Below, in pieces: positions 1-64,000 of a DNA stretch of 64,000 nucleotides (positions within the stretch are counted from its first letter, which is position 1; each line of letters begins with the position of its first letter). This DNA comes from Malus domestica (Eukaryota > Streptophyta > Magnoliopsida > Rosales > Rosaceae). The DNA is taken from the NCBI RefSeq assembly GCF_042453785.1, contig NC_091675.1, forward strand, positions 1,066,501 to 1,130,500, written 5' to 3'. The notes beneath the pieces are model-generated. The model was not told the DNA's origin. It was given only the letters and a program-made list of their open reading frames with translations, and did not search any database. The position numbers and the translations under genes were made by a program.

Positions 1-26
1 CTCACTGCCGACGACGTCGTACTTGA
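1..26 (+). CDS. 3' tip of glycine/cysteine-rich secreted protein gene, copy A (partial)
   Basis: The first bases continue the reading frame of a gene whose other copy lies at 47868-48584. The frame reads His-Cys-Arg-Arg-Arg-Arg-Thr and then stops at TGA (24-26). In the other copy this codon is GGA and eight more residues follow. Only the tail is in the window, so nothing can be said about the rest. The match with copy B continues through the 3' flank, which marks a segmental duplication rather than a chance similarity. Confidence 0.6.
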
Positions 27-1502
27 TCATCACTGGCAAATGTTTGATGTTTCCGAATTAATTAAGGCGCCATTAATTTCTAACAGTCACATTAATCCCG
101 AAGCACATATTACCCAATTAGTCGACCGATCGATGATTAAGCAAGGCTGATGGATTAAGGATTTATTATAGTTAAATTGTTCTCTATCTGTTGTTTGCGC
201 TTCCATTCACCTTTTTTCTGTTTTTTTTTTCTTTTCATTCAACCTTTTTTCGTTGTTCAATTTTATGTGCCCTATGTATATTCTGCATGCATGCATGCAT
301 GCAATGTTTTACGTGGTAATGACTCAAGAGAATATCGTTCAATTTATTGTGTTTTTTTATGTCAAATTATGGTCAGCTTTGACAATACAAATAAATGTAA
401 TGCTAGAGAGATTATCTATTTAAGTTATATTTTGCATATCATATGACATGATTGTTAATGTCGGTCCATTTGTTGAAGAGATAAATTTTATGTGCAACCA
501 GTTCTATGATTTGTGTAGAATATCTAATAAGAAGATATATACGTGTGGAAACAAATTAAAGGAATATATAAACAGTCCAATTTAGTTTGTAAGAGGCAAA
601 GCTGAAAATCGAACCAATCTAGGCCAAATTCCATCTATTCAATTTTTTTGGGGTAATGCTAGGGACACCAAAATTTTTAAAGCAGATGATGTGGTTGTAG
701 TCTTGTAGATGATTGGATTAAAAATCAAGTGTCAATTGACGTATTTGTTTCTTATTAGTGACACATCAATTTGGGTTACAAATTTAGTTTAAAATCTTGG
801 TCTCCCTAGCATTATCTTTTTTTTTTTTGTTCGGTTTGATTTTGTTCACTGATGTGCTTGTTCAAATGTTAATTTACCCCAACTTGCCATGCAGTTTTGG
901 GCTGTTAGAGCGTCGTGCTCTTCTCTTTAGACTCAAGTTCCAATCTTATTCACCATAAATTATGAGGTCGTTTTTTTTTTTAAACTAAAATCTTGTTTGA
1001 TAACTACTTTAAAAAAATAAAAAATGAAAAAAAAAAAAACTGAAAGCTACTTCTTGAGTTTTCAAAATTTGACCTTGAGTTTTTACAACTGAAAATTGAA
1101 AACAAAATGATTATCAAACAATGCCTAAATTAGACTTACCCATTGTGTTTATGCAATCAGAGTTAAAATGGGCTTTCAACAAATTGAAACAAGATTGGGC
1201 TTCTTAACGCTACGAGCCTAACAAGCCCAATGGATCCGCATAAAATTGTTCGTTCTTTTATTTTATTTTTTTAAGTAAAAGAAAAGAGAGCAAAGAACAG
1301 CTGTACATAAACTAATACAAAAAAAGAATAAAATGAATAGTAGAAGCTAGCATCTAATTAAAGTTAAAGAAAGAAAGGTAATCGCACCACGACGGCGGCG
1401 ACGTGGCGGTCCATTAACGGAAAATAACAGACAAATCAGCCTCTAGATTAAGGTCTTGAAGCACAACTTTGAAAAATCGAGACTACCTACAGCTGAGCTG
1501 CA
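27..1502. other. 3' flank of copy A and upstream region of SH3P2 copy 1
   Basis: No convincing gene. The stretch is paralogous to 48585-50216 over nearly its whole length, with small indels and one 154-bp MITE present only in the second copy. It contains a MITE (652-815), homopolymer tracts and, near 1380-1440, a GC-richer patch rich in CGG/CGA that probably belongs to the SH3P2 promoter and 5' leader. The short ORF at 177-446 is T-rich and not coding-like. Confidence 0.6.
652..815. mobile_element. MITE with ~20-bp terminal inverted repeats (block A)
   Basis: The ends are inverted repeats: TAATGCTAGGGACACCAAAA on the left and, read on the minus strand, TAATGCTAGGGAGACCAAGA on the right. The element is about 160 bp with no coding capacity. 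It also sits in the paralogous block at 49181-49343, so it was present before the duplication. Confidence 0.7.
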
Positions 1503-4111
1503 ATGGAGGCAATCAGGAAGCTCAGAGATCAGGTCGCCAAGCAACAGCAGGTACTCTCTATCTCTCTCTCTTCGTGTTTGATGGAATTTACATCTGTTTC
1601 CGAATTTGTATTTCTGTATGGATTTTGATATGAACATAAGCTGCGTTAATTGTGAGATTGCGAGATTGCTTATCAGATTTATAATTTTAAAGGTGTGCTA
1701 TCAATCAATTTAGTTCCAGTATAATAATAATGATTATAATTGTTGAATTGAATTGAATCGAAACGAATTGAATTGAATCGAATCGAGTTGAATTGAATTG
1801 AATCGAATCGAATTTCACTATTTCTGAGCTGTTTGGGGATGTGTTGGAGTGTACTGTTGGTGAATTTGTAAAATTTTGAACCAGGTGTTGCTGATTACTT
1901 AATCATTTTATCAGGATTTAAGTCAATGCTTAATTTTTACTTTTTCTGAAAACTTCAAGTGGAAATTACATCTAATTCAATGTTTTATGCTTCATTGATG
2001 CGTAGCCTTAGTCGAAGGTTTATCGAGCTTGCTTTTCATTTATTGTAACACTGTCAGGCTGTATTCAAACAATTTTCTGGTGGCATATTTGGGGGATCGG
2101 ATAATGTTGCCGCAGATGAAAATGAATTCCAACAGCATCAGAAAATCGAGAAGTTGTACATATCAACTCGTGCTGCCAAGGTTGCTACTCATTTCTGTCT
2201 GTTCATTCAGTTATTATGACATCACAATACTTTTGTTACCTGTATCTTAATCTACTTTGTTTTATTTGACAGCATTACCAAAAGGAAATCGTCCGTGGTG
2301 TGGAAGGTTATGTTGTTGCTGGTTCAAAGCAAGTTGAAATAGGTGCGTTGCTTGATATGCGTTGTCCTTTTTTTGGGAGTTTGGATATGAATTCGTGTGA
2401 GTTTTATCAGTTAGTTTATATAATACTATTTCAACAGGTACCAAATTATCAGAAGATAGCAGGAAATATGGTGCTGAAAAAACTTGCACCAGTGGTAACA
2501 CATTGTCGAGAGCTGCACTGAGTTTTGGAAGAGCCCGTGCCCAAATGGAAAAGGAGCGTGGACTTCTACTGAAAGCTCTTGGCACGCAGGTTTAAATCAA
2601 ATTTTTGTGTCCATTTGATTATTTCGAAATAAATTTACAGCAAAAAATTGTTTCCATTACCACGCCATGGTTCAAGAACTGGACTACAATTCTGTGTTTT
2701 TATGCATCATATGACAAAGTGGTAGGTTGCAGAGCCTTTGAGAGCAATGGTAATGGGAGCGCCCTTGGAGGATGCTCGACATCTTGCTCAACGATATGCT
2801 AGAATGCGGCAAGATGCTGAAGCTCAGGTATGTGCACAGTTTCTTCAGTTTTTTACCAATGTTTTCCTACATTGAATTTATATCTTCCATAGTGCCTGTA
2901 TTTTTCTAGGTGAGCTGCTTCTTTTGCTTTTACCAATTCTTGTTCTACTACATTGAATTTTTATGAAAAATCTTAAGATGTTTCTAATATAAACGAGTTG
3001 AGAAGCTTTTTTTTTATTGGTAACTTGGAACTTGTTTTTTTTTTTTTAACTCCGTGAGCTTTGTCTATGTATACTAACACTTGCACCTAGATAGGCTATA
3101 GATGTTTCCAGACGCCAAGCCAAAGTACGGGAATCTGCAGGTAATGCTGATATTATCATGAAACTAGAAGCTGCTGAAGCCAAGCTTCAGGAGCTACAGT
3201 CTAACGTTGCAATATTGGGAAAAGAAGCTGGTGCAGCAATGGCTGCTGTTGAAGGTCAACAACAAAGATTGACTCTTCAGCGGCTTCTTGTGATGGTAAA
3301 GCACTTCCTTTCCCTTCCTGTTGAAGCATTGAGGCTTTGGCCTGTTCTAGTTACAAGATTGAAAGAAAATTAATTCTGTAAGTTTGTCAATTTCCGTCTC
3401 CATTCAAGGTTGAAGCAGAGCGCAATTATCATCAGAACGTTCTTCAGATACTTGACCAGCTTGAAGGCGAGGTATGAAATATCCTGGAATCTTCCTTATC
3501 GGCAAGACAATTTTTCCAATTCATTAGGTTGTATATTATTCTAGTGTCTTGTGACTTTAAGCAGTGATGATTGACACTATTTGTTGGGACAGATGTTGTC
3601 AGAAAACCAGCGAATTGAAGCATCGCCTAGTCCAGCTACAGAGACATCTATGCCTCCGCCACAATCATATGAGGATCTGGGACATAGCTTTGCTTCTGAA
3701 GCCTATGATGAATTGACAGACACAAGGGACTATTTCTTAGGAGAGGTAACTTTATGCTAAATGTGGTTGTAGCTGAGTTTTCGTATGTTTAACTCTTTAG
3801 TTTCTACTAATTGCTCCTTTTCGCCTACTGCAGGTTGTGTACACATTTCAAGCTGTAACTGATGTGGAGTTAAGCTTGTCTTTTGGGGATTATGTCGTTG
3901 TCCGGAAGGTTCTGCAATCTTTCATGCTTCATACTTCAATCTAATTTTCATGTTTTGATTATTTCTCTCGTATTGAGATTATGCTCTTGAGCAGGTATCA
4001 AATAATGGTTGGGCTGAAGGTGAATGCAAGGGAAAAGCCGGGTGGTTTCCATTTAATTACATCGAAATGCGGGACCGTGCGCTTGCGAGCAAGGTGGCTG
4101 CAGTATTTTAA
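1503..4111 (+). CDS. SH3P2: SH3 domain-containing protein 2-like (BAR + SH3), copy 1
   Basis: Ten exons joined by GT-AG introns: 1503-1550, 2058-2180, 2273-2342, 2438-2589, 2726-2827, 3095-3295, 3409-3471, 3593-3745, 3834-3908, 3995-4111. They give 1104 bases, 367 residues plus stop, the family's usual length (about 368 in Arabidopsis, from memory). Residues 1-270 match the BAR region, with blocks LYISTRAAKHYQ, VEIGTKLSEDSRKYG and APLEDARHLAQRY. A Pro-rich linker holds SMPPP. Residues 305-365 form an SH3 domain with ELSLSFGDYVVV, NGWAEGE and GWFPFNYIE. Family members bind phosphoinositides and ubiquitin and act at clathrin-coated vesicles, autophagosomes and the cell plate. Intron 4 is shortened beside its acceptor compared with copy 2. 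Residue P before SYEDLG in copy 2 is Q here. The start MEAIRKLRDQ lacks a few residues usual after MEAIRK. Confidence 0.9.
1736..1812. repeat. GAATT/GAATC pentanucleotide microsatellite in SH3P2 intron 1
   Basis: Around fifteen imperfect GAATT/GAATC units lie in the first intron of SH3P2 copy 1. The paralogous intron at about 50452-50481 holds only five or six units, so the array changed length after the duplication. Confidence 0.85.
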
Positions 4112-4468
4112 ATCTTTTGGTTTCCTGTTTAGTTGGCTTGTGTTTGTGTTTGTGTTTCTGCTCTGAGATTTTACCTAGTAGCACATGGATATAAAATAAT
4201 ATGTTTGAGACTTTTTTTTTTTTTTTTTTCCTTGAGAAACCTCGACGACTTTTTTTCGAGACTTAAAAAACGTTTTCAAGTTTAAAAAATCGAAACTTAA
4301 AAAACCGTTTTTGAGTCATGTTCCTGAAAATTGATTTTAAGAATAATAAAAGTTTTTTTTAGTAAGATACCAAACGTGGCCTTTTGTAACTGGATAAGTG
4401 CTCGAATAACATCTTCAAAATACAATTGATCCAACAGATATAACAAGGAAGCTCAAAGGTTATTCTGG
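4112..4468. other. 3' flank of SH3P2 copy 1
   Basis: The first ~90 bases match the 3' UTR region after copy 2 (52945 onward). After about 4200 the two copies part. T- and A-rich tracts follow. No gene seen. Confidence 0.5.
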
Positions 4469-4476
4469 CTAAAAAC

Positions 4477-6955
4477 TAGGTCTGGCAAACGGGTCGTGTC
4501 TGTCGTGTTCGTGTCATTTTCGTGTAACACCTGTTATCTTAACGGGTCGTGTCGTGTCTCACCCGTTATCTTAACCTGTTATGACCCGTTAAGAAAAATA
4601 TATATTTTTTCTTAAATTTGCACATACCACACATTGCCACATAAATATTACTTCAAAACATTAAAACACATTTGTCGTTTAAGTACTACATCTACACTTG
4701 AAAATAAGAGCCTAATAAACAAACATTCATACACTACTAGTCTATTACAAAATGTTAAATGTGCAAGGATATGCAAAATGAAAGAGTTTTTGTTTTCAAG
4801 GTTGTGAAGCCTTTCTCAAAAGTTTAAACCTTGCCAATGGAACTCAAAGCTTGCATGTTATTCCTTTTACAAAATCCTCAATTTTCATTGATCATCATGA
4901 TATAAGATTTTGTGGTATCCACTTCTGTAAATATTTTAAATTGACGATCAAATTAGGTCATTGTATTCATATAAGATCAAGGAGTGTAGCTGTAAAAAAT
5001 CATCAAAATCGGAGTTAAAATAACCGTTAAATCGTGATTTTTCGTTTATAACCGTCGAAAAGTTTTGTCTCGTTACTTGATATATGAATGTTTTTTTTTT
5101 TCAATTTTTGGCGTATGCGATCTCAAAGTATATACAAACATGTTTGACGGTTTGATCACTGAAACTAGTTTCTTAGAATGTGTATCACATCAAAACAATA
5201 GATTCACTAACACTTAAAAGTTTATTGGTACTTTCATTAAGTATAACATAATATTTTGTGGTATCCACTAGTGTAAATATTTTAAATTGAAGATTAAATT
5301 CATTCATTGTATTCATATAGGGTCAAGAAGTGTAGATGTAAAAAATCATCAAAATCGGAGTTAAAATCACCGTTAAATCGTGATTTTTCATTGATAACCA
5401 TTGAAAAGTTTTGTCCTGTTACTTGATCTCTGAATGTTTGTTTTTTGCGATTTTTGGTGTATGCGATCTTGAAGCATATACAAACAAATTTGACGGTTTG
5501 ATCGTTGAAATTAGTTTCGTAGAATGCATATCTCATCAAAACGATAAATTTACTAATACTTAGAGTTTATTCATACTTTCATTAAGTATAACATACTAGT
5601 GTAACTATTTTAAATTGAAAATCAAATTCATTCATTGTATTCATATAAAATCAAGGAGTGTAGCTGTAAAAAATATCAAAATCGAAGTTAAAATAACTGT
5701 TAAATAGTGATTTTTCGTTTAAAATCGTCGAAAAGTTTTATCCATTACTTAATCTCCGAATGTTTGTATTTTGTGATTTTTGGTGTATACGATTTCGAAG
5801 CATATACAAACAAGTTTGACGGTTGGATTGTTGAAATTAGTTTCGTAGGATGCGTATCCCATCAAAACGATAGATTCACTAACATTTAGAGTTTATTTAT
5901 ATTTTCATTAAGTATGACACAAGATTTGTGGTATCCACTAGTGTAAATATTTTAAATTGAAGATCAAATTGATTCATTACATTCATATAGGATCAAGGAG
6001 TGTAGCTCTAAAAAATAATCAAAATCGGAGTTAAAATAACCGTTAAATAGTGATTTTTTGTTTTATAATCGTCGAAAAGTTTTATCCATTACTTGATCTC
6101 TAAATGTTTGTTTTTTGCAATTTTTGGCGTATGCGATCTCGAACTATATACAAACATGTTTGACGGTTGGATCGTTGAAACTAGTTTCGTATAATGCATA
6201 TCCTATCAAAACAATAGATTCACTAACACTTAAAAGAGTTTATTAATATTTTCTAGTGTAAATATTTTAAATTGAAGATTGAATTCATTCGTTGTATTCA
6301 TATAGGGTCAAGGAGTGTAGCTGTAAAAAAATAATCAAAATCGGAGTTAAAATAACCGTTAAATCGTGATTTTTCGTTTTATAACCGTCGAAAAGTTTTG
6401 TCCCGTTACTTGATATCTAAATGTTTGTTTTTTGCGATTTTTTGCTGATGCGATCTCGAAGCATATACAAACAAGTTTGACGGTTGGATTGTTGAAATTA
6501 GTTTCGTAGAATTTGTATCCCATCAAGTTCAATGATATATATATATATATATATATATTAAGTAGATTTAAATTTATTTATTTTGTACGTATAACACTTA
6601 AGAAATTGAATGGTATGTATATTTAAGCCGATCCAATGGTCACCAATTTTTAAAATTTAATTTAATATATATATAATTTTTATAATTTTTAGGGGTATAA
6701 AATTGTTAAATTAATATATATAATTATTATAGTATTTTTTAGGGTTATATAATTATAAAATTAATATTTTGCTTATCTTGTATCGTGTTACCCACGTGTA
6801 TATCCGAACCAACCCGTTATCTTAACACGTGCTTATCGGGTTACCTGATAACGACCCAATTCGTTATTGTATCGACCCGAACACCTGTTAATTTCGTGTC
6901 GTGTCGTGTCGTGTCGTGTCGGATTATTGGGTCGTGTCAGGAATTGCCAGGCCTA
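4477..6955. mobile_element. hAT-like non-autonomous element filled with tandem repeats
   Basis: Ends are TAGGTCTGGCAA on the left and TTGCCAGGCCTA on the right, an imperfect terminal inverted repeat. Both are flanked by the same 8-bp target duplication CTAAAAAC (4469-4476 and 6956-6963), as expected for hAT transposons. The subterminal parts are rich in the motif GTCGTGTCGTGT. The interior is a tandem array (4900-6535) and no transposase is visible. The left edge of the giant inverted repeat falls inside this element. A related element with similar ends lies at 53950-54817. Confidence 0.8.
4900..6535. repeat. ~340-bp satellite-like tandem array (five units)
   Basis: The anchor TGTAAATATTTTAAATTGA recurs (one copy has a single-base variant) near 4926, 5271, 5598, 5942 and 6247, a spacing of about 305-345 bases. 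Each unit also carries AAAATCGGAGTTAAAAT, AACCGTCGAAAAGTTTT and CAAACAAGTTTGACGGTT variants. The units have diverged, so the array is not recent. More units lie at 8095-8600 and, inverted, at about 31620-33148. Confidence 0.85.
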
Positions 6956-6963
6956 CTAAAAAC

Positions 6964-7430
6964 CTTATAGCAAACCCTAGAATTCTCTAAGAAGAAAGAA
7001 AGTAAATCTTTTGGCAGCAAAATGAATTTGCCGAGTCAACTAGGCTATTGGAGCTGGTATACTCGACGTTGTAAATTTGTAACCGTCATTTTTGGTTCTC
7101 ACTTTCTCTCTCCAATCCATTTCAACAAAAGGAATTTGCCTAGTCAACTAGGCTCTTAGAGCTCTTATACTCGACGTTGTAACTGTCACTATTGCTTCTC
7201 TATCTCTCTCTCTCCAATCTGGCAATCTCTCCCATTCCATCTTTGAGAAAAAAGACTCTCTCTCATCTCTCCCATTTCCTCTCATAGAATAAGCTCTCAA
7301 CGATTGGAGAATAAGCTCTCAAGGCTCAGAGAACGGCCCTCAAATCCTTTGCGTCTTAGTTTACTGGAATTTTTTTCGATATATTTCGTCACTCTTCCGG
7401 TCTTTGTGTTCTTATCTGCTCTAGATCATA
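6964..7430. other. Unrecognised arm segment with pyrimidine-rich tracts
   Basis: Two similar sub-segments, each with ATACTCGACGTTGTA and a CTCTCTCCAATC tract, follow one another. The segment recurs at 9027-9450 in the tandem copy and inverted near 30790-31180. I see no gene in it. Confidence 0.5.
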
Positions 7431-7930
7431 TATCTATATTATAGTTTCTGAAATTTGATTTGTTCGAATAGGTTTGCTATTTCTTGGTGCGTTTGATTGT
7501 GAAATTTAATTTGTTTAGTTCAATTGTTCAACTACTATTCTTGGTGCGTTTCATTTTGAAATTTCATTTGTTCGAGTAGGTTAACTATTTCTTGGTGCGT
7601 TTCATTCTGAAATTTCATCTGTTTGACTAGGTTTGCTATCTCTTGGTGCATTTGATTCTAAATTTCATTTGCTCAACTAGGTTTGCTATTTCTTGGTGCT
7701 TTTGATTCTGAAATTTGATTTGTTCAGTTCAATTGTTCGACTAGGTTTGCTATTTCTTGGTGCATTTCATTCTGAAATTTCATTTGTTTGACTAGGTTTG
7801 CTATCTCTTGGTGTGTTTTATTATGAATTTCATTTGTTCGACTAGGTTTGCTATTTCTTAATGCGCTTGATTGTGAAATTTGATTTGTTTAGTTTAATTG
7901 TTCGACTAGATTTGCTATTTCTTGGTGAGT
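7430..7930. repeat. ~55-bp minisatellite (first copy)
   Basis: Eight to nine imperfect units built on CTAGGTTTGCTATTTCTTGG, TGCGTTTGATTCTGAAATTT and CATTTGTTCGA. The same array recurs at 9470-9950 and inverted at about 30255-30740. The last unit runs into a short open frame (7861-8094) that is itself repeated. Confidence 0.85.
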
Positions 7931-8094
7931 GCAATGTCTCTACAAATTCCCGTGAAGACATATCTCTACAGAGGCAAGATTCACAGAAAAGTGTATTGTT
8001 GAAACTACCTCTTCCACAACGCAAGGTGTATCCAAATAATTTGTTTAAGGAGACGGAGGTTGGGGCTTACACTCGAGAAAAACGAGCAAACTAA

Positions 8095-10109
8095 ATCGTG
8101 ATTTTTTGTTTATAACCGTCGAAAAGTTTTGTCTCGTTCATTGATCTCTGAATGTTTGTTTTTTGCGATTTTTGGTGTATGCGATCTCGAAGCATATACA
8201 AATAAGTTTGACAGTTGGATTGTTAAAATTAGTTTTGTAGGATGCGTATCCCATCAAAACGATAGATTCACTAACACTTAGAGTTTATTTATACTTTCAT
8301 CAAGTATAACATAAGATTGTGTGGTATCCATTAGTGTAAATATTTTAAATTGAAGATCAAATTCATTCATTGTATTCATATAGGATCGAGGAGTGTAGCT
8401 ATAAAAAATAATCAAAATCGGAGTTAAAATAACCGTTAAATCGTGATTTTTCGTTTTATAATCGTCGAAAAGTTTTATCCCGTTACTTGATCTCTGAATG
8501 TTTGTTTTTTGCGATTTTTTGCTGATGCGATCTCGAAGCATATACAAACAAGTTTGACGGTTGGATTGTTGAAATTAGTTTTGTAGAATTCGTATCCCAT
8601 CAAGTTCAATGGTATATATATATTTATTAAGTAGATTTAAATTTATTTATTATGTACGTATAACACTTAAGAAATTGAATGGTATGTATATTTAAGCCGA
8701 TCAAATGATCACCAATTTTTAAAATTTAATTTAATATATATATATAATTTTTATAATTTTTAGGGGTATAAAATTGTTAAATTAATATATATATATAATT
8801 ATTATAGTATTTTTTAGGGTTATATAATTATAAAATTAATATTTTGCTTATTGTGTATCGTATTACCTACGTGTATCCGAACCAACCCGTTATCTTAACA
8901 GGTGCTTATTGGGTTACCCGATAATGACCCAATTCGTTATTGTGTCGACCCGAACACCTGTTAATTTCGTGTTGTGTCGTGTCGGGTTATTGGGTCGTGT
9001 CAGGAATTGCCAGGCCTACTAAAAACCTTCTAGCAAACCCTAGAATTCTCTAAGAAGAAAAAGAGTAAATCTTTTGGCAACAAAATGAATTTGCCTAATC
9101 AATTGGAGCTGGTATACTCGACGTTGTACATTTGTAACCATCACTTTTGGTTCTCACGTTCTCTCTCCAATCCATTTCAACAAAAGAAATTTGCCTAGTC
9201 AGCTAGGCTCTTGGAGCTCTTATACTCGACGTTGTAACCGTCACTATTGCTTTTCTCTCTCTCTCCAATTTGGCAATCTCTCCCATTCCATCTTTGAGAA
9301 AAAAGACTCTCTCATCTCTCCCATTTCCTCTCATAGAATAAGCTCTCAACGATTGGAGAATAAGCTCTCATTAGTTTACTTGAATTTTTTTCGATAGATT
9401 TCGTCTCTCTTCCGGTCTTTGTATTCTTATTTGATCTGGATCATATATCTATATTATAGTTTCTGAAATTTGATTTGTTCGAATAGGTTTGCTATTTCTT
9501 GGTGCGTTTGATTATGAAATTTAATTTGTTTAGTTCAATTGTTCAACTACTATTCTTGGTGCGTTTCATTTTGAAATTTCATTTGTTCGAGTAGGTTAAC
9601 TATTTCTTGGTGCGTTTCATTCTGAAATTTCATCTGTTTAACTAGGTTTGCTATCTCTTGGTGCATTTGATTCTAAATTTCATTTGCTTGACTAGGTTTG
9701 CTATTTCTTGGTGCTTTTGATTCTGAAATTTGATTTGTTCAATTCAATTGTTCAACTAGGTTTGCTATTTCTTGGTGCATTTCATTCTGAAATTTCATTT
9801 GTCTGACGAGGTTTGCTATCTCTTGGTGTGTTTTATTATGAATTTCATTTGTTCGACTAGGTTTGCTATTTCTTAATGCGCTTGATTGTGAAATTTGATT
9901 TGTTTAGTTTAATTGTTCGACTAGATTTGCTATTTCTTGGTGAGTGCAATGTCTCTACAAATTCCCGTGAAGACATATCTCTACAGAGGCAAGATTCACA
10001 GAAAAGTGTATTGTTGAAACTACCTCTTCCACAACGCAAGGTGTATCCAAATAATTTGTTTAAGGAGACGGAGGTTGGGGCTTACACTCGAGAAAAACGA
10101 GCAAACTAA
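8095..10109 (+). repeat. Second unit of a ~2-kb tandem duplication in the left arm
   Basis: The 77-codon frame at 7861-8094 recurs identically at 9876-10109, 2015 bases on. The unit comprises a piece of the 340-bp satellite, the right end of the hAT-like element (to 9018, again followed by CTAAAAAC), the pyrimidine-rich segment and the minisatellite. The right arm has only one copy (30095-32110 inverted), so the unit was gained on the left or lost on the right. Confidence 0.85.
9470..9950. repeat. ~55-bp minisatellite (second copy)
   Basis: This is the duplicate of the array at 7430-7930, with the same unit order and a few substitutions. Confidence 0.85.
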
Positions 10110-11165
10110 AGCTTGAGGAGTTGGAGGACTCAGAGGAGTCCAAGGATTCAGAGGAGTCGGAGCTTAGGCGATCATTCTGCTGTGAGGAGCTAACTTTCAG
10201 AATGATCGCCTAACCTCCGAATCTTTCGAGTCCTCCGAGTCCTCTAAGTCCTCGGGCTCCTCAAGCTTTAGTTTCGCAAGCCCCAACCTCCGTCTCCTGA
10301 AAAAAATTAATTCTTTGGATACACCCATTATTATTAGCCCATTGTGAGACTCTTAACGAATCGGAGAAAAATCTCTCAACGATCGGAGAATCGCCCTCTG
10401 ATCCTCTAATCCTCTGCGTCTTAGTTTACTTGAAGCGCTTTCGGTTGATTCCATCTCTCTTTTCGATCTTTGGGTTCTTATACGATCCAAGCGGATAAGA
10501 ACCCAAAGATCGAAATAGAGACATAATGTACCAAAAAACGCTTCAAGTAAACTAAGATGCAGAGGATCAGAGAGCGATTCTCTTAGCATTGAGAGTTTTT
10601 TCTCCGATCGTTGAAAGTCAAAGATATTATTGTTTCTAAGGGGGTGGAGGAGTACACTGTGTCTCACAATGGGATAACAACAATAGATGTATACATAGAA
10701 TTTTTTTCAAGAGACGGAGGTTGGGGCTTACCTTATGAAGCATAGCAAACTGAAGCTTGAGGAACCGGAGGACTCAGAGGATTCAGAGTTAGACGATCAT
10801 TCTGAAAGTTACCTCCCCAGAGCACAATGATCACCTAAGATCCGACTCCTTCGAGTCCTTTGACACCTCTGAGTCCTCCAGTTCCTCAAGCTTTAGTTTG
10901 CTCTTCTTCTCGAGGGTAAGCCCCAACCTCCGTCTCCTTAAATAAATTATTTGGATACACCTTGTGTTGTGAATGAGGTAGTTTCAACAATACACTCCTC
11001 TATGAATCTTGCCTCTGTAAAGAGATGTCTTCACGAGAAGTTTGCAGAGACATTACACTCACCAAGAAATAGCAAATCTAGTGGAACAATTGATCGCCTA
11101 AATTCTGACTCCTCCGAGTCCTTGGACTCCTCTAAGTCCTCCAACTCCTTAAGCTTTAGTTTCCA
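10063..11165. repeat. Chain of three small hairpins plus inverted end segment, left arm
   Basis: The boundary motif GGAGACGGAGGTTGGGGCTT alternates in orientation near 10069 (+), 10281 (-), 10709 (+) and 10919 (-). Hairpins are centred near 10187, 10490 and 10823. The stem of the first reads, in one frame, KLEELEDSEESKDSEESEL, an acidic coding-like repeat. The piece 10951-11160 is the inverse of about 9930-10150. A mirror copy lies at 29039-30141. Confidence 0.8.
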
Positions 11166-11169
11166 TTGG

Positions 11170-11400
11170 GCGATGTGACAGAGAAGATGAGTGAGAAGAA
11201 AGAGGCAGAGTTACAGAGAAAGGGAAAGAAGAGAGAAAAGAATATGCGGCAGGGAAGGGAAAAAAAAAGGGAAATAAAGGAGAGAGAGGAAGATTGGAGA
11301 AGAAAAAGAGAGAGAAATGGGAGAGAATGATACAAGAAAAGAAGAGGGAGAGAAAGAAGATGAGGCTGGGGAGAAAAAAAGGAGGATAAAACAAATACAA
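11170..11400. repeat. GA-rich low-complexity tract, left arm
   Basis: Almost pure purine on the plus strand (GAGAGGAAG-type words). The long minus-strand frame here (11149-11412) is Phe/Leu/Ser-rich and arises from the composition. The mirror copy is at 28803-29035 and a third copy at 33149-33330. Confidence 0.8.
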
Positions 11401-12556
11401 TATAGAGGACATGCTAGGGTTTCTAGGTAATAAGACTTTTTAACATATTTGGACTTAAAGTTTGACTTTCAACATATTTGAGCCTAAATTGGGTTAATGA
11501 TTGGTTTGAAGTTTGGATTAGATAATAAATAACAAACATAAATAAATAAAATTAATATATATTTCATTTAATTCGGTTTGGTTTTTTAATCAACAAAATC
11601 AAAACCGAACCAATAATTTTTATACGGTTTTTTTCAAACTTTGATTCGTTAGTCAATTCAATTTTTTTCGGTTTTCAATTTTTCAATCTCACCCCTTAAC
11701 AGCGAACGAGGACGATGCTATCAAGTATGAGGCGATTGTGGAGATTTGGAAGGAGGATTGAAAGTTGCAGTTGTTGGACTAGTCTTCATTTTGATTCACT
11801 AGCGCCAAAGAACACGCCATCTCATTGTCGTGGCCCCATTGGAGTTGGTGTTTGCTGCAGTGCTTTGCAGTTATTGGTACTTTGCATACACCACTGAGTC
11901 ATTTCTCTCACACAACACAAATAGAAACAAAAGAAAAAGAAACAGAGCTTTCTGCTCTGTTTGTTTGAAAATTAGCTTGATATATCATAGATACAAAACT
12001 CAGTAAAGCATTGATATTTTAGTAATGGAATTAAGTGAAATGAGGGTCATAAACCAAATACACTAGAGCAGCTTCCGTAATACAGTACACTGTTAATACA
12101 ACGTTCGTGCTATTCATCCATTATTTTGTAGAGATAAATTTACACATGACATTATGTTATTTAAACATTACAATTGCGGTGTACTAATGTTATACAAGTC
12201 TTTATTCATAGTAGGATCGAAAACTTATGATTAGAATGTTGACCCGGGTTTTCCACTTTCCACTTATGAACAATTTTCTCTACAACCTTGTAGCATTTCT
12301 CGGAAAATAACTCTTACCTTACAAGATGATGAAAGAAGCATAATATTAGTGTTCACCCTATCCCTACGGATACACCTCTTTGTCCATTAAATTGTGATTA
12401 ATGTATTTTCGTCATACAACATTCTTAGCCGCCTCATCGGAGAAGGAAATGTAGAATGGCCAAAACATGTTTTAACAAAAACGGTTTAGTTTAATACATC
12501 ATGATGTGACCGAAAAATTCAGAAAATAAGTCACTGTAGTAATCAAAATAAATTAG
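11401..12556. other. No supported gene; possible small gene remnant at 11700-11900
   Basis: AT-rich, no intact gene. The piece 11715-11897 is less AT-rich and holds a 60-codon frame. One alternative frame reads DDAIKYEAIVEIWKED, which looks like a fragment of a real protein, but I do not recognise it. The region after 12000 is the 3' flank of the F-box gene. It is mirrored at 27647-28800. Confidence 0.4.
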
Positions 12557-13964
12557 CTAGGAGACTATGGCAGCCTGTTTTTCTTCTCTTTTTCTTTTTC
12601 TGGACAGCGGCGGCAGTCCAACTCTAGGCAATGGCGTTGGCCAACATGGAATCACATATGTCCAGACGTCTCTCCAAGGCCAAAAATCAAAAGTGTTACG
12701 ACCATACCTTTGACCTCTAGGTTTCTCTAAAGTTCTTGCTTGAATGTTGCATTTGATTATGTGTCCACCCATCTCCAAGTATAAAATATCCCCATCATTC
12801 GGGTCCACTGCTAGCACCCGAATCTTGTAGCGCAATCTTATACAATCGTTGAGGAAATCATGCTTCCCCACATCCAATTCGTCCAAGGAAGCCTTGTGTA
12901 TCAAACACCATTTGACTCTTCCTCCTCCGGCTGCCTCATCTTCTTTCAACTCCGAGACACATACAATGAGAGGGCGACCATCATTATAGGGATTAGAAAG
13001 TGTTTCTGGTGGCATCCACGTCTGTAATTGGCACATCCGCAGGCGCCCTCGGCAAATCCCTAGACACGCAACCGTTTTTGTATAGTCCAAAGGCTCATCA
13101 AACTCAATGAACCGACACCCATAGTTACCGTTGTGCGGTGCAAACGGATCAAACCCGATAACGCCACCATAACTCGGCCAATACAACTTTCCATTGTAAG
13201 CAATGCCTGGACGGTTGAAGGTGAAATCAAAACTAATACCTTGTTGTGGACATGATACAACTGATTCTCTCCATTCACCAGTTTCTGAAGAGAAGATGTC
13301 CACCTTAAATTGAGATAAATAGTTTCCAAGTTGAATAATTCGCACAACCCTGCACCGATACTCATCATTGGTGGTTATACTAGTACCAGTACTGCCACCA
13401 TTATCTTGTTCTTGGCTGGCATAGTAGGGATCGCAGATGAATCCCACTTGTGCGATCTTGTGGTGTGGGGGGGGCGGGAGGAAGGGCAACACATTGCCGG
13501 GCGTTTGGATTGCATATGTAGTATTTATGTGGATCATCCTTGGTCAGGCAGCACAAAACTAAGTCATTATACATGGCCACCACTAGCTTTTCTTTTGTGC
13601 CTTTAAACCGCGGGATGAGGTGAAGAGCTGCAATGCTTGTTTTCCAAAGCAGAGCATCGAAGATGATATGACGAAAGGTGAATCCGGCGGGGGAAGGTTT
13701 GGCGGTAGTGTTCGAGAACAAGAGAGTACGCAGCAGCGTAATGGGTTTGTTCCTATCAATTTGCATGCATAAAATGCGGGCAGCAAAATAAGAATTAGAG
13801 ATGAGAGCCAACCACCGCTTGCACACACGCTTATTTCGACGAGCGTATTTGTAAGGAAGTCGGCAAAGGATTTCAACCAATACGCCATCAGGCAGATCAT
13901 TGATGAGGAGGAGTTTTGATGCCAACTGCTCATCAGAAGCAGAAGGCAGGGGCTGGGATCCCAT
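12557..13964 (-). pseudogene. F-box protein gene, frameshifted, left-arm copy
   Basis: The minus strand starts at ATG 13964 (context GCGGCCATGG) and runs to a stop at 12557. The N-terminus encodes an F-box at residues 21-62: LPDGVLVEILCRLPYKYARR, then CKRWLALI. The C-terminal half resembles the associated domain of plant F-box proteins (KLYWPSYGGVIGFDPF, GDILYLEMGG) and ends in a basic KRKR stretch. The two halves lie in different frames, joined in a run of eight C (G on the plus strand) near 13470; a one-base length change would join them into about 468 residues. F-box proteins are substrate receptors of SCF ubiquitin ligases; the substrate cannot be told. A 5' UTR intron lies upstream (about 13988-14145). 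The right-arm copy has the same frameshift. Confidence 0.8.
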
Positions 13965-14145
13965 GGCCGCAGGAATCGGACAACCAACTGCAATTAAAAA
14001 TTCTAAAATTCTAATATGCAATCCAACACTGAATATCTCCTACTTATATACACAGCGAATCCGAAACCTAATCGAAAAAGGAAATCATTTTCGGGTAGGA
14101 AATAAAAATCCGATAAAATTCAAATTAGAATAGGAAACTAACTCA

Positions 14146-14617
14146 CCTGCTTGGTGTCTTCGCCGCTGTGAAGAAAATGGGTCGAGAGAGAGGATGTCGG
14201 CGATGATGGGTGTGACCGGAAGATGGGGCTCCGGCTGCAACATCGATCGGGTTTATGCCATCCACCGTTCATACTTTTTTTTTTTTTTTTGGTGAACAAA
14301 ACAATTCCACCGTTCATACTTTGTCACCAAAAGCCATATTGCTTTTGGATGAGATCGACCACGATGATTGAAGAAAGGCAAGGGTCTCGGAGAGAGGGAG
14401 TTCCAGAGAGACAGGATGAAGCGAGGGGCACAGAGAGAGAGAGAGAGTCAGGCAGAGGAGGGCGTCAAAGGGGTAAAAATTTTGGGAGGAGGGAAGATTA
14501 AAAATTTTCTGGCCGCACGATCTCAACCAACGGTGAAGATGAAGCGTCCGGAGAGAGATCCGGAGAGGATCTGGATCCTTTGGATGGTATTCCTATGGCT
14601 ACATTTAAACTATTTTT
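14146..14617. other. F-box 5' leader and adjoining unrecognised sequence
   Basis: Contains the presumed first non-coding exon of the F-box gene (around 14146-14200), an A/T homopolymer and a GA-rich stretch. The overlapping ORFs at 14223-14655 are compositional. Mirrored at 25586-26058. Confidence 0.4.
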
Positions 14618-15621
14618 TAGCCAAAATTGTCTTTGAAATTTGCATAACACATTAATTTGATCCTAAGATTGAAAATCAATAGAAATTGTCCATGTGATTG
14701 TCCATCATCCATTATTTTGGTCATTTCGTTAAAAACTCTGTTAAGTATTCCGGAGCTCTTGGCAGAAAGTTTAGGCAATTTTCAAAGTTTCGTAACTTAA
14801 TTGTTTCTTAACCAAATTCGACCCATAATATATCAAAATGAAGATAGGAAAGTGTAGAACAAGATTATACCTATTTTGAAGCGCAATGGTTGATGGAGAT
14901 GGCCGGAAAATGGCCTAAAAGGTGACTGGTCCGCAGGAAAACTGGAAAACTAGGTAAACTTTAAACGTTTATAACTTATTCAATACTCAACAAAATCGAG
15001 TGATTCAGAAATTAAAATCATACTTCTTAACGAGACAAAGAGAATGGTACCTTTCTCGACGGCTAACTCGCCGTATTTGGTCGGAAAACGGCTCGAAATT
15101 GGCTTTCTTAGTCTCGAGTTAGCCACTTTTTAATCATTTTCCGATCAAAACACGGTGAATTAGTCATCAAGAAAGGTATCATTCTCTTCGTATCATTAAG
15201 AAGTATGATTTTCATTTTTTGAATCATTCGATTTCGTTAAGTATTGAAGAAGTTATGAACGTCTAAAGTTTACCCAGTTTCTGGCGAGTTTTCCAATTTT
15301 CCCTCAAACCAGTCACCTTTCAGACTATTTTGTGGTCATCTCTGTCAACCATTAGGCTTCCAAATAGGTATAATCTTGTTCTGCACTTTCCTATCTTCAT
15401 TTTGATATATTATGGGTCGAATTTGGTTAAGAAACGATTGAGTTACAAAGCTTTGAAAATTACCCAAACTTCCGGCCAAGAGTTTCGAGATACTTAACGG
15501 AGTTTTTAACGGAATGACCAAAATAATGGATGGTGGACAATCTCAGATACCATTTCTATTGATTTTCAATCTCAGGGACTAAAGTGATATGTTATGTAAA
15601 TTTTAGGCACCATTTTGGCTA
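14618..15621. mobile_element. Foldback element with ~480-bp inverted repeats, left arm
   Basis: The element begins TAGCCAAAATTGTCTTTG and ends CATTTTGGCTA. The two halves are inverted copies around about 15100, with matched blocks such as AACCAAATTCGACCCATAAT against its complement at 15411-15430 and CAAAATGAAGATAGGAAAGT against its complement. The halves have diverged by several percent by eye, so the element is much older than the giant palindrome that carries it. There is no coding capacity. The mirror copy is at 24582-25585. Confidence 0.85.
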
Positions 15622-15814
15622 CAAAAATCAACTACATATTAATAGAACATTTTTTTATCAATCAGAAGAGGGTGAAAATACAATTTAGTCTTCTATCTCA
15701 ACAAAAAAGTTAAGGACAATAACTTAACTTTACAAAATAAAATTTTGCAGTTTTTTCTTTAAGCCTCATTTACAGATGATTTTAACAACACAAAAATAAA
15801 ATATTTATAAAATA

Positions 15815-16083
15815 TGTTGCAGTCCTATTTAGAATAGGAATATGATTGTGTAAATCCTAGTAGATATATGAATGTATCTTATATTCCTATTAGGAGTTGA
15901 TTACCTATTAAATGTTGTAACCTAAATAGAAAGGTTTTTACCTATCCTGCTACTATAAATAAAGGCACAATGGGGTGAATCAAACACACCTCACAATTAT
16001 ACATCTATCTCTTCTTCTTTCTATGCCGCACCCTCTCACTCTATATGGTCTACATAATTGTTTAGTAAATTATGCCTACAACA
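15815..16083 (+). mobile_element. Truncated copia-like LTR remnant, left arm
   Basis: The segment starts TGTTGCAGTCC, carries a TATAAATA-like box near 15953 and ends CCTACAACA. It is followed by CGTTATCATCACG, which resembles the primer-binding region of plant copia elements. No second LTR or coding region is seen, so this is a fossil fragment. The mirror copy is at 24122-24390. Confidence 0.55.
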
Positions 16084-16716
16084 CGTTATCATCACGTTCT
16101 TGACACTGCGATAAAGATAATTTATTATTCACTAAGGGGAGTATTACGTTTTAATCATTATTTTTTATGATTAATTTATTATTTTATTGATATACATGCT
16201 ATTGATTCAATTTAATTTTTTGTGTTGAACATGATACAACGCATTAGAGATGCAATTCCGGCTCTCCGAGAATGATCTTCTACAAAATTCAAAGATTTTT
16301 GTTGTTTTCTGCCAATCAGGTACGCTTAAAATAAAGTAAGATATTTGAAACGACCATGAATCATGAAAATATTCACCATGATGCATGAACCCCCTATATT
16401 TATAATTTTCATTCGGCTATATATATTGTATATGTTTCATATATTGGGGTTTGGATGCGAGTTGTGGAACGGGACGGCCCATCTTCTAATAATAGTAAAA
16501 AAGGCCACAAACGGCAAGCTTTGATTTGTCGTTCATACTTCATAGAAATCCAACTTCTGGAACTAGTCTTCTTCCTTCGGTAGAACAGAGCACGGCTAGC
16601 CCTGCCCAACCCAAGTTTACAGGTATGCTTATATATTGGAATAATTTCAAATTTATGACCGTGTTTAATTTGGTCTGAAAATTCAAATGAATTGATGTTT
16701 GAAAATTCATGGTCAT

Positions 16717-18152
16717 TGATAGGATTTTTACTACTTATGTGAATGCAATAAAAACCTCCTATTTTACTTGCAATAATCACAAGGTTATTGTAGTATAAAC
16801 GGATCTCGCAAGGTCATTCTCCACATGGATTATTAAGTAATTCGAAACAAATCAGATTCCAATTAATGATTGTAAAGTAGAAATTTAGATGATTGATTTT
16901 ATAACCTACTTAAATTAAAAACGAATTTAACTATTAATGATAAGACAATCTGCAATATTAAAGCTAGAGAGAAAAGAAAACAGTTTTGAGAGAAATCAAA
17001 TTAAGAAAGCACTAGGGTTCCACCATCACCTAGCAATCCTATGAATTTTTACCAATTACTTATGATCTACACATGCCACTTTGAAGGTTAGATTTTCCTA
17101 ATTCATATTCTACTTGGAACCTCCAACATAGAACGTATATCTAACATGCAACCCGTCCGGACGTTCGGATCAAATCTAAACATGAAAGACTCATTATGCT
17201 TTATGAAAATCCTTTGAAAAACCATGCAATCTTTAAGACGTGATATTCATCCTAAGATAAATTACAATTATTAATCACAAGAAGCCATCGTCAATTTCAG
17301 GGAACCTTCCGACCAAAATTGCATCAAATTACTTTTCTAAAGATCCTAATGGTGATCAGGCATTAAGACAATTAGATAGTTTTTATCCCGGTGATTAACA
17401 ATTCAAAATATGCATGCAATCAATCATAAGCAATTAAATAAAAATCACATATTCATGCTAAGGCTCAAGGCTTCGCCCTAGCAATAGAAATTAGTTCCGC
17501 ATATTCATAATTGAAATCGTAGAAAATATATTCAAGAAAAGGATTGAAAGCACCTTCAAGCAAAAAGTCTTCAAAACCCTAACAATTCTCTCTGTCTCCC
17601 AAAATTGCATAAAGGAAAGCGTGATCTAAAACTGTAGACGGCTAAGCAATATATTTGCTAAGCCACCACCAAAACCCTAGAAAACATAACCCTAAATTAA
17701 TTGATAAAAATTCGTCTAAAATCTGAACAGCCACGTTTTGGCCCATAAGCTGCTCCAAAACTGGCCCAATAAAGCTGGATTTAATGTTTGGAATATTCTG
17801 AACACTTTTCCAGAAGGCCTCGAACCCATCCGATGTCATCTTGGGCTCCAAAAACGCAATTTAAGCCCAAAAACGTCATTTTCCAGCACTGCGCATTGCT
17901 TCTTTATTTCATCGCCAGAAAATCACCGCTTGGTGGAAAAATCCCAAATTTTGATACGATCAAGCTAAGTGACTCACGAACGTCCTCCAACTGGAATTAC
18001 TCCAAAATTCGTCCATTTGGTCCTGTTTTGCTCCAGAGGAAGTCGAAAGTCCTATATTAAAAATACAATTCGAAGTATCAAAATTCTTCCAAAATATTAA
18101 CCAAAATATACTAAGATTAGGGTAAAATATATAATATAAAATCTACTCATCA
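16717..18152 (-). mobile_element. Solo LTR of a gypsy-like retrotransposon, left arm
   Basis: On the minus strand it starts TGATGAGTAG and ends CCTATCA. It is flanked by the 5-bp target duplication GTCAT (16712-16716 and 18153-18157). At 1436 bp with TG...CA ends and no internal region, it is a solo LTR left by recombination. It sits 66 bases upstream of the start codon of the DSE1-like pseudogene. The mirror copy is at 22053-23488, so the insertion predates the inverted duplication. Confidence 0.85.
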
Positions 18153-18218
18153 GTCATCGTTTTCACTCCTCAGCAGTCAGCTTCTCCACCGAGCGCCGGA
18201 TTTGGGAAAGCAGTTCCG

Positions 18219-19590
18219 ATGAGCAGCAAGCAGAGACGGCCGCCGGACCCAGTGGCGGTTCCGAGGTGCCACCGCGGCTCCGTCATGGACCTCTCTTTTC
18301 ATCCTTCCCAACCACTCCTGTTCACCGGGTACGATTCAGTACACTTATGCAACCTACCCTTTTGTTATCATTTCTCAAAAATTAAAAAATTGGTGCTTTT
18401 TTTTTGTTTTTTTTTTTTTGTTCTAGTTCATCAGATGGCGAGCTGAGGATCTGGGATACTTACCAGCATCGGACTGTATCATCAGCTGGGTAATTTAAAT
18501 ACCAATTTTCCATTTTATTTTTATGATTATGAAGTTCATACCTTTTTTTTGTTTTTGGAATGAAAAGTAAAAATTTATTTGCAACTTTTCAGGGTGCATA
18601 ATGCAGCACATGGTATTGCTTCTGTTGCTTGTACTGCCAACAGAGTTATCAGGTGATTTTCTTTTCATTTTTTCTACTTTTATTTGTTTATTGGCTACAC
18701 AAACGCGCACACACACACATCCTGTATTAGTAGTAGAATTGAAATTTGAAAATGTTGGTGTAGCCAGGGCAGGGATGGGACGGTTAAATGTTGGGGATAT
18801 TGAAGGTGGAGGTCTGCTCAGGTTCTTAGCTAATTCCCATAATTGTAGCCTATAGTTATTCGGTTTCCATTGTACACTGCTTCATTTGTTATTTTTGATC
18901 ATGGCATGCGCCTCATTATTTTTGAACCTTGATATCGCCTTGGTAGGACTCCGTCTGTTACAATCAAGACAAACTCTTACCACTTTTTGTAAACTTTCCT
19001 AGGTGAAGATGCCTCAATCTTGTTCTACACTAGTGGACGGGGTTAAGTGTCATGATGGAGAGGACAGAAGGGTTAGGGGGACCACTGATGAAGATACTCT
19101 AGATGACAGTAGAGACAACGTTGAAGGGAGTCTGCCTGAGCATCCCAGCGCCTTTGAAGGTTTATTTAAATTTGAAACTGATATTCCGGTCAGGAGTGTT
19201 TTCTGTGCACTTTAGCTACGTTCTCGCAGGAGATGAAGGCTTAGACTTTAGATATATCTATTAGTACTGTATTTTCAATTTGTTTTCTTTTTTATTGCTC
19301 TGTGATGGTTCAGAAACAAGAATGTTGATAGACAGTTTTTGAAAACAGAAAATACTGAAGATGAATTTATCTAAATATGTTGCTGTAGCAGGGGAGCAGA
19401 CTTCTGAGGTTTGTATCTAACCTTGAGTATGTCTAGTTTGATTTTCATTTTTGAAGCCCCGATTACTCACTACCTTCATGTGGTTTGCAAAGGTTGAGAT
19501 TTGGGATCTTAATACTGCAGAAAGGTTTGCACGGCTTCCTCAAAGCTGCTTTGGTGGTTCCCCGGGTATTTCTTCCAAGGAGAGAGGTCC
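18219..19590 (+). pseudogene. DSE1: DSE1/TANMEI-like WD40 gene, decayed 5' part, left arm
   Basis: ATG at 18219 opens an exon reading [20 protein letters not shown], then SQPLLFTG. The next exon (about 18426-18480) gives [19 protein letters not shown], and the third VHNAAHGIASVACTANRVIR. Later pieces give GRDGTVKCW, VKMPQSCSTL, YVAVAGEQTSE and [18 protein letters not shown]. Order and content match Arabidopsis DSE1 (TANMEI, At4g29860), an embryo-essential WD40 protein affecting plasmodesmal transport, recalled from memory. Frameshifts occur after GTVKCW (one extra G near 18798) and in the SYHFCK exon (one extra T near 18986). The 3' half with the later WD repeats is missing; homology ends at the palindrome centre. 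This is a pseudogene in its present form. Confidence 0.75.
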
Positions 19591-19860
19591 CATTCTAATT
19601 CATTCAACATTTTGCTTACTAGTTTCCGGGTTTGATTGTGTTTCAGTTTATACCAGATCGAAATAGCTATCAAACCAGACAAGATATTACTAGAAAGTTA
19701 TAAACACGCATAAATGTTGCAGCCAAGAATCAAATATGAGCCAAAAAGCAAATGAAAATCATCTCAAGCTCCAATGTGTCAAAAATACTGATGTCGGTAA
19801 ATTTCATATGACGAAGAAAAACGCACCGCTCCTACATGATGCCTAACTTGTGAAGAAGAT
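19591..19860. other. Unrecognised segment between DSE1 remnant and palindrome centre
   Basis: Possibly intron or downstream sequence of the DSE1-like gene; no further WD40 coding block is visible. Mirrored at 20345-20614. Confidence 0.4.
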
Positions 19861-20350
19861 CCTGCTGTTTCCTTTAGCCCCTTCCAGGATTGGTCATCCA
19901 CTCCTAAAAATCCGAAATTCCAACCAAGGAATCATGAAGCTGGACGTGGACTCGCAGTAATGTTGAGGAATGTAAGAATCCACGTCAACATTACTGCGAG
20001 TCCACGTCCAGCTTCATGATTCCTTACATTCCTCAACATTACTGCGAGTCCACGTCCAGCTTCATGATTCCTTGGTTGGAATTTCGGATTTTTAGGAGTG
20101 GATGACCAATCCTGGAAGGGGCTACATGATGCCTAACTTGTGAAGCTGGACGTGGACTCGCAGTAATGTTGAGGAATGTAAGAATCCACGTCAACATTAC
20201 TGCGAGTCCACGTCCAGCTTCATGATTCCTTACATTCCTCAACATTACTGCGAGTCCACGTCCAGCTTCATGATTCCTTGGTTGGAATTTCGGATTTTTA
20301 GGAGTGGATGACCAATCCTGGAAGGGGCTAAAGGAAACAGCAGGATCTTC
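19860..20350. repeat. Palindrome centre made of nested micro-inversions
   Basis: A ~185-bp segment that includes AGCTGGACGTGGACTCGCAG, its inverse CTGCGAGTCCACGTCCAGCT and GGTTGGAATTTCGGATTTTT occurs twice in direct orientation (about 19938-20124 and 20146-20332). Each copy contains a short inverted repeat around AGGAATGTAAGAATCCACGT. TACATGATGCCTAACTTGTG appears on the plus strand near 19833 and 20124 and inverted near 20355. This zig-zag order is typical of template switching. Confidence 0.85.
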
Positions 20351-20614
20351 TTCACAAGTTAGGCATCATGTAGGAGCGGTGCGTTTTTCTTCGTCATATG
20401 AAATTTACCGACATCAGTATTTTTGACACATTGGAGCTTGAGATGATTTTCATTTGCTTTTTGGCTCATATTTGATTCTTGGCTGCAACATTTATGCGTG
20501 TTTATAACTTTCTAGTAATATCTTGTCTGGTTTGATAGCTATTTCGATCTGGTATAAACTGAAACACAATCAAACCCGGAAACTAGTAAGCAAAATGTTG
20601 AATGAATTAGAATG

Positions 20615-21986
20615 GGACCTCTCTCCTTGGAAGAAATACCCGGGGAACCACCAAAGCAGCTTTGAGGAAGCCGTGCAAACCTTTCTGCAGTATTAAGATC
20701 CCAAATCTCAACCTTTGCAAACCACATGAAGGTAGTGAGTAATCGGGGCTTCAAAAATGAAAATCAAACTAGACATACTCAAGGTTAGATACAAACCTCA
20801 GAAGTCTGCTCCCCTGCTACAGCAACATATTTAGATAAATTCATCTTCAGTATTTTCTGTTTTCAAAAACTGTCTATCAACATTCTTGTTTCTGAACCAT
20901 CACAGAGCAATAAAAAAGAAAACAAATTGAAAATACAGTACTAATAGATATATCTAAAGTCTAAGCCTTCATCTCCTGCGAGAACGTAGCTAAAGTGCAC
21001 AGAAAACACTCCTGACCGGAATATCAGTTTCAAATTTAAATAAACCTTCAAAGGCGCTGGGATGCTCAGGCAGACTCCCTTCAACGTTGTCTCTACTGTC
21101 ATCTAGAGTATCTTCATCAGTGGTCCCCCTAACCCTTCTGTCCTCTCCATCATGACACTTAACCCCGTCCACTAGTGTAGAACAAGATTGAGGCATCTTC
21201 ACCTAGGAAAGTTTACAAAAAGTGGTAAGAGTTTGTCTTGATTGTAACAGACGGAGTCCTACCAAGGCGATATCAAGGTTCAAAAATAATGAGGCGCATG
21301 CCATGATCAAAAATAACAAATGAAGCAGTGTACAATGGAAACCGAATAACTATAGGCTACAATTATGGGAATTAGCTAAGAACCTGAGCAGACCTCCACC
21401 TTCAATATCCCCAACATTTAACCGTCCCATCCCTGCCCTGGCTACACCAACATTTTCAAATTTCAATTCTACTACTAATACAGGATGTGTGTGTGTGTGC
21501 GTTTGTGTAGCCAATAAACAAATAAAAGTAGAAAAAATGAAAAGAAAATCACCTGATAACTCTGTTGGCAGTACAAGCAACAGAAGCAATACCATGTGCT
21601 GCATTATGCACCCTGAAAAGTTGCAAATAAATTTTTACTTTTCATTCCAAAAACAAAAAAAAGGTATGAACTTCATAATCATAAAAATAAAATGGAAAAT
21701 TGGTATTTAAATTACCCAGCTGATGATACAGTCCGATGCTGGTAAGTATCCCAGATCCTCAGCTCGCCATCTGATGAACTAGAACAAAAAAAAAAAAACA
21801 AAAAAAAAGCACCAATTTTTTAATTTTTGAGAAATGATAACAAAAGGGTAGGTTGCATAAGTGTACTGAATCGTACCCGGTGAACAGGAGTGGTTGGGAA
21901 GGATGAAAAGAGAGGTCCATGACGGAGCCGCGGTGGCACCTCGGAACCGCCACTGGGTCCGGCGGCCGTCTCTGCTTGCTGCTCAT
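20615..21986 (-). pseudogene. DSE1: DSE1/TANMEI-like WD40 gene, decayed 5' part, right arm
   Basis: Inverse copy of 18219-19590, with ATG at 21986 and the same exon blocks, the same frameshifts and the same missing 3' half. Only rare substitutions separate the two copies (for example Arg to His in the 84-codon frame at 21350-21604). The shared frameshifts show that the gene was already broken before it was mirrored, unless one copy is an assembly product of the other. Confidence 0.75.
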
Positions 21987-22052
21987 CGGAACTGCTTTCC
22001 CAAATCCGGCGCTCGGTGGAGAAGCTGACTGCTGAGGAGTGAAAACGATGAC

Positions 22053-23488
22053 TGATGAGTAGATTTTATATTATATATTTTACCCTAATCTTAGTATATT
22101 TTGGTTAATATTTTGGAAGAATTTTGATACTTCGAATTGTATTTTTAATATAGGACTTTCGACTTCCTCTGGAGCAAAACAGGACCAAATGGACGAATTT
22201 TGGAGTAATTCCAGTTGGAGGACGTTCGTGAGTCACTTAGCTTGATCGTATCAAAATTTGGGATTTTTCCACCAAGCGGTGATTTTCTGGCGATGAAATA
22301 AAGAAGCAATGCGCAGTGCTGGAAAGTGACGTTTTTGGGCTTAAATTGCGTTTTTGGAGCCCAAGATGACATCGGATGGGTTCGAGGCCTTCTGGAAAAG
22401 TGTTCAGAATATTCCAAACATTAAATCCAGCTTTATTGGGCCAGTTTTGGAGCAGCTTATGGGCCAAAACGTGGCTGTTCAGATTTTAGACGAATTTTTA
22501 TCATTTAATTTAGGGTTATGTTTTCTAGGGTTTTGGTGGTGGCTTAGCAAATATATTGCTTAGCCGTCTACAGTTTTAGATCACGCTTTCCTTTATGCAA
22601 TTTTGGGAGACAGAGAGAATTGTTAGGGTTTTGAAGACTTTTTGCTTGAAGGTGCTTTCAATCCTTTTCTTGAATATATTTTCTACGATTTCAATTATGA
22701 ATATGCGGAACTAATTTCTATTGCTAGGGCGAAGCCTTGAGCCTTAGCATGAATATGTGATTTTTATTTAATTGCTTATGATTGATTGCATGCATATTTT
22801 GAATTGTTAATCACCGGGATAAAAACTATCTAATTGTCTTAATGCCTGATCACCATTAGGATCTTTAGAAAAGTAATTTGATGCAATTTTGGTCGGAAGG
22901 TTCCCTGAAATTGACGCTGGCTTCTTGTGATTAATAATTGTAATTTATCTTAGGATGAATATCACGTCTTAAAGATTGCATGGTTTTTCAAAGGATTTTC
23001 ATAAAGCATAATGAGTCTTTCATGTTTAGATTTGATCCGAACGTCCGGACGGGTTGCATGTTAGATATACGTTCTATGTTGGAGGTTCCAAGTAGAATAT
23101 GAATTAGGAAAATCTAACCTTCAAAGTGGCATGTGTAGATCATAAGTAATTGGTAAAAATTCATAGGATTGCTAGGTGATGGTGGAACCCTAGTGCTTTC
23201 TTAATTTGATTTCTCTCAAAACTGTTTTCTTTTCTCTCTAGCTTTAATATTGCAGATTGTCTTATCATTAATAGTTAAATTCGTTTTTAATTTAAGTAGG
23301 TTATAAAATCAATCATCTAAATTTCTACTTTACAATCATTAATTGGAATCTGATTTGTTTCGAATTACTTAATAATCCATGTGGAGAATGATCTTGCGAG
23401 ATCCGTTTATACTACAATAACCTTGTGATTCTTGCAAGTAAAATAGGAGGTTTTTATTGCATTCACATAAGTAGTAAAAATCCTATCA
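22053..23488 (+). mobile_element. Solo LTR of a gypsy-like retrotransposon, right arm
   Basis: TGATGAGTAG...CCTATCA, flanked by ATGAC at 22048-22052 and 23489-23493. It is the mirror of 16717-18152 and lies 66 bases upstream of the DSE1-like start codon, in the opposite direction to that gene. Confidence 0.85.
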
Positions 23489-23493
23489 ATGAC

Positions 23494-24121
23494 CATGAAT
23501 TTTCAAACATCAATTCATTTGAATTTTCAGACCAAATTAAACACGGTCATAAATTTGAAATTATTCCAATATATAAGCATACCTGTAAACTTGGGTTGGG
23601 CAGGGCTAGCCGTGCTCTGTTCTACCGAAGGAAGAAGACTAGTTCCAGAAGTTGGATTTCTATGAAGTATGAACGACAAATCAAAGCTTGCCGTTTGTGG
23701 CCTTTTTTACTATTATTAGAAGATGGGCCGTCCCGTTCCACAACTCGCATCCAAACCCCAATATATGAAACATATACAATATATATAGCCGAATGAAAAT
23801 TATAAATATAGGGGGTTCATGCATCATGGTGAATATTTTCATGATTCATGGTCGTTTCAAATATCTTACTTTATTTTAAGCGTACCTGATTGGCAGAAAA
23901 CAACAAAAATCTTTGAATTTTGTAGAAGATCATTCTCGGAGAGCCGGAATTGCATCTCTAATGCGTTGTATCATGTTCAACACAAAAAATTAAATTGAAT
24001 CAATAGCATGTATATCAATAAAATAATAAATTAATCATAAAAAATAATGATTAAAACGTAATACTCCCCTTAGTGAATAATAAATTATCTTTATCGCAGT
24101 GTCAAGAACGTGATGATAACG
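23494..24121. other. Former DSE1 upstream sequence and copia-like internal remnant
   Basis: After the solo LTR, the pre-insertion sequence resumes and then grades into the internal side of the copia-like remnant. The 123-codon frame at 23425-23796 is not recognised and starts inside the solo LTR, so it is unlikely to be a gene. The mirror is 16084-16711. Confidence 0.4.
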
Positions 24122-24390
24122 TGTTGTAGGCATAATTTACTAAACAATTATGTAGACCATATAGAGTGAGAGGGTGCGGCATAGAAAGAAGAAGAGATAG
24201 ATGTATAATTGTGAGGTGTGTTTGATTCACCCCATTGTGCCTTTATTTATAGTAGCAGGATAGGTAAAAACCTTTCTATTTAGGTTACAACATTTAATAG
24301 GTAATCAACTCCTAATAGGAATATAAGATACATTCATATATCTACTAGGATTTACACAATCATATTCCTATTCTAAATAGGACTGCAACA
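24122..24390 (-). mobile_element. Truncated copia-like LTR remnant, right arm
   Basis: Mirror of 15815-16083, with the same ends and the same adjoining CGTGATGATAACG on its internal side. Confidence 0.55.
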
Positions 24391-24581
24391 TATTTTATAA
24401 ATATTTTATTTTTGTGTTGTTAAAATCATCTGTAAATGAGGCTTAAAGAAAAAACTGCAAAATTTTATTTTGTAAAGTTAAGTTATTGTCCTTAACTTTT
24501 TTGTTGAGATAGAAGACTAAATTGTATTTTCACCCTCTTCTGATTGATAAAAAAATGTTCTATTAATATGTAGTTGATTTT

Positions 24582-25585
24582 TGTAGCCAAAATGGTGCCT
24601 AAAATTTACATAACATATCACTTTAGTCCCTGAGATTGAAAATCAATAGAAATGGTATCTGAGATTGTCCACCATCCATTATTTTGGTCATTCCGTTAAA
24701 AACTCCGTTAAGTATCTCGAAACTCTTGGCCGGAAGTTTGGGTAATTTTCAAAGCTTTGTAACTCAATCGTTTCTTAACCAAATTCGACCCATAATATAT
24801 CAAAATGAAGATAGGAAAGTGCAGAACAAGATTATACCTATTTGGAAGCCTAATGGTTGACAGAGATGACCACAAAATAGTCTGAAAGGTGACTGGTTTG
24901 AGGGAAAATTGGAAAACTCGCCAGAAACTGGATAAACTTTAGACGTTCATAACTTCTTCAATACTTAACGAAATCGAATGATTCAAAAAATGAAAATCAT
25001 ACTTCTTAATGATACGAAGAGAATGATACCTTTCTTGATGACTAATTCACCGTGTTTTGATCGGAAAATGATTAAAAAGTGGCTAACTCGAGACTAAGAA
25101 AGCCAATTTCGAGCCGTTTTCCGACCAAATACGGCGAGTTAGCCGTCAAGAAAGGTACCATTCTCTTTGTCTCGTTAAGAAGTATGATTTTAATTTCTGA
25201 ATCACTCGATTTTGTTGAGTATTGAATAAGTTATAAACGTTTAAAGTTTACCTAGTTTTCCAGTTTTCCTGCGGACCAGTCACCTTTTAGGCCATTTTCC
25301 GGCCATCTCCATCAACCATTGCGCTTCAAAATAGGTATAATCTTGTTCTACACTTTCCTATCTTCATTTTGATATATTATGGGTCGAATTTGGTTAAGAA
25401 ACAATTAAGTTACGAAACTTTGAAAATTGCCTAAACTTTCTGCCAAGAGCTCCGGAATACTTAACAGAGTTTTTAACGAAATGACCAAAATAATGGATGA
25501 TGGACAATCACATGGACAATTTCTATTGATTTTCAATCTTAGGATCAAATTAATGTGTTATGCAAATTTCAAAGACAATTTTGGC
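24582..25585. mobile_element. Foldback element with ~480-bp inverted repeats, right arm
   Basis: Mirror of 14618-15621. Because the element is itself an inverted repeat, the window holds four related half-copies; the two elements match each other far better than the two halves of one element do. Confidence 0.85.
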
Positions 25586-26238
25586 TAAAAAATAGTTTAA
25601 ATGTAGCCATAGGAATACCATCCAAAGGATCCAGATCCTCTCCGGATCTCTCTCCGGACGCTTCATCTTCACCGTTGGTTGAGATCGTGCGGCCAGAAAT
25701 TTTTTAATCTTCCCTCCTCCCAAAATTTTTACCCCTTTGACGCCCTCCTCTGCCTGACTCTCTCTCTCTCTGTGCCCCTCGCTTCATCCTGTCTCTCTGG
25801 AACTCCCTCTCTCCGAGACCCTTGCCTTTCTTCAATCATCGTGGTCGATCTCATCCAAAAGCAATATGGCTTTTGGTGACAAAGTATGAACGGTGGAATT
25901 GTTTTGTTCACCAAAAAAAAAAAAAAAAGTATGAACGGTGGATGGCATAAACCCGATCGATGTTGCAGCCGGAGCCCCATCTTCCGGTCACACCCATCAT
26001 CGCCGACATCCTCTCTCTCGACCCATTTTCTTCACAGCGGCGAAGACACCAAGCAGGTGAGTTAGTTTCCTATTCTAATTTGAATTTTATCGGATTTTTA
26101 TTTCCTACCCGAAAATGATTTCCTTTTTCGATTAGGTTTCGGATTCGCTGTGTATATAAGTAGGAGATATTCAGTGTTGGATTGCATATTAGAATTTTAG
26201 AATTTTTAATTGCAGTTGGTTGTCCGATTCCTGCGGCC

Positions 26239-27646
26239 ATGGGATCCCAGCCCCTGCCTTCTGCTTCTGATGAGCAGTTGGCATCAAAACTCCTCCTCAT
26301 CAATGATCTGCCTGATGGCGTATTGGTTGAAATCCTTTGCCGACTTCCTTACAAATACGCTCGTCGAAATAAGCGTGTGTGCAAGCGGTGGTTGGCTCTC
26401 ATCTCTAATTCTTATTTTGCTGCCCGCATTTTATGCATGCAAATTGATAGGAACAAACCCATTACGCTGCTGCGTACTCTCTTGTTCTCGAACACTACCG
26501 CCAAACCTTCCCCCGCCGGATTCACCTTTCGTCATATCATCTTCGATGCTCTGCTTTGGAAAACAAGCATTGCAGCTCTTCACCTCATCCCGCGGTTTAA
26601 AGGCACAAAAGAAAAGCTAGTGGTGGCCATGTATAATGACTTAGTTTTGTGCTGCCTGACCAAGGATGATCCACATAAATACTACATATGCAATCCAAAC
26701 GCCCGGCAATGTGTTGCCCTTCCTCCCGCCCCCCCCACACCACAAGATCGCACAAGTGGGATTCATCTGCGATCCCTACTATGCCAGCCAAGAACAAGAT
26801 AATGGTGGCAGTACTGGTACTAGTATAACCACCAATGATGAGTATCGGTGCAGGGTTGTGCGAATTATTCAACTTGGAAACTATTTATCTCAATTTAAGG
26901 TGGACATCTTCTCTTCAGAAACTGGTGAATGGAGAGAATCAGTTGTATCATGTCCACAACAAGGTATTAGTTTTGATTTCACCTTCAACCGTCCAGGCAT
27001 TGCTTACAATGGAAAGTTGTATTGGCCGAGTTATGGTGGCGTTATCGGGTTTGATCCGTTTGCACCGCACAACGGTAACTATGGGTGTCGGTTCATTGAG
27101 TTTGATGAGCCTTTGGACTATACAAAAACGGTTGCGTGTCTAGGGATTTGCCGAGGGCGCCTGCGGATGTGCCAATTACAGACGTGGATGCCACCAGAAA
27201 CATTTTCTAATCCCTATAATGATGGTCGCCCTCTCATTGTATGTGTCTCGGAGTTGAAAGAAGATGAGGCAGCCGGAGGAGGAAGAGTCAAATGGTGTTT
27301 GATACACAAGGCTTCCTTGGACGAATTGGATGTGGGGAAGCATGATTTCCTCAACGATTGTATAAGATTGCGCTACAAGATTCGGGTGCTAGCAGTGGAC
27401 CCGAATGATGGGGATATTTTATACTTGGAGATGGGTGGACACATAATCAAATGCAACATTCAAGCAAGAACTTTAGAGAAACCTAGAGGTCAAAGGTATG
27501 GTCGTAACACTTTTGATTTTTGGCCTTGGAGAGACGTCTGGACATATGTGATTCCATGTTGGCCAACGCCATTGCCTAGAGTTGGACTGCCGCCGCTGTC
27601 CAGAAAAAGAAAAAGAGAAGAAAAACAGGCTGCCATAGTCTCCTAG
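26239..27646 (+). pseudogene. F-box protein gene, frameshifted, right-arm copy
   Basis: Mirror of 12557-13964. ATG 26239 in GCGGCCATGG; F-box at residues 21-62; frame break in the C8 run near 26731-26738; second frame to the stop at 27646. A non-coding exon ends at about 26057 (donor GTGAGT at 26058) and the acceptor TTTTTAATTGCAG is just before 26216, so the transcript has a 5' UTR intron. The visible coding difference from the left copy is Phe for Leu in the stretch after WMPPET. The frameshift is shared, so it is either an ancestral lesion or a homopolymer miscount carried into both arms. Confidence 0.8.
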
Positions 27647-28802
27647 CTAATTTATTTTGATTACTACAGTGACTTATTTTCTGAATTTTTCGGTCACATC
27701 ATGATGTATTAAACTAAACCGTTTTTGTTAAAACATGTTTTGGCCATTCTACATTTCCTTCTCCGATGAGGCGGCTAAGAATGTTGTATGACGAAAATAC
27801 ATTAATCACAATTTAATGGACAAAGAGGTGTATCCGTAGGGATAGGGTGAACACTAATATTATGCTTCTTTCATCATCTTGTAAGGTAAGAGTTATTTTC
27901 CGAGAAATGCTACAAGGTTGTAGAGAAAATTGTTCATAAGTGGAAAGTGGAAAACCCGGGTCAACATTCTAATCATAAGTTTTCGATCCTACTATGAATA
28001 AAGACTTGTATAACATTAGTACACCGCAATTGTAATGTTTAAATAACATAATGTCATGTGTAAATTTATCTCTACAAAATAATGGATGAATAGCACGAAC
28101 GTTGTATTAACAGTGTACTGTATTACGGAAGCTGCTCTAGTGTATTTGGTTTATGACCCTCATTTCACTTAATTCCATTACTAAAATATCAATGCTTTAC
28201 TGAGTTTTGTATCTATGATATATCAAGCTAATTTTCAAACAAACAGAGCAGAAAGCTCTGTTTCTTTTTCTTTTGTTTCTATTTGTGTTGTGTGAGAGAA
28301 ATGACTCAGTGGTGTATGCAAAGTACCAATAACTGCAAAGCACTGCAGCAAACACCAACTCCAATGGGGCCACGACAATGAGATGGCGTGTTCTTTGGCG
28401 CTAGTGAATCAAAATGAAGACTAGTCCAACAACTGCAACTTTCAATCCTCCTTCCAAATCTCCACAATCGCCTCATACTTGATAGCATCGTCCTCGTTCG
28501 CTGTTAAGGGGTGAGATTGAAAAATTGAAAACCGAAAAAAATTGAATTGAATAACGAATCAAAGTTTGAAAAAAACCGTATAAAAATTATTGGTTCATTT
28601 TTGATTTTGTTGATTAAAAAACCAAACCGAATTAAATGAAATATATATTAATTTTATTTATTTATGTTTGTTATTTATTATCTAATCCAAACTTCAAACC
28701 AATCATTAACCCAATTTAGGCTCAAATATGTTGAAAGTCAAACTTTAAGTCCAAATATGTTAAAAAGTCTTATTACCTAGAAACCCTAGCATGTCCTCTA
28801 TA
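27647..28802. other. F-box 3' flank, right arm; no supported gene
   Basis: Mirror of 11401-12556, with the same small unrecognised gene-like piece at 28306-28488 on the minus strand. Confidence 0.4.
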
Positions 28803-29035
28803 TTGTATTTGTTTTATCCTCCTTTTTTTCTCCCCAGCCTCATCTTCTTTCTCTCCCTCTTCTTTTCTTGTATCATTCTCTCCCATTTCTCTCTCTTTTT
28901 CTTCTCCAATCTTCCTCTCTCTCATTTATTTCCCTTTTTTTTTCCCTTCCCTGCCGCATATTCTTTTCTCTCTTCTTTCCCTTTCTCTGTAACTCTGCCT
29001 CTTTCTTCTCACTCATCTTCTCTGTCACATCGCCC
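28803..29035. repeat. CT-rich low-complexity tract, right arm
   Basis: Mirror of 11170-11400. The sequence from about 28869 to 29201 is repeated in the same orientation at 33149-33500. Confidence 0.8.
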
Positions 29036-29038
29036 AAT

Positions 29039-30141
29039 GGAAACTAAAGCTTAAGGAGTTGGAGGACTTAGAGGAGTCCAAGGACTCGGAGGAGTCAGAA
29101 TTTAGGCGATCAATTGTTCCACTAGATTTGCTATTTCTTGGTGAGTGTAATGTCTCTGCAAACTTCTCGTGAAGACATCTCTTTACAGAGGCAAGATTCA
29201 TAGAGGAGTGTATTGTTGAAACTACCTCATTCACAACACAAGGTGTATCCAAATAATTTATTTAAGGAGACGGAGGTTGGGGCTTACCCTCGAGAAGAAG
29301 AGCAAACTAAAGCTTGAGGAACTGGAGGACTCAGAGGTGTCAAAGGACTCGAAGGAGTCGGATCTTAGGTGATCATTGTGCTATGGGGAGGTAACTTTCA
29401 GAATGATCGTCTAACTCTGAATCCTCTGAGTCCTCCGGTTCCTCAAGCTTCAGTTTGCTATGCTTCATAAGGTAAGCCCCAACCTCCGTCTCTTGAAAAA
29501 AATTCTATGTATACATCTATTGTTGTTATCCCATTGTGAGACACAGTGTACTCCTCCACCCCCTTAGAAACAATAATATCTTTGACTTTCAACGATCGGA
29601 GAAAAAACTCTCAATGCTAAGAGAATCGCTCTCTGATCCTCTGCATCTTAGTTTACTTGAAGCGTTTTTGGTACATTATGTCTCTATTTCGATCTTTGGG
29701 TTCTTATCCGCTCTGGATCGTATAAGAACCCAAAGATAAAAAAGAGAGATGGAATCAACCGAAAGCGCTTCAAGTAAACTAAGACGCAGAGGATCAGAGG
29801 ATCAGAGGGCGGTTCTCCGATCGTTGAGAGATTTTTCTCCGATTCGTTAAGAGTCTCACAATGGGCTAATAATAATGGGTGTATCCAAAGAATTAATTTT
29901 TTTTCAGGAGACGGAGGTTGGGGCTTGCGAAACTAAAGCTTGAGGAGCCCGAGGACTTAGAGGACTCGGAGGACTCGGAAGATTCGGAGGTTAGGCAATC
30001 ATTCTGAAAGTTAGCTCCTCACAGCAGAATGATCGCCTAAGCTCCGACTCCTCTGAATCCTTGGACTCCTCTGAGTCCTCCAACTCCTCAAGCTTTAGTT
30101 TGCTCGTTTTTCTCGAGTGTAAGTCCCAACCTCCGTCTCCT
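29039..30141. repeat. Chain of small hairpins, right arm
   Basis: Mirror of 10063-11165, with the same alternating GGAGACGGAGGTTGGGGCTT boundaries and only small indels. Confidence 0.8.
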
Positions 30142-30254
30142 TAAACAAATTATTTGGATACACCTTGCGTTGTGGAAGAGGTAGTTTCAACAATACACTT
30201 TTCTGTGAATCTTGCCTCTGTAGAGATATGTCTTCACGGGAATTTGTAGAGACA

Positions 30255-30740
30255 TTGCACTCACCAAGAAATAGCAAATCTAGTCGAACAATTAAACTAA
30301 ACAAATCAAATTTCACAATCAAGCACATTAAGAAATAGCAAACCTAGTCGAACAAATGAAATTCATAATAAAACACACCAAGAGATAGCAAACCTAGTCA
30401 GACAAATGAAATTTCAGAATGGAATGCACCAAGGAATAGCAAACCTAGTTGAACAATTGAATTGAACAAATCAAATTTCAGAATCAAAAGCACCAAGAAA
30501 TAGCAAACCTAGTCAAGCAAATGAAATTTAGAATCAAATGCACCAAGAGATAGCAAACCTAGTTAAACAGATGAAATTTCAGAATGAAACGCACCAAGAA
30601 ATAGTTAACCTACTCGAACAAATGAAATTTCAAAATGAAACGCACCAAGAATAGTAGTTGAACAATTGAACTAAACAAATTAAATTTCATAATCAAACGC
30701 ACCAAGAAATAGCAAACCTATTCGAACAAATCAAATTTCA
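30255..30740. repeat. ~55-bp minisatellite, right arm
   Basis: Inverse of 9470-9950, seen as repeated CCAAGAAATAGCAAACCTAG words. Confidence 0.85.
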
Positions 30741-31192
30741 GAAACTATAATATAGATATATGATCCAGATCAAATAAGAATACAAAGACCGGAAGAGAGA
30801 CGAAATCTATCGAAAAAAATTCAAGTAAACTAATGAGAGCTTATTCTCCAATCGTTGAGAGCTTATTCTATGAGAGGAAATGGGAGAGATGAGAGAGTCT
30901 TTTTTCTCAAAGATGGAATGGGAGAGATTGCCAGATTGGAGAGAGAGAGAGAAGCAATAGTGACGGTTACAACGTCGAGTATAAGAGCTCCAAGAGCCTA
31001 GTTGACTAGGCAAATTTCTTTTGTTGAAATGGATTGGAGAGAGAACGTGAGAACCAAAAGTGATGGTTACAAATGTACAACGTCGAGTATACCAGCTCCA
31101 AAGCCTAGTTGATTAGGCAAATTCATTTTGTTGCCAAAAGATTTACTCTTTTTCTTCTTAGAGAATTCTAGGGTTTGCTAGAAGGTTTTTAG

Positions 31193-33148
31193 TAGGCCTG
31201 GCAATTCCTAACACGACACAACACGAAATTAACAGGTGTTCGGGTCGACACAATAACGAATTGGGTGGTTATCGGGTAACCCAATAAGCACCTGTTAAGA
31301 TAACGGGTTGGTTCGGATACACGTAGGTAATACGATACACAATAAGCAAAATATTAATTTTATAATTATATAACCCTAAAAAATACTATAATAATTATAC
31401 ATATATATATATATATATTAATTTAACAATTTTATACCCCTAAAAATTATAAAAATTATATATATATATTAAATTAAATTTAAAAAATTGGTGACCATTG
31501 GATCGGCTTAAATATACATACCATTCAATTTCTTAAGTGTTATACGTACATAATAAATAAATTTAAATCTACTTAATAAATATATATATATACCATTGAA
31601 CTTGATGGGATACGAATTCTACAAAACTAATTTCAACAATCCAACCGTCAAACTTGTTTGTATATGCTTCGAGATCGCATCAGCAAAATATCGCAAAAAA
31701 CAAACATTCAGAGATCAAGTAACGGGATAAAACTTTTCGACGATTATAAAACGAAAAATCACGATTTAACGGTTATTTTAACTCCGATTTTGATTATTTT
31801 TTATAGCTACACTCCTCGATCCTATATGAATACAATGAATGAATTTGATCTTCAATTTAAAATATTTACACTAGTGGATACCACACAATCTTATGTTATA
31901 CTTGATGAAAGTATAAATAAACTCTAAGTGTTAGTGAATCTATCGTTTTGATGGGATACGCATCCTACAAAACTAATTTTAACAATCCAACCGTCAAACG
32001 TATTTGTATATGCTTCGAGATCGCATACACCAAAAATCGCAAAAAACAAACATTCAGAGATCAATGAACGAGACAAAACTTTTCGACGGTTATAAACAAA
32101 AAATCACGATTTAACGGTTATTTTAACTTCGATTTTGATGTTTATTTTACAGCTACACTCCTATATGAATACAATGAATTAATTCAATCTTCAATTTAAA
32201 ATTTTTACACTTGTGGATACCACAAATCTTATGTTATACTTAATGAAAGTATAAATAAACTCTAAGGGTTAGTGAATCTATCGTTGTAATGGGATACGCA
32301 TTCTATGAAACTAATTTCAACGATTCAACCGTCAAACTTGTTTGTATATGCTTCGAGATCGCATACGCCAAAAATCGTAAAAAATAAACATTAAGAGATC
32401 AAGTAACAAGACAAAACTTTTCGACGGTTATCAACGAAAAATCACGATTTAATAGTGATTTTAACTCCGATTTTGATGATTTTTTTACAGCTACACTCCT
32501 TGACCCTATATGAATACAACGAATGAATTCAATCTTCAATTTAAAATATTTACACTAGTATGTTATACTTAATAAAAGTATGAATAAACTCTTTTAAGTG
32601 TTAGTAAATCTATTGTTTTGATGGGATATGTATTATACGAAACTAGTTTCAACGATCCAACCGTCAAACATGTTTGTATATAGTTCGAGATCGCATACGC
32701 CAAAAATTGCAAAAAACAAACATTTAGAGATCAAGTAATGGATAAAACGTTTTGACGGTTATAAAACAAAAAATCACTATTTATATTTAACGGTTATTTT
32801 AACTCCGATTTTGATTATTTTTTAGAGTTACACTCCTTGATCCTATATGAATACAATGAATAAATTCGATCTTCAATTTAAAATATTTACACTAGTGGAT
32901 ACCACAAATCTTATGTCATACTCAATGAAAATATAAATAAACTCTAAATGTTAGTGAATCTATGTGATGGGATACACATCCTACGAAACTAATTTCAACA
33001 ATCTAACCGTCAAACTTGTTTGTATATGCTTCGAGATTGTATACACCAGAAATCGCAAAATACAAACATTCAAAGATCAAGTAATGGATAAAACTTTTCG
33101 ACGATTTTAAACGAAAAATCACTATTTAACAGTTATTTTAACTTCGAT
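31193..33148 (-). mobile_element. Inverted, truncated copy of the hAT-like satellite element
   Basis: Begins TAGGCCTGGCAATTCC just after GTTTTTAG (31185-31192), which is the complement of the left arm's target duplication. It continues into four or more 340-bp satellite units in inverse orientation. The far end with TAGGTCTGGCAA is missing: the array stops at 33148 in mid-unit. Confidence 0.75.
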
Positions 33149-33500
33149 TTATTTCCCTTTTTTTTCTTGTCATCATTCTCTCCCATTTCTCTCTCTTTTT
33201 CTTCTCCAATCTTCCTCTCTCCCATTTATTTCCCTTTTTTTTCCCTTCCTTGCCGCATATTCTTTTCTCTCTTCTTTCCTTTCCTTTGTAACTCTGCCTC
33301 TTTCTTCTCACTCATCTTCTCTGTCACATCGTCCAATGGAAACTAAAGCTTAAGGAGTTGGAGGACTTAGAGGAGTCCAAGGACTCGGAGGAGTCAGAAT
33401 TTAGGCGATCAATTGTTCCACTAGATTTGCTATTTCTTGGTGAGTGTAATGTCTCTGCAAACTTCTCGTGAAGACATCTCTTTACAGAGGCAAGATTCAC
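33149..33500 (+). repeat. Third copy of arm-internal GA-rich/hairpin sequence at the right edge
   Basis: Matches 28869-29201 in direct orientation, including the CT-rich tract, the word ACTAAAGCTTAAGGAGTTGG and the ACAGAGGCAAGATTCA end point. It therefore also matches the inverse of the corresponding left-arm part. It forms the junction between the palindrome and the LDL3 upstream DNA. Confidence 0.8.
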
Positions 33501-34916
33501 AATCAAGATAATATAAGCAAGATAATATAAATTCTTTTTTTTCTAACAAAAAAATTAAAAGGAGATTAGCTATTCTCACCACCACTGCCAGGACACATAT
33601 AAATTTATTTTCACAATCAAGATTCTAACCCAATCTTTTAAATAGTATATGAATTCACCACAACACATGTATGAAAATATAGCTTTTAGAAGGCTAGAAA
33701 TTTGAGCATGCAAATTTTCACCCTTTATGAAATTACATGACTAATATCAATTAAAAGTTTGGCAGTATAAAAATGCATGTTAAGAAATACTTGAATTATG
33801 ATGAAGTATTATCTACTATTGAGGGAGCATCACTTGTCAAAACATGAGAGTCCAACATGAGTTTAAAAGATTTTGAATTTCTTCACTCATGAATCAACAA
33901 TTAATTTTGAGTTGGATGATTTTGTTATGATATTATATTAAAGTTAAATTATTCACGTAGCTGACCTAATATTCTAATTAGAGTTAAGTTGTTTATGTGT
34001 TAATCTAACATATTTAACGATTTTATGTGCTCTCACATTACCAAATACTCACAAATAGACATTAATGTTATCGTTATTAAACTATCAAAGATAGACAATT
34101 GATGTTAACGTCATTAAACTATCAAAGATACTTATACAACGTGTTTTTCCCTTCCAAAATGGCAATTAGATTACTAAATAATAATTGTTTAGAAAAGAAT
34201 CATAATTAAGTGGTGACATCCGTAGTTGTCTGCTCCCCCGCACACTCTCGTTTCTCATACAAATCGTGTCGGGCCAAAAATCCCTCCCCAATACGTTCAC
34301 CTTTTTATTTTCCTTTTCTTTTTATTTCCACCCCGTTTAATTTCTCCCGCGGCGCACTTTATACAGCCGACCTTCCCAATTTTCCTACTCAACGCTGACG
34401 TGCTCACTTCACTCCCTTCGTCGAATCCATTAACGCCACCGCGGTAGAGCTCCGCCGCACACAGGTCTGACCTCCGCCACCCCTCTCTTTTACTCCCAGT
34501 AGGCCTTAGTAACTGGATGAAAAACCGTAGGTAGATTTCGTATTTTTTAATTCTTTTTTTCTTCTTCTGTATTTTCAATGGTAGAATTTCTCGATTGAGG
34601 ACTTAGAGTAGAGGGAGGCCATTGGCAGAATGCGGAGAGGAGCTTACTCGTTGGCAGAAGCTTATCGAGGATTTGAATTTTGCAAGTTTTAGAATTGTGA
34701 ATGTTTGTGTTTGTCTGCGATTTGATGGGTGTTCGGATTTCTAGGGGTGGTTTCAATTTATGATGATTGTAGCTGCATTGCTCAAGGGCGGGGTGCATGT
34801 GAATCATGAGCCTTAATTTTTTGACAATAGAGAAGTGGAAGGTGATGATTGGTTTCCCTGATTTGGGCACTGAAGCTGGATTAGGGTTATGAACGACTCC
34901 GTTTTCGTAAAAAGAT
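33501..34916. other. Upstream region and 5' leader of LDL3-like pseudogene
   Basis: 33501-34200 is AT-rich with nothing recognised. From about 34200 the base composition rises in C and T, as in a plant 5' leader. Short frames here (34210-34447) are compositional. The transcription start cannot be placed. Confidence 0.5.
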
Positions 34917-37900
34917 ATGGTTGACAAAATTGATGGGAAGGAGAAGAAGTCCGGCCTTAAGATAAGATCGAAGTTTGTCGAGGCGAATATGGTTGATTCT
35001 GAGGATGATGAGCCAATTGGGTCACTGTTGACGTTGAAGAGGCAGACAAACCCTAAGAAGGTTAAGGGTGGCGGCGAAAGGGGCAAGAAGGTTGACGATG
35101 AAGAAGATGATTTGGGGTGCCTGGATGATACTTTGGCAAGTTTGAGGAAGAAGTTGAAGGGTCCCAAGAAAGATTATGGGACTGGAACTATGAGGGGAAG
35201 GAGTTTTGCTTTGGATAGTGTACAGTCTGCGGAGCGGTACTCTAATGGGCATGTGGACGACGGGGGTTTGGATGGAAAATCGGTGTCAAGGGTTTTAGAG
35301 AAAGATCCTGTTATGGGTGATGATGGATCTGATGTGACTATCGGTATAGAGGTAGAAAACAAGCTTAATGGAAAGGGAAAGAGACCCAAGATTTCAGGGT
35401 CTCTGGGATTTGGGGAAGGTTCTAATTGCCTTTTGGATCATCATCCGGAAGATTCATTATCAGCATTTTCCCGGAAGTCACAATCTGGTTTGATTATGAA
35501 TTCTCGTGCCTCTTCAAGTCCTAAAGAGAAGAGTGGTTCTAAGGTTTTGGAGGATGGGTTGAACACCATGCCTTTGGCTGGTTCAAATCCATTGGATTCA
35601 GCCTCTGATCTGTAAAGAAGATGAAAGTCAAAGTTTTGATGACAGATTTTGTCAAGCCTCTAACCGTCACAGGGAAAATCAAGAGACATTCAACGATAAA
35701 AAGCATAAAAGGCCCTACAAAGTCGTTTCAGAAGATCGAGTTCCTATCTACTCACATTCAGGATTTGATTCCAAATTGATTAACAATGAAGCCATAGTGG
35801 ATCCTTCTGGTTCAAATTTTCAAGAGGGACCATGCAGACGAAGTTAATGATGGAGACAAAAAACATTTGACACAGGAAATGCAAACTTTTGAGGATGGAT
35901 TGAAGAACTGCTCTATGGGAGGTTCCATTCAGTACAAGATGTTTTGGGTAGATGCACCTCAGCTGCAGACTGTGCAACCTCTTCTCCAGCTCGGAAAGGA
36001 ATTCTGCGGCCTCGTTATAATGATGATCTTCTGGATAAGTCATGTGAAGATATGTCGGAGGACAAACAGTTGGTGTCCTCGTTACATCTACAACAGAACT
36101 CCTTGACTGATTCCATGTCAAGATTGGGGATGAGCTTGGTTCTGATTGGTGTCCAAAGTTTTCCCAGCGTACTCAACATCAGTTGTCGAACTTTGCCTCC
36201 AACAATCTGGGGATGGAAGACACCCGCAGTAATTGTAATGGTCTAATTTCTTACACTAAGAATCCTGGCCTTGCTTCTGGTCCTTTGCGGGAGGAAAATG
36301 ATGTGCCAAATCATGATCATCTTATCACTAGTGAAGAGGCTGATGAAAATGAGAGTTTCCCAGAAGATACAGTATCTCTACCAGATGTTGAAAACAAAAA
36401 CACTAAGCTATCAGCTGTCCAGCGTGTGGGGTGCATTGTTAAAAAGCGTAGGCATGGAGACATGGCTTACGAGGGGGATGCTGATTGGGAGGTATTGATA
36501 AATGATCAAAGTTTGGATAGTGACAATTTGAGAGTGAAGTTTGACTCCTCTTCAAGTATCGGTACAGAGTCTGAAAGTGGTGAGGCTGCAGCAGTGTCTA
36601 CTGGTCTTAAAGCTCATGCAGTTGGTCCTGTTGAGAAGATCAAATTCAAGGAGATCTTGAAGCGCAGAGGTGGGGTTCAGGACTATTTGGAATGCAGGTT
36701 AGTAGTTAATTCTGAAATCTGCATATGATATGGGTTTCTTGTACGAATTGCAGTCTTTCAGAAATTTGTACTTGATACTAATTATAGCTGTTACTTTATC
36801 CATTTTACTTGATAATTCTTACTAATTATTCAAATGTTTTGGTTTTCTGTCGCATCCAACTAATGCTAAGTTCTGTTTGGAGGGTCGAGTTTTCTTTTTA
36901 AATTTTGATGCCGCTTTGCTTAAGTTGACATTAATAAAATTGATGGTATATTTATGTTTGTATTAGTGGCATTTTGGTTTAGATATTTTTTTTTCTCTTC
37001 TTTAAGTGGTTGTGTCCAAGTTTTGAGGTGTGGTCTTCTCTTCTTTTGAATGAAAATATTGTATCAATTTTTCAATGTAGTTCAAAATTTTTTTTCTTCT
37101 GGTTTAATTGTTTTGCCTGATAAGCTCTATCTTGTTTAGTTAAGCACTGCTTGGTGCAATACAGGAATCAGATCCTTGCTCTGTGGAATAAAGATGTTAG
37201 TCGAATTTTGCCTCTCGCTGACTGTGGGGTAACAGATACTGCTTGTGCGGATGAACCACCTCGTGCTTCCCTAATTAGGGATATTTATACATTCCTCGAT
37301 CTCAGTGTAAGTCTATAAAGCCTTTTATGGATTTTTATATGTTCCAAGTTCAATATTGATCAGTCTTCTTCTTCTTCTTCTTTTCCTAGTGTCTTTTCAT
37401 TCTTGCATTTCCTAGGGAGGGATTGCAGTATTAGCTTGTCTTATCTTTCTAATGTATGAAAACCTGGACAGGGCTATATAAATATTGGGATTGCTCGTGA
37501 GAAGGATAAAGCGGAATCTGATCCCAAGCATGACTATAAAATTCTGAGAGAAAAAAATTTTGAGGAAATTTTTGGGGTTTCAGTTGCTGATTCAGAGGAT
37601 GGAGTTTCCTTTATCACAGGCCAGGTTAAGAGTTCTAAAACTAAAATTGATGCGAAGAGTGGTGTCATAATTAAAAGCGACAAATTGACTCAGGAAGTCA
37701 CAAAAGACAACGGGCTTGTAACCACAGCGGCATTGGAATTGTCCAATACAAAAAACCATGCTGAGTTTGAGGCTGATCACCCGGAAAACACCAGTGTTGA
37801 TGCAAGGTTACAAAGTAAATTGGACAACATGGATGTTTCAAGTATTTATCCAATTAGTGAGACATTGGGTGATGGAGGCATCCCTCATGAAACTCCAGAG

Positions 37901-38496
37901 TTAAAGAATGTATCACACAGTACTCAGTGTGCATCACAAGATCATGCAGTGAGGAATAATAATCCGCAATGCTGTCCGGAAGTGAAAAAGAAAATCATTG
38001 TCATAGGTGCTGGTCCTGCTGGATTAATTGCTGTATGCAACTTGCAACGTCAGGGCTTTTCAGTCACTATATTGGAAGCTAGGAGTAGGATAGGGGGCCG
38101 TGTTTATACAGACAGGTTATCTCTATCAGTTCCTGTGGATCTTGGTGCTAGCATTATAACGGGTGTTGAAGCTGATTGGGCGACTGAAAGACGACCAGAC
38201 CCCTCCTCTTTGGTTTGTGCACAGCTGGGCCTTGAGTTGACTGTCTTAAACAGTGATTGCCCTCTTTATGACATTGCAACAGGTGACAAGGTTCCTGCAG
38301 ATCTGGATGAAGCATTGGAAGCAGAGTTCAACAGCCTTCTTGATGACATGGTATTGCTTGTTGCACAGGAGGGAGAACAGACAAGAATGTCTCTCAAGGA
38401 AGTTTTGTAATATGCCCTCAAGAGGCGTTGTATGGCAAAAACAGCGACCAGTGTTGAAGAAAAAGAACTGCATGGTTTAATGGATGGTTTCATTCT

Positions 38497-38593
38497 AAGG
38501 TCGTACCCAGTGCACAAGGCTCCCGCTTTACGCAGGGTCTGGGAGAGGTGAATGTCGGCTAGCCTTACCCCCATTTATGGAGAGGCTGCTCCC
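38497..38593 (-). mobile_element. 5'-truncated Au SINE inside an LDL3 exon
   Basis: On the minus strand the sequence reads GGGAGCAGCCTCTCCATAAA, then CCGACATTCACCTCTCCCAG, then a 3' end in GGGTACGACCTT. This is the conserved 3' part of the plant Au SINE as I remember it; the tRNA-like head is missing. It interrupts the reading frame between GLMDGFI and IDRAEKSCQKLE and brings stop codons. A shorter piece of the same family is at 52078-52144. Confidence 0.8.
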
Positions 38594-41341
38594 AAAAAAA
38601 AAAATTGATAGAGCTGAGAAAAGTTGTCAAAAGCTAGAGCTTTTGAGCCCTCTTGAGAGGAGGGTCATGGATTGGCATTTTGCCAATTTGGATTATGGTT
38701 GTGCTGCTCCACTGAAGGAGGTATCTCTCCCCAACTGGAACCAGGATGATGTTTATGGTGGCTTTGGAGGAGCTCACTGCATTATTAAAGGGGGTTACAG
38801 CACTGTTGTTGAGTCTCTTGGAGAAGGACTTCAAATTCACTTGAATCATGTAGTCACTGATATTTCATATGGCACCAAGGACGCTGGATTGAACACTAAC
38901 CGGTATAACAAAGTCAAGGTTTCCACATCTAATGGCAGCGATTTTTCAGGAGATGCGATTTTGATTACGGTGCCTCTTGGGTGCTTAAAAGCAGAAACCA
39001 TCAAATTTTCCCCACCATTGCCCCACTGGAAACATTCTTCCATCCTGCGGCTTGGGTTTGGAGTTCTTAATAAAGTAGTTTTGGAATTTCCAGGTGTCTT
39101 TTGGGATGATTCTGTGGATTACTTTGGAGCAACTGCTGAGGAAACAGAACTGAGGGGCCAGCGCTTTATGTTCTGGAATGTCAAGAAAACCGTCGGGGCT
39201 CCTGTTTTCATAGCCTTAGTGGTTGGTAAGGCAGCTATAGATGGGCAAAATATGAGCTCTTCTGAACATGTTACCCATGGGATAGTGGTTCTTCGTAAAT
39301 TGTTTGGAGAGGCTTCAGTACCTGATCCTGTTGCAGCAGTTGTGACAGATTGGGGTAAGGACGGTGCCTACTCATATGTTGCTGTTGGAGCTTTGGGGGA
39401 AGATTATGATATACTAGGGAGACCTGTTGAGAACTGCCTATTTTTTTGCTGGTGAAGCTACCTGCAAGGAGCATCCTGACACTGTTGGTGATGCGATGAT
39501 GAGTGGCCTCCGGGAGGCAGTGCGTATAATTGACATACTGACTACTGGAAATGATTACACAGCAGAAGCAGACGCCATTGCGGGTATTCAGAGACAATCA
39601 GATTCGGAAAGGGCTGAAGTTAGACACATAACAAGGAGACTTGATGCAGTTGAACTTTCATATGTCCTTTACACGAACAAGGAGGCCCTACTCCAGGACA
39701 TGTTCTTTAATGCAAAGACTACCAAAGGAAGGTTGCATCTGGCCAAAGAGTTATTGAGTCTTCCTGTTGAAACCTTGAAGTCCTTTGCTCGCACCAAAGA
39801 AGGGCTGACTACTCTCAACTCGTGGATACTGGTAATTCTGCATCCATATTTATCATTGTTTATACCATATTTAGGGCCTCGTATTTAGATCTCGTACAAA
39901 TACTCAGGGGACTTAAATGTAATTATGGGATAAAGGAAGGGGCAAATATGTAATAGAGGAGGAGCCCCTTATTCTATAAAAGGGGACTCCTACCCTCATT
40001 CTAGGGGGAGCCTCACTCTCATCCTCAGAGGCCAATTCCTAGGTCTCTCCTCATCCCTCTCAAAGCTTCCTCACATCCCCTAAGCTCTAAGCTCTCTCTT
40101 CCTCTTCAACAGAGAAATACAATACAATCAGTGTGGACGTAGCCCAAACCTTGGGGTGAACCACGATAACTCTTGTGTCAATTACATTTTATGCAGATTC
40201 ACGGTCGGATTTACGTTGTTCCAAGATCTCCGGTTTTGTGCATCAACATTTGGCGCCGTCTGTGGGAAACGACACGAAAAGTTATGTCGGTTCTCTCTCG
40301 ATTCTTCACCTCCACCGTGAATCTGCATAAACACCAAACCAAAATCTCAGATCTCGCTCTCTAGAAACCCAGAAATGGGGCCAGCGAAAAAGCCCAACTG
40401 AGAAATAAGGAGCCATTCTTAATCTCGCCAGCCCGAACTCACAACTTACAGCTCCATGCTTCAGAAAAATGAAGGTCCCCTGCTACCCTTCCGCGAATTC
40501 TCAGTCTGAAATCACAACTTGCAACTTTCAGTCTTCCATCTCTCAGGCTGGCGATTATCGACAAATTTCGCCAAACCCACCACCCATGTCTACCACTACC
40601 ACAGCAACAGCTGGTTCCACGAATGCGCCAAGTGGTATGATCTCAACCGTCGCTTCATTGTCTCCTCCATAGACAGCGGAAGACAACGCGGTTTGTGCCC
40701 AATCATCACAAGCCGTATGATCAAATCCCCCGACTCTTCTCGGCCCTCTAGAAGTTCGGCAAACCTGCACAGACCACCCCACCGTCTCAACCCGAACCCA
40801 AATGCGAGCCCAAACCCGCAACTGGCAAACGCTTCAATCGACTCCTTGTTCGATCAGGCCACTCTGATCTGCAAGAGCATCGCGAGGAAGGTGTTCCTGC
40901 ACGAATCATATCAGGAATACAATTTCTGTACGAAACTATGCCACATCAATTCGAAACCATGAGTTTTGCTGCAACCACCAAACTCCTCTTCAAAGTCCTC
41001 TGCTATGGCGATTATATCATTGTGGTCGGAGGTGGAGGGCCAAAGGTTCGACTCGGCAACCACAAAACTGACCAATCCCGACGCCCCCTGCCTCTCCGAG
41101 CTCGTCCACCACTTCCTCCAAGACGACGAGTCGTCCGCCGCTGGTTTTCCCGATAACGAGTCTGACTCGGACCAAGTCGACTCGGCCTCCGACGCGGACG
41201 CAATCAACTCCATCCTTAGGTCAGTGGCATCTTCTGAAGCGCAAGATTAGAGAACAAGGATGTGATCGACTCTATCCTTAGGTCCGTGGCACCTTCACGT
41301 TCGGGAAGAAGGACACGTCGACGGATCTGTACTCGATCTGT

Positions 41342-41719
41342 TCAGTCAAACAGAACAAGATTAGGAGCCATGCAATCGGGAATCAGGAAGTTGCTAGTGG
41401 AATCGATGACGGACTTCGTTTCGAACATGGTGGACAAGTCAGCGTACGCGCTGAGCGTCCCCGTATCGGTATTGGAGGCCTGCACGGCGTTGGTAGAGGA
41501 AGGCAGAATTCCGGTGCAGGTGGAGATCATAGAGGCGGGGTCGCAGCGGCAGAAGGAGATATCAGTTGCGATATATTGTTGCAGATTTGTGAGAATAGTG
41601 CTCCCAAAATTTACTGGCACGTAACCTTCGATTTTGTTAAAACCCAAATCAAGGGCGACGAGCTCTCCACCGCCATTGCGCTCCGGGATCTCGACACCTG
41701 TCAGGTTGTTATTCACCAA
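41342..41719 (-). other. Leucine-rich-repeat-like fragment inside the LTR element
   Basis: A minus-strand frame of 125 codons contains LVALDLGFNKIEGYVPVNFG, which fits the plant extracellular LRR consensus LxxLxLxxNxxxGxxP, preceded by NNLTG. I infer a captured piece of an LRR receptor gene. It is not recognisable further. Confidence 0.35.
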
Positions 41720-42779
41720 GTCAACTTGCTGGATAGACGGGAGGAGAAAGAACTAGAGCATCTGAAGTCTGAACTCTCTCTCTCCCTCCGCTGTCAACTC
41801 TCTTAGTCTCGCAGTCAACTCGGACAAGGGAAACAGCTAAGAAGCTTGTGGGCATTTCATTGCATCCATAACTAGCAAGAATGATGATGTTGAAAATAGA
41901 GCAAGCTTGTGCGAATACTATTGTTTTATGCGCTGGATCCCATTGTTTTTTATGAAGGAGAGAAACCGCCTGGTAGAGAGATTCTAGAAACATCTGCAAG
42001 AAATCTCCTTCTCAGTGATGGGACTAAAGTTGCTGTCAAGAACAAAGAAGGAGTGGAGACAGCGCAGGAGCCAGCATTACACACCACTTGGCCTTACGGA
42101 TCAAGGACAGAGAATGAGTGGAGAGATAAAGAATAGCAAATGGTCATTGAGGTGGGGTTTCTGAAGACAAAGACATCGAGTGGGAGGCCACGTTCTTTAC
42201 GTTATTTACATTTTTTACAGCTGGAGTACACCAGCTTGTGTTCAAACAGCAGAAACCAGGCTGAAAGAGAAAGGCAGTGGCGGACAAAGCAAAAAGAAAA
42301 GAGAAAGAAAAGGGAAAGTAAAAACAAAAGCAAGTGAGTGTGTCTGGAGGTGGAGAGATCAAAGAAAGGAACAGAAAAGAAAAAGATCATGTTGTTGGGA
42401 GAATATTTCGGAAAGCAGAAAAGGAGAAAGCAAAAGGAAAAGCAGAAAATGAAAAGAGAAAAGAAGAAAAGCAAAAGATCTTCCTATTATTATGATTCCT
42501 TATGTCTGCCAGATAAAGAACCAAAGAGAGTGCAGCAGAAAAACACTGCAAAAGCATGGAATAAGCACCCCACCAGAATGATGTAATTTATTTTCCTTAT
42601 CTTTCGGACACATCTGTATAAACCCCATCAGAGGGTAAAATAAAAAAAAAAAAAAATAAAAAAAAAAAAAAAAAAAAAAGAAGAACAACGACAAGCCCAA
42701 AGTAAATGGGCTGGAATGTTGTGTAGAGGGCGAAAACCCATAAGCCCAAAATAGCTCCAACCAGACGATCAAAAGTACG

Positions 42780-43260
42780 CCCAGTACTCCAAATTATACA
42801 TGAGCACTACTCATGTCATTCATACATAAACATTCATGAGCATCACTCATGACAATCATACATAAACATTCATGACCATCATTCATGACAACATTCATGA
42901 GCATCACTCATGTTAACATTCATGAGCATCACTCATGACAACATCCATGAGCATCACTCATGTTAATCAACATAAACATTCATGAGCATCACTCATGTCA
43001 AACAGCTTCAAAAGATTCATTTACAGAGCCCTAGCTTCAAAAGCTTCATTTACAAAAAAGCTCTAGCTTTAAAAGCTTCATTTACAGAGCTCTAGCTTCA
43101 AAGACTTCATTTACAGAGCTCTAGCTTCAAAGACTTCATTTACAGAGCTCTAGATTTAAAAGCTTCATTTACAAAAGCTCCAGTTTCGAAAGCTTCATTT
43201 ACAGAGCTCTAGCTTCAAAGCTTCACTTGCAAAGCTTCACTTACAAAGCTTCAGTGCAGG
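42780..43260. repeat. Two minisatellites in the LTR element interior
   Basis: About nine copies of a unit with CATGAGCATCACTCATG (42800-43000) are followed by about eight copies of a unit with AGCTTCATTTACAGAGCTCT (43003-43250). A third duplicated piece with TTCTATAAAAGGGACTCCCT occurs at about 43450 and 43570 and resembles part of the LTR. Confidence 0.85.
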
Positions 43261-45977
43261 GTATACAAATACCACATCCGAACAACCGCCACTTCGGCCC
43301 ATACATGGATTCAATTTGAAGTCTCCAGCCAACAGACTCTATTGACCGAAGACTTGGGGGACTACATTATGTACCATATATTAGGCCTCAATTGGGCCTC
43401 ATAAAAAATACTTGGGGGACTCTAGCCCATCACTTATGTATTGAGGAGTGAGCCCTTATTCTATAAAAGGGACTCCCTCACCTTCATTAGAGAGAAACGC
43501 CGCCAGCTGAGCAACCGCCTCGCCGCGAGCATCAACTCTAGCCCATCATTTATGTATTGAGGAACGAGCCCTTATTCTATAAAAGGGACTCCCTCACCTT
43601 CAAACGCCACAAGCCGAGCCAACCAAGGCAACACAAGCTACAAGCAGAGCGGCCTCGCAACATGTGCTACTTCTAGTTGAGCATCATTTCAGATTGGGCA
43701 CCGCCTCATATCAAGCATTAGTTCTAGACGACATCTAGTTACTTCGGCCCACACATGGACTGAATTTCAAGTCTCCAGCCAAAAGACTCTCTTGACTGAA
43801 GACTTGGGGGACTACTGTTTATACCATATTTAGGGCCTCGTATTTAGATCTCGTACAAATACTCAGGGGACTTAAATGTAATTATGGGATAAAGGAAGGG
43901 GCAAATATGTAATAGAGGAGGAGCCCCTTATTCTATAAAAGGGGACTCCTACCCTCATTCTAGGGGGAGCCTCACTCTCATCCTCAGAGGCCAATTCCTA
44001 GGTCTCTCCTCATCCCTCTCAAAGCTTCCTCACATCCCCTAAGCTCTAAGCTCTCTCTTCCTCTTCAACAGAGAAATACAATACAATCAGTGTGGACGTA
44101 GCCCAAACCTTGGGGTGAACCACGATAACTCTTGTGTCAATTACATTTTATGCAGATTCACGGTCGGATTTACGTTGTTCCAAGACCTCCGGTTTTGTGC
44201 ATCAACAATCATCATTCAATCAAATATGAATTCACAATATGTTGACTCACACATATTTTGTTGTTGATAGCATCCAATGTTTGCTTTCTCGGAGATTTTG
44301 TTTTTCTTAGGGTATAAATTTCCTTACTACAACAGGACTCGATGGGGAAGGCTGGGACTCAACTCTTGCGGCATTGTGTTCGGCTCCTTGTGCTTGTTTC
44401 AACGGACCTACTGGCTGTGCGCTTATCTGGTATTGTCTCTTTATTTCTCAATCTTTATCTACTGGCATTCCTATGTGCATTAATGGGTATCATAATCATT
44501 AGAATGTATTTCTTCAAAATTAGTTAATCTCTTGTTTGTTGTTGCAGGCATTGGGAAAACTGTACGAGAAAAAGTTTGTGTACATACGAGCCGTGATATA
44601 CGTGCCATAGCTAGTCAGCTGGTTAATGTGTGGCTTGAAGTTTTCCGCAAGGAAAAAGCTTCCAATGGTGCGTTGAAGTTGTCAAGGCAAGCAACTGCTG
44701 CAGATGCATTGAGGAGAAAACCAATTAGAGATCCATCTTCTGGTAAGCTGCCTCTACGCACATTTCATGGTTGTTTAGAGCACAAAGGAAGCTTACAGGA
44801 TTCAGCATCCACCGCAAGCCATTTGCCTTTGAATGCAAATGGTAAGAAAGTGAATGGCAAACCCATTAAGGGTGAAACAGCAAATTCCTCAAAATCGGAG
44901 ATTAATTCATCAAGGTTTCGAGGTTCAACTGGCAGACCACATTCTGAGCTAAAGGAGAATGACGTTGCTGTGACAGAAGCGGAACGAGCTGCCATTGCTG
45001 CTGCTGAAGCAGCCCATGCAGCAGCACGTGCAGCTGCCGAGGTTTGTTCCCCTTGATTCTACTCAAATTAGTGTGATACTGCCTATCCCCTTCCTATTTG
45101 TGCCACTTTGTTCTGCAGGAATTTAGTTATCGTTGTTCATTGTAGGCATATGCATCTTCAGAAGCCAAGAGTGGTACTCTGCTTCTGCTTCCCAAGATTC
45201 CCTCAACTGGATGAGTATGATTTTAGGAGGAAGTGGTCAGGTGGTGTTTTGGGTAGACAAGATTGTATATCAGAAATAGACTCAAGAAACTGCAAAGTTA
45301 GGGACTGGTCTGTTGATTTCTCTGCCGCTTGCGTCAATATTGATAGTTCAAGAATGTCAGTCGATAATCTCTCCCAGCAGAGCAATCCAAATGAGACTGG
45401 TAGTCAAACAAATTTCAGAGGGCACTCAGGAGAGAGTGCTGCTGTTGACAGCAGTATTTATACAAGAGCATTGGTTGATACAGCTGGTAGTGCCGGGATA
45501 AAGGATTATCATGCCATTGAGATGTGGCAATCTCAAGCAGCTGCAGTAGACCCTGATTTCTTCCATCCAGAACCGTTTATATGTGATGAGGAAGATTCAA
45601 ATACGGCTTCAAGAAAACACTGCTGGAAGCATGAAGGACCTGTAAATGAGGGCTCTGTTTCCCAAGTTACTGTGAACAAGGAGTCATTAAAAAATCATCA
45701 TCGAGGAGCAGATAATATTAAGCAGGCTGTTGTCGGGCATCATTGCTTATGCCCCTTTATAAAGCTGAAAAGATAGATAGAGAGGGATACGAGTCAATCA
45801 TGAAGAAAAGTGCTACCAAAGTTGGTCGTTTTTCATTTTTCCTTCCTGACATACTAAACAGAAAATATACCATGCTTTCCAGTCAAATTTTGTTGCAATT
45901 TTGTTGAGCTCAGTTTTGCAACTATTCCTATTGTTTTTATTTACAGTCTTAAATTTTTGGGGAACTCAATTTCAACT

Positions 45978-46335
45978 GACAAATTTTTGTGTGCAATTCA
46001 TATTTTGAAATAAATTTACAGCAAAAATTGTTTCCGTTTCCACTCCGTGGTTCAAGAACTGGTTCACCATTTCTTTCTATAGGCCTACATGGTATCTTTT
46101 TCTGTGGTTGTCAATTTGCTTGTCTAGGTTGCAGAGCCTTTGGGAGCAATGGTAGTGGGAGCGCCCTTGGAGGATGCTCGACATCTTGCTCCACGATAAG
46201 CTAGAATGCGGCAAGATGCTGAAGCTCAGGTATGTGCAGTTTCTTCACCTTTTTACCAATGTTTTACTACATTGAATTTATATGTTCCATAGGTGAGCTG
46301 TTTCTTTTGCTTTTACCATTTCTTGTTGTCCATTT
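45978..46335 (+). pseudogene. SH3P2: SH3P2 fragment (intron 4 to intron 5), first
   Basis: Matches intron 4, exon 5 and the start of intron 5 of the flanking SH3P2 genes. The exon reads VAEPLGAMVVGAPLEDARHL but has a stop where the intact copies have Tyr (CGATAAGCT). No other exon is present. It lies where the last LDL3 exon would be expected. Confidence 0.85.
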
Positions 46336-46364
46336 TGAGGGATTCATTCATTGATATATATATA

Positions 46365-46398
<34 letters not shown>
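46365..46398. repeat. TA dinucleotide microsatellite
   Basis: A run of TA repeats with one interruption, between the two SH3P2 fragments. Confidence 0.9.
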
Positions 46399-46401
<3 letters not shown>

Positions 46402-46469
46402 ACTATGACTCATTAAGTGAAACCAAATGCACTATATTGCAGGGCTGATTGAGTAAAAATGAAATTTCA

Positions 46470-46712
46470 ACTGACAAATTTTTGTGTCCATTTGATTATT
46501 TCGAAATGAATTTACAGCAAAAATTGTTTCCATTTCCATGCCGTGGTTTAAGAACCGGACTACTTTTCTGTGTTTTTATGCATCATATGACAAAATGGTT
46601 CACTATTTCTTTCTATAGGTTTACATAGTAACTGTTTCTGTGGTTATCAATTTGCATGTCTAGGTTGCAGAGCCTTTGAGAGCAATGGCTTGTTCTAGTC
46701 ACAATTATGGTG
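46470..46712 (+). pseudogene. SH3P2: SH3P2 fragment (intron 4 and start of exon 5), second
   Basis: Matches the end of intron 4, including the long pyrimidine-rich acceptor region also seen in copy 2, and the first codons of exon 5 (VAEPLRAM). It then jumps to a short piece resembling intron 6 (TTGTTCTAGTCACAA). Confidence 0.75.
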
Positions 46713-46820
46713 GGAATGTGATCGTACTGCATGTTATTATTGTATATATATTGCTTGCAGATATATGTATATTGTTGTGTATATTGCATGAGTTACATGA
46801 CAAAAGTACAATTTAATTTA

Positions 46821-46975
46821 AGGAAAACTAGTGAAAATAGCTTGAAAATTTTGAGTTTTAACGATAAGGACAAAATAAAGGGTAAAGTGAATAGTACCAA
46901 GATTGACTTTTTAGTGTAAAAATATAGTTTTTCGTTAAAGTGAACAGTACTGTAGGCTTTTCGTTAAAACTCCCT
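46821..46975. mobile_element. 155-bp MITE, AGGAA...TCCCT family
   Basis: Starts AGGAAAACTAGTGAAAA and ends TTCGTTAAAACTCCCT. It is flanked by a perfect 8-bp duplication TTAATTTA (46813-46820, 46976-46983). Internal marker: GACTTTTTAGTGTAAAAATA. Confidence 0.9.
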
Positions 46976-47088
46976 TTAATTTAATCCAACTCTGTAAAGA
47001 TATTGCAAATTAACTCAAAGCGATGGATTCGGAGATGGAAATGATAATCACACGTCGTTTTTCTTGTTATACACATTATTATTTTAAA

Positions 47089-47243
47089 AGGAAAACTAAT
47101 GAAAATGATTTAAAAACTTTGAGTTTGAACGATAAGGACAAAATAAAGAGTAAAGTGAATAATATCAGGATTGACTTTTTAGTGTAAAAATATGATTTTT
47201 CGTTAAAGTAAACAGTACCATGAGTTTTTTGTTAAAGTTTCCT
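47089..47243. mobile_element. 155-bp MITE, same family
   Basis: Same ends and internal words; flanked by ATTTTAAA on both sides (47081-47088, 47244-47251). Confidence 0.9.
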
Positions 47244-47251
47244 ATTTTAAA

Positions 47252-47867
47252 ATCATCAAATTGAATAAAGCAAACGGATAACGAATACATTTAAATAATC
47301 ATGTGTGAAAAAAAAATGTGTGTGATTATCATTTCTCGTCAAATATTAAAAAAAACTACTTATAAGTGGTCCTATGGATAAGCTAAGATAGAAATAATAG
47401 TACTGCTGTGTAGGATTTATTGATCGAGAAGAGAGCAGTCTGATCAGACGAGCGTGCCATAAGTGGGCGAGAGTGGGGACATTGGAGAAGGCTGTGAAGT
47501 GAAGCATGCATGTCGCGCAACTGCCATTTAACCTAATTTTTCCAGCCTAGACTGTAAAAAGTTATAGATCTATACAGCTGGGGACAAAAGTGAGACACAA
47601 GGCACACTTCTGTTGAAATGAAGAGGAGCACGATTAGGGTTTTCTTAGAGATCTAGGGTCAAGTGGGGACAAGGTCTAGTTGTCAACAGCAAGACTTGTG
47701 AAAAAAATTTTAGAATACATCCGTAAATACATTGTTAAATTTAACAGCTAAATTACGTAACCAGTTTATGTCTATATAAGTAAAAGGTACCACTGTTGAC
47801 AATCGCCATGCTTCGCACAGCATATGCGCATCGATTTTCGTTCTAACGTTCTAAAATTAGTATACAA
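47252..47867. other. Upstream region of glycine/cysteine-rich gene copy B
   Basis: No gene. AT-rich, with a candidate TATA-like TATATAAG near 47773 about 95 bases before the start codon. Confidence 0.4.
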
Positions 47868-48584
47868 ATGCATATGGCTGCAGTAGTGATGAGAAAGTTA
47901 TGGGTCGTCTTGTTTATTGTGACGGCGACTGTTGGTTCGGAAGCTGCCGGTAGTAAGTTAGAAAATGGCATGGCTAATAGTACTCATCACGAGCAAGGCA
48001 ATAGTTCTTTTTTAGCTGTTGCTGAAATTCCTTCCGCAGGAATTAATGGAGAAGTAAAGAACGTGACTACTTCCTACACAACTGAAGTTGATATCAACAA
48101 CAAAAAGAAGCAACCTAATTGGATGTCCAGAGGAGGAGGAGGAGGAGGGGGAGGGGGAGGGGGAGGCGGTGGTGGAGGTGGTAATGGGGGTGGAGGTGGA
48201 GGCGGAGGAGGCTATGCATGGGGTTGGGGTGGTGGTGGCGGCGGAGGAGGAGGTGGAAAAGGAGGAGGTGGTGGGTGGGGATGGGGCTGAGGAGGAGGAG
48301 GGGCAGGGTGGTGGAAATGGGGTTGTGGTGGTGGAAAAGGAAAGGGCCGAGGAGGAAGAGGCGGCAGAAACAGTAACCATGTCTACAGCGGCCGGAAGAG
48401 GAGGTTCGACGAGGAAGAGTACGTGATGGGAGAGTTTGCAAAATGCATGCGGAAGGGGCAATGCAAAGGCATGAGATTGGATTGCCCTCTTCACTGCGGG
48501 GGGCCTTGCTTCTACGACTGCCAACCCATGTGCAAGGCTCACTGCCGACGACGTCGTACTGGATCATCACTGGCGAATGTTTGA
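47868..48584 (+). CDS. Glycine-rich secreted protein with eight-cysteine tail, copy B, in-frame TGA
   Basis: ATG 47868 (or the in-frame ATG at 47889, MRKLWVVLFIVTATVGSEA) opens a signal peptide. A Thr/Asn-rich segment with several NxS/T sites follows, then a long Gly run with WGWG. A TGA at 48288-48290 ends the frame at 140 residues. The same frame then continues without a break for 97 codons: more Gly, a basic RKRRFDEEEY stretch and a cysteine tail with spacing C-x5-C-x6-C-x3-C-x3-C-x3-C-x3-C-x3-C (KCMRKGQC to MCKAHC), ending at TGA 48582-48584. Such proteins are expected in the cell wall or apoplast. The conserved tail suggests that the TGA is recent, an error in a GGA/GGC-rich tract, or read through. 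Copy A (position 1) shares the tail. Confidence 0.65.
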
Positions 48585-49180
48585 TGTTTCCGAATTAATT
48601 AAGGCGCCATTAATTTCTAACAGTCACATTAATCCCGAAGCACATATTACCCAATTAGTCGACCGATCGATGATTAAGCACGGCTGATGGATTAAGGGTT
48701 TATTATAGTTAAATTGTTCCTTATCTGTTGTTTTTGTTGTTTGTGCTTCCATTCGCCTTTTTTCTGTTTTTTTTTTTTTCTTTTCATTCAACCTTTTTTC
48801 GTTGTTCAATTTTATGTGCGCTATGTATATTCTGCATACGTGGTAATGACTCAAGAGAATATCGTTCACTTTATTGTGTGTTTTTTTTATGTCAAATTAC
48901 GGTCAGCTTTGACTATACAATAAGTGTAATGCTAAAAAGATTATATATTTAAGTTATATTTTGCAAATCATATGACGTAATTGTTAATGTCGGTCCATTT
49001 GTTGAAGAGATAAATTTTATGTGCAACCAGTTCTATGATTTGTGTAGAATGTCTAATAAGAAAGATATATAGTGCGGAAACAAATGAAAGGAATATATAA
49101 ACGGTCCAATTTATTTTGTAAGAGGCAAAGCTGAGAATTGAACCAATCTAGGCCAAATTCCATCTATTCAATTTTTTTTG

Positions 49181-49343
49181 GGTAATGTTAGGGACACCAA
49201 AATTTTTAAACCAAATGATGTGGTTGTAGTCTTGTAGATGATTGGATTAATAACTAAGTGTCAATTAACGTGTTTGTTTTTTATTAATGACACATTATTT
49301 GGTTTACAAATTTAGTTTAAAAACTTGATCTCCCTAGCATTAC
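49181..49343. mobile_element. MITE with ~20-bp inverted repeats (block B)
   Basis: Paralogue of 652-815, with substitutions. Confidence 0.7.
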
Positions 49344-49860
49344 CTTTTTTTTTTGTTCGATTTGATTTTGTTCACTGATGTGCTTGTTCACATGTTAATT
49401 TACCCCAACTTGCCATGCAGTTTTGGGCTGTTAGAGTGTCGTGCTCTTTTCTTTAGACTCAAGTTCCAAACTTATTCACCATAAATTATGAGGTCGTTTT
49501 TTTTAAACTAAAATCTTGTTTGATAACTATTTTTTTCAAAAAAATGAAAAATGAAATAAAAAACTGAAAGCTAGTTCTTGAGTTTTCAAAATTTGACCTT
49601 GAATTTTTACAACTAAAAATTAAAAACGAAATGATTATCAAACAACGCCTAAATTAGACGTATTGTTTTTATGCAATCAGAGTTAAAATAGACTTTCAAC
49701 AAATTGAAACAAGATTGGGCCGAATAAGTTAGTTCAAAGCTGGGCTTCTTAACGCTACGAGGCCTAACAAGCCCAATGGATCCGCATAAAATTGTTCGTT
49801 CTTTTATTTTATTTTTTTTAAGTAAAAGAAAGAGAGCAAAGAACAGCTGTACATAAACTA

Positions 49861-50014
49861 AGGAATTTTAACGAAAATCATCTAGTACTGTTTGTTTTAA
49901 CGAAAAATCATATTTTTACACTAAAAAGTTAATCCTGATACTATTCACTTTACTCTTTATTTTGTCCTTATCATTAAAACTCAAAGTTTTCAAACCTTTT
50001 TTATTAGTTTTCCT
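49861..50014. mobile_element. 154-bp MITE, AGGAA...TCCT family, absent from block A
   Basis: Inverse orientation to the other copies: AGGAATTTTAACGAAAA at the left and AGTTTTCCT at the right. The 8-bp duplication ATAAACTA flanks it (49853-49860, 50015-50022). The paralogous site near 1307-1314 has a single ATAAACTA and no element, which is a clean empty site. Confidence 0.95.
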
Positions 50015-50216
50015 ATAAACTAATACTAAAAAGAAAGAAAGAATAAAATGAATAGTAGAAGCTAGCATCTAATTAAAGTTAAAGAAAGAAAGGTAATCGC
50101 ACCACGACGGCGGCGACGTGGCGGTCAATTAACGGAAAACAACAGACAAATCAGCCTCTAAATTAAGTCTTGAAGCACAACTTTGAAAAATCGTGACTAC
50201 ATATAGCTGAGCTGCA

Positions 50217-52944
50217 ATGGAGGCAATCAGGAAGCTCAGAGATCAGGTCGCCAAGCAACAGCAGGTACTCTCTATCTCTCTCTCTTCGTGTTTGATGGAA
50301 TTTACATCTGTTTCCGAATTTGTATTTCTGTATGGATTTTGATATGAACATAATCTGCGTTAATTGTGAGATTGCTTATCAGAATTATGATTTTAAAGGT
50401 GTGCTATCAATCAATTTAGTTCCAACATAATAATAATGATTATAATTGTTGAATCGAAACGAATTGAATCGAATCGAATTTCACCATTTCTGAGCTGTTT
50501 GCGGATGTGTTGGAGTATACTGTCGGTGATTTTGTAAAATTTTGAACCAGGTGTGGCTGATTACTTAATCATTTTTCAGGATGTAATGAAATGCTTAATT
50601 TTTACGTTTTCCGAAAACTTAAAGCGGAAATGACATCTAATTCAACGTTTTATGCTTCATTGATGCGTAGCTCGAAGGTTTATCGAATTTGCTTTTGATT
50701 TATTGTAACACTGTCAGGCTGTATTCAAACAATTTTCTGGTGGCATATTTGGGGGATCAGATAACGTTGCCGCGGATGAAAATGAACAGCATCAGAAAAT
50801 CGAGAAGTTATACATATCAACTCGTGCTGCCAAGGTTGCTACTCATTTCTGTCTGTTCATTCAGTTATTATGACATCACAATACTTTTGTTACCTTTATC
50901 TTAATCTACTTTGTTTTATTTAACAGCATTACCAAAAGGAAATTGTCCGTGGTGTGGAAGGTTATGTTGTTGCCGGTTCAAAGCAAGTTGAAATAGGTGC
51001 GTTGCTTGATATGCGTTGCCCTTTTTTTGGGAGTTTGGATATGAATTCGTGTGAGTTTTATCAGTTAGTTTATATAACACTATTTCAACAGGTACCAAAT
51101 TATCAGAAGATAGCAGGAAATATGGTGCTGAAAAAACTTGCACCAGTGGTAACACATTGTCGAGAGCTGCACTGAGTTTTGGAAGAGCCCGTGCCCAAAT
51201 GGAAAAGGAGCGTGGACTTCTACTGAAAGCTCTTGGCACACAGGTTTAAATCAAATTTTTGTGTCCATTTGATTATTTCGAAATAAATTTACAGCAAAAA
51301 ATTGTTTCCATTACCACGCCATGGTTCAAGAACTGGACTACAATTCTGTGTTTTTATGCATCATATGACAAAATGGTTCACCATTTCTTTCTATAGGTTT
51401 ACATAGTAACTGTTTCTGATGTTATCAAATTGCCTGTCTAGGTTGCAAAGCCTTTGAGAGCAATGGTAATGGGAGCGCCCTTGGGGGATGCTCGACATCT
51501 TGCTCAACGATATGCTAGAATGCGGCAAGATGCTGAAGCTCAGGTATGTGCACGGTTTCTTCAGTTTTTTACCAATGTTTTACTACATTGAATTTATATG
51601 TTCCATAGTGCCTATATTTTTTCTAGGTGAGCAGCTGTTTCTTTTGCTTGTACCAATTCTTGTTTTACTACATTGATTTTTTATGAAAAATCTTAAGATG
51701 TTTCTAATATAAATGAGTTGAGAACCTTTTTTTTTTTTTATTGGTAACTTGGAACTTGTTTTTTTTTTTTTACTCCATGAGCTTTGTCTATGTATACTAA
51801 CTTGCACCTAGATAGGCTATAGATGTTTCCAGACGCCAAGCCAAAGTACGGGAATCTGCAGGTAATGCTGATATTATCGTGAAACTAGAAGCTGCTGAGG
51901 CCAAGCTTCAGGAGCTACAGTCTAACGTTGCAATATTGGGAAAAGAAGCTGGTGCAGCAATGGCTGCTGTTGAAGGTCAACAACAAAGATTGACTCTTCA
52001 GCGGCTTCTTGTGATGGTAAAGCACTTCCTTTCCCTTCCTGTTGAAGCATTGAGGCTTTGGCCTGTTCTAGTTACAAAAAAAAGGTCGTACCCAGTGCAC
52101 AAGGCTCCCGCTTTACGCAGGGTCTGGGAGAGGTGAATGTCGGCTAGTTACAAGATTGTCAATTTCCTGTTCTAGTTACAAGATTGAAAGAAAATTAATT
52201 TTGTAAGTTTGTCAATTTCCATCTCCATTCAAGGTTGAAGCAGAGCGCAATTATCATCAGAACGTTCTTCAGATACTTGATCACCTTGAAGGCGAGGTAT
52301 GAAATATCCTGGAATCTTCCTTATCGGCAAGACAATTTTTCCAATTCATTAGGTTGTATATCATTCTAGTCTCTTGCAACTTTAAGCAGTGATGATTGAC
52401 ACTATTTGTTGGGACAGATGTTGTCAGAAAACCAGCGAATTGAAGCATCACCTAGTCCAGCTACAGAGAACTCTATGCCTCCGCCACCATCGTATGAGGA
52501 TCTCGGACATAGCTTTGCTTCTGAAGCCTATGATGAATTGACAGACACGAGGGACTATTTCTTAGGAGAGGTATCTTTATGCTAAATGTGGTTGTAGCTA
52601 AGTTTTCGTATGTTCGACTCTTAGTTTCTAATAATTGCTCCTTTTCGCCTACTGCAGGTTATGTACACGTTTCAAGCTGTAACTGATGTGGAGTTAAGCT
52701 TGTCTTTTGGGGATTATGTCGTTGTCCGGAAGGTTCTGCCATCTTTCCAGCTTCATGCTGCCATCTTATATTCATGTGCTGATTTATTTCTCTTGTATTG
52801 AGGTTAAATGTTCATGCTCTTGAGCAGGTATCAAACAATGGTTGGGCTGAAGGTGAATGCAAGGGAAAAACCGGTTGGTTCCCTTTTAATTACATCGAAA
52901 TGCGGGACCGTGCGCTTGCTAGCAAGGTGGCTGTAGTCTTTTAA
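50217..52944 (+). CDS. SH3P2: SH3 domain-containing protein 2-like (BAR + SH3), copy 2
   Basis: Ten exons in the same phases as copy 1: 50217-50264, 50718-50834, 50927-50996, 51092-51243, 51442-51543, 51816-52016, 52234-52296, 52418-52570, 52658-52732, 52828-52944. They give 1098 bases and 365 residues, open throughout. The two-residue difference is the loss of two codons after DENE in exon 2. Domain layout is as in copy 1, with the usual PPPPSYE linker and a complete SH3. Changes at otherwise conserved BAR positions: VAKP for VAEP and PLGDARH for PLEDARH in exon 5, and DHLEGE for DQLEGE in exon 7. The SH3 end reads GKTGWFPFNYIE. Intron 4 keeps a long acceptor tract. Intron 6 carries a 67-bp Au SINE piece. 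Confidence 0.9.
52078..52144 (-). mobile_element. Short Au SINE 3' fragment in SH3P2 copy 2 intron 6
   Basis: Same 3' sequence as at 38497 (GGTCGTACCCAGTGCACAAG on the plus strand), truncated further. It is flanked by the 9-bp duplication TAGTTACAA (52069-52077, 52145-52153). Copy 1 has no element at the matching site. Confidence 0.9.
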
Positions 52945-53949
52945 ATCTTTTGGTTTCCTGTTTAGTTGGCTTGTGTTTGTGTTTCTGCTCTGAGATTCTA
53001 CCTCGTAGCGCATGGATGTTAAAATTGAGAAATTAGGTTCTCGAGTCCCTCATTTTTTTATTTAGGGGAGGGCGTCAGGTAGTCGACAGCCGGCACTCCT
53101 CAGCTACGTCGAATCCTTATGAAAATGATTGATTAAAATAGTATGTTTGAGACTTTTTTTCGAGACGTAGTTTGTTTAAGATTTAGTTTTATATGTGTAG
53201 TGATCTTAATAGAAAGAAATAATTGAAGGGAAACAAAACCTGTTTTCTTCAAATTCAACAAAACAAGTTTCACGCAATGTTTATCCTACGTTCATTTCGG
53301 CTAAAATACTATGAGCTCTTATAGAGAAACAAGCTTTTTTTTTTTAATTTTATCAATGGATGGTGATTTTGAAGTTTTAAATCCTCCAACTAATGTATGG
53401 ATTTTTTTTTAAATTTTTTTTTGGGGTTGAGAATATGGGTTTTTAAGTTTCAATTCACAACCATCAACGCTAAAATTTTTTTGTTTTTTTTTGTTTTTTC
53501 GTTTTAACACTGAAAGTTGAAAAGATGAGTTATTGTATTTCATAGTGTAAATGGTGGCGAAACAATTTGGTTTCCTCGAATCCACTCCATTAGCATGGAT
53601 GAAAATCTAAGGCTAACCTAAAGAAATAAGGGTTTGCTAGAACTTACGAAAGTAAATGAGCATGTTGTTTGCTACCACTCACCTTAAATCATGGAATAAT
53701 TGAAAATTGGTTCATTGGGAGGCGGCAGGTACCACAACAAAGGGACACCAAAATACAAACAAATTAGCTAGCAACAATAGCCATGGGAGCCATAGTGATG
53801 TACGCTGCAGCTCCAGAAATGAGACACATCATCTTAAGAAATTCTATTAATTTCTACATAGAATTCTATAATAAAAATTATTCAATTGAAATTTTATTTT
53901 GTAAATGGATGTAAAGAAAAATTTATACGTTAAATTGAGTTTGTGAGGG
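52945..53949. other. 3' flank of SH3P2 copy 2; no gene
   Basis: The first ~90 bases match copy 1's 3' flank. A copy-2-specific insertion of about 110 bases with GGGCGTCAGGTAGTCGACAG follows. The rest is AT-rich with T tracts and has no recognisable feature. Confidence 0.5.
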
Positions 53950-54817
53950 TAGACCTGGCATTTCAAACCCGACTTGTTAACCCGATTCGACCTGACCCGT
54001 TAAAATGAGTATTCGGGTGAGTGTTTAATGGGTCGGGTGGTTAACAGGTCAACCCGTTAAGCACCCGTTAAATAATAGATTATTTCGGATGAACCTGCGA
54101 AACCTGTTAACCATCTGTTAACACCCGTTATTAAGGGCTTTTGTGTAATTTCAGTAGTCAATAATGAAAACCCTAAACTGAGTCTCTCTCACATTGCACT
54201 ATCGCACTGCACAGTGCACGCCGTCTCTGAGCTTCCGGTAAGCTCCGATTCAATTCCACCTCTTCTTCCATGGCGATTACTAGGGTTTTTGTGTGATTGG
54301 ATTGGAGATTTGGCGAGCAACCCCCACCCCCCGTCTCTGATTTTCGTCGCCCTCTGGATCTCTCACCCTCCTTCTCACAGCTCTCTCCGGTGAGTTTCTT
54401 TTGGTATTTGTGGGTGATTTATTTATTTATTTTTGTGTTAAATCATTAATTTGTTTGTGAAAATTGATCTGGATAGCTGATTAAATTAATGGAAAGCTAT
54501 TCTTTACTGGGTTGGGTCTTGGGTGTTTTTCTTATGCTTAACTGTTAGGGACAACGATGGTGATTGCATTCTGCACAAGTTCTTTTGGAACAAAGAGAAC
54601 CCAGAATTTGATCAGCACTCCATTGTCCGTTACTGAGGGCTAATTTTTTTTTAAGGTTTAACGGGTGAAATGGGTTAAAACAGGTGAACTGTTAGCTTAG
54701 CGGTTTAGATTCGGATGATCCGTTAGCTTAACAGGTTGAGTTCGGATGATCTGTTAAATTAACAGGTCGGGTTCAACCTGACCTAAATCCAGTAAACCCA
54801 ACCCGTTTACAGGTCTA
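53950..54817. mobile_element. hAT-like non-autonomous element
   Basis: Ends TAGACCTGGCATTT and GTTTACAGGTCTA, flanked by TGTGAGGG (53942-53949) and TATGAGGG (54818-54825), an 8-bp duplication with one mismatch. The subterminal parts are rich in AACCCGTTAA-type words, as in the 4477 element. The middle holds gene-like sequence (54150-54640), with a frame reading GDCILHKFFWNKENPEFDQH, which I do not recognise. No transposase is seen. Confidence 0.75.
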
Positions 54818-54825
54818 TATGAGGG

Positions 54826-56050
54826 TAAATTAGGTAGTAAACTTAGGTTTAAATAGAATTAGTATTTTAGTTAAAAATAATATGGGGATAGATAATAAGT
54901 TATGTGTAGAAAGAAATTATAAAATTTCAAATAAAATTTCTCTTATATAATTAATTTGAGATTGCATCAGGGTTATCATGAACCCTATTTACACGATGAC
55001 TTTGAAGTTCAACCAATACAAATATCTGATAAAACACACTTTCAAATATACAAACATAACTAGACCTATCCGGAACGCATTAGACATTCTCTCCGCGTGA
55101 GAGGTTTTCCCTTTTTTACAATGAGGGTTCCTTCTCGCCTGTGTGCGCAGTAGTTTCCCAGTCCTTCATCCCCCTCAGCCGCCGGCCCTAGCTGAGGCTA
55201 GAGTCGGTGGCTCTCTTCTTCCCCTAGTTCATTTTTCTTTTTCTAGTTGTTAGCTTCTTTCCCTGCGCTTTTCCGCTGGGCATCTCCCTGTGTTTTCAAT
55301 TCCCAATCCTCACCTATCAAATTTGACTCCCTTTCCCCCGTTCAAAACCTAATCCATCAGTTTCGATCCCCTTTCCCATCCTCCACCTTCATGTTTTTAC
55401 TCCTGTCTCTTCCTATCTTTCCCTCCACCCCACATATCTGCAGTCACTTTCCTTCAACGCGTTTTGACGCGATTCACTCGGGAAGTGCGTAGAGTTCCGG
55501 CGCAGGGGTTTACACCACCACCTTCGGGAAGTGCGTTTTGCTCCGGCTCGGGTGTTCACACCACCGCCTCCCACGGATTTGTCTTCGGTGGCTTTTTTTT
55601 CCTTCGGTGACTTTGTTGCTGGTGGGTTATTTCTCACTAGCTTTCTTTGGTTTGTGGTTGCTGTGCCGTTCTATGTGGTGCTTTGTGGTTGTTGTTGAAG
55701 TCGTTGTTTCTATCATTTTTGCGGATTTGGATGGCTGGTTTTATGTTTCCTGGCGATGCTTCGGCGGCGGCAGCTCTTCCAGGATTGTAGGTTTTTTTGT
55801 TTCTTGGGCTCGAAACTTTGTTTTGGGGGTCCATATTGGGCCTCTTCTGTTGTAATTAAGCTGGGTTGGAAATAAATTTGACAAAAAAAAAACCTACTCC
55901 TTGGATAAGGATTGCACTGCCAACTGAAGAGTCCAAATGTGAGATGAATTCTCGTTGAGTCTGACTAGGTCTAACAGTAGCTTCTCTGGTTCCCAATTTC
56001 CTAATGGGTATAATTACAGGAGCTGGAATCATGGTAATGAGATACATTTA
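54826..56050. other. Unrecognised region, possibly a retroposed sequence at 55080-55895
   Basis: From about 55080 the sequence becomes C/T- and G-rich with several short open frames (55247-55492, 55538-55855) and ends in AATAAATTTGAC plus an A10 run near 55890. This looks like a polyadenylated transcript end, so a retroposed copy or non-LTR element fragment is possible. No domain is recognised and no clear target duplication was found. Confidence 0.3.
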
Positions 56051-57202
56051 TGGCGCGTTTACTAATCCGTAATCAGATTGAGAGGAATTGAATTGAGAAT
56101 GAATTGGATTGAGGAGGAATTGGAATGAGGTGGAATCAGAATTAGATTTATGTTAAAGTTGTTTACCAAAACTGACTGAAATCGGAGTATAAATGACATT
56201 GATCGATATAAGCGGTTTACTAATTCATAAGAATCGGAATAAAGCTTAATGTAATTACTAAAGTACCCCTGTTTAACTAATATATTTATATGCTAATTAT
56301 TTTTAGTAAAACTTTTACTCTTCCATTTTTTTAATTTTTTAGAAAGAATAATTTTTTTTTATTTTTTAGTAAAACTCTTGGCACAAATTTAATATGAAAG
56401 AATATTTTTTATTTGCTTCTACATGTTAAAGAAGACTCTTAATCACCCTAAACTTTATTAAAAATATCAACATAAAGTAAACTTCATAACAATTACTTCC
56501 TCTTCTCTCTCTCCCTCTCCCCAATCTTTCTTAGCAGCTGTGTCTCCTCCCTCCTCTCCTCCCCCATCCTCTTCTCTCTCACCCACTGGGGCAACCCCAA
56601 GAGATGCCGATGAAAGAGCCCACCTCGGATACGGAAGGAAGGTATGGAGATTGTGCTGCTAGAACCAAGGTGCGAAGCACCGAACCAAAGCCGAATAACT
56701 CCCTCCCCCCAATCTTTCTTAGCCAGCCGTCTCTCCTCCCTCCTCTCCTCCCCCATCCTCTTCTCTCTCACCCTCCACCGCCTCAACTCTCCCCCACACC
56801 CACAAGATTGTCCTCATCGCCAACCACGTTATGCTCCCCCTCTTATTATGCGAAGTAGATCAGCACAACCCGCAAGGGCTGCAAATCAGTTATTCGCCAC
56901 CAACGGCAACCCATTCCACCATCTCAGTCTTCGAAGCCCATCCGGGCACAAAATCATCCAGAACCTTGAAGGGGTAGGTAGGAGATACGGGGGTAGTTTG
57001 GGTATAAAGGTTGGATTCCTGAAGAGTCTTCTCCCCGGAATCCAAATACCACCTCTATCTGGGGGATCCAATTCCGGAAGATTAAGGAAATCGATTCCGG
57101 ATTTTAAGTGAGTCCCACTTACTTTTTCATTCCCTAAAGGTTAGTAAATGTGAGAATGCGATTCCTTTTCTTTTCATTCCATTCCTGATTGGGAATACGC
57201 CA
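56051..57202. mobile_element. Harbinger-like element with TTA target duplication
   Basis: Starts TGGCGCGTTTACTAATCC and ends GATTGGGAATACGCCA, so the terminal inverted repeat is TGGCG(C/T). TTA flanks it on both sides (56048-56050, 57203-57205), as in PIF/Harbinger elements. The interior repeats a ~70-bp C/T-rich piece twice (56506-56583 and 56698-56771) and has no transposase. Confidence 0.7.
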
Positions 57203-57211
57203 TTAAATATT

Positions 57212-57359
57212 AGGAAAACTAATGAAAATGGTTTGAAAATTTTGAGTTTTAATGATAAGGCCAAAATAAAGGGTAAAGTGAATTGTACATTATTGACTTT
57301 TTAGTGTAAAAATGTGATTTTTCGTTAAAATGAACATGAGCTTTTCGTTAAAATTCCCT
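57212..57359. mobile_element. 148-bp MITE, AGGAA...TCCCT family
   Basis: Same ends as the copies at 46821, 47089 and 49861; flanked by a perfect TAAATATT (57204-57211, 57360-57367). It lies next to the Harbinger-like element. Confidence 0.9.
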
Positions 57360-57639
57360 TAAATATTTGATAAGCTTCCTTTTCTCTTTCCCATCATGTA
57401 TATCGTTCCCGGTGTCTCCTCAATTAAATGGTTGTGCATGCAGAGCATCTTGATGATGACCTCGGGTTTCTTGCTTGCTACCAGATCGTTCCTGGTGTCA
57501 TCTTGTCCTAGATTTGATTTGGAGCATGAGACTAGAGAAGAGGAAGAAAGGTAAATAGTCGGCGTTCACTTTAAGAAATAGTCGATGTTTATTTTTTATG
57601 TTGGGCTTCTCCTTATGATTCTGCAAATTTCTCATGACT

Positions 57640-59090
57640 CAACAGGAGCATGATTCGCGAAAGTGAGTACGTTGAATTTACCTCCTCCGCAGCACAAAGT
57701 TTACCCGAACAACTTGTTTGAGGATAAGGAGGTCCCTCAGGAAGCAACAACATGAAAAATTAAAGCTTGAGGAATGGGAGAGCCGGAGGACTCGGAATCA
57801 GATTTACCCTTTGTTGTTACATAAGGAGTGGCTTAGGCAATCATTCAAGGATTTACCTCCCCCGCTGAGCGATGGTTATCCAAAGAACCTAGGAACAAAC
57901 CTCAATGGCTGGTATGCTTTTGCATTTGGTTTGTTGTTGTACTTTGAGATATTAGATCCCTGTAGTTTTTCGTAAACATGAAATAATATAAATGGCATTC
58001 ACATGCACACAGTTATCATATAAACACATACCAATGTTAGCAAGAGATACTAGCTTAGGCGCTCAATCTGTCACTGTTTTTTCGTCAAACCACATATCCA
58101 CCATTTTAATTTGCTTGTACTTGTGCATTTTCAAGGCTGTTTTTTTCCATCCAATTATGAAATTGCCATTGAAAGTTCATATTTCCTGCGATGTCACAAT
58201 CAAACATTTCATCCTCACTTACAAGTTCTTGCATGAGTTTGGAAGTTTTACTTTCTAAAAGTCTTTTTATTTATTTATTTATTTATTTTATATGTTGTAT
58301 GTTGTGATTCTCCTTATGATTCTACAAATTTCCCTTGAACTGCTGTCATGAGGAAGAGATGAAAGAAAGAATGCTTAAAGTAGCTTTGAGACCCCAGGTA
58401 GGCCAAGCATATTTGAAGAAAGTGACTGAATTTGTGATGACGGAATCCAAAAACAGAGAGGCAGAAGTGGTTTTGGAAGGTCTTTTGGATGCAATGGATT
58501 GGTATTCTGACAATCAACAAGAGACTGCCAGATCAGCCCTTCATGTGGTAATGCAGAACTTAATGTTGCATAAGAAGCTTGAGAAATGGGGAGAGCTAGA
58601 AGACTTCGAGTCCTTATAGGATTCGGAATCAGATTGACCGCCTTGATGTTGCATAAGAAGTGGCTTAGGCAATCATTCAAGGATTTACCTCCCCCGCTGA
58701 GGCAAGAGTTGGTGAATCGGGAGGAGGAGCTGAAAGGAAGACAAATGTTAAAGCTCAAAGAAGTGACATCTCCTTTAACAACCTAGATGACTGAGAAGAC
58801 AAATGTGTCTGAAGTTATAGACACTATGAAACAGCTTGTTAAGAACGCTAAATTAGCTGATGTTGAAGTTGTGGGAAATAGTATTAGAGCAGGCGCAGAA
58901 AGCCAGCGAAGTTATTCGCCAAGTATACGATTTCAACTTATTAGTTTGTCTTCATTCTTATGCCTTAATATTTCTAAGTTTGGTCCTTGTACTTTGAGAT
59001 ATTGGATCCCTATAGTTTTCCGTAAACATTAAAAAATATAAATGTCATTCACATGCACACAGTGATCATATAAACACAAACCAATGCTAG
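57640..59090 (+). pseudogene. Fragments of an unrecognised gene family with acidic repeat
   Basis: Coding-like pieces on the plus strand: KVYPNNLFED, WLRQSFKDLPPPL (near 57830 and again near 58665), a helical piece MKERMLKVALRPQVGQAYLK with REAEVVLEGLLDAMDWYSDN (58335-58560), KKLEKWGELEDFESL, REEELKGRQMLKLKEVTSPL and VSEVIDTMKQLVKNAKLADV (58787-58880). They are separated by stops and intergenic-like DNA. KVYPNNLF and the acidic LED-S-E-S run also occur in the giant palindrome (8000-8100, 10000-10160). I do not recognise the parent protein. Confidence 0.5.
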
Positions 59091-59800
59091 CAAGACTTTG
59101 AGAAAGTAAAACTTCCAAACTCCTATGCAAGAACTTTTCAATAAGGATGAAATGTTTGATTGTGACATCGCATGAAATATGAACTTTCAGTGGCAATTTC
59201 ATAATTGGATGGAAAAACGTACAAGCAAATTAAAATGGTGGACATGTGGTTTGACAAACATCCAGTGACAGATTAAGGGTCTGAGCTAGTAGCATTGGTT
59301 TGTGTTTATATGATCACTGTGTGCATGTGAATGCCTTTTATATTTTTTAATGTTTACTGAAAACTATAGGGATCTAATATCCCAAAGTACAAGGACCAAA
59401 CTTGGAAATACTAAGGTATAAGAATGAAGACAAACTAATAAGTTGAAAAACTTGGCGAGTAACTTCGCTGGCTTTCCGCGCCTGCTCTAATACTATTTCC
59501 CATAACTTCAACATCAGCTAATTTGACATTCTTAATAAGCTGTTTCATAGTGTCTATAACTTCAGACACATTTGTCTTCTCAGTCATCTAGGTTGTTAAA
59601 GGAGATGTCACTTTCTTGAGCTTTAACATTTGTCTTCCTTTCAGCTCCTCCTCCCGATTCATCAACGCTTGCCTCAGTGGGGGAGGTAAATCCTTGAATG
59701 ATTGACTAAGCCACTTCTTATGCAACATCAAGAGGGTCAATCTGATTCCGAATCCTACAAGGACTCGGAGTCTTCCAGCTCTCCCCATTTCTCAAGCTTC
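58565..59800. repeat. Second palindrome: inverted arms 58565-59090 and 59295-59800
   Basis: AAGCTTGAGAAATGGGGAGA at 58575 pairs with its complement near 59795, and the stretch around CAAATGTGTCTGAAGTTATA at 58798 pairs with 59555-59578, giving a centre near 59185. The spacer 59095-59245 is in turn the inverse of 58107-58256 (AAACTTCCAAACTC against GAGTTTGGAAGTTT). The inversions are thus nested, with arms diverged by several percent by eye. Confidence 0.8.
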
Positions 59801-59814
59801 CTCAAGAACAACTT

Positions 59815-60019
59815 GTTTTTTCTTGTCAATTTGTATGCATAGAAAGCGGCCAGCAAAATAAGAATCAGAGATGAGAGCCAACCACCGCTTGCACACACGC
59901 TTATTTCGACGAGCGTATTTGTAAGGAAGTCGGCAAAGGATTTCAACCAATACGCCATCAGGCAGATTATTGATGAGGAATTTTGATGACAACTGCTCAT
60001 CAGATTCAGAAGATCCCAT
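59815..60019 (-). pseudogene. F-box gene fragment (N-terminal part only)
   Basis: ATG at 60019 opens SESDEQLSSKFLINNLPDGV and the same F-box core as the palindrome genes (ILCRLPYKYARRNKRVCKRW). After about 65 codons it runs into the inverted acidic-repeat arm near 59815, so the C-terminal domain is missing. The 5' flank to about 60170 matches the 5' intron of the palindrome F-box genes. A short read-through product of 75 residues is possible but unlikely to be functional. Confidence 0.8.
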
Positions 60020-60226
60020 GGCCGCAGCCGCAAGAATTGACGACCAACTGCAATTCTAATATGCAACCCAACACTGAATCTCTCCTACTTACATGCAGCG
60101 AATCCGAAACCTAATAGAAATAGGAAATCTATAAAAGTTCTAATAAGAATCCAACAGTGAATATGTCCTACTTATTTATATCCGTTTTAGTAATTTTCAT
60201 TAAATCTGACCAAAATATATAAAAGA

Positions 60227-60655
60227 TTGGGGTGTATTCAATTAGGATTTTGAGAGATTTTAATTCTATTAATGAATATAAGGGTATTCAATCAGGATTT
60301 TAAGTGATAATCTGAAATTTAAGGTGTATTCGATTAGAATTTTAAGATAGTTTATTAAAATTCTTAGAAATCCGAGTGTATTCAATTATGATTTTAAAGA
60401 AGTTTATAACATTTCAGGTGTATTCAATTAGAAATTGATTTTAAATAATTTGAGAAAGTTGAGGAATTAGAGGGAATTGGAGAGATTTCGTAGTATAATT
60501 TAAGCATTCACAAATCTCACCTCTCCCCATGAGATTTCGAGGGAATTGAATCAAAATTTTATATGAAATCTCTACAAATCAAAACTCCATAAAAATCCAT
60601 AAATTTATAAATTCATTAAAGTATCTCAAATTCTCAATTAAATACACTCTCCAAA
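60227..60655. mobile_element. MITE with TGGGGTGTATTCAATT ends
   Basis: Left end TGGGGTGTATTCAATTAGGA; the right end read inversely is TGGAGAGTGTATTTAATTGA. The interior repeats GTGTATTCAATTA-type words several times. The target duplication is not clear. Confidence 0.6.
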
Positions 60656-60774
60656 ATATATATGAGAAAATACATGTGGCAGAAAATGAGACGTCCTCAT
60701 TGAGGCCCACGGACAACTGTTTGTATAAAACGGTGCCAACAAGGTGAGACACGAGAGTAACAACATTTATTATT

Positions 60775-60926
60775 TGGGATGTGATATTCACACATTTTAT
60801 TTTACTTTTCACATACTTTTTTAATTTTCGGCATTCAGATTAGATGAATTGAAGAAGATCAACGGACGTAAATTATCAAAGATGTGTGAGAAGTAAAATG
60901 GGGTGTGTGGATAGCACACCCACCCC
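60775..60926. mobile_element. 152-bp MITE with 7-bp duplication
   Basis: TGGGATGTGATATTCACACA on the left matches the inverse of the right end (GTGTGGATAGCACACCCACC). Flanked by TATTATT at 60768-60774 and 60927-60933. Confidence 0.75.
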
Positions 60927-60933
60927 TATTATT

Positions 60934-61572
60934 AAACTAACTCCAGTGGAATTACAAAATCCCTCTTTTTTCCACTTTTGTTAATTTATTTCTTGCCAAT
61001 ATTATCCTCGTTTCCAAAGATTTCCATATGCATCTCATCGTATGTTTGTAATTTTTTAGCTAATACATTCAGAGTCAAATCCAACATCTTGACAACGCAT
61101 GTAGATGTTTAACAAGAGTGAAAAAAAGGAGTTCGTGGATAGTCGAACTTGATATCTTGATTAAAAAGTGAACCACCGGTTTCAAAAGTTGAGCACCTTC
61201 CAAATAAGCATGTGCGGCAAATAGGGCTATAGTCGTTCAAATTGACTGGGAACACAATTTAAACACGTACGCCCAATTTTTCAAGATGCGACTGTGCTAG
61301 TAGGGTTAGGATTTGGGCGGTGGGTAAAGGTTGAGATTACTAGCTTAGCGACATGAAATCCAAATTATCCTACCCAAATTATCTGAGACAATTAACCGGA
61401 CCCCACGGCAAAATTACACCATGTGCTAGGGTTTCTTCCCTCATTTGCGCATTCACACATCACATCGATGTTAACCACACTCAGTGATAAGAAGATTTTT
61501 TTTATAAAAAAAAAAGCCATGTGTTCAATGTGGGTCCACCAAGAGTTTTATATTTGGACTACCAGTCAAACG
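60934..61572. other. No gene seen
   Basis: AT-rich intergenic DNA with no recognised element. Confidence 0.5.
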
Positions 61573-61795
61573 GGATCTTCATGCATGGAACCAAATCTCC
61601 TCCGGATCCAAAGAAATTGAGCTCACTAATCAATGCATCCGAACCATTGAAATTTGATTCAACGGCTAAAAATAGGAGCCCCTCTAAAAGTTATAATAAT
61701 TGTAATTGTTAGATCAAATTTCAATAGTCCGGATTCGTTAATTAGTGGGCTCAGTTCCCTTAGATCCATAAGGGATCCGGTTCGTTCATGCATGA
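61573..61795. repeat. Imperfect inverted repeat (foldback MITE-like)
   Basis: Left arm words CTTCATGCATGGAACC, GGATCCAAAG and GAAATTTGAT pair with ATCAAATTTC, CTTAGATCC and GGTTCGTTCATGCATG on the right. About 90-bp arms around 61690. Confidence 0.6.
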
Positions 61796-62029
61796 CTGAA
61801 CTTCTTGTTCTTTCCTTTGTAACTCGCCATGAAAGGTTGCTGAGATATGAGAAGGGGAAGACGGGGATAAGTAGAATTTGTAGGCTAGGGTTAGGGTTTA
61901 GGAAGCGGTGCACATGAGAGAAAACCCTTATATGTATTTGTTGACCCTAAAAACTAACAAGCCTACGTGGTGCGCAAGCCGAGTAATTAATGAGCTAACT
62001 ACGTATTTCGGTTGTATGTGGGCATGCCA

Positions 62030-64000
62030 ACTTGTCGTGACACACCCCGACCAAGATCAAGGCATGCTGGCCGTCACATAAGAGTGACGTAGCCATGTGC
62101 ATAGTGCGGAAGCAATAGAGATAAGAAATATACGAATAATTAAAAACTGAATTACTAGAGTGCACTACTAAACAGGAAGTCATAGGAGTTAGTTACAACA
62201 GTAAACACTTCTAATCAGAGCATAATAAGTCTATGTGCAGTCCAGTAGGACAAGTACTAGTTATACAGTACCAAGAATGTCCTACTATTATTTAGGTAGG
62301 ACAGAACTGCCGACGTCCTCAAGCCACCAACAGCAAGCTTACTTAAAACCTGAAGGGGTGCAAAACAGCAAATGTGAGTGGGCGAAAACAAATGTTTTAC
62401 AAAACATTTCATTTATCAATATACTAACCCTTCGCTTTAAAACATGTATAATTTTTCCCAGAATCAAGATATAAACATATACATAATATATATATATATA
62501 TATATGAGATCATATCAATTCAATTCATGTTTCACATAATTATATTCAAATGTATGCCATGCCAAGATATAACAGAGTAAACAATTCATGTAAGAATAAT
62601 TTCATAAAAATACGATATGTTAGTCGGAACCCCTAAGGTAGTCTGTACGGCTGATTTCATAGCTCAAAGTTACTCTAGCCGGAGTCACTATAATGATCTA
62701 TATGGCAACATACTGCACATAAGTCGGAACCACTAAAAAAGGGTTTGTACGACAAGATTGGGTGTAATATAATTATGCTCAATTTTACTCTCTCATAATA
62801 TAAATCGCTAGTCACCTACGAGTCAGAACCATTAAAAAGGTCTGTACGACAAGACTGTGCACTTAAGTTGGATCCAAAATGAGCATATAGTGCAAGAGGT
62901 GACGTAAATAAACAGGCATGTACTTCATATCTCTGGCTAAATCACAATCACCCTAGGTATGAGCTCAACATTATTCAAGCACATATCACATCATCGATGA
63001 TTCACATAACCAAACATAACTTACCTGAACTTACCTGTGCCTCCACAACATCACATTTATATATATATATATATATATATATGTGCAATCATGAAATGCA
63101 TATTCAGAATATAAAAGTATTTGGCATATTATTTCAAAGCATACTTTCCTTAAAAATGCATTTCTGGGAAATATATCAAGTATATAAATATATACTGAAA
63201 ACAAAAGCCCACTCACTGGTATGTCGAAGGGTCGTAGCCCCCGAGTCGCCTGTGGATATGTTCGTTCTTGGGATAAGCCTCACCTATATGTGAATTAACT
63301 ATAAAAACGTTATTTTAAAGCATATAGGTAAAACTAGCTAATAACTTCTCATGCAAAGCTCAAAATGGGTATATGAATATACCACAGTGACCTACACAAC
63401 TTCAGGAACATCCCCATATTTTTAGATTAATTTTTGGACCCTTCACGCGCGGCCACGCGCCGGCGAGCGCACAGTAAAACGTGCGGCCACGCGCAGGGAA
63501 TCCTGACGGATTCCCTAACTGCCGTTAGGAATATTCCATTAAGTCCAACGGTAACCGTCCAAACTAATTGACGGAATATTCCCCTTTCTTCTCTGGTGAG
63601 TCGCCGGTCGCCGACGACTTTGCCGGTTTCTGGGTAAAACTTTAAAATCACTATTCTCCTTTGATTCTTCACCATTTTTCATGAAATTGGTACCAAAATG
63701 AAGCTAATAACATGTAGAATCACATTATACAAGTTTCAACGCTTAAATTCTACTAGATTTTTCCTAAGAAAGGTCGATAGCTTGGCTTACCTAGAAACAC
63801 ATCGATCTCAGTCCTCCGACGTCCAAATCCTTCCAACGAAGTACCTCTAGACTCGTGAGGACCTCCTTAAGCTTCCTATGTTCTTAGAATTCCTTGAAAC
63901 ACAAGGTTTTACGTGTGCATGAACAATGCACAAAATCGGGGTTAGGGTTTCTCGGGTTTTCGAAACATTCACGTCCAAACAAGGGTATCAATGTACTCAA
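62030..64000. other. Repeat-rich region, possibly part of an LTR retrotransposon running out of the window
   Basis: Contains ACACACCCCGACCAAGATCA near 62039, a word I associate with rosaceous retrotransposon terminal regions, and three degenerate repeats of a unit with GGAACCACTAAAAA and TGTACGACAAG (62630-62860). AT microsatellites occur at 62489 and 63056. A GC-rich patch with GCGGCCACGCGC lies at 63450-63500. No domain or terminal structure is visible, so the class is uncertain. Confidence 0.3.

Follow-up and report, generated by a model that had tools for sequence, protein, structure and literature searches.

Long, nearly perfect palindromes are generally considered unstable, and how they arose can seldom be read. 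The closest described systems come from human, yeast, and plant genomes. In human fold-back inverted duplications, inverted microhomology of 2-8 nt was found at 13 sequenced turns; as described in the available part of the report, the spacers are mostly a few kb long and the events accompany terminal deletions, translocations, or rings (PMC3907307). The hairpin-mediated foldback inversions of yeast are presented, in the accessible text, as translocations in laboratory strains settled mostly by homology (PMC7467729). The palindromes of the willow W chromosome lie in a sex-determination region, have 20-kb arms with expressed genes, and show evidence of gene conversion; the same source, in its available part, mentions that one gene occurs as independent inverted repeats on the Z region and Chr19, which puts inverted repeats outside the W region on record (PMC7023750). 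Our literature search gave nothing on point for palindromes of apple among the matches listed, as far as the accessible texts go.

The palindrome described here lies in a window of 64,000 nt (the whole stretch of apple DNA analysed) on a contig that appears to be autosomal. Three surviving sequences, namely a copy of its turning-point sequence 4 kb beyond the window, the native segment A, and a collinear region on C8, make its joins legible to the single base. The palindrome is a test case for assembly work, in which real palindromes have to be told from fold-back artefacts, and its stepped divergence allows arm-to-arm conversion to be tested on an ordinary plant chromosome.

The comparison of the window with its own reverse complement (self-blastn) showed that positions 8092-32113 match at 98.9% over 24,076 columns, far beyond chance. 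The giant mirror reported by the first-pass annotation is thus present in the assembly sequence, and the paired coordinates, which it gave as summing to about 40205, sum to 40205 across this interval. The near-identical palindrome is ~24 kb long, with ~12 kb per arm. When reverse-complemented, the left arm (8092-19981, minus strand) is almost identical to the right arm (20229-32113, plus strand) by self-blastn and global alignment, and the right arm is collinear with the remainder of segment B (33510-53023, plus strand). Aligned globally over 11,962 columns, 8092-20102 and 20103-32113 differ by 53 mismatches and 18 indels. The central ~250 bp carries 14 of these mismatches and 10 of the indels and is excluded from the arm counts, which leaves 39 mismatches in 11,864 sites, 8 indels, and an arm identity of 99.67%. 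The near-identity had also been claimed for the whole of 5683-33148. This extent was too generous, as outside the strict part the pairing falls to 88% (5006-8101 with 30088-33150, self-blastn) because the left side carries an additional, older copy of a 2-kb block and 346-bp arrays occur on either side. Judging from these alignments, the outer part of the claimed mirror (to 5006/33150) is older, looser homology.

The arms had been thought to meet at a point near 20,102. Instead, they are separated by an unsymmetrical centre of 247 bp (19982-20228) that lies within an exact tandem repeat (19935-20330, plus strand) with 190 bp identical, a step of 206 bp, and a 16-bp templated filler. When the 206-bp repeat is counted once, the spacer between the arm ends shrinks from the present 247 bp to 44 bp. 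The centre was parsed against the separate turning-point copy that lies ~4 kb to the left of the window. This yielded five template switches, of which two reverse the strand, and insertions of 5, 39, and 21 nt templated by the arm end and joined at 2-5-nt microhomologies. The microhomologies at the five joins measure 3, 2, 3, 3, and 5 nt (P(sum >=16) = 1.7e-4, the null being built from a single 422-bp sequence and the breakpoints being picked by a greedy parse), and the strand switch carries the 3-nt inverted microhomology TCC. Inverted arms with a short spacer, inverted microhomology at the turn, and short templated insertions, three features expected of fold-back template switching, are found here, although a broken or stalled end as its starting point has left no record. 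The centre resembles a scar left by DNA copying that folded back on itself.

The arm ends are formed by fragment T (19661-19981, mirrored at 20224-20544), of which a third copy, 96-97% identical, lies outside the window at C15:1062377-1062698. While this copy sits at C15:1062377, the neighbour of T in segment B has its counterpart 66 kb away in segment A. The order along the contig is segment A, the inverted left arm, and segment B. The end of segment A (1-4196, plus strand), to the left of the palindrome's left flank, is a duplicate of 48538-53023, and the remainder of segment B, itself a duplicate of segment A, contains a broken amine-oxidase gene, which we take to be LSD1-like, and a glycine-rich reading frame recognized by eye. 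C8 is collinear with A, including the left flank of A (where compared), and therefore A is the native copy. The divergence between A and B (36/1,468 and 79/1,654) is far above that between the arms, so an origin of B in one event with the inverted middle copy would need later conversion.

The arms carry a gene for an F-box/At3g26010-like propeller protein, which is frameshifted on the right (26239-27646, plus strand) and split into the same two frames on the left (12557-13964, minus strand); in its relatives L038, L040, and L042 the match runs in a single frame. A solo LTR of ~1.44 kb (22049-23490, plus strand, mirrored in the left arm) is flanked by a 5-bp target duplication, ATGAC, and segment A has the empty site. 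A 1014-bp hairpin (24579-25592, mirrored at 14613-15626) and a fold-back element (29112-30293, mirrored at 9911-11091) are 82% and 79% self-complementary, respectively (self-blastn). Part of a WD40 gene segment (18153-19658, mirrored at 20547-22052), which the first-pass annotation had named DSE1, is present too in segment A and on C8. In the arms this gene is only a fragment: its match there is weak (E 0.0011, under the Pfam cut-off), and a sequence search against the PDB gave general WD40 proteins among the best 60 of 189 matches. The mirrored contents listed by the first-pass annotation were thus recovered as far as the F-box gene, the fold-back element, the hairpin, the minisatellite, and the solo LTR are concerned, while its second LTR fossil was not recognized as a separate element and its DSE1 fragment gave the weak match just mentioned. 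We found no intact gene in either arm and no further long reading frame at the cut-offs used; the Rfam search of the window gave no match, and Pfam gave no family for the two reading frames beside T.

The divergence of the arms steps up outward, from 0.12% in the inner arm to 0.8-0.9% in the outer arm and 3% in the extra left copy. Mismatches number 10 in 8,322 sites of the inner arm versus 29 in 3,542 of the outer arm. When adjacent changes were merged into 36 events, the change point fell 9,635 bp out and none of 2,000 permutations was as good, although this point was located after looking at the data. Seven of the eight arm indels, which reach 18 bp in size, lie more than 9.5 kb from the centre. 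In the left arm, the outer 2-kb block (L2; 8096-10115, minus strand) has a boundary that was set independently of the mismatches; it differs from the right arm at 18 of 2,001 sites. The contrast of this block with the remaining arm (18/2,035 versus 21/9,829 mismatches) is significant (Fisher p 2.5e-5, odds ratio 4.2) and drops to p 0.019 when the block is given a twofold mutation rate. Uneven mutation could therefore produce much of the outward rise. Meanwhile, CG sites are enriched among the inter-arm transitions (8/24 versus 14.5% of cytosines, p 0.017). A single event followed by even ageing fits this stepped divergence poorly, with a faster-mutating outer part as an alternative; later arm-to-arm gene conversion fits the steps, short of proof. 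The earlier claim that the mirroring postdates the elements inside agrees with our finding that both arms carry the same solo LTR and the same F-box frameshift, but the steps indicate that a single date probably does not hold.

On the left, the outer block has an extra copy, L1 (6030-8095, minus strand), which joins L2 at a shared 4-nt TAAA. L1 is 3.1% diverged outside its array, where it differs from the left arm at 47/1,502 and from the right arm at 46/1,493 sites, compared with 14/1,494 between the two arms; within the array, 37/477 sites differ from the right arm. L1 equals L2 over the first 250 shared sites (0/250), and 25 of the last 207 differ. Because of this uneven match, L1 is not a clean clock. 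At the 18 arm differences in the outer block, L1 agrees with the right arm 8 times and with the left arm 8 times, with one other base and one gap; therefore, both arms have changed. On account of the same 8-to-8 split we rejected the idea that L1 had converted the outer block on the left and so caused the outer differences. The 346-bp tandem arrays, which belong to a dispersed repeat family, occupy 4902-6526 (minus strand) in the left flank and 31603-33150 (plus strand) at the right end, where the near-identical arm takes in only the first ~510 bp. The possibility that the right arm lost a second such block through array recombination is disfavoured, since the outer arrays would then be expected to be ~99% alike and those of the two sides are at best 91.8% alike.

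Taken from the sequence, the reading that we consider somewhat probable is that the palindrome arose in the genome as an inverted duplication, when template switching by fold-back, primed by microhomology, took place inside the older, degraded tandem duplicate B, and that gene conversion between the arms later homogenised them in part. The native A, with its WD40, amine-oxidase, and glycine-rich region, would have been duplicated to give B, with an internal loss and an inverted T at its left end. The solo LTR entered B after the duplication, as the empty site in A shows, and B also gained other sequence absent at that place in A, including the frameshifted F-box gene, probably before the fold-back. 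As the junctions suggest, a 3' end at T may then have folded back on the TCC microhomology with a loop of ~28 nt, slipped twice at microhomologies of 2-3 nt, and been extended outward along B. The doubling of the centre is observed, and a backward switch, at CTA and then at TGAAG, would account for it. The inner 8-9.5 kb would later have been copied from arm to arm; the outer block would meanwhile have aged, and L1, lying out of register, would have escaped. We read the palindrome as a by-product of repair.

A competing explanation that is possible, but rather doubtful, is one recent fold-back with no later conversion, in which methylated repeats mutate faster and so raise the divergence outward, and L1 is a remnant of an older inverted copy. 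A single event is simpler, the outer block is indeed repeat DNA with an array, and the twofold rate difference weakens the contrast as given above; nevertheless, the contrast is about fourfold, and the inner arm contains repeats too (the solo LTR and the hairpin). An artefact of library or assembly, namely a fold-back molecule or two haplotypes falsely joined in opposite orientation and built into the contig, is unlikely. Long-read libraries do yield fold-back reads, and one example, in the available part of its source, has ~2 kb between the segments, so that an unsymmetrical centre alone does not clear the artefact (PMC12870357); the inner-arm difference of 0.12% would also be within the possible range for two haplotypes. 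The arms of a fold-back artefact, however, would be identical save for random read errors, and the differences found here are clustered outward, split over both arms, CG-enriched, and include the larger indels. The serial microhomology joins at the centre also speak against it, and a fold-back read would not be expected to yield the 3%-diverged inverted extra block on the left. The annotation had already counted against a pure artefact both the differences between the arms and the 2-kb duplication found on one side; this argument holds and is strengthened by the microhomology-marked centre, the clustering, and the CG excess.

Long, near-perfect arms could yield long double-stranded RNA, and an inverted repeat could have been selected if transcripts crossing the centre silenced F-box relatives or internal repeats. 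This is quite improbable: both F-box copies are directed away from the centre, and the F-box relatives among the matches listed are 65-90% alike over stretches of at most ~440 bp, the exception being one nearby 92% fragment. The literature search on plant inverted repeats and siRNA gave nothing on point among the matches listed. The fold-back and hairpin elements inside the arms recall a transposon that, bounded by very long terminal inverted repeats, carried the entire 24 kb. We rejected this as highly improbable, since the palindrome ends inside a 346-bp array (32113) and at the TAAA join (near 8092), with no element termini with a target-site duplication at the arm ends. Moreover, the right arm continues collinearly into the rest of segment B, and there were no near-identical further copies of the F-box piece or of T among the matches listed.

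A broader view can be offered only tentatively, namely that this is an autosomal plant palindrome that formed long ago and has been repeatedly rewritten from arm to arm, most of all near its centre, like the palindromes of Y and W chromosomes. Palindromes kept alike by conversion usually, though perhaps not necessarily, have working genes in their arms, and none was found here. If true, conversion would be a property of palindromic DNA itself rather than of selection on sex-linked genes.

As far as the available parts of the reports allow a comparison, the locus shares with the human fold-back inverted duplications the spacer-separated inverted copies, the inverted microhomology (3 nt here), and the complex junctions with templated insertions, whereas the event in apple is interstitial, has ~12 kb per arm, and had an original turn of about 45 nt (PMC3907307). 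With the foldback inversions of yeast, as described in the accessible text, it would share a short hairpin at a 3' end, from which copying is primed back along the chromosome, and a further rearrangement that settles the far end, although the far-end join here shares 4 nt (PMC7467729). The willow W palindromes are, in the part of the source available, the closest plant counterpart, with arms more than 99% identical, mirrored genes, and an adjoining extra copy (the 'pre-arm'); in contrast to them, the apple palindrome lies on an autosomal-looking contig and no intact gene was found in it, and its stepped divergence fits the gene conversion for which the willow palindromes provide evidence (PMC7023750).

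In a self-comparison of the window, 8092–32113 was identical to its reverse complement in 98.9% of 24,076 columns. Aligning the two arms gave 11,962 columns with 53 mismatches, plus 18 indels; 14 of the mismatches and 10 of the indels lie within the unsymmetrical central ~250 bp (19982–20228), and this part was excluded from the arm counts. The arms proper (left, 8092–19981; right, 20229–32113) differ at 39 of 11,864 sites (99.67% identity) and show 8 indels, of which 7 lie more than 9.5 kb from the centre. The limits given in the first-pass annotation (5683–33148) take in an older layer. The near-identical palindrome ends at 8092 and 32113, because the extra left copy of the outer block, L1, is diverged and non-uniform, and the outer arrays are at most 91.8% alike (the best match of the right array beyond 32113 to the left array).

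The palindrome is located at the left-hand end of segment B (20547–53023). B duplicates segment A, which lies at −70430 to −60452 and −1684 to 4196 in window coordinates (negative values being left of the window) and is a region with WD40, amine-oxidase and glycine-rich genes. The genome searched comprised 651 Mb in 19 contigs, including C15 (56.2 Mb), which contains the window at 1066501–1130500, and C8 (31.2 Mb). On C8, 10 kb are collinear with segment A, including its left flank, and this stretch gave no match to 23505–33509 of B at the cut-off used. Of 22053–33509 in B, segment A matches 23505–23742 only, and the matches listed for the amine-oxidase gene comprise two loci on C15 and a single one on C8. 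Segment A is therefore treated as native, with B derived from it. In the arm's shared part, the right arm differs from the left at 1 of 1,490 sites and from A at 36 of 1,468, and A differs from C8 at 156 of 1,460; in a part of B outside the palindrome, B and A differ at 79 of 1,654. A third copy of the arm-end fragment T is found outside the window, 4 kb to its left (C15:1062377–1062698), and is 96–97% like the arms. It was also seen that T and its adjoining B sequence are 66 kb apart in and beside segment A (−70430 to −3802; L008 to L015), implying either that B was formed with an inversion-type join or that A has undergone an inversion. In B, the amine-oxidase gene is interrupted by an LTR retroelement (39857–44207; 392-bp terminal repeats with 1 base different) flanked by the 5-bp duplication ATCAT; its counterpart in A is without the element and has longer open frames. 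An inverted pair at −50386 to −38288 (L010 to L012; 3.46 kb, 88%) has open frames of 1163 and 1240 codons that, by eye only, look like receptor-kinase genes.

Both arms carry T (321 bp; 19661–19981, mirrored at 20224–20544), a 1.5-kb piece of a WD40 gene segment, a solo LTR of ~1.44 kb, an F-box gene and, by self-comparison, a 1014-bp hairpin and a fold-back element. The WD40 Pfam match is weak in the arm (E 0.0011) and clear in segment A (E 7.6e-10). The solo LTR has at least 38 relatives at 93–96% among the matches listed; in the right arm it is flanked by a 5-bp target duplication (ATGAC), and its site is empty in segment A. In each arm the F-box gene is broken into two overlapping frames. 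Among eight relatives compared, L038, L040 and L042 match both parts in a single long frame, and the others match in smaller pieces, some across several frames. Since the split is the same in both arms and one-frame relatives exist, the frameshift is most likely older than the mirroring. Genome-wide, the F-box matches listed were the two arms, one 92% fragment near 59.8 kb of the window, and short stretches at 65–90%.

Two copies of the 2-kb outer block lie on the left side, L2 inside the arm (8096–10115) and L1 farther out (6030–8095), with TAAA (4 nt) common to both at their junction. Over the whole block, the right copy R differs from L2 at 18 of 2,001 sites and from L1 at 83 of 1,970, and L2 differs from L1 at 84 of 1,975. 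The corresponding counts are 14/1,494, 46/1,493 and 47/1,502 before the 346-bp array and 4/507, 37/477 and 37/473 within it. The divergence of L1 from L2 is uneven, the first 250 shared sites being identical and 25 of the final 207 different. On the right, the array with its ~400-bp head (31207–33150) belongs to a dispersed repeat family with at least about 50 matches over 1 kb at 79–90% on many contigs, some at the same place (39 of 2,330 candidates scored). A 352-bp direct repeat (28848–29200 and 33148–33499; 96.6%) brackets the right arm's outer block and could represent the two ends of an element.

Arm similarity is likewise uneven. The best change point lies at a distance of 8,448 bp; on its central side 10 of 8,322 sites differ, and on its outer side 29 of 3,542. 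When adjacent changes were merged (36 events), the change point lay at 9,635 bp and was equalled in 0 of 2,000 permutations. With the boundary at the duplicated block, the contrast is 18/2,035 versus 21/9,829 (Fisher p = 2.5e-5). At the 18 block differences between the arms, the extra copy agrees with each arm 8 times, so both arms have changed. The arm pattern, taken with L1's divergence of 3.1% outside the array, suggests that an earlier inverted copy existed and that the inner arms have been rewritten since. Alternatively, a newer arm may have been copied up to L1, in which case full arms need not have existed at that earlier time. A faster-mutating outer block is possible too, as doubling its rate leaves the contrast at p = 0.019. 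A stronger test of conversion, by between-species changes common to the arms, was used in a willow palindrome study (PMC7023750).

Fold-back reads are a described library artefact, and the unsymmetrical centre alone is no proof against one, because an example of such a read has ~2 kb between its segments (PMC12870357). What speaks against an artefact is that the arm differences are clustered, include indels of 7, 10 and 18 bp and are assigned to both arms, and that their transitions are enriched at CG sites (8/24 versus 14.5%, p = 0.017) and at CG plus CHG sites (13/24, p = 0.0065); the microhomology joins in the centre and the extra inverted block on the left point the same way. We conclude that this is probably an inverted duplication, real-looking, formed by fold-back copying, with later arm-to-arm conversion probable.

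For the centre, 19917–20388 was parsed greedily against the third copy of T, a few short pieces being single-base differences from T and not joins. The path runs forward along T to its end, turns to the reverse strand, slips back twice, follows reverse T outward, takes 21 nt of forward T and jumps to forward T; the same joins are then repeated before the right arm. Five distinct joins have microhomology of 3, 2, 3, 3 and 5 nt, and the probability of a sum of at least 16 is 1.7e-4 for random joins of the same sequence with ambiguity on both sides. The turn is ~45 nt when the 206-bp repeat of the centre is counted once. We interpret the centre as the product of hairpin-primed copying that slipped several times in succession.

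In a limited look at the literature, judged by title and abstract opening among the papers listed, no plant autosome with a comparable palindrome was found, although absence is not claimed; the willow paper mentions a gene with inverted repeats on Chr19 (PMC7023750). What makes the apple palindrome noteworthy is its apparent position outside a sex-determining region and the survival of neighbours against which its joins can be read. Hairpin-primed copying of this kind is described for yeast fold-back inversions (PMC7467729) and for human inverted duplications, with 2–8 nt of inverted microhomology at 13 sequenced junctions in the latter (PMC3907307).
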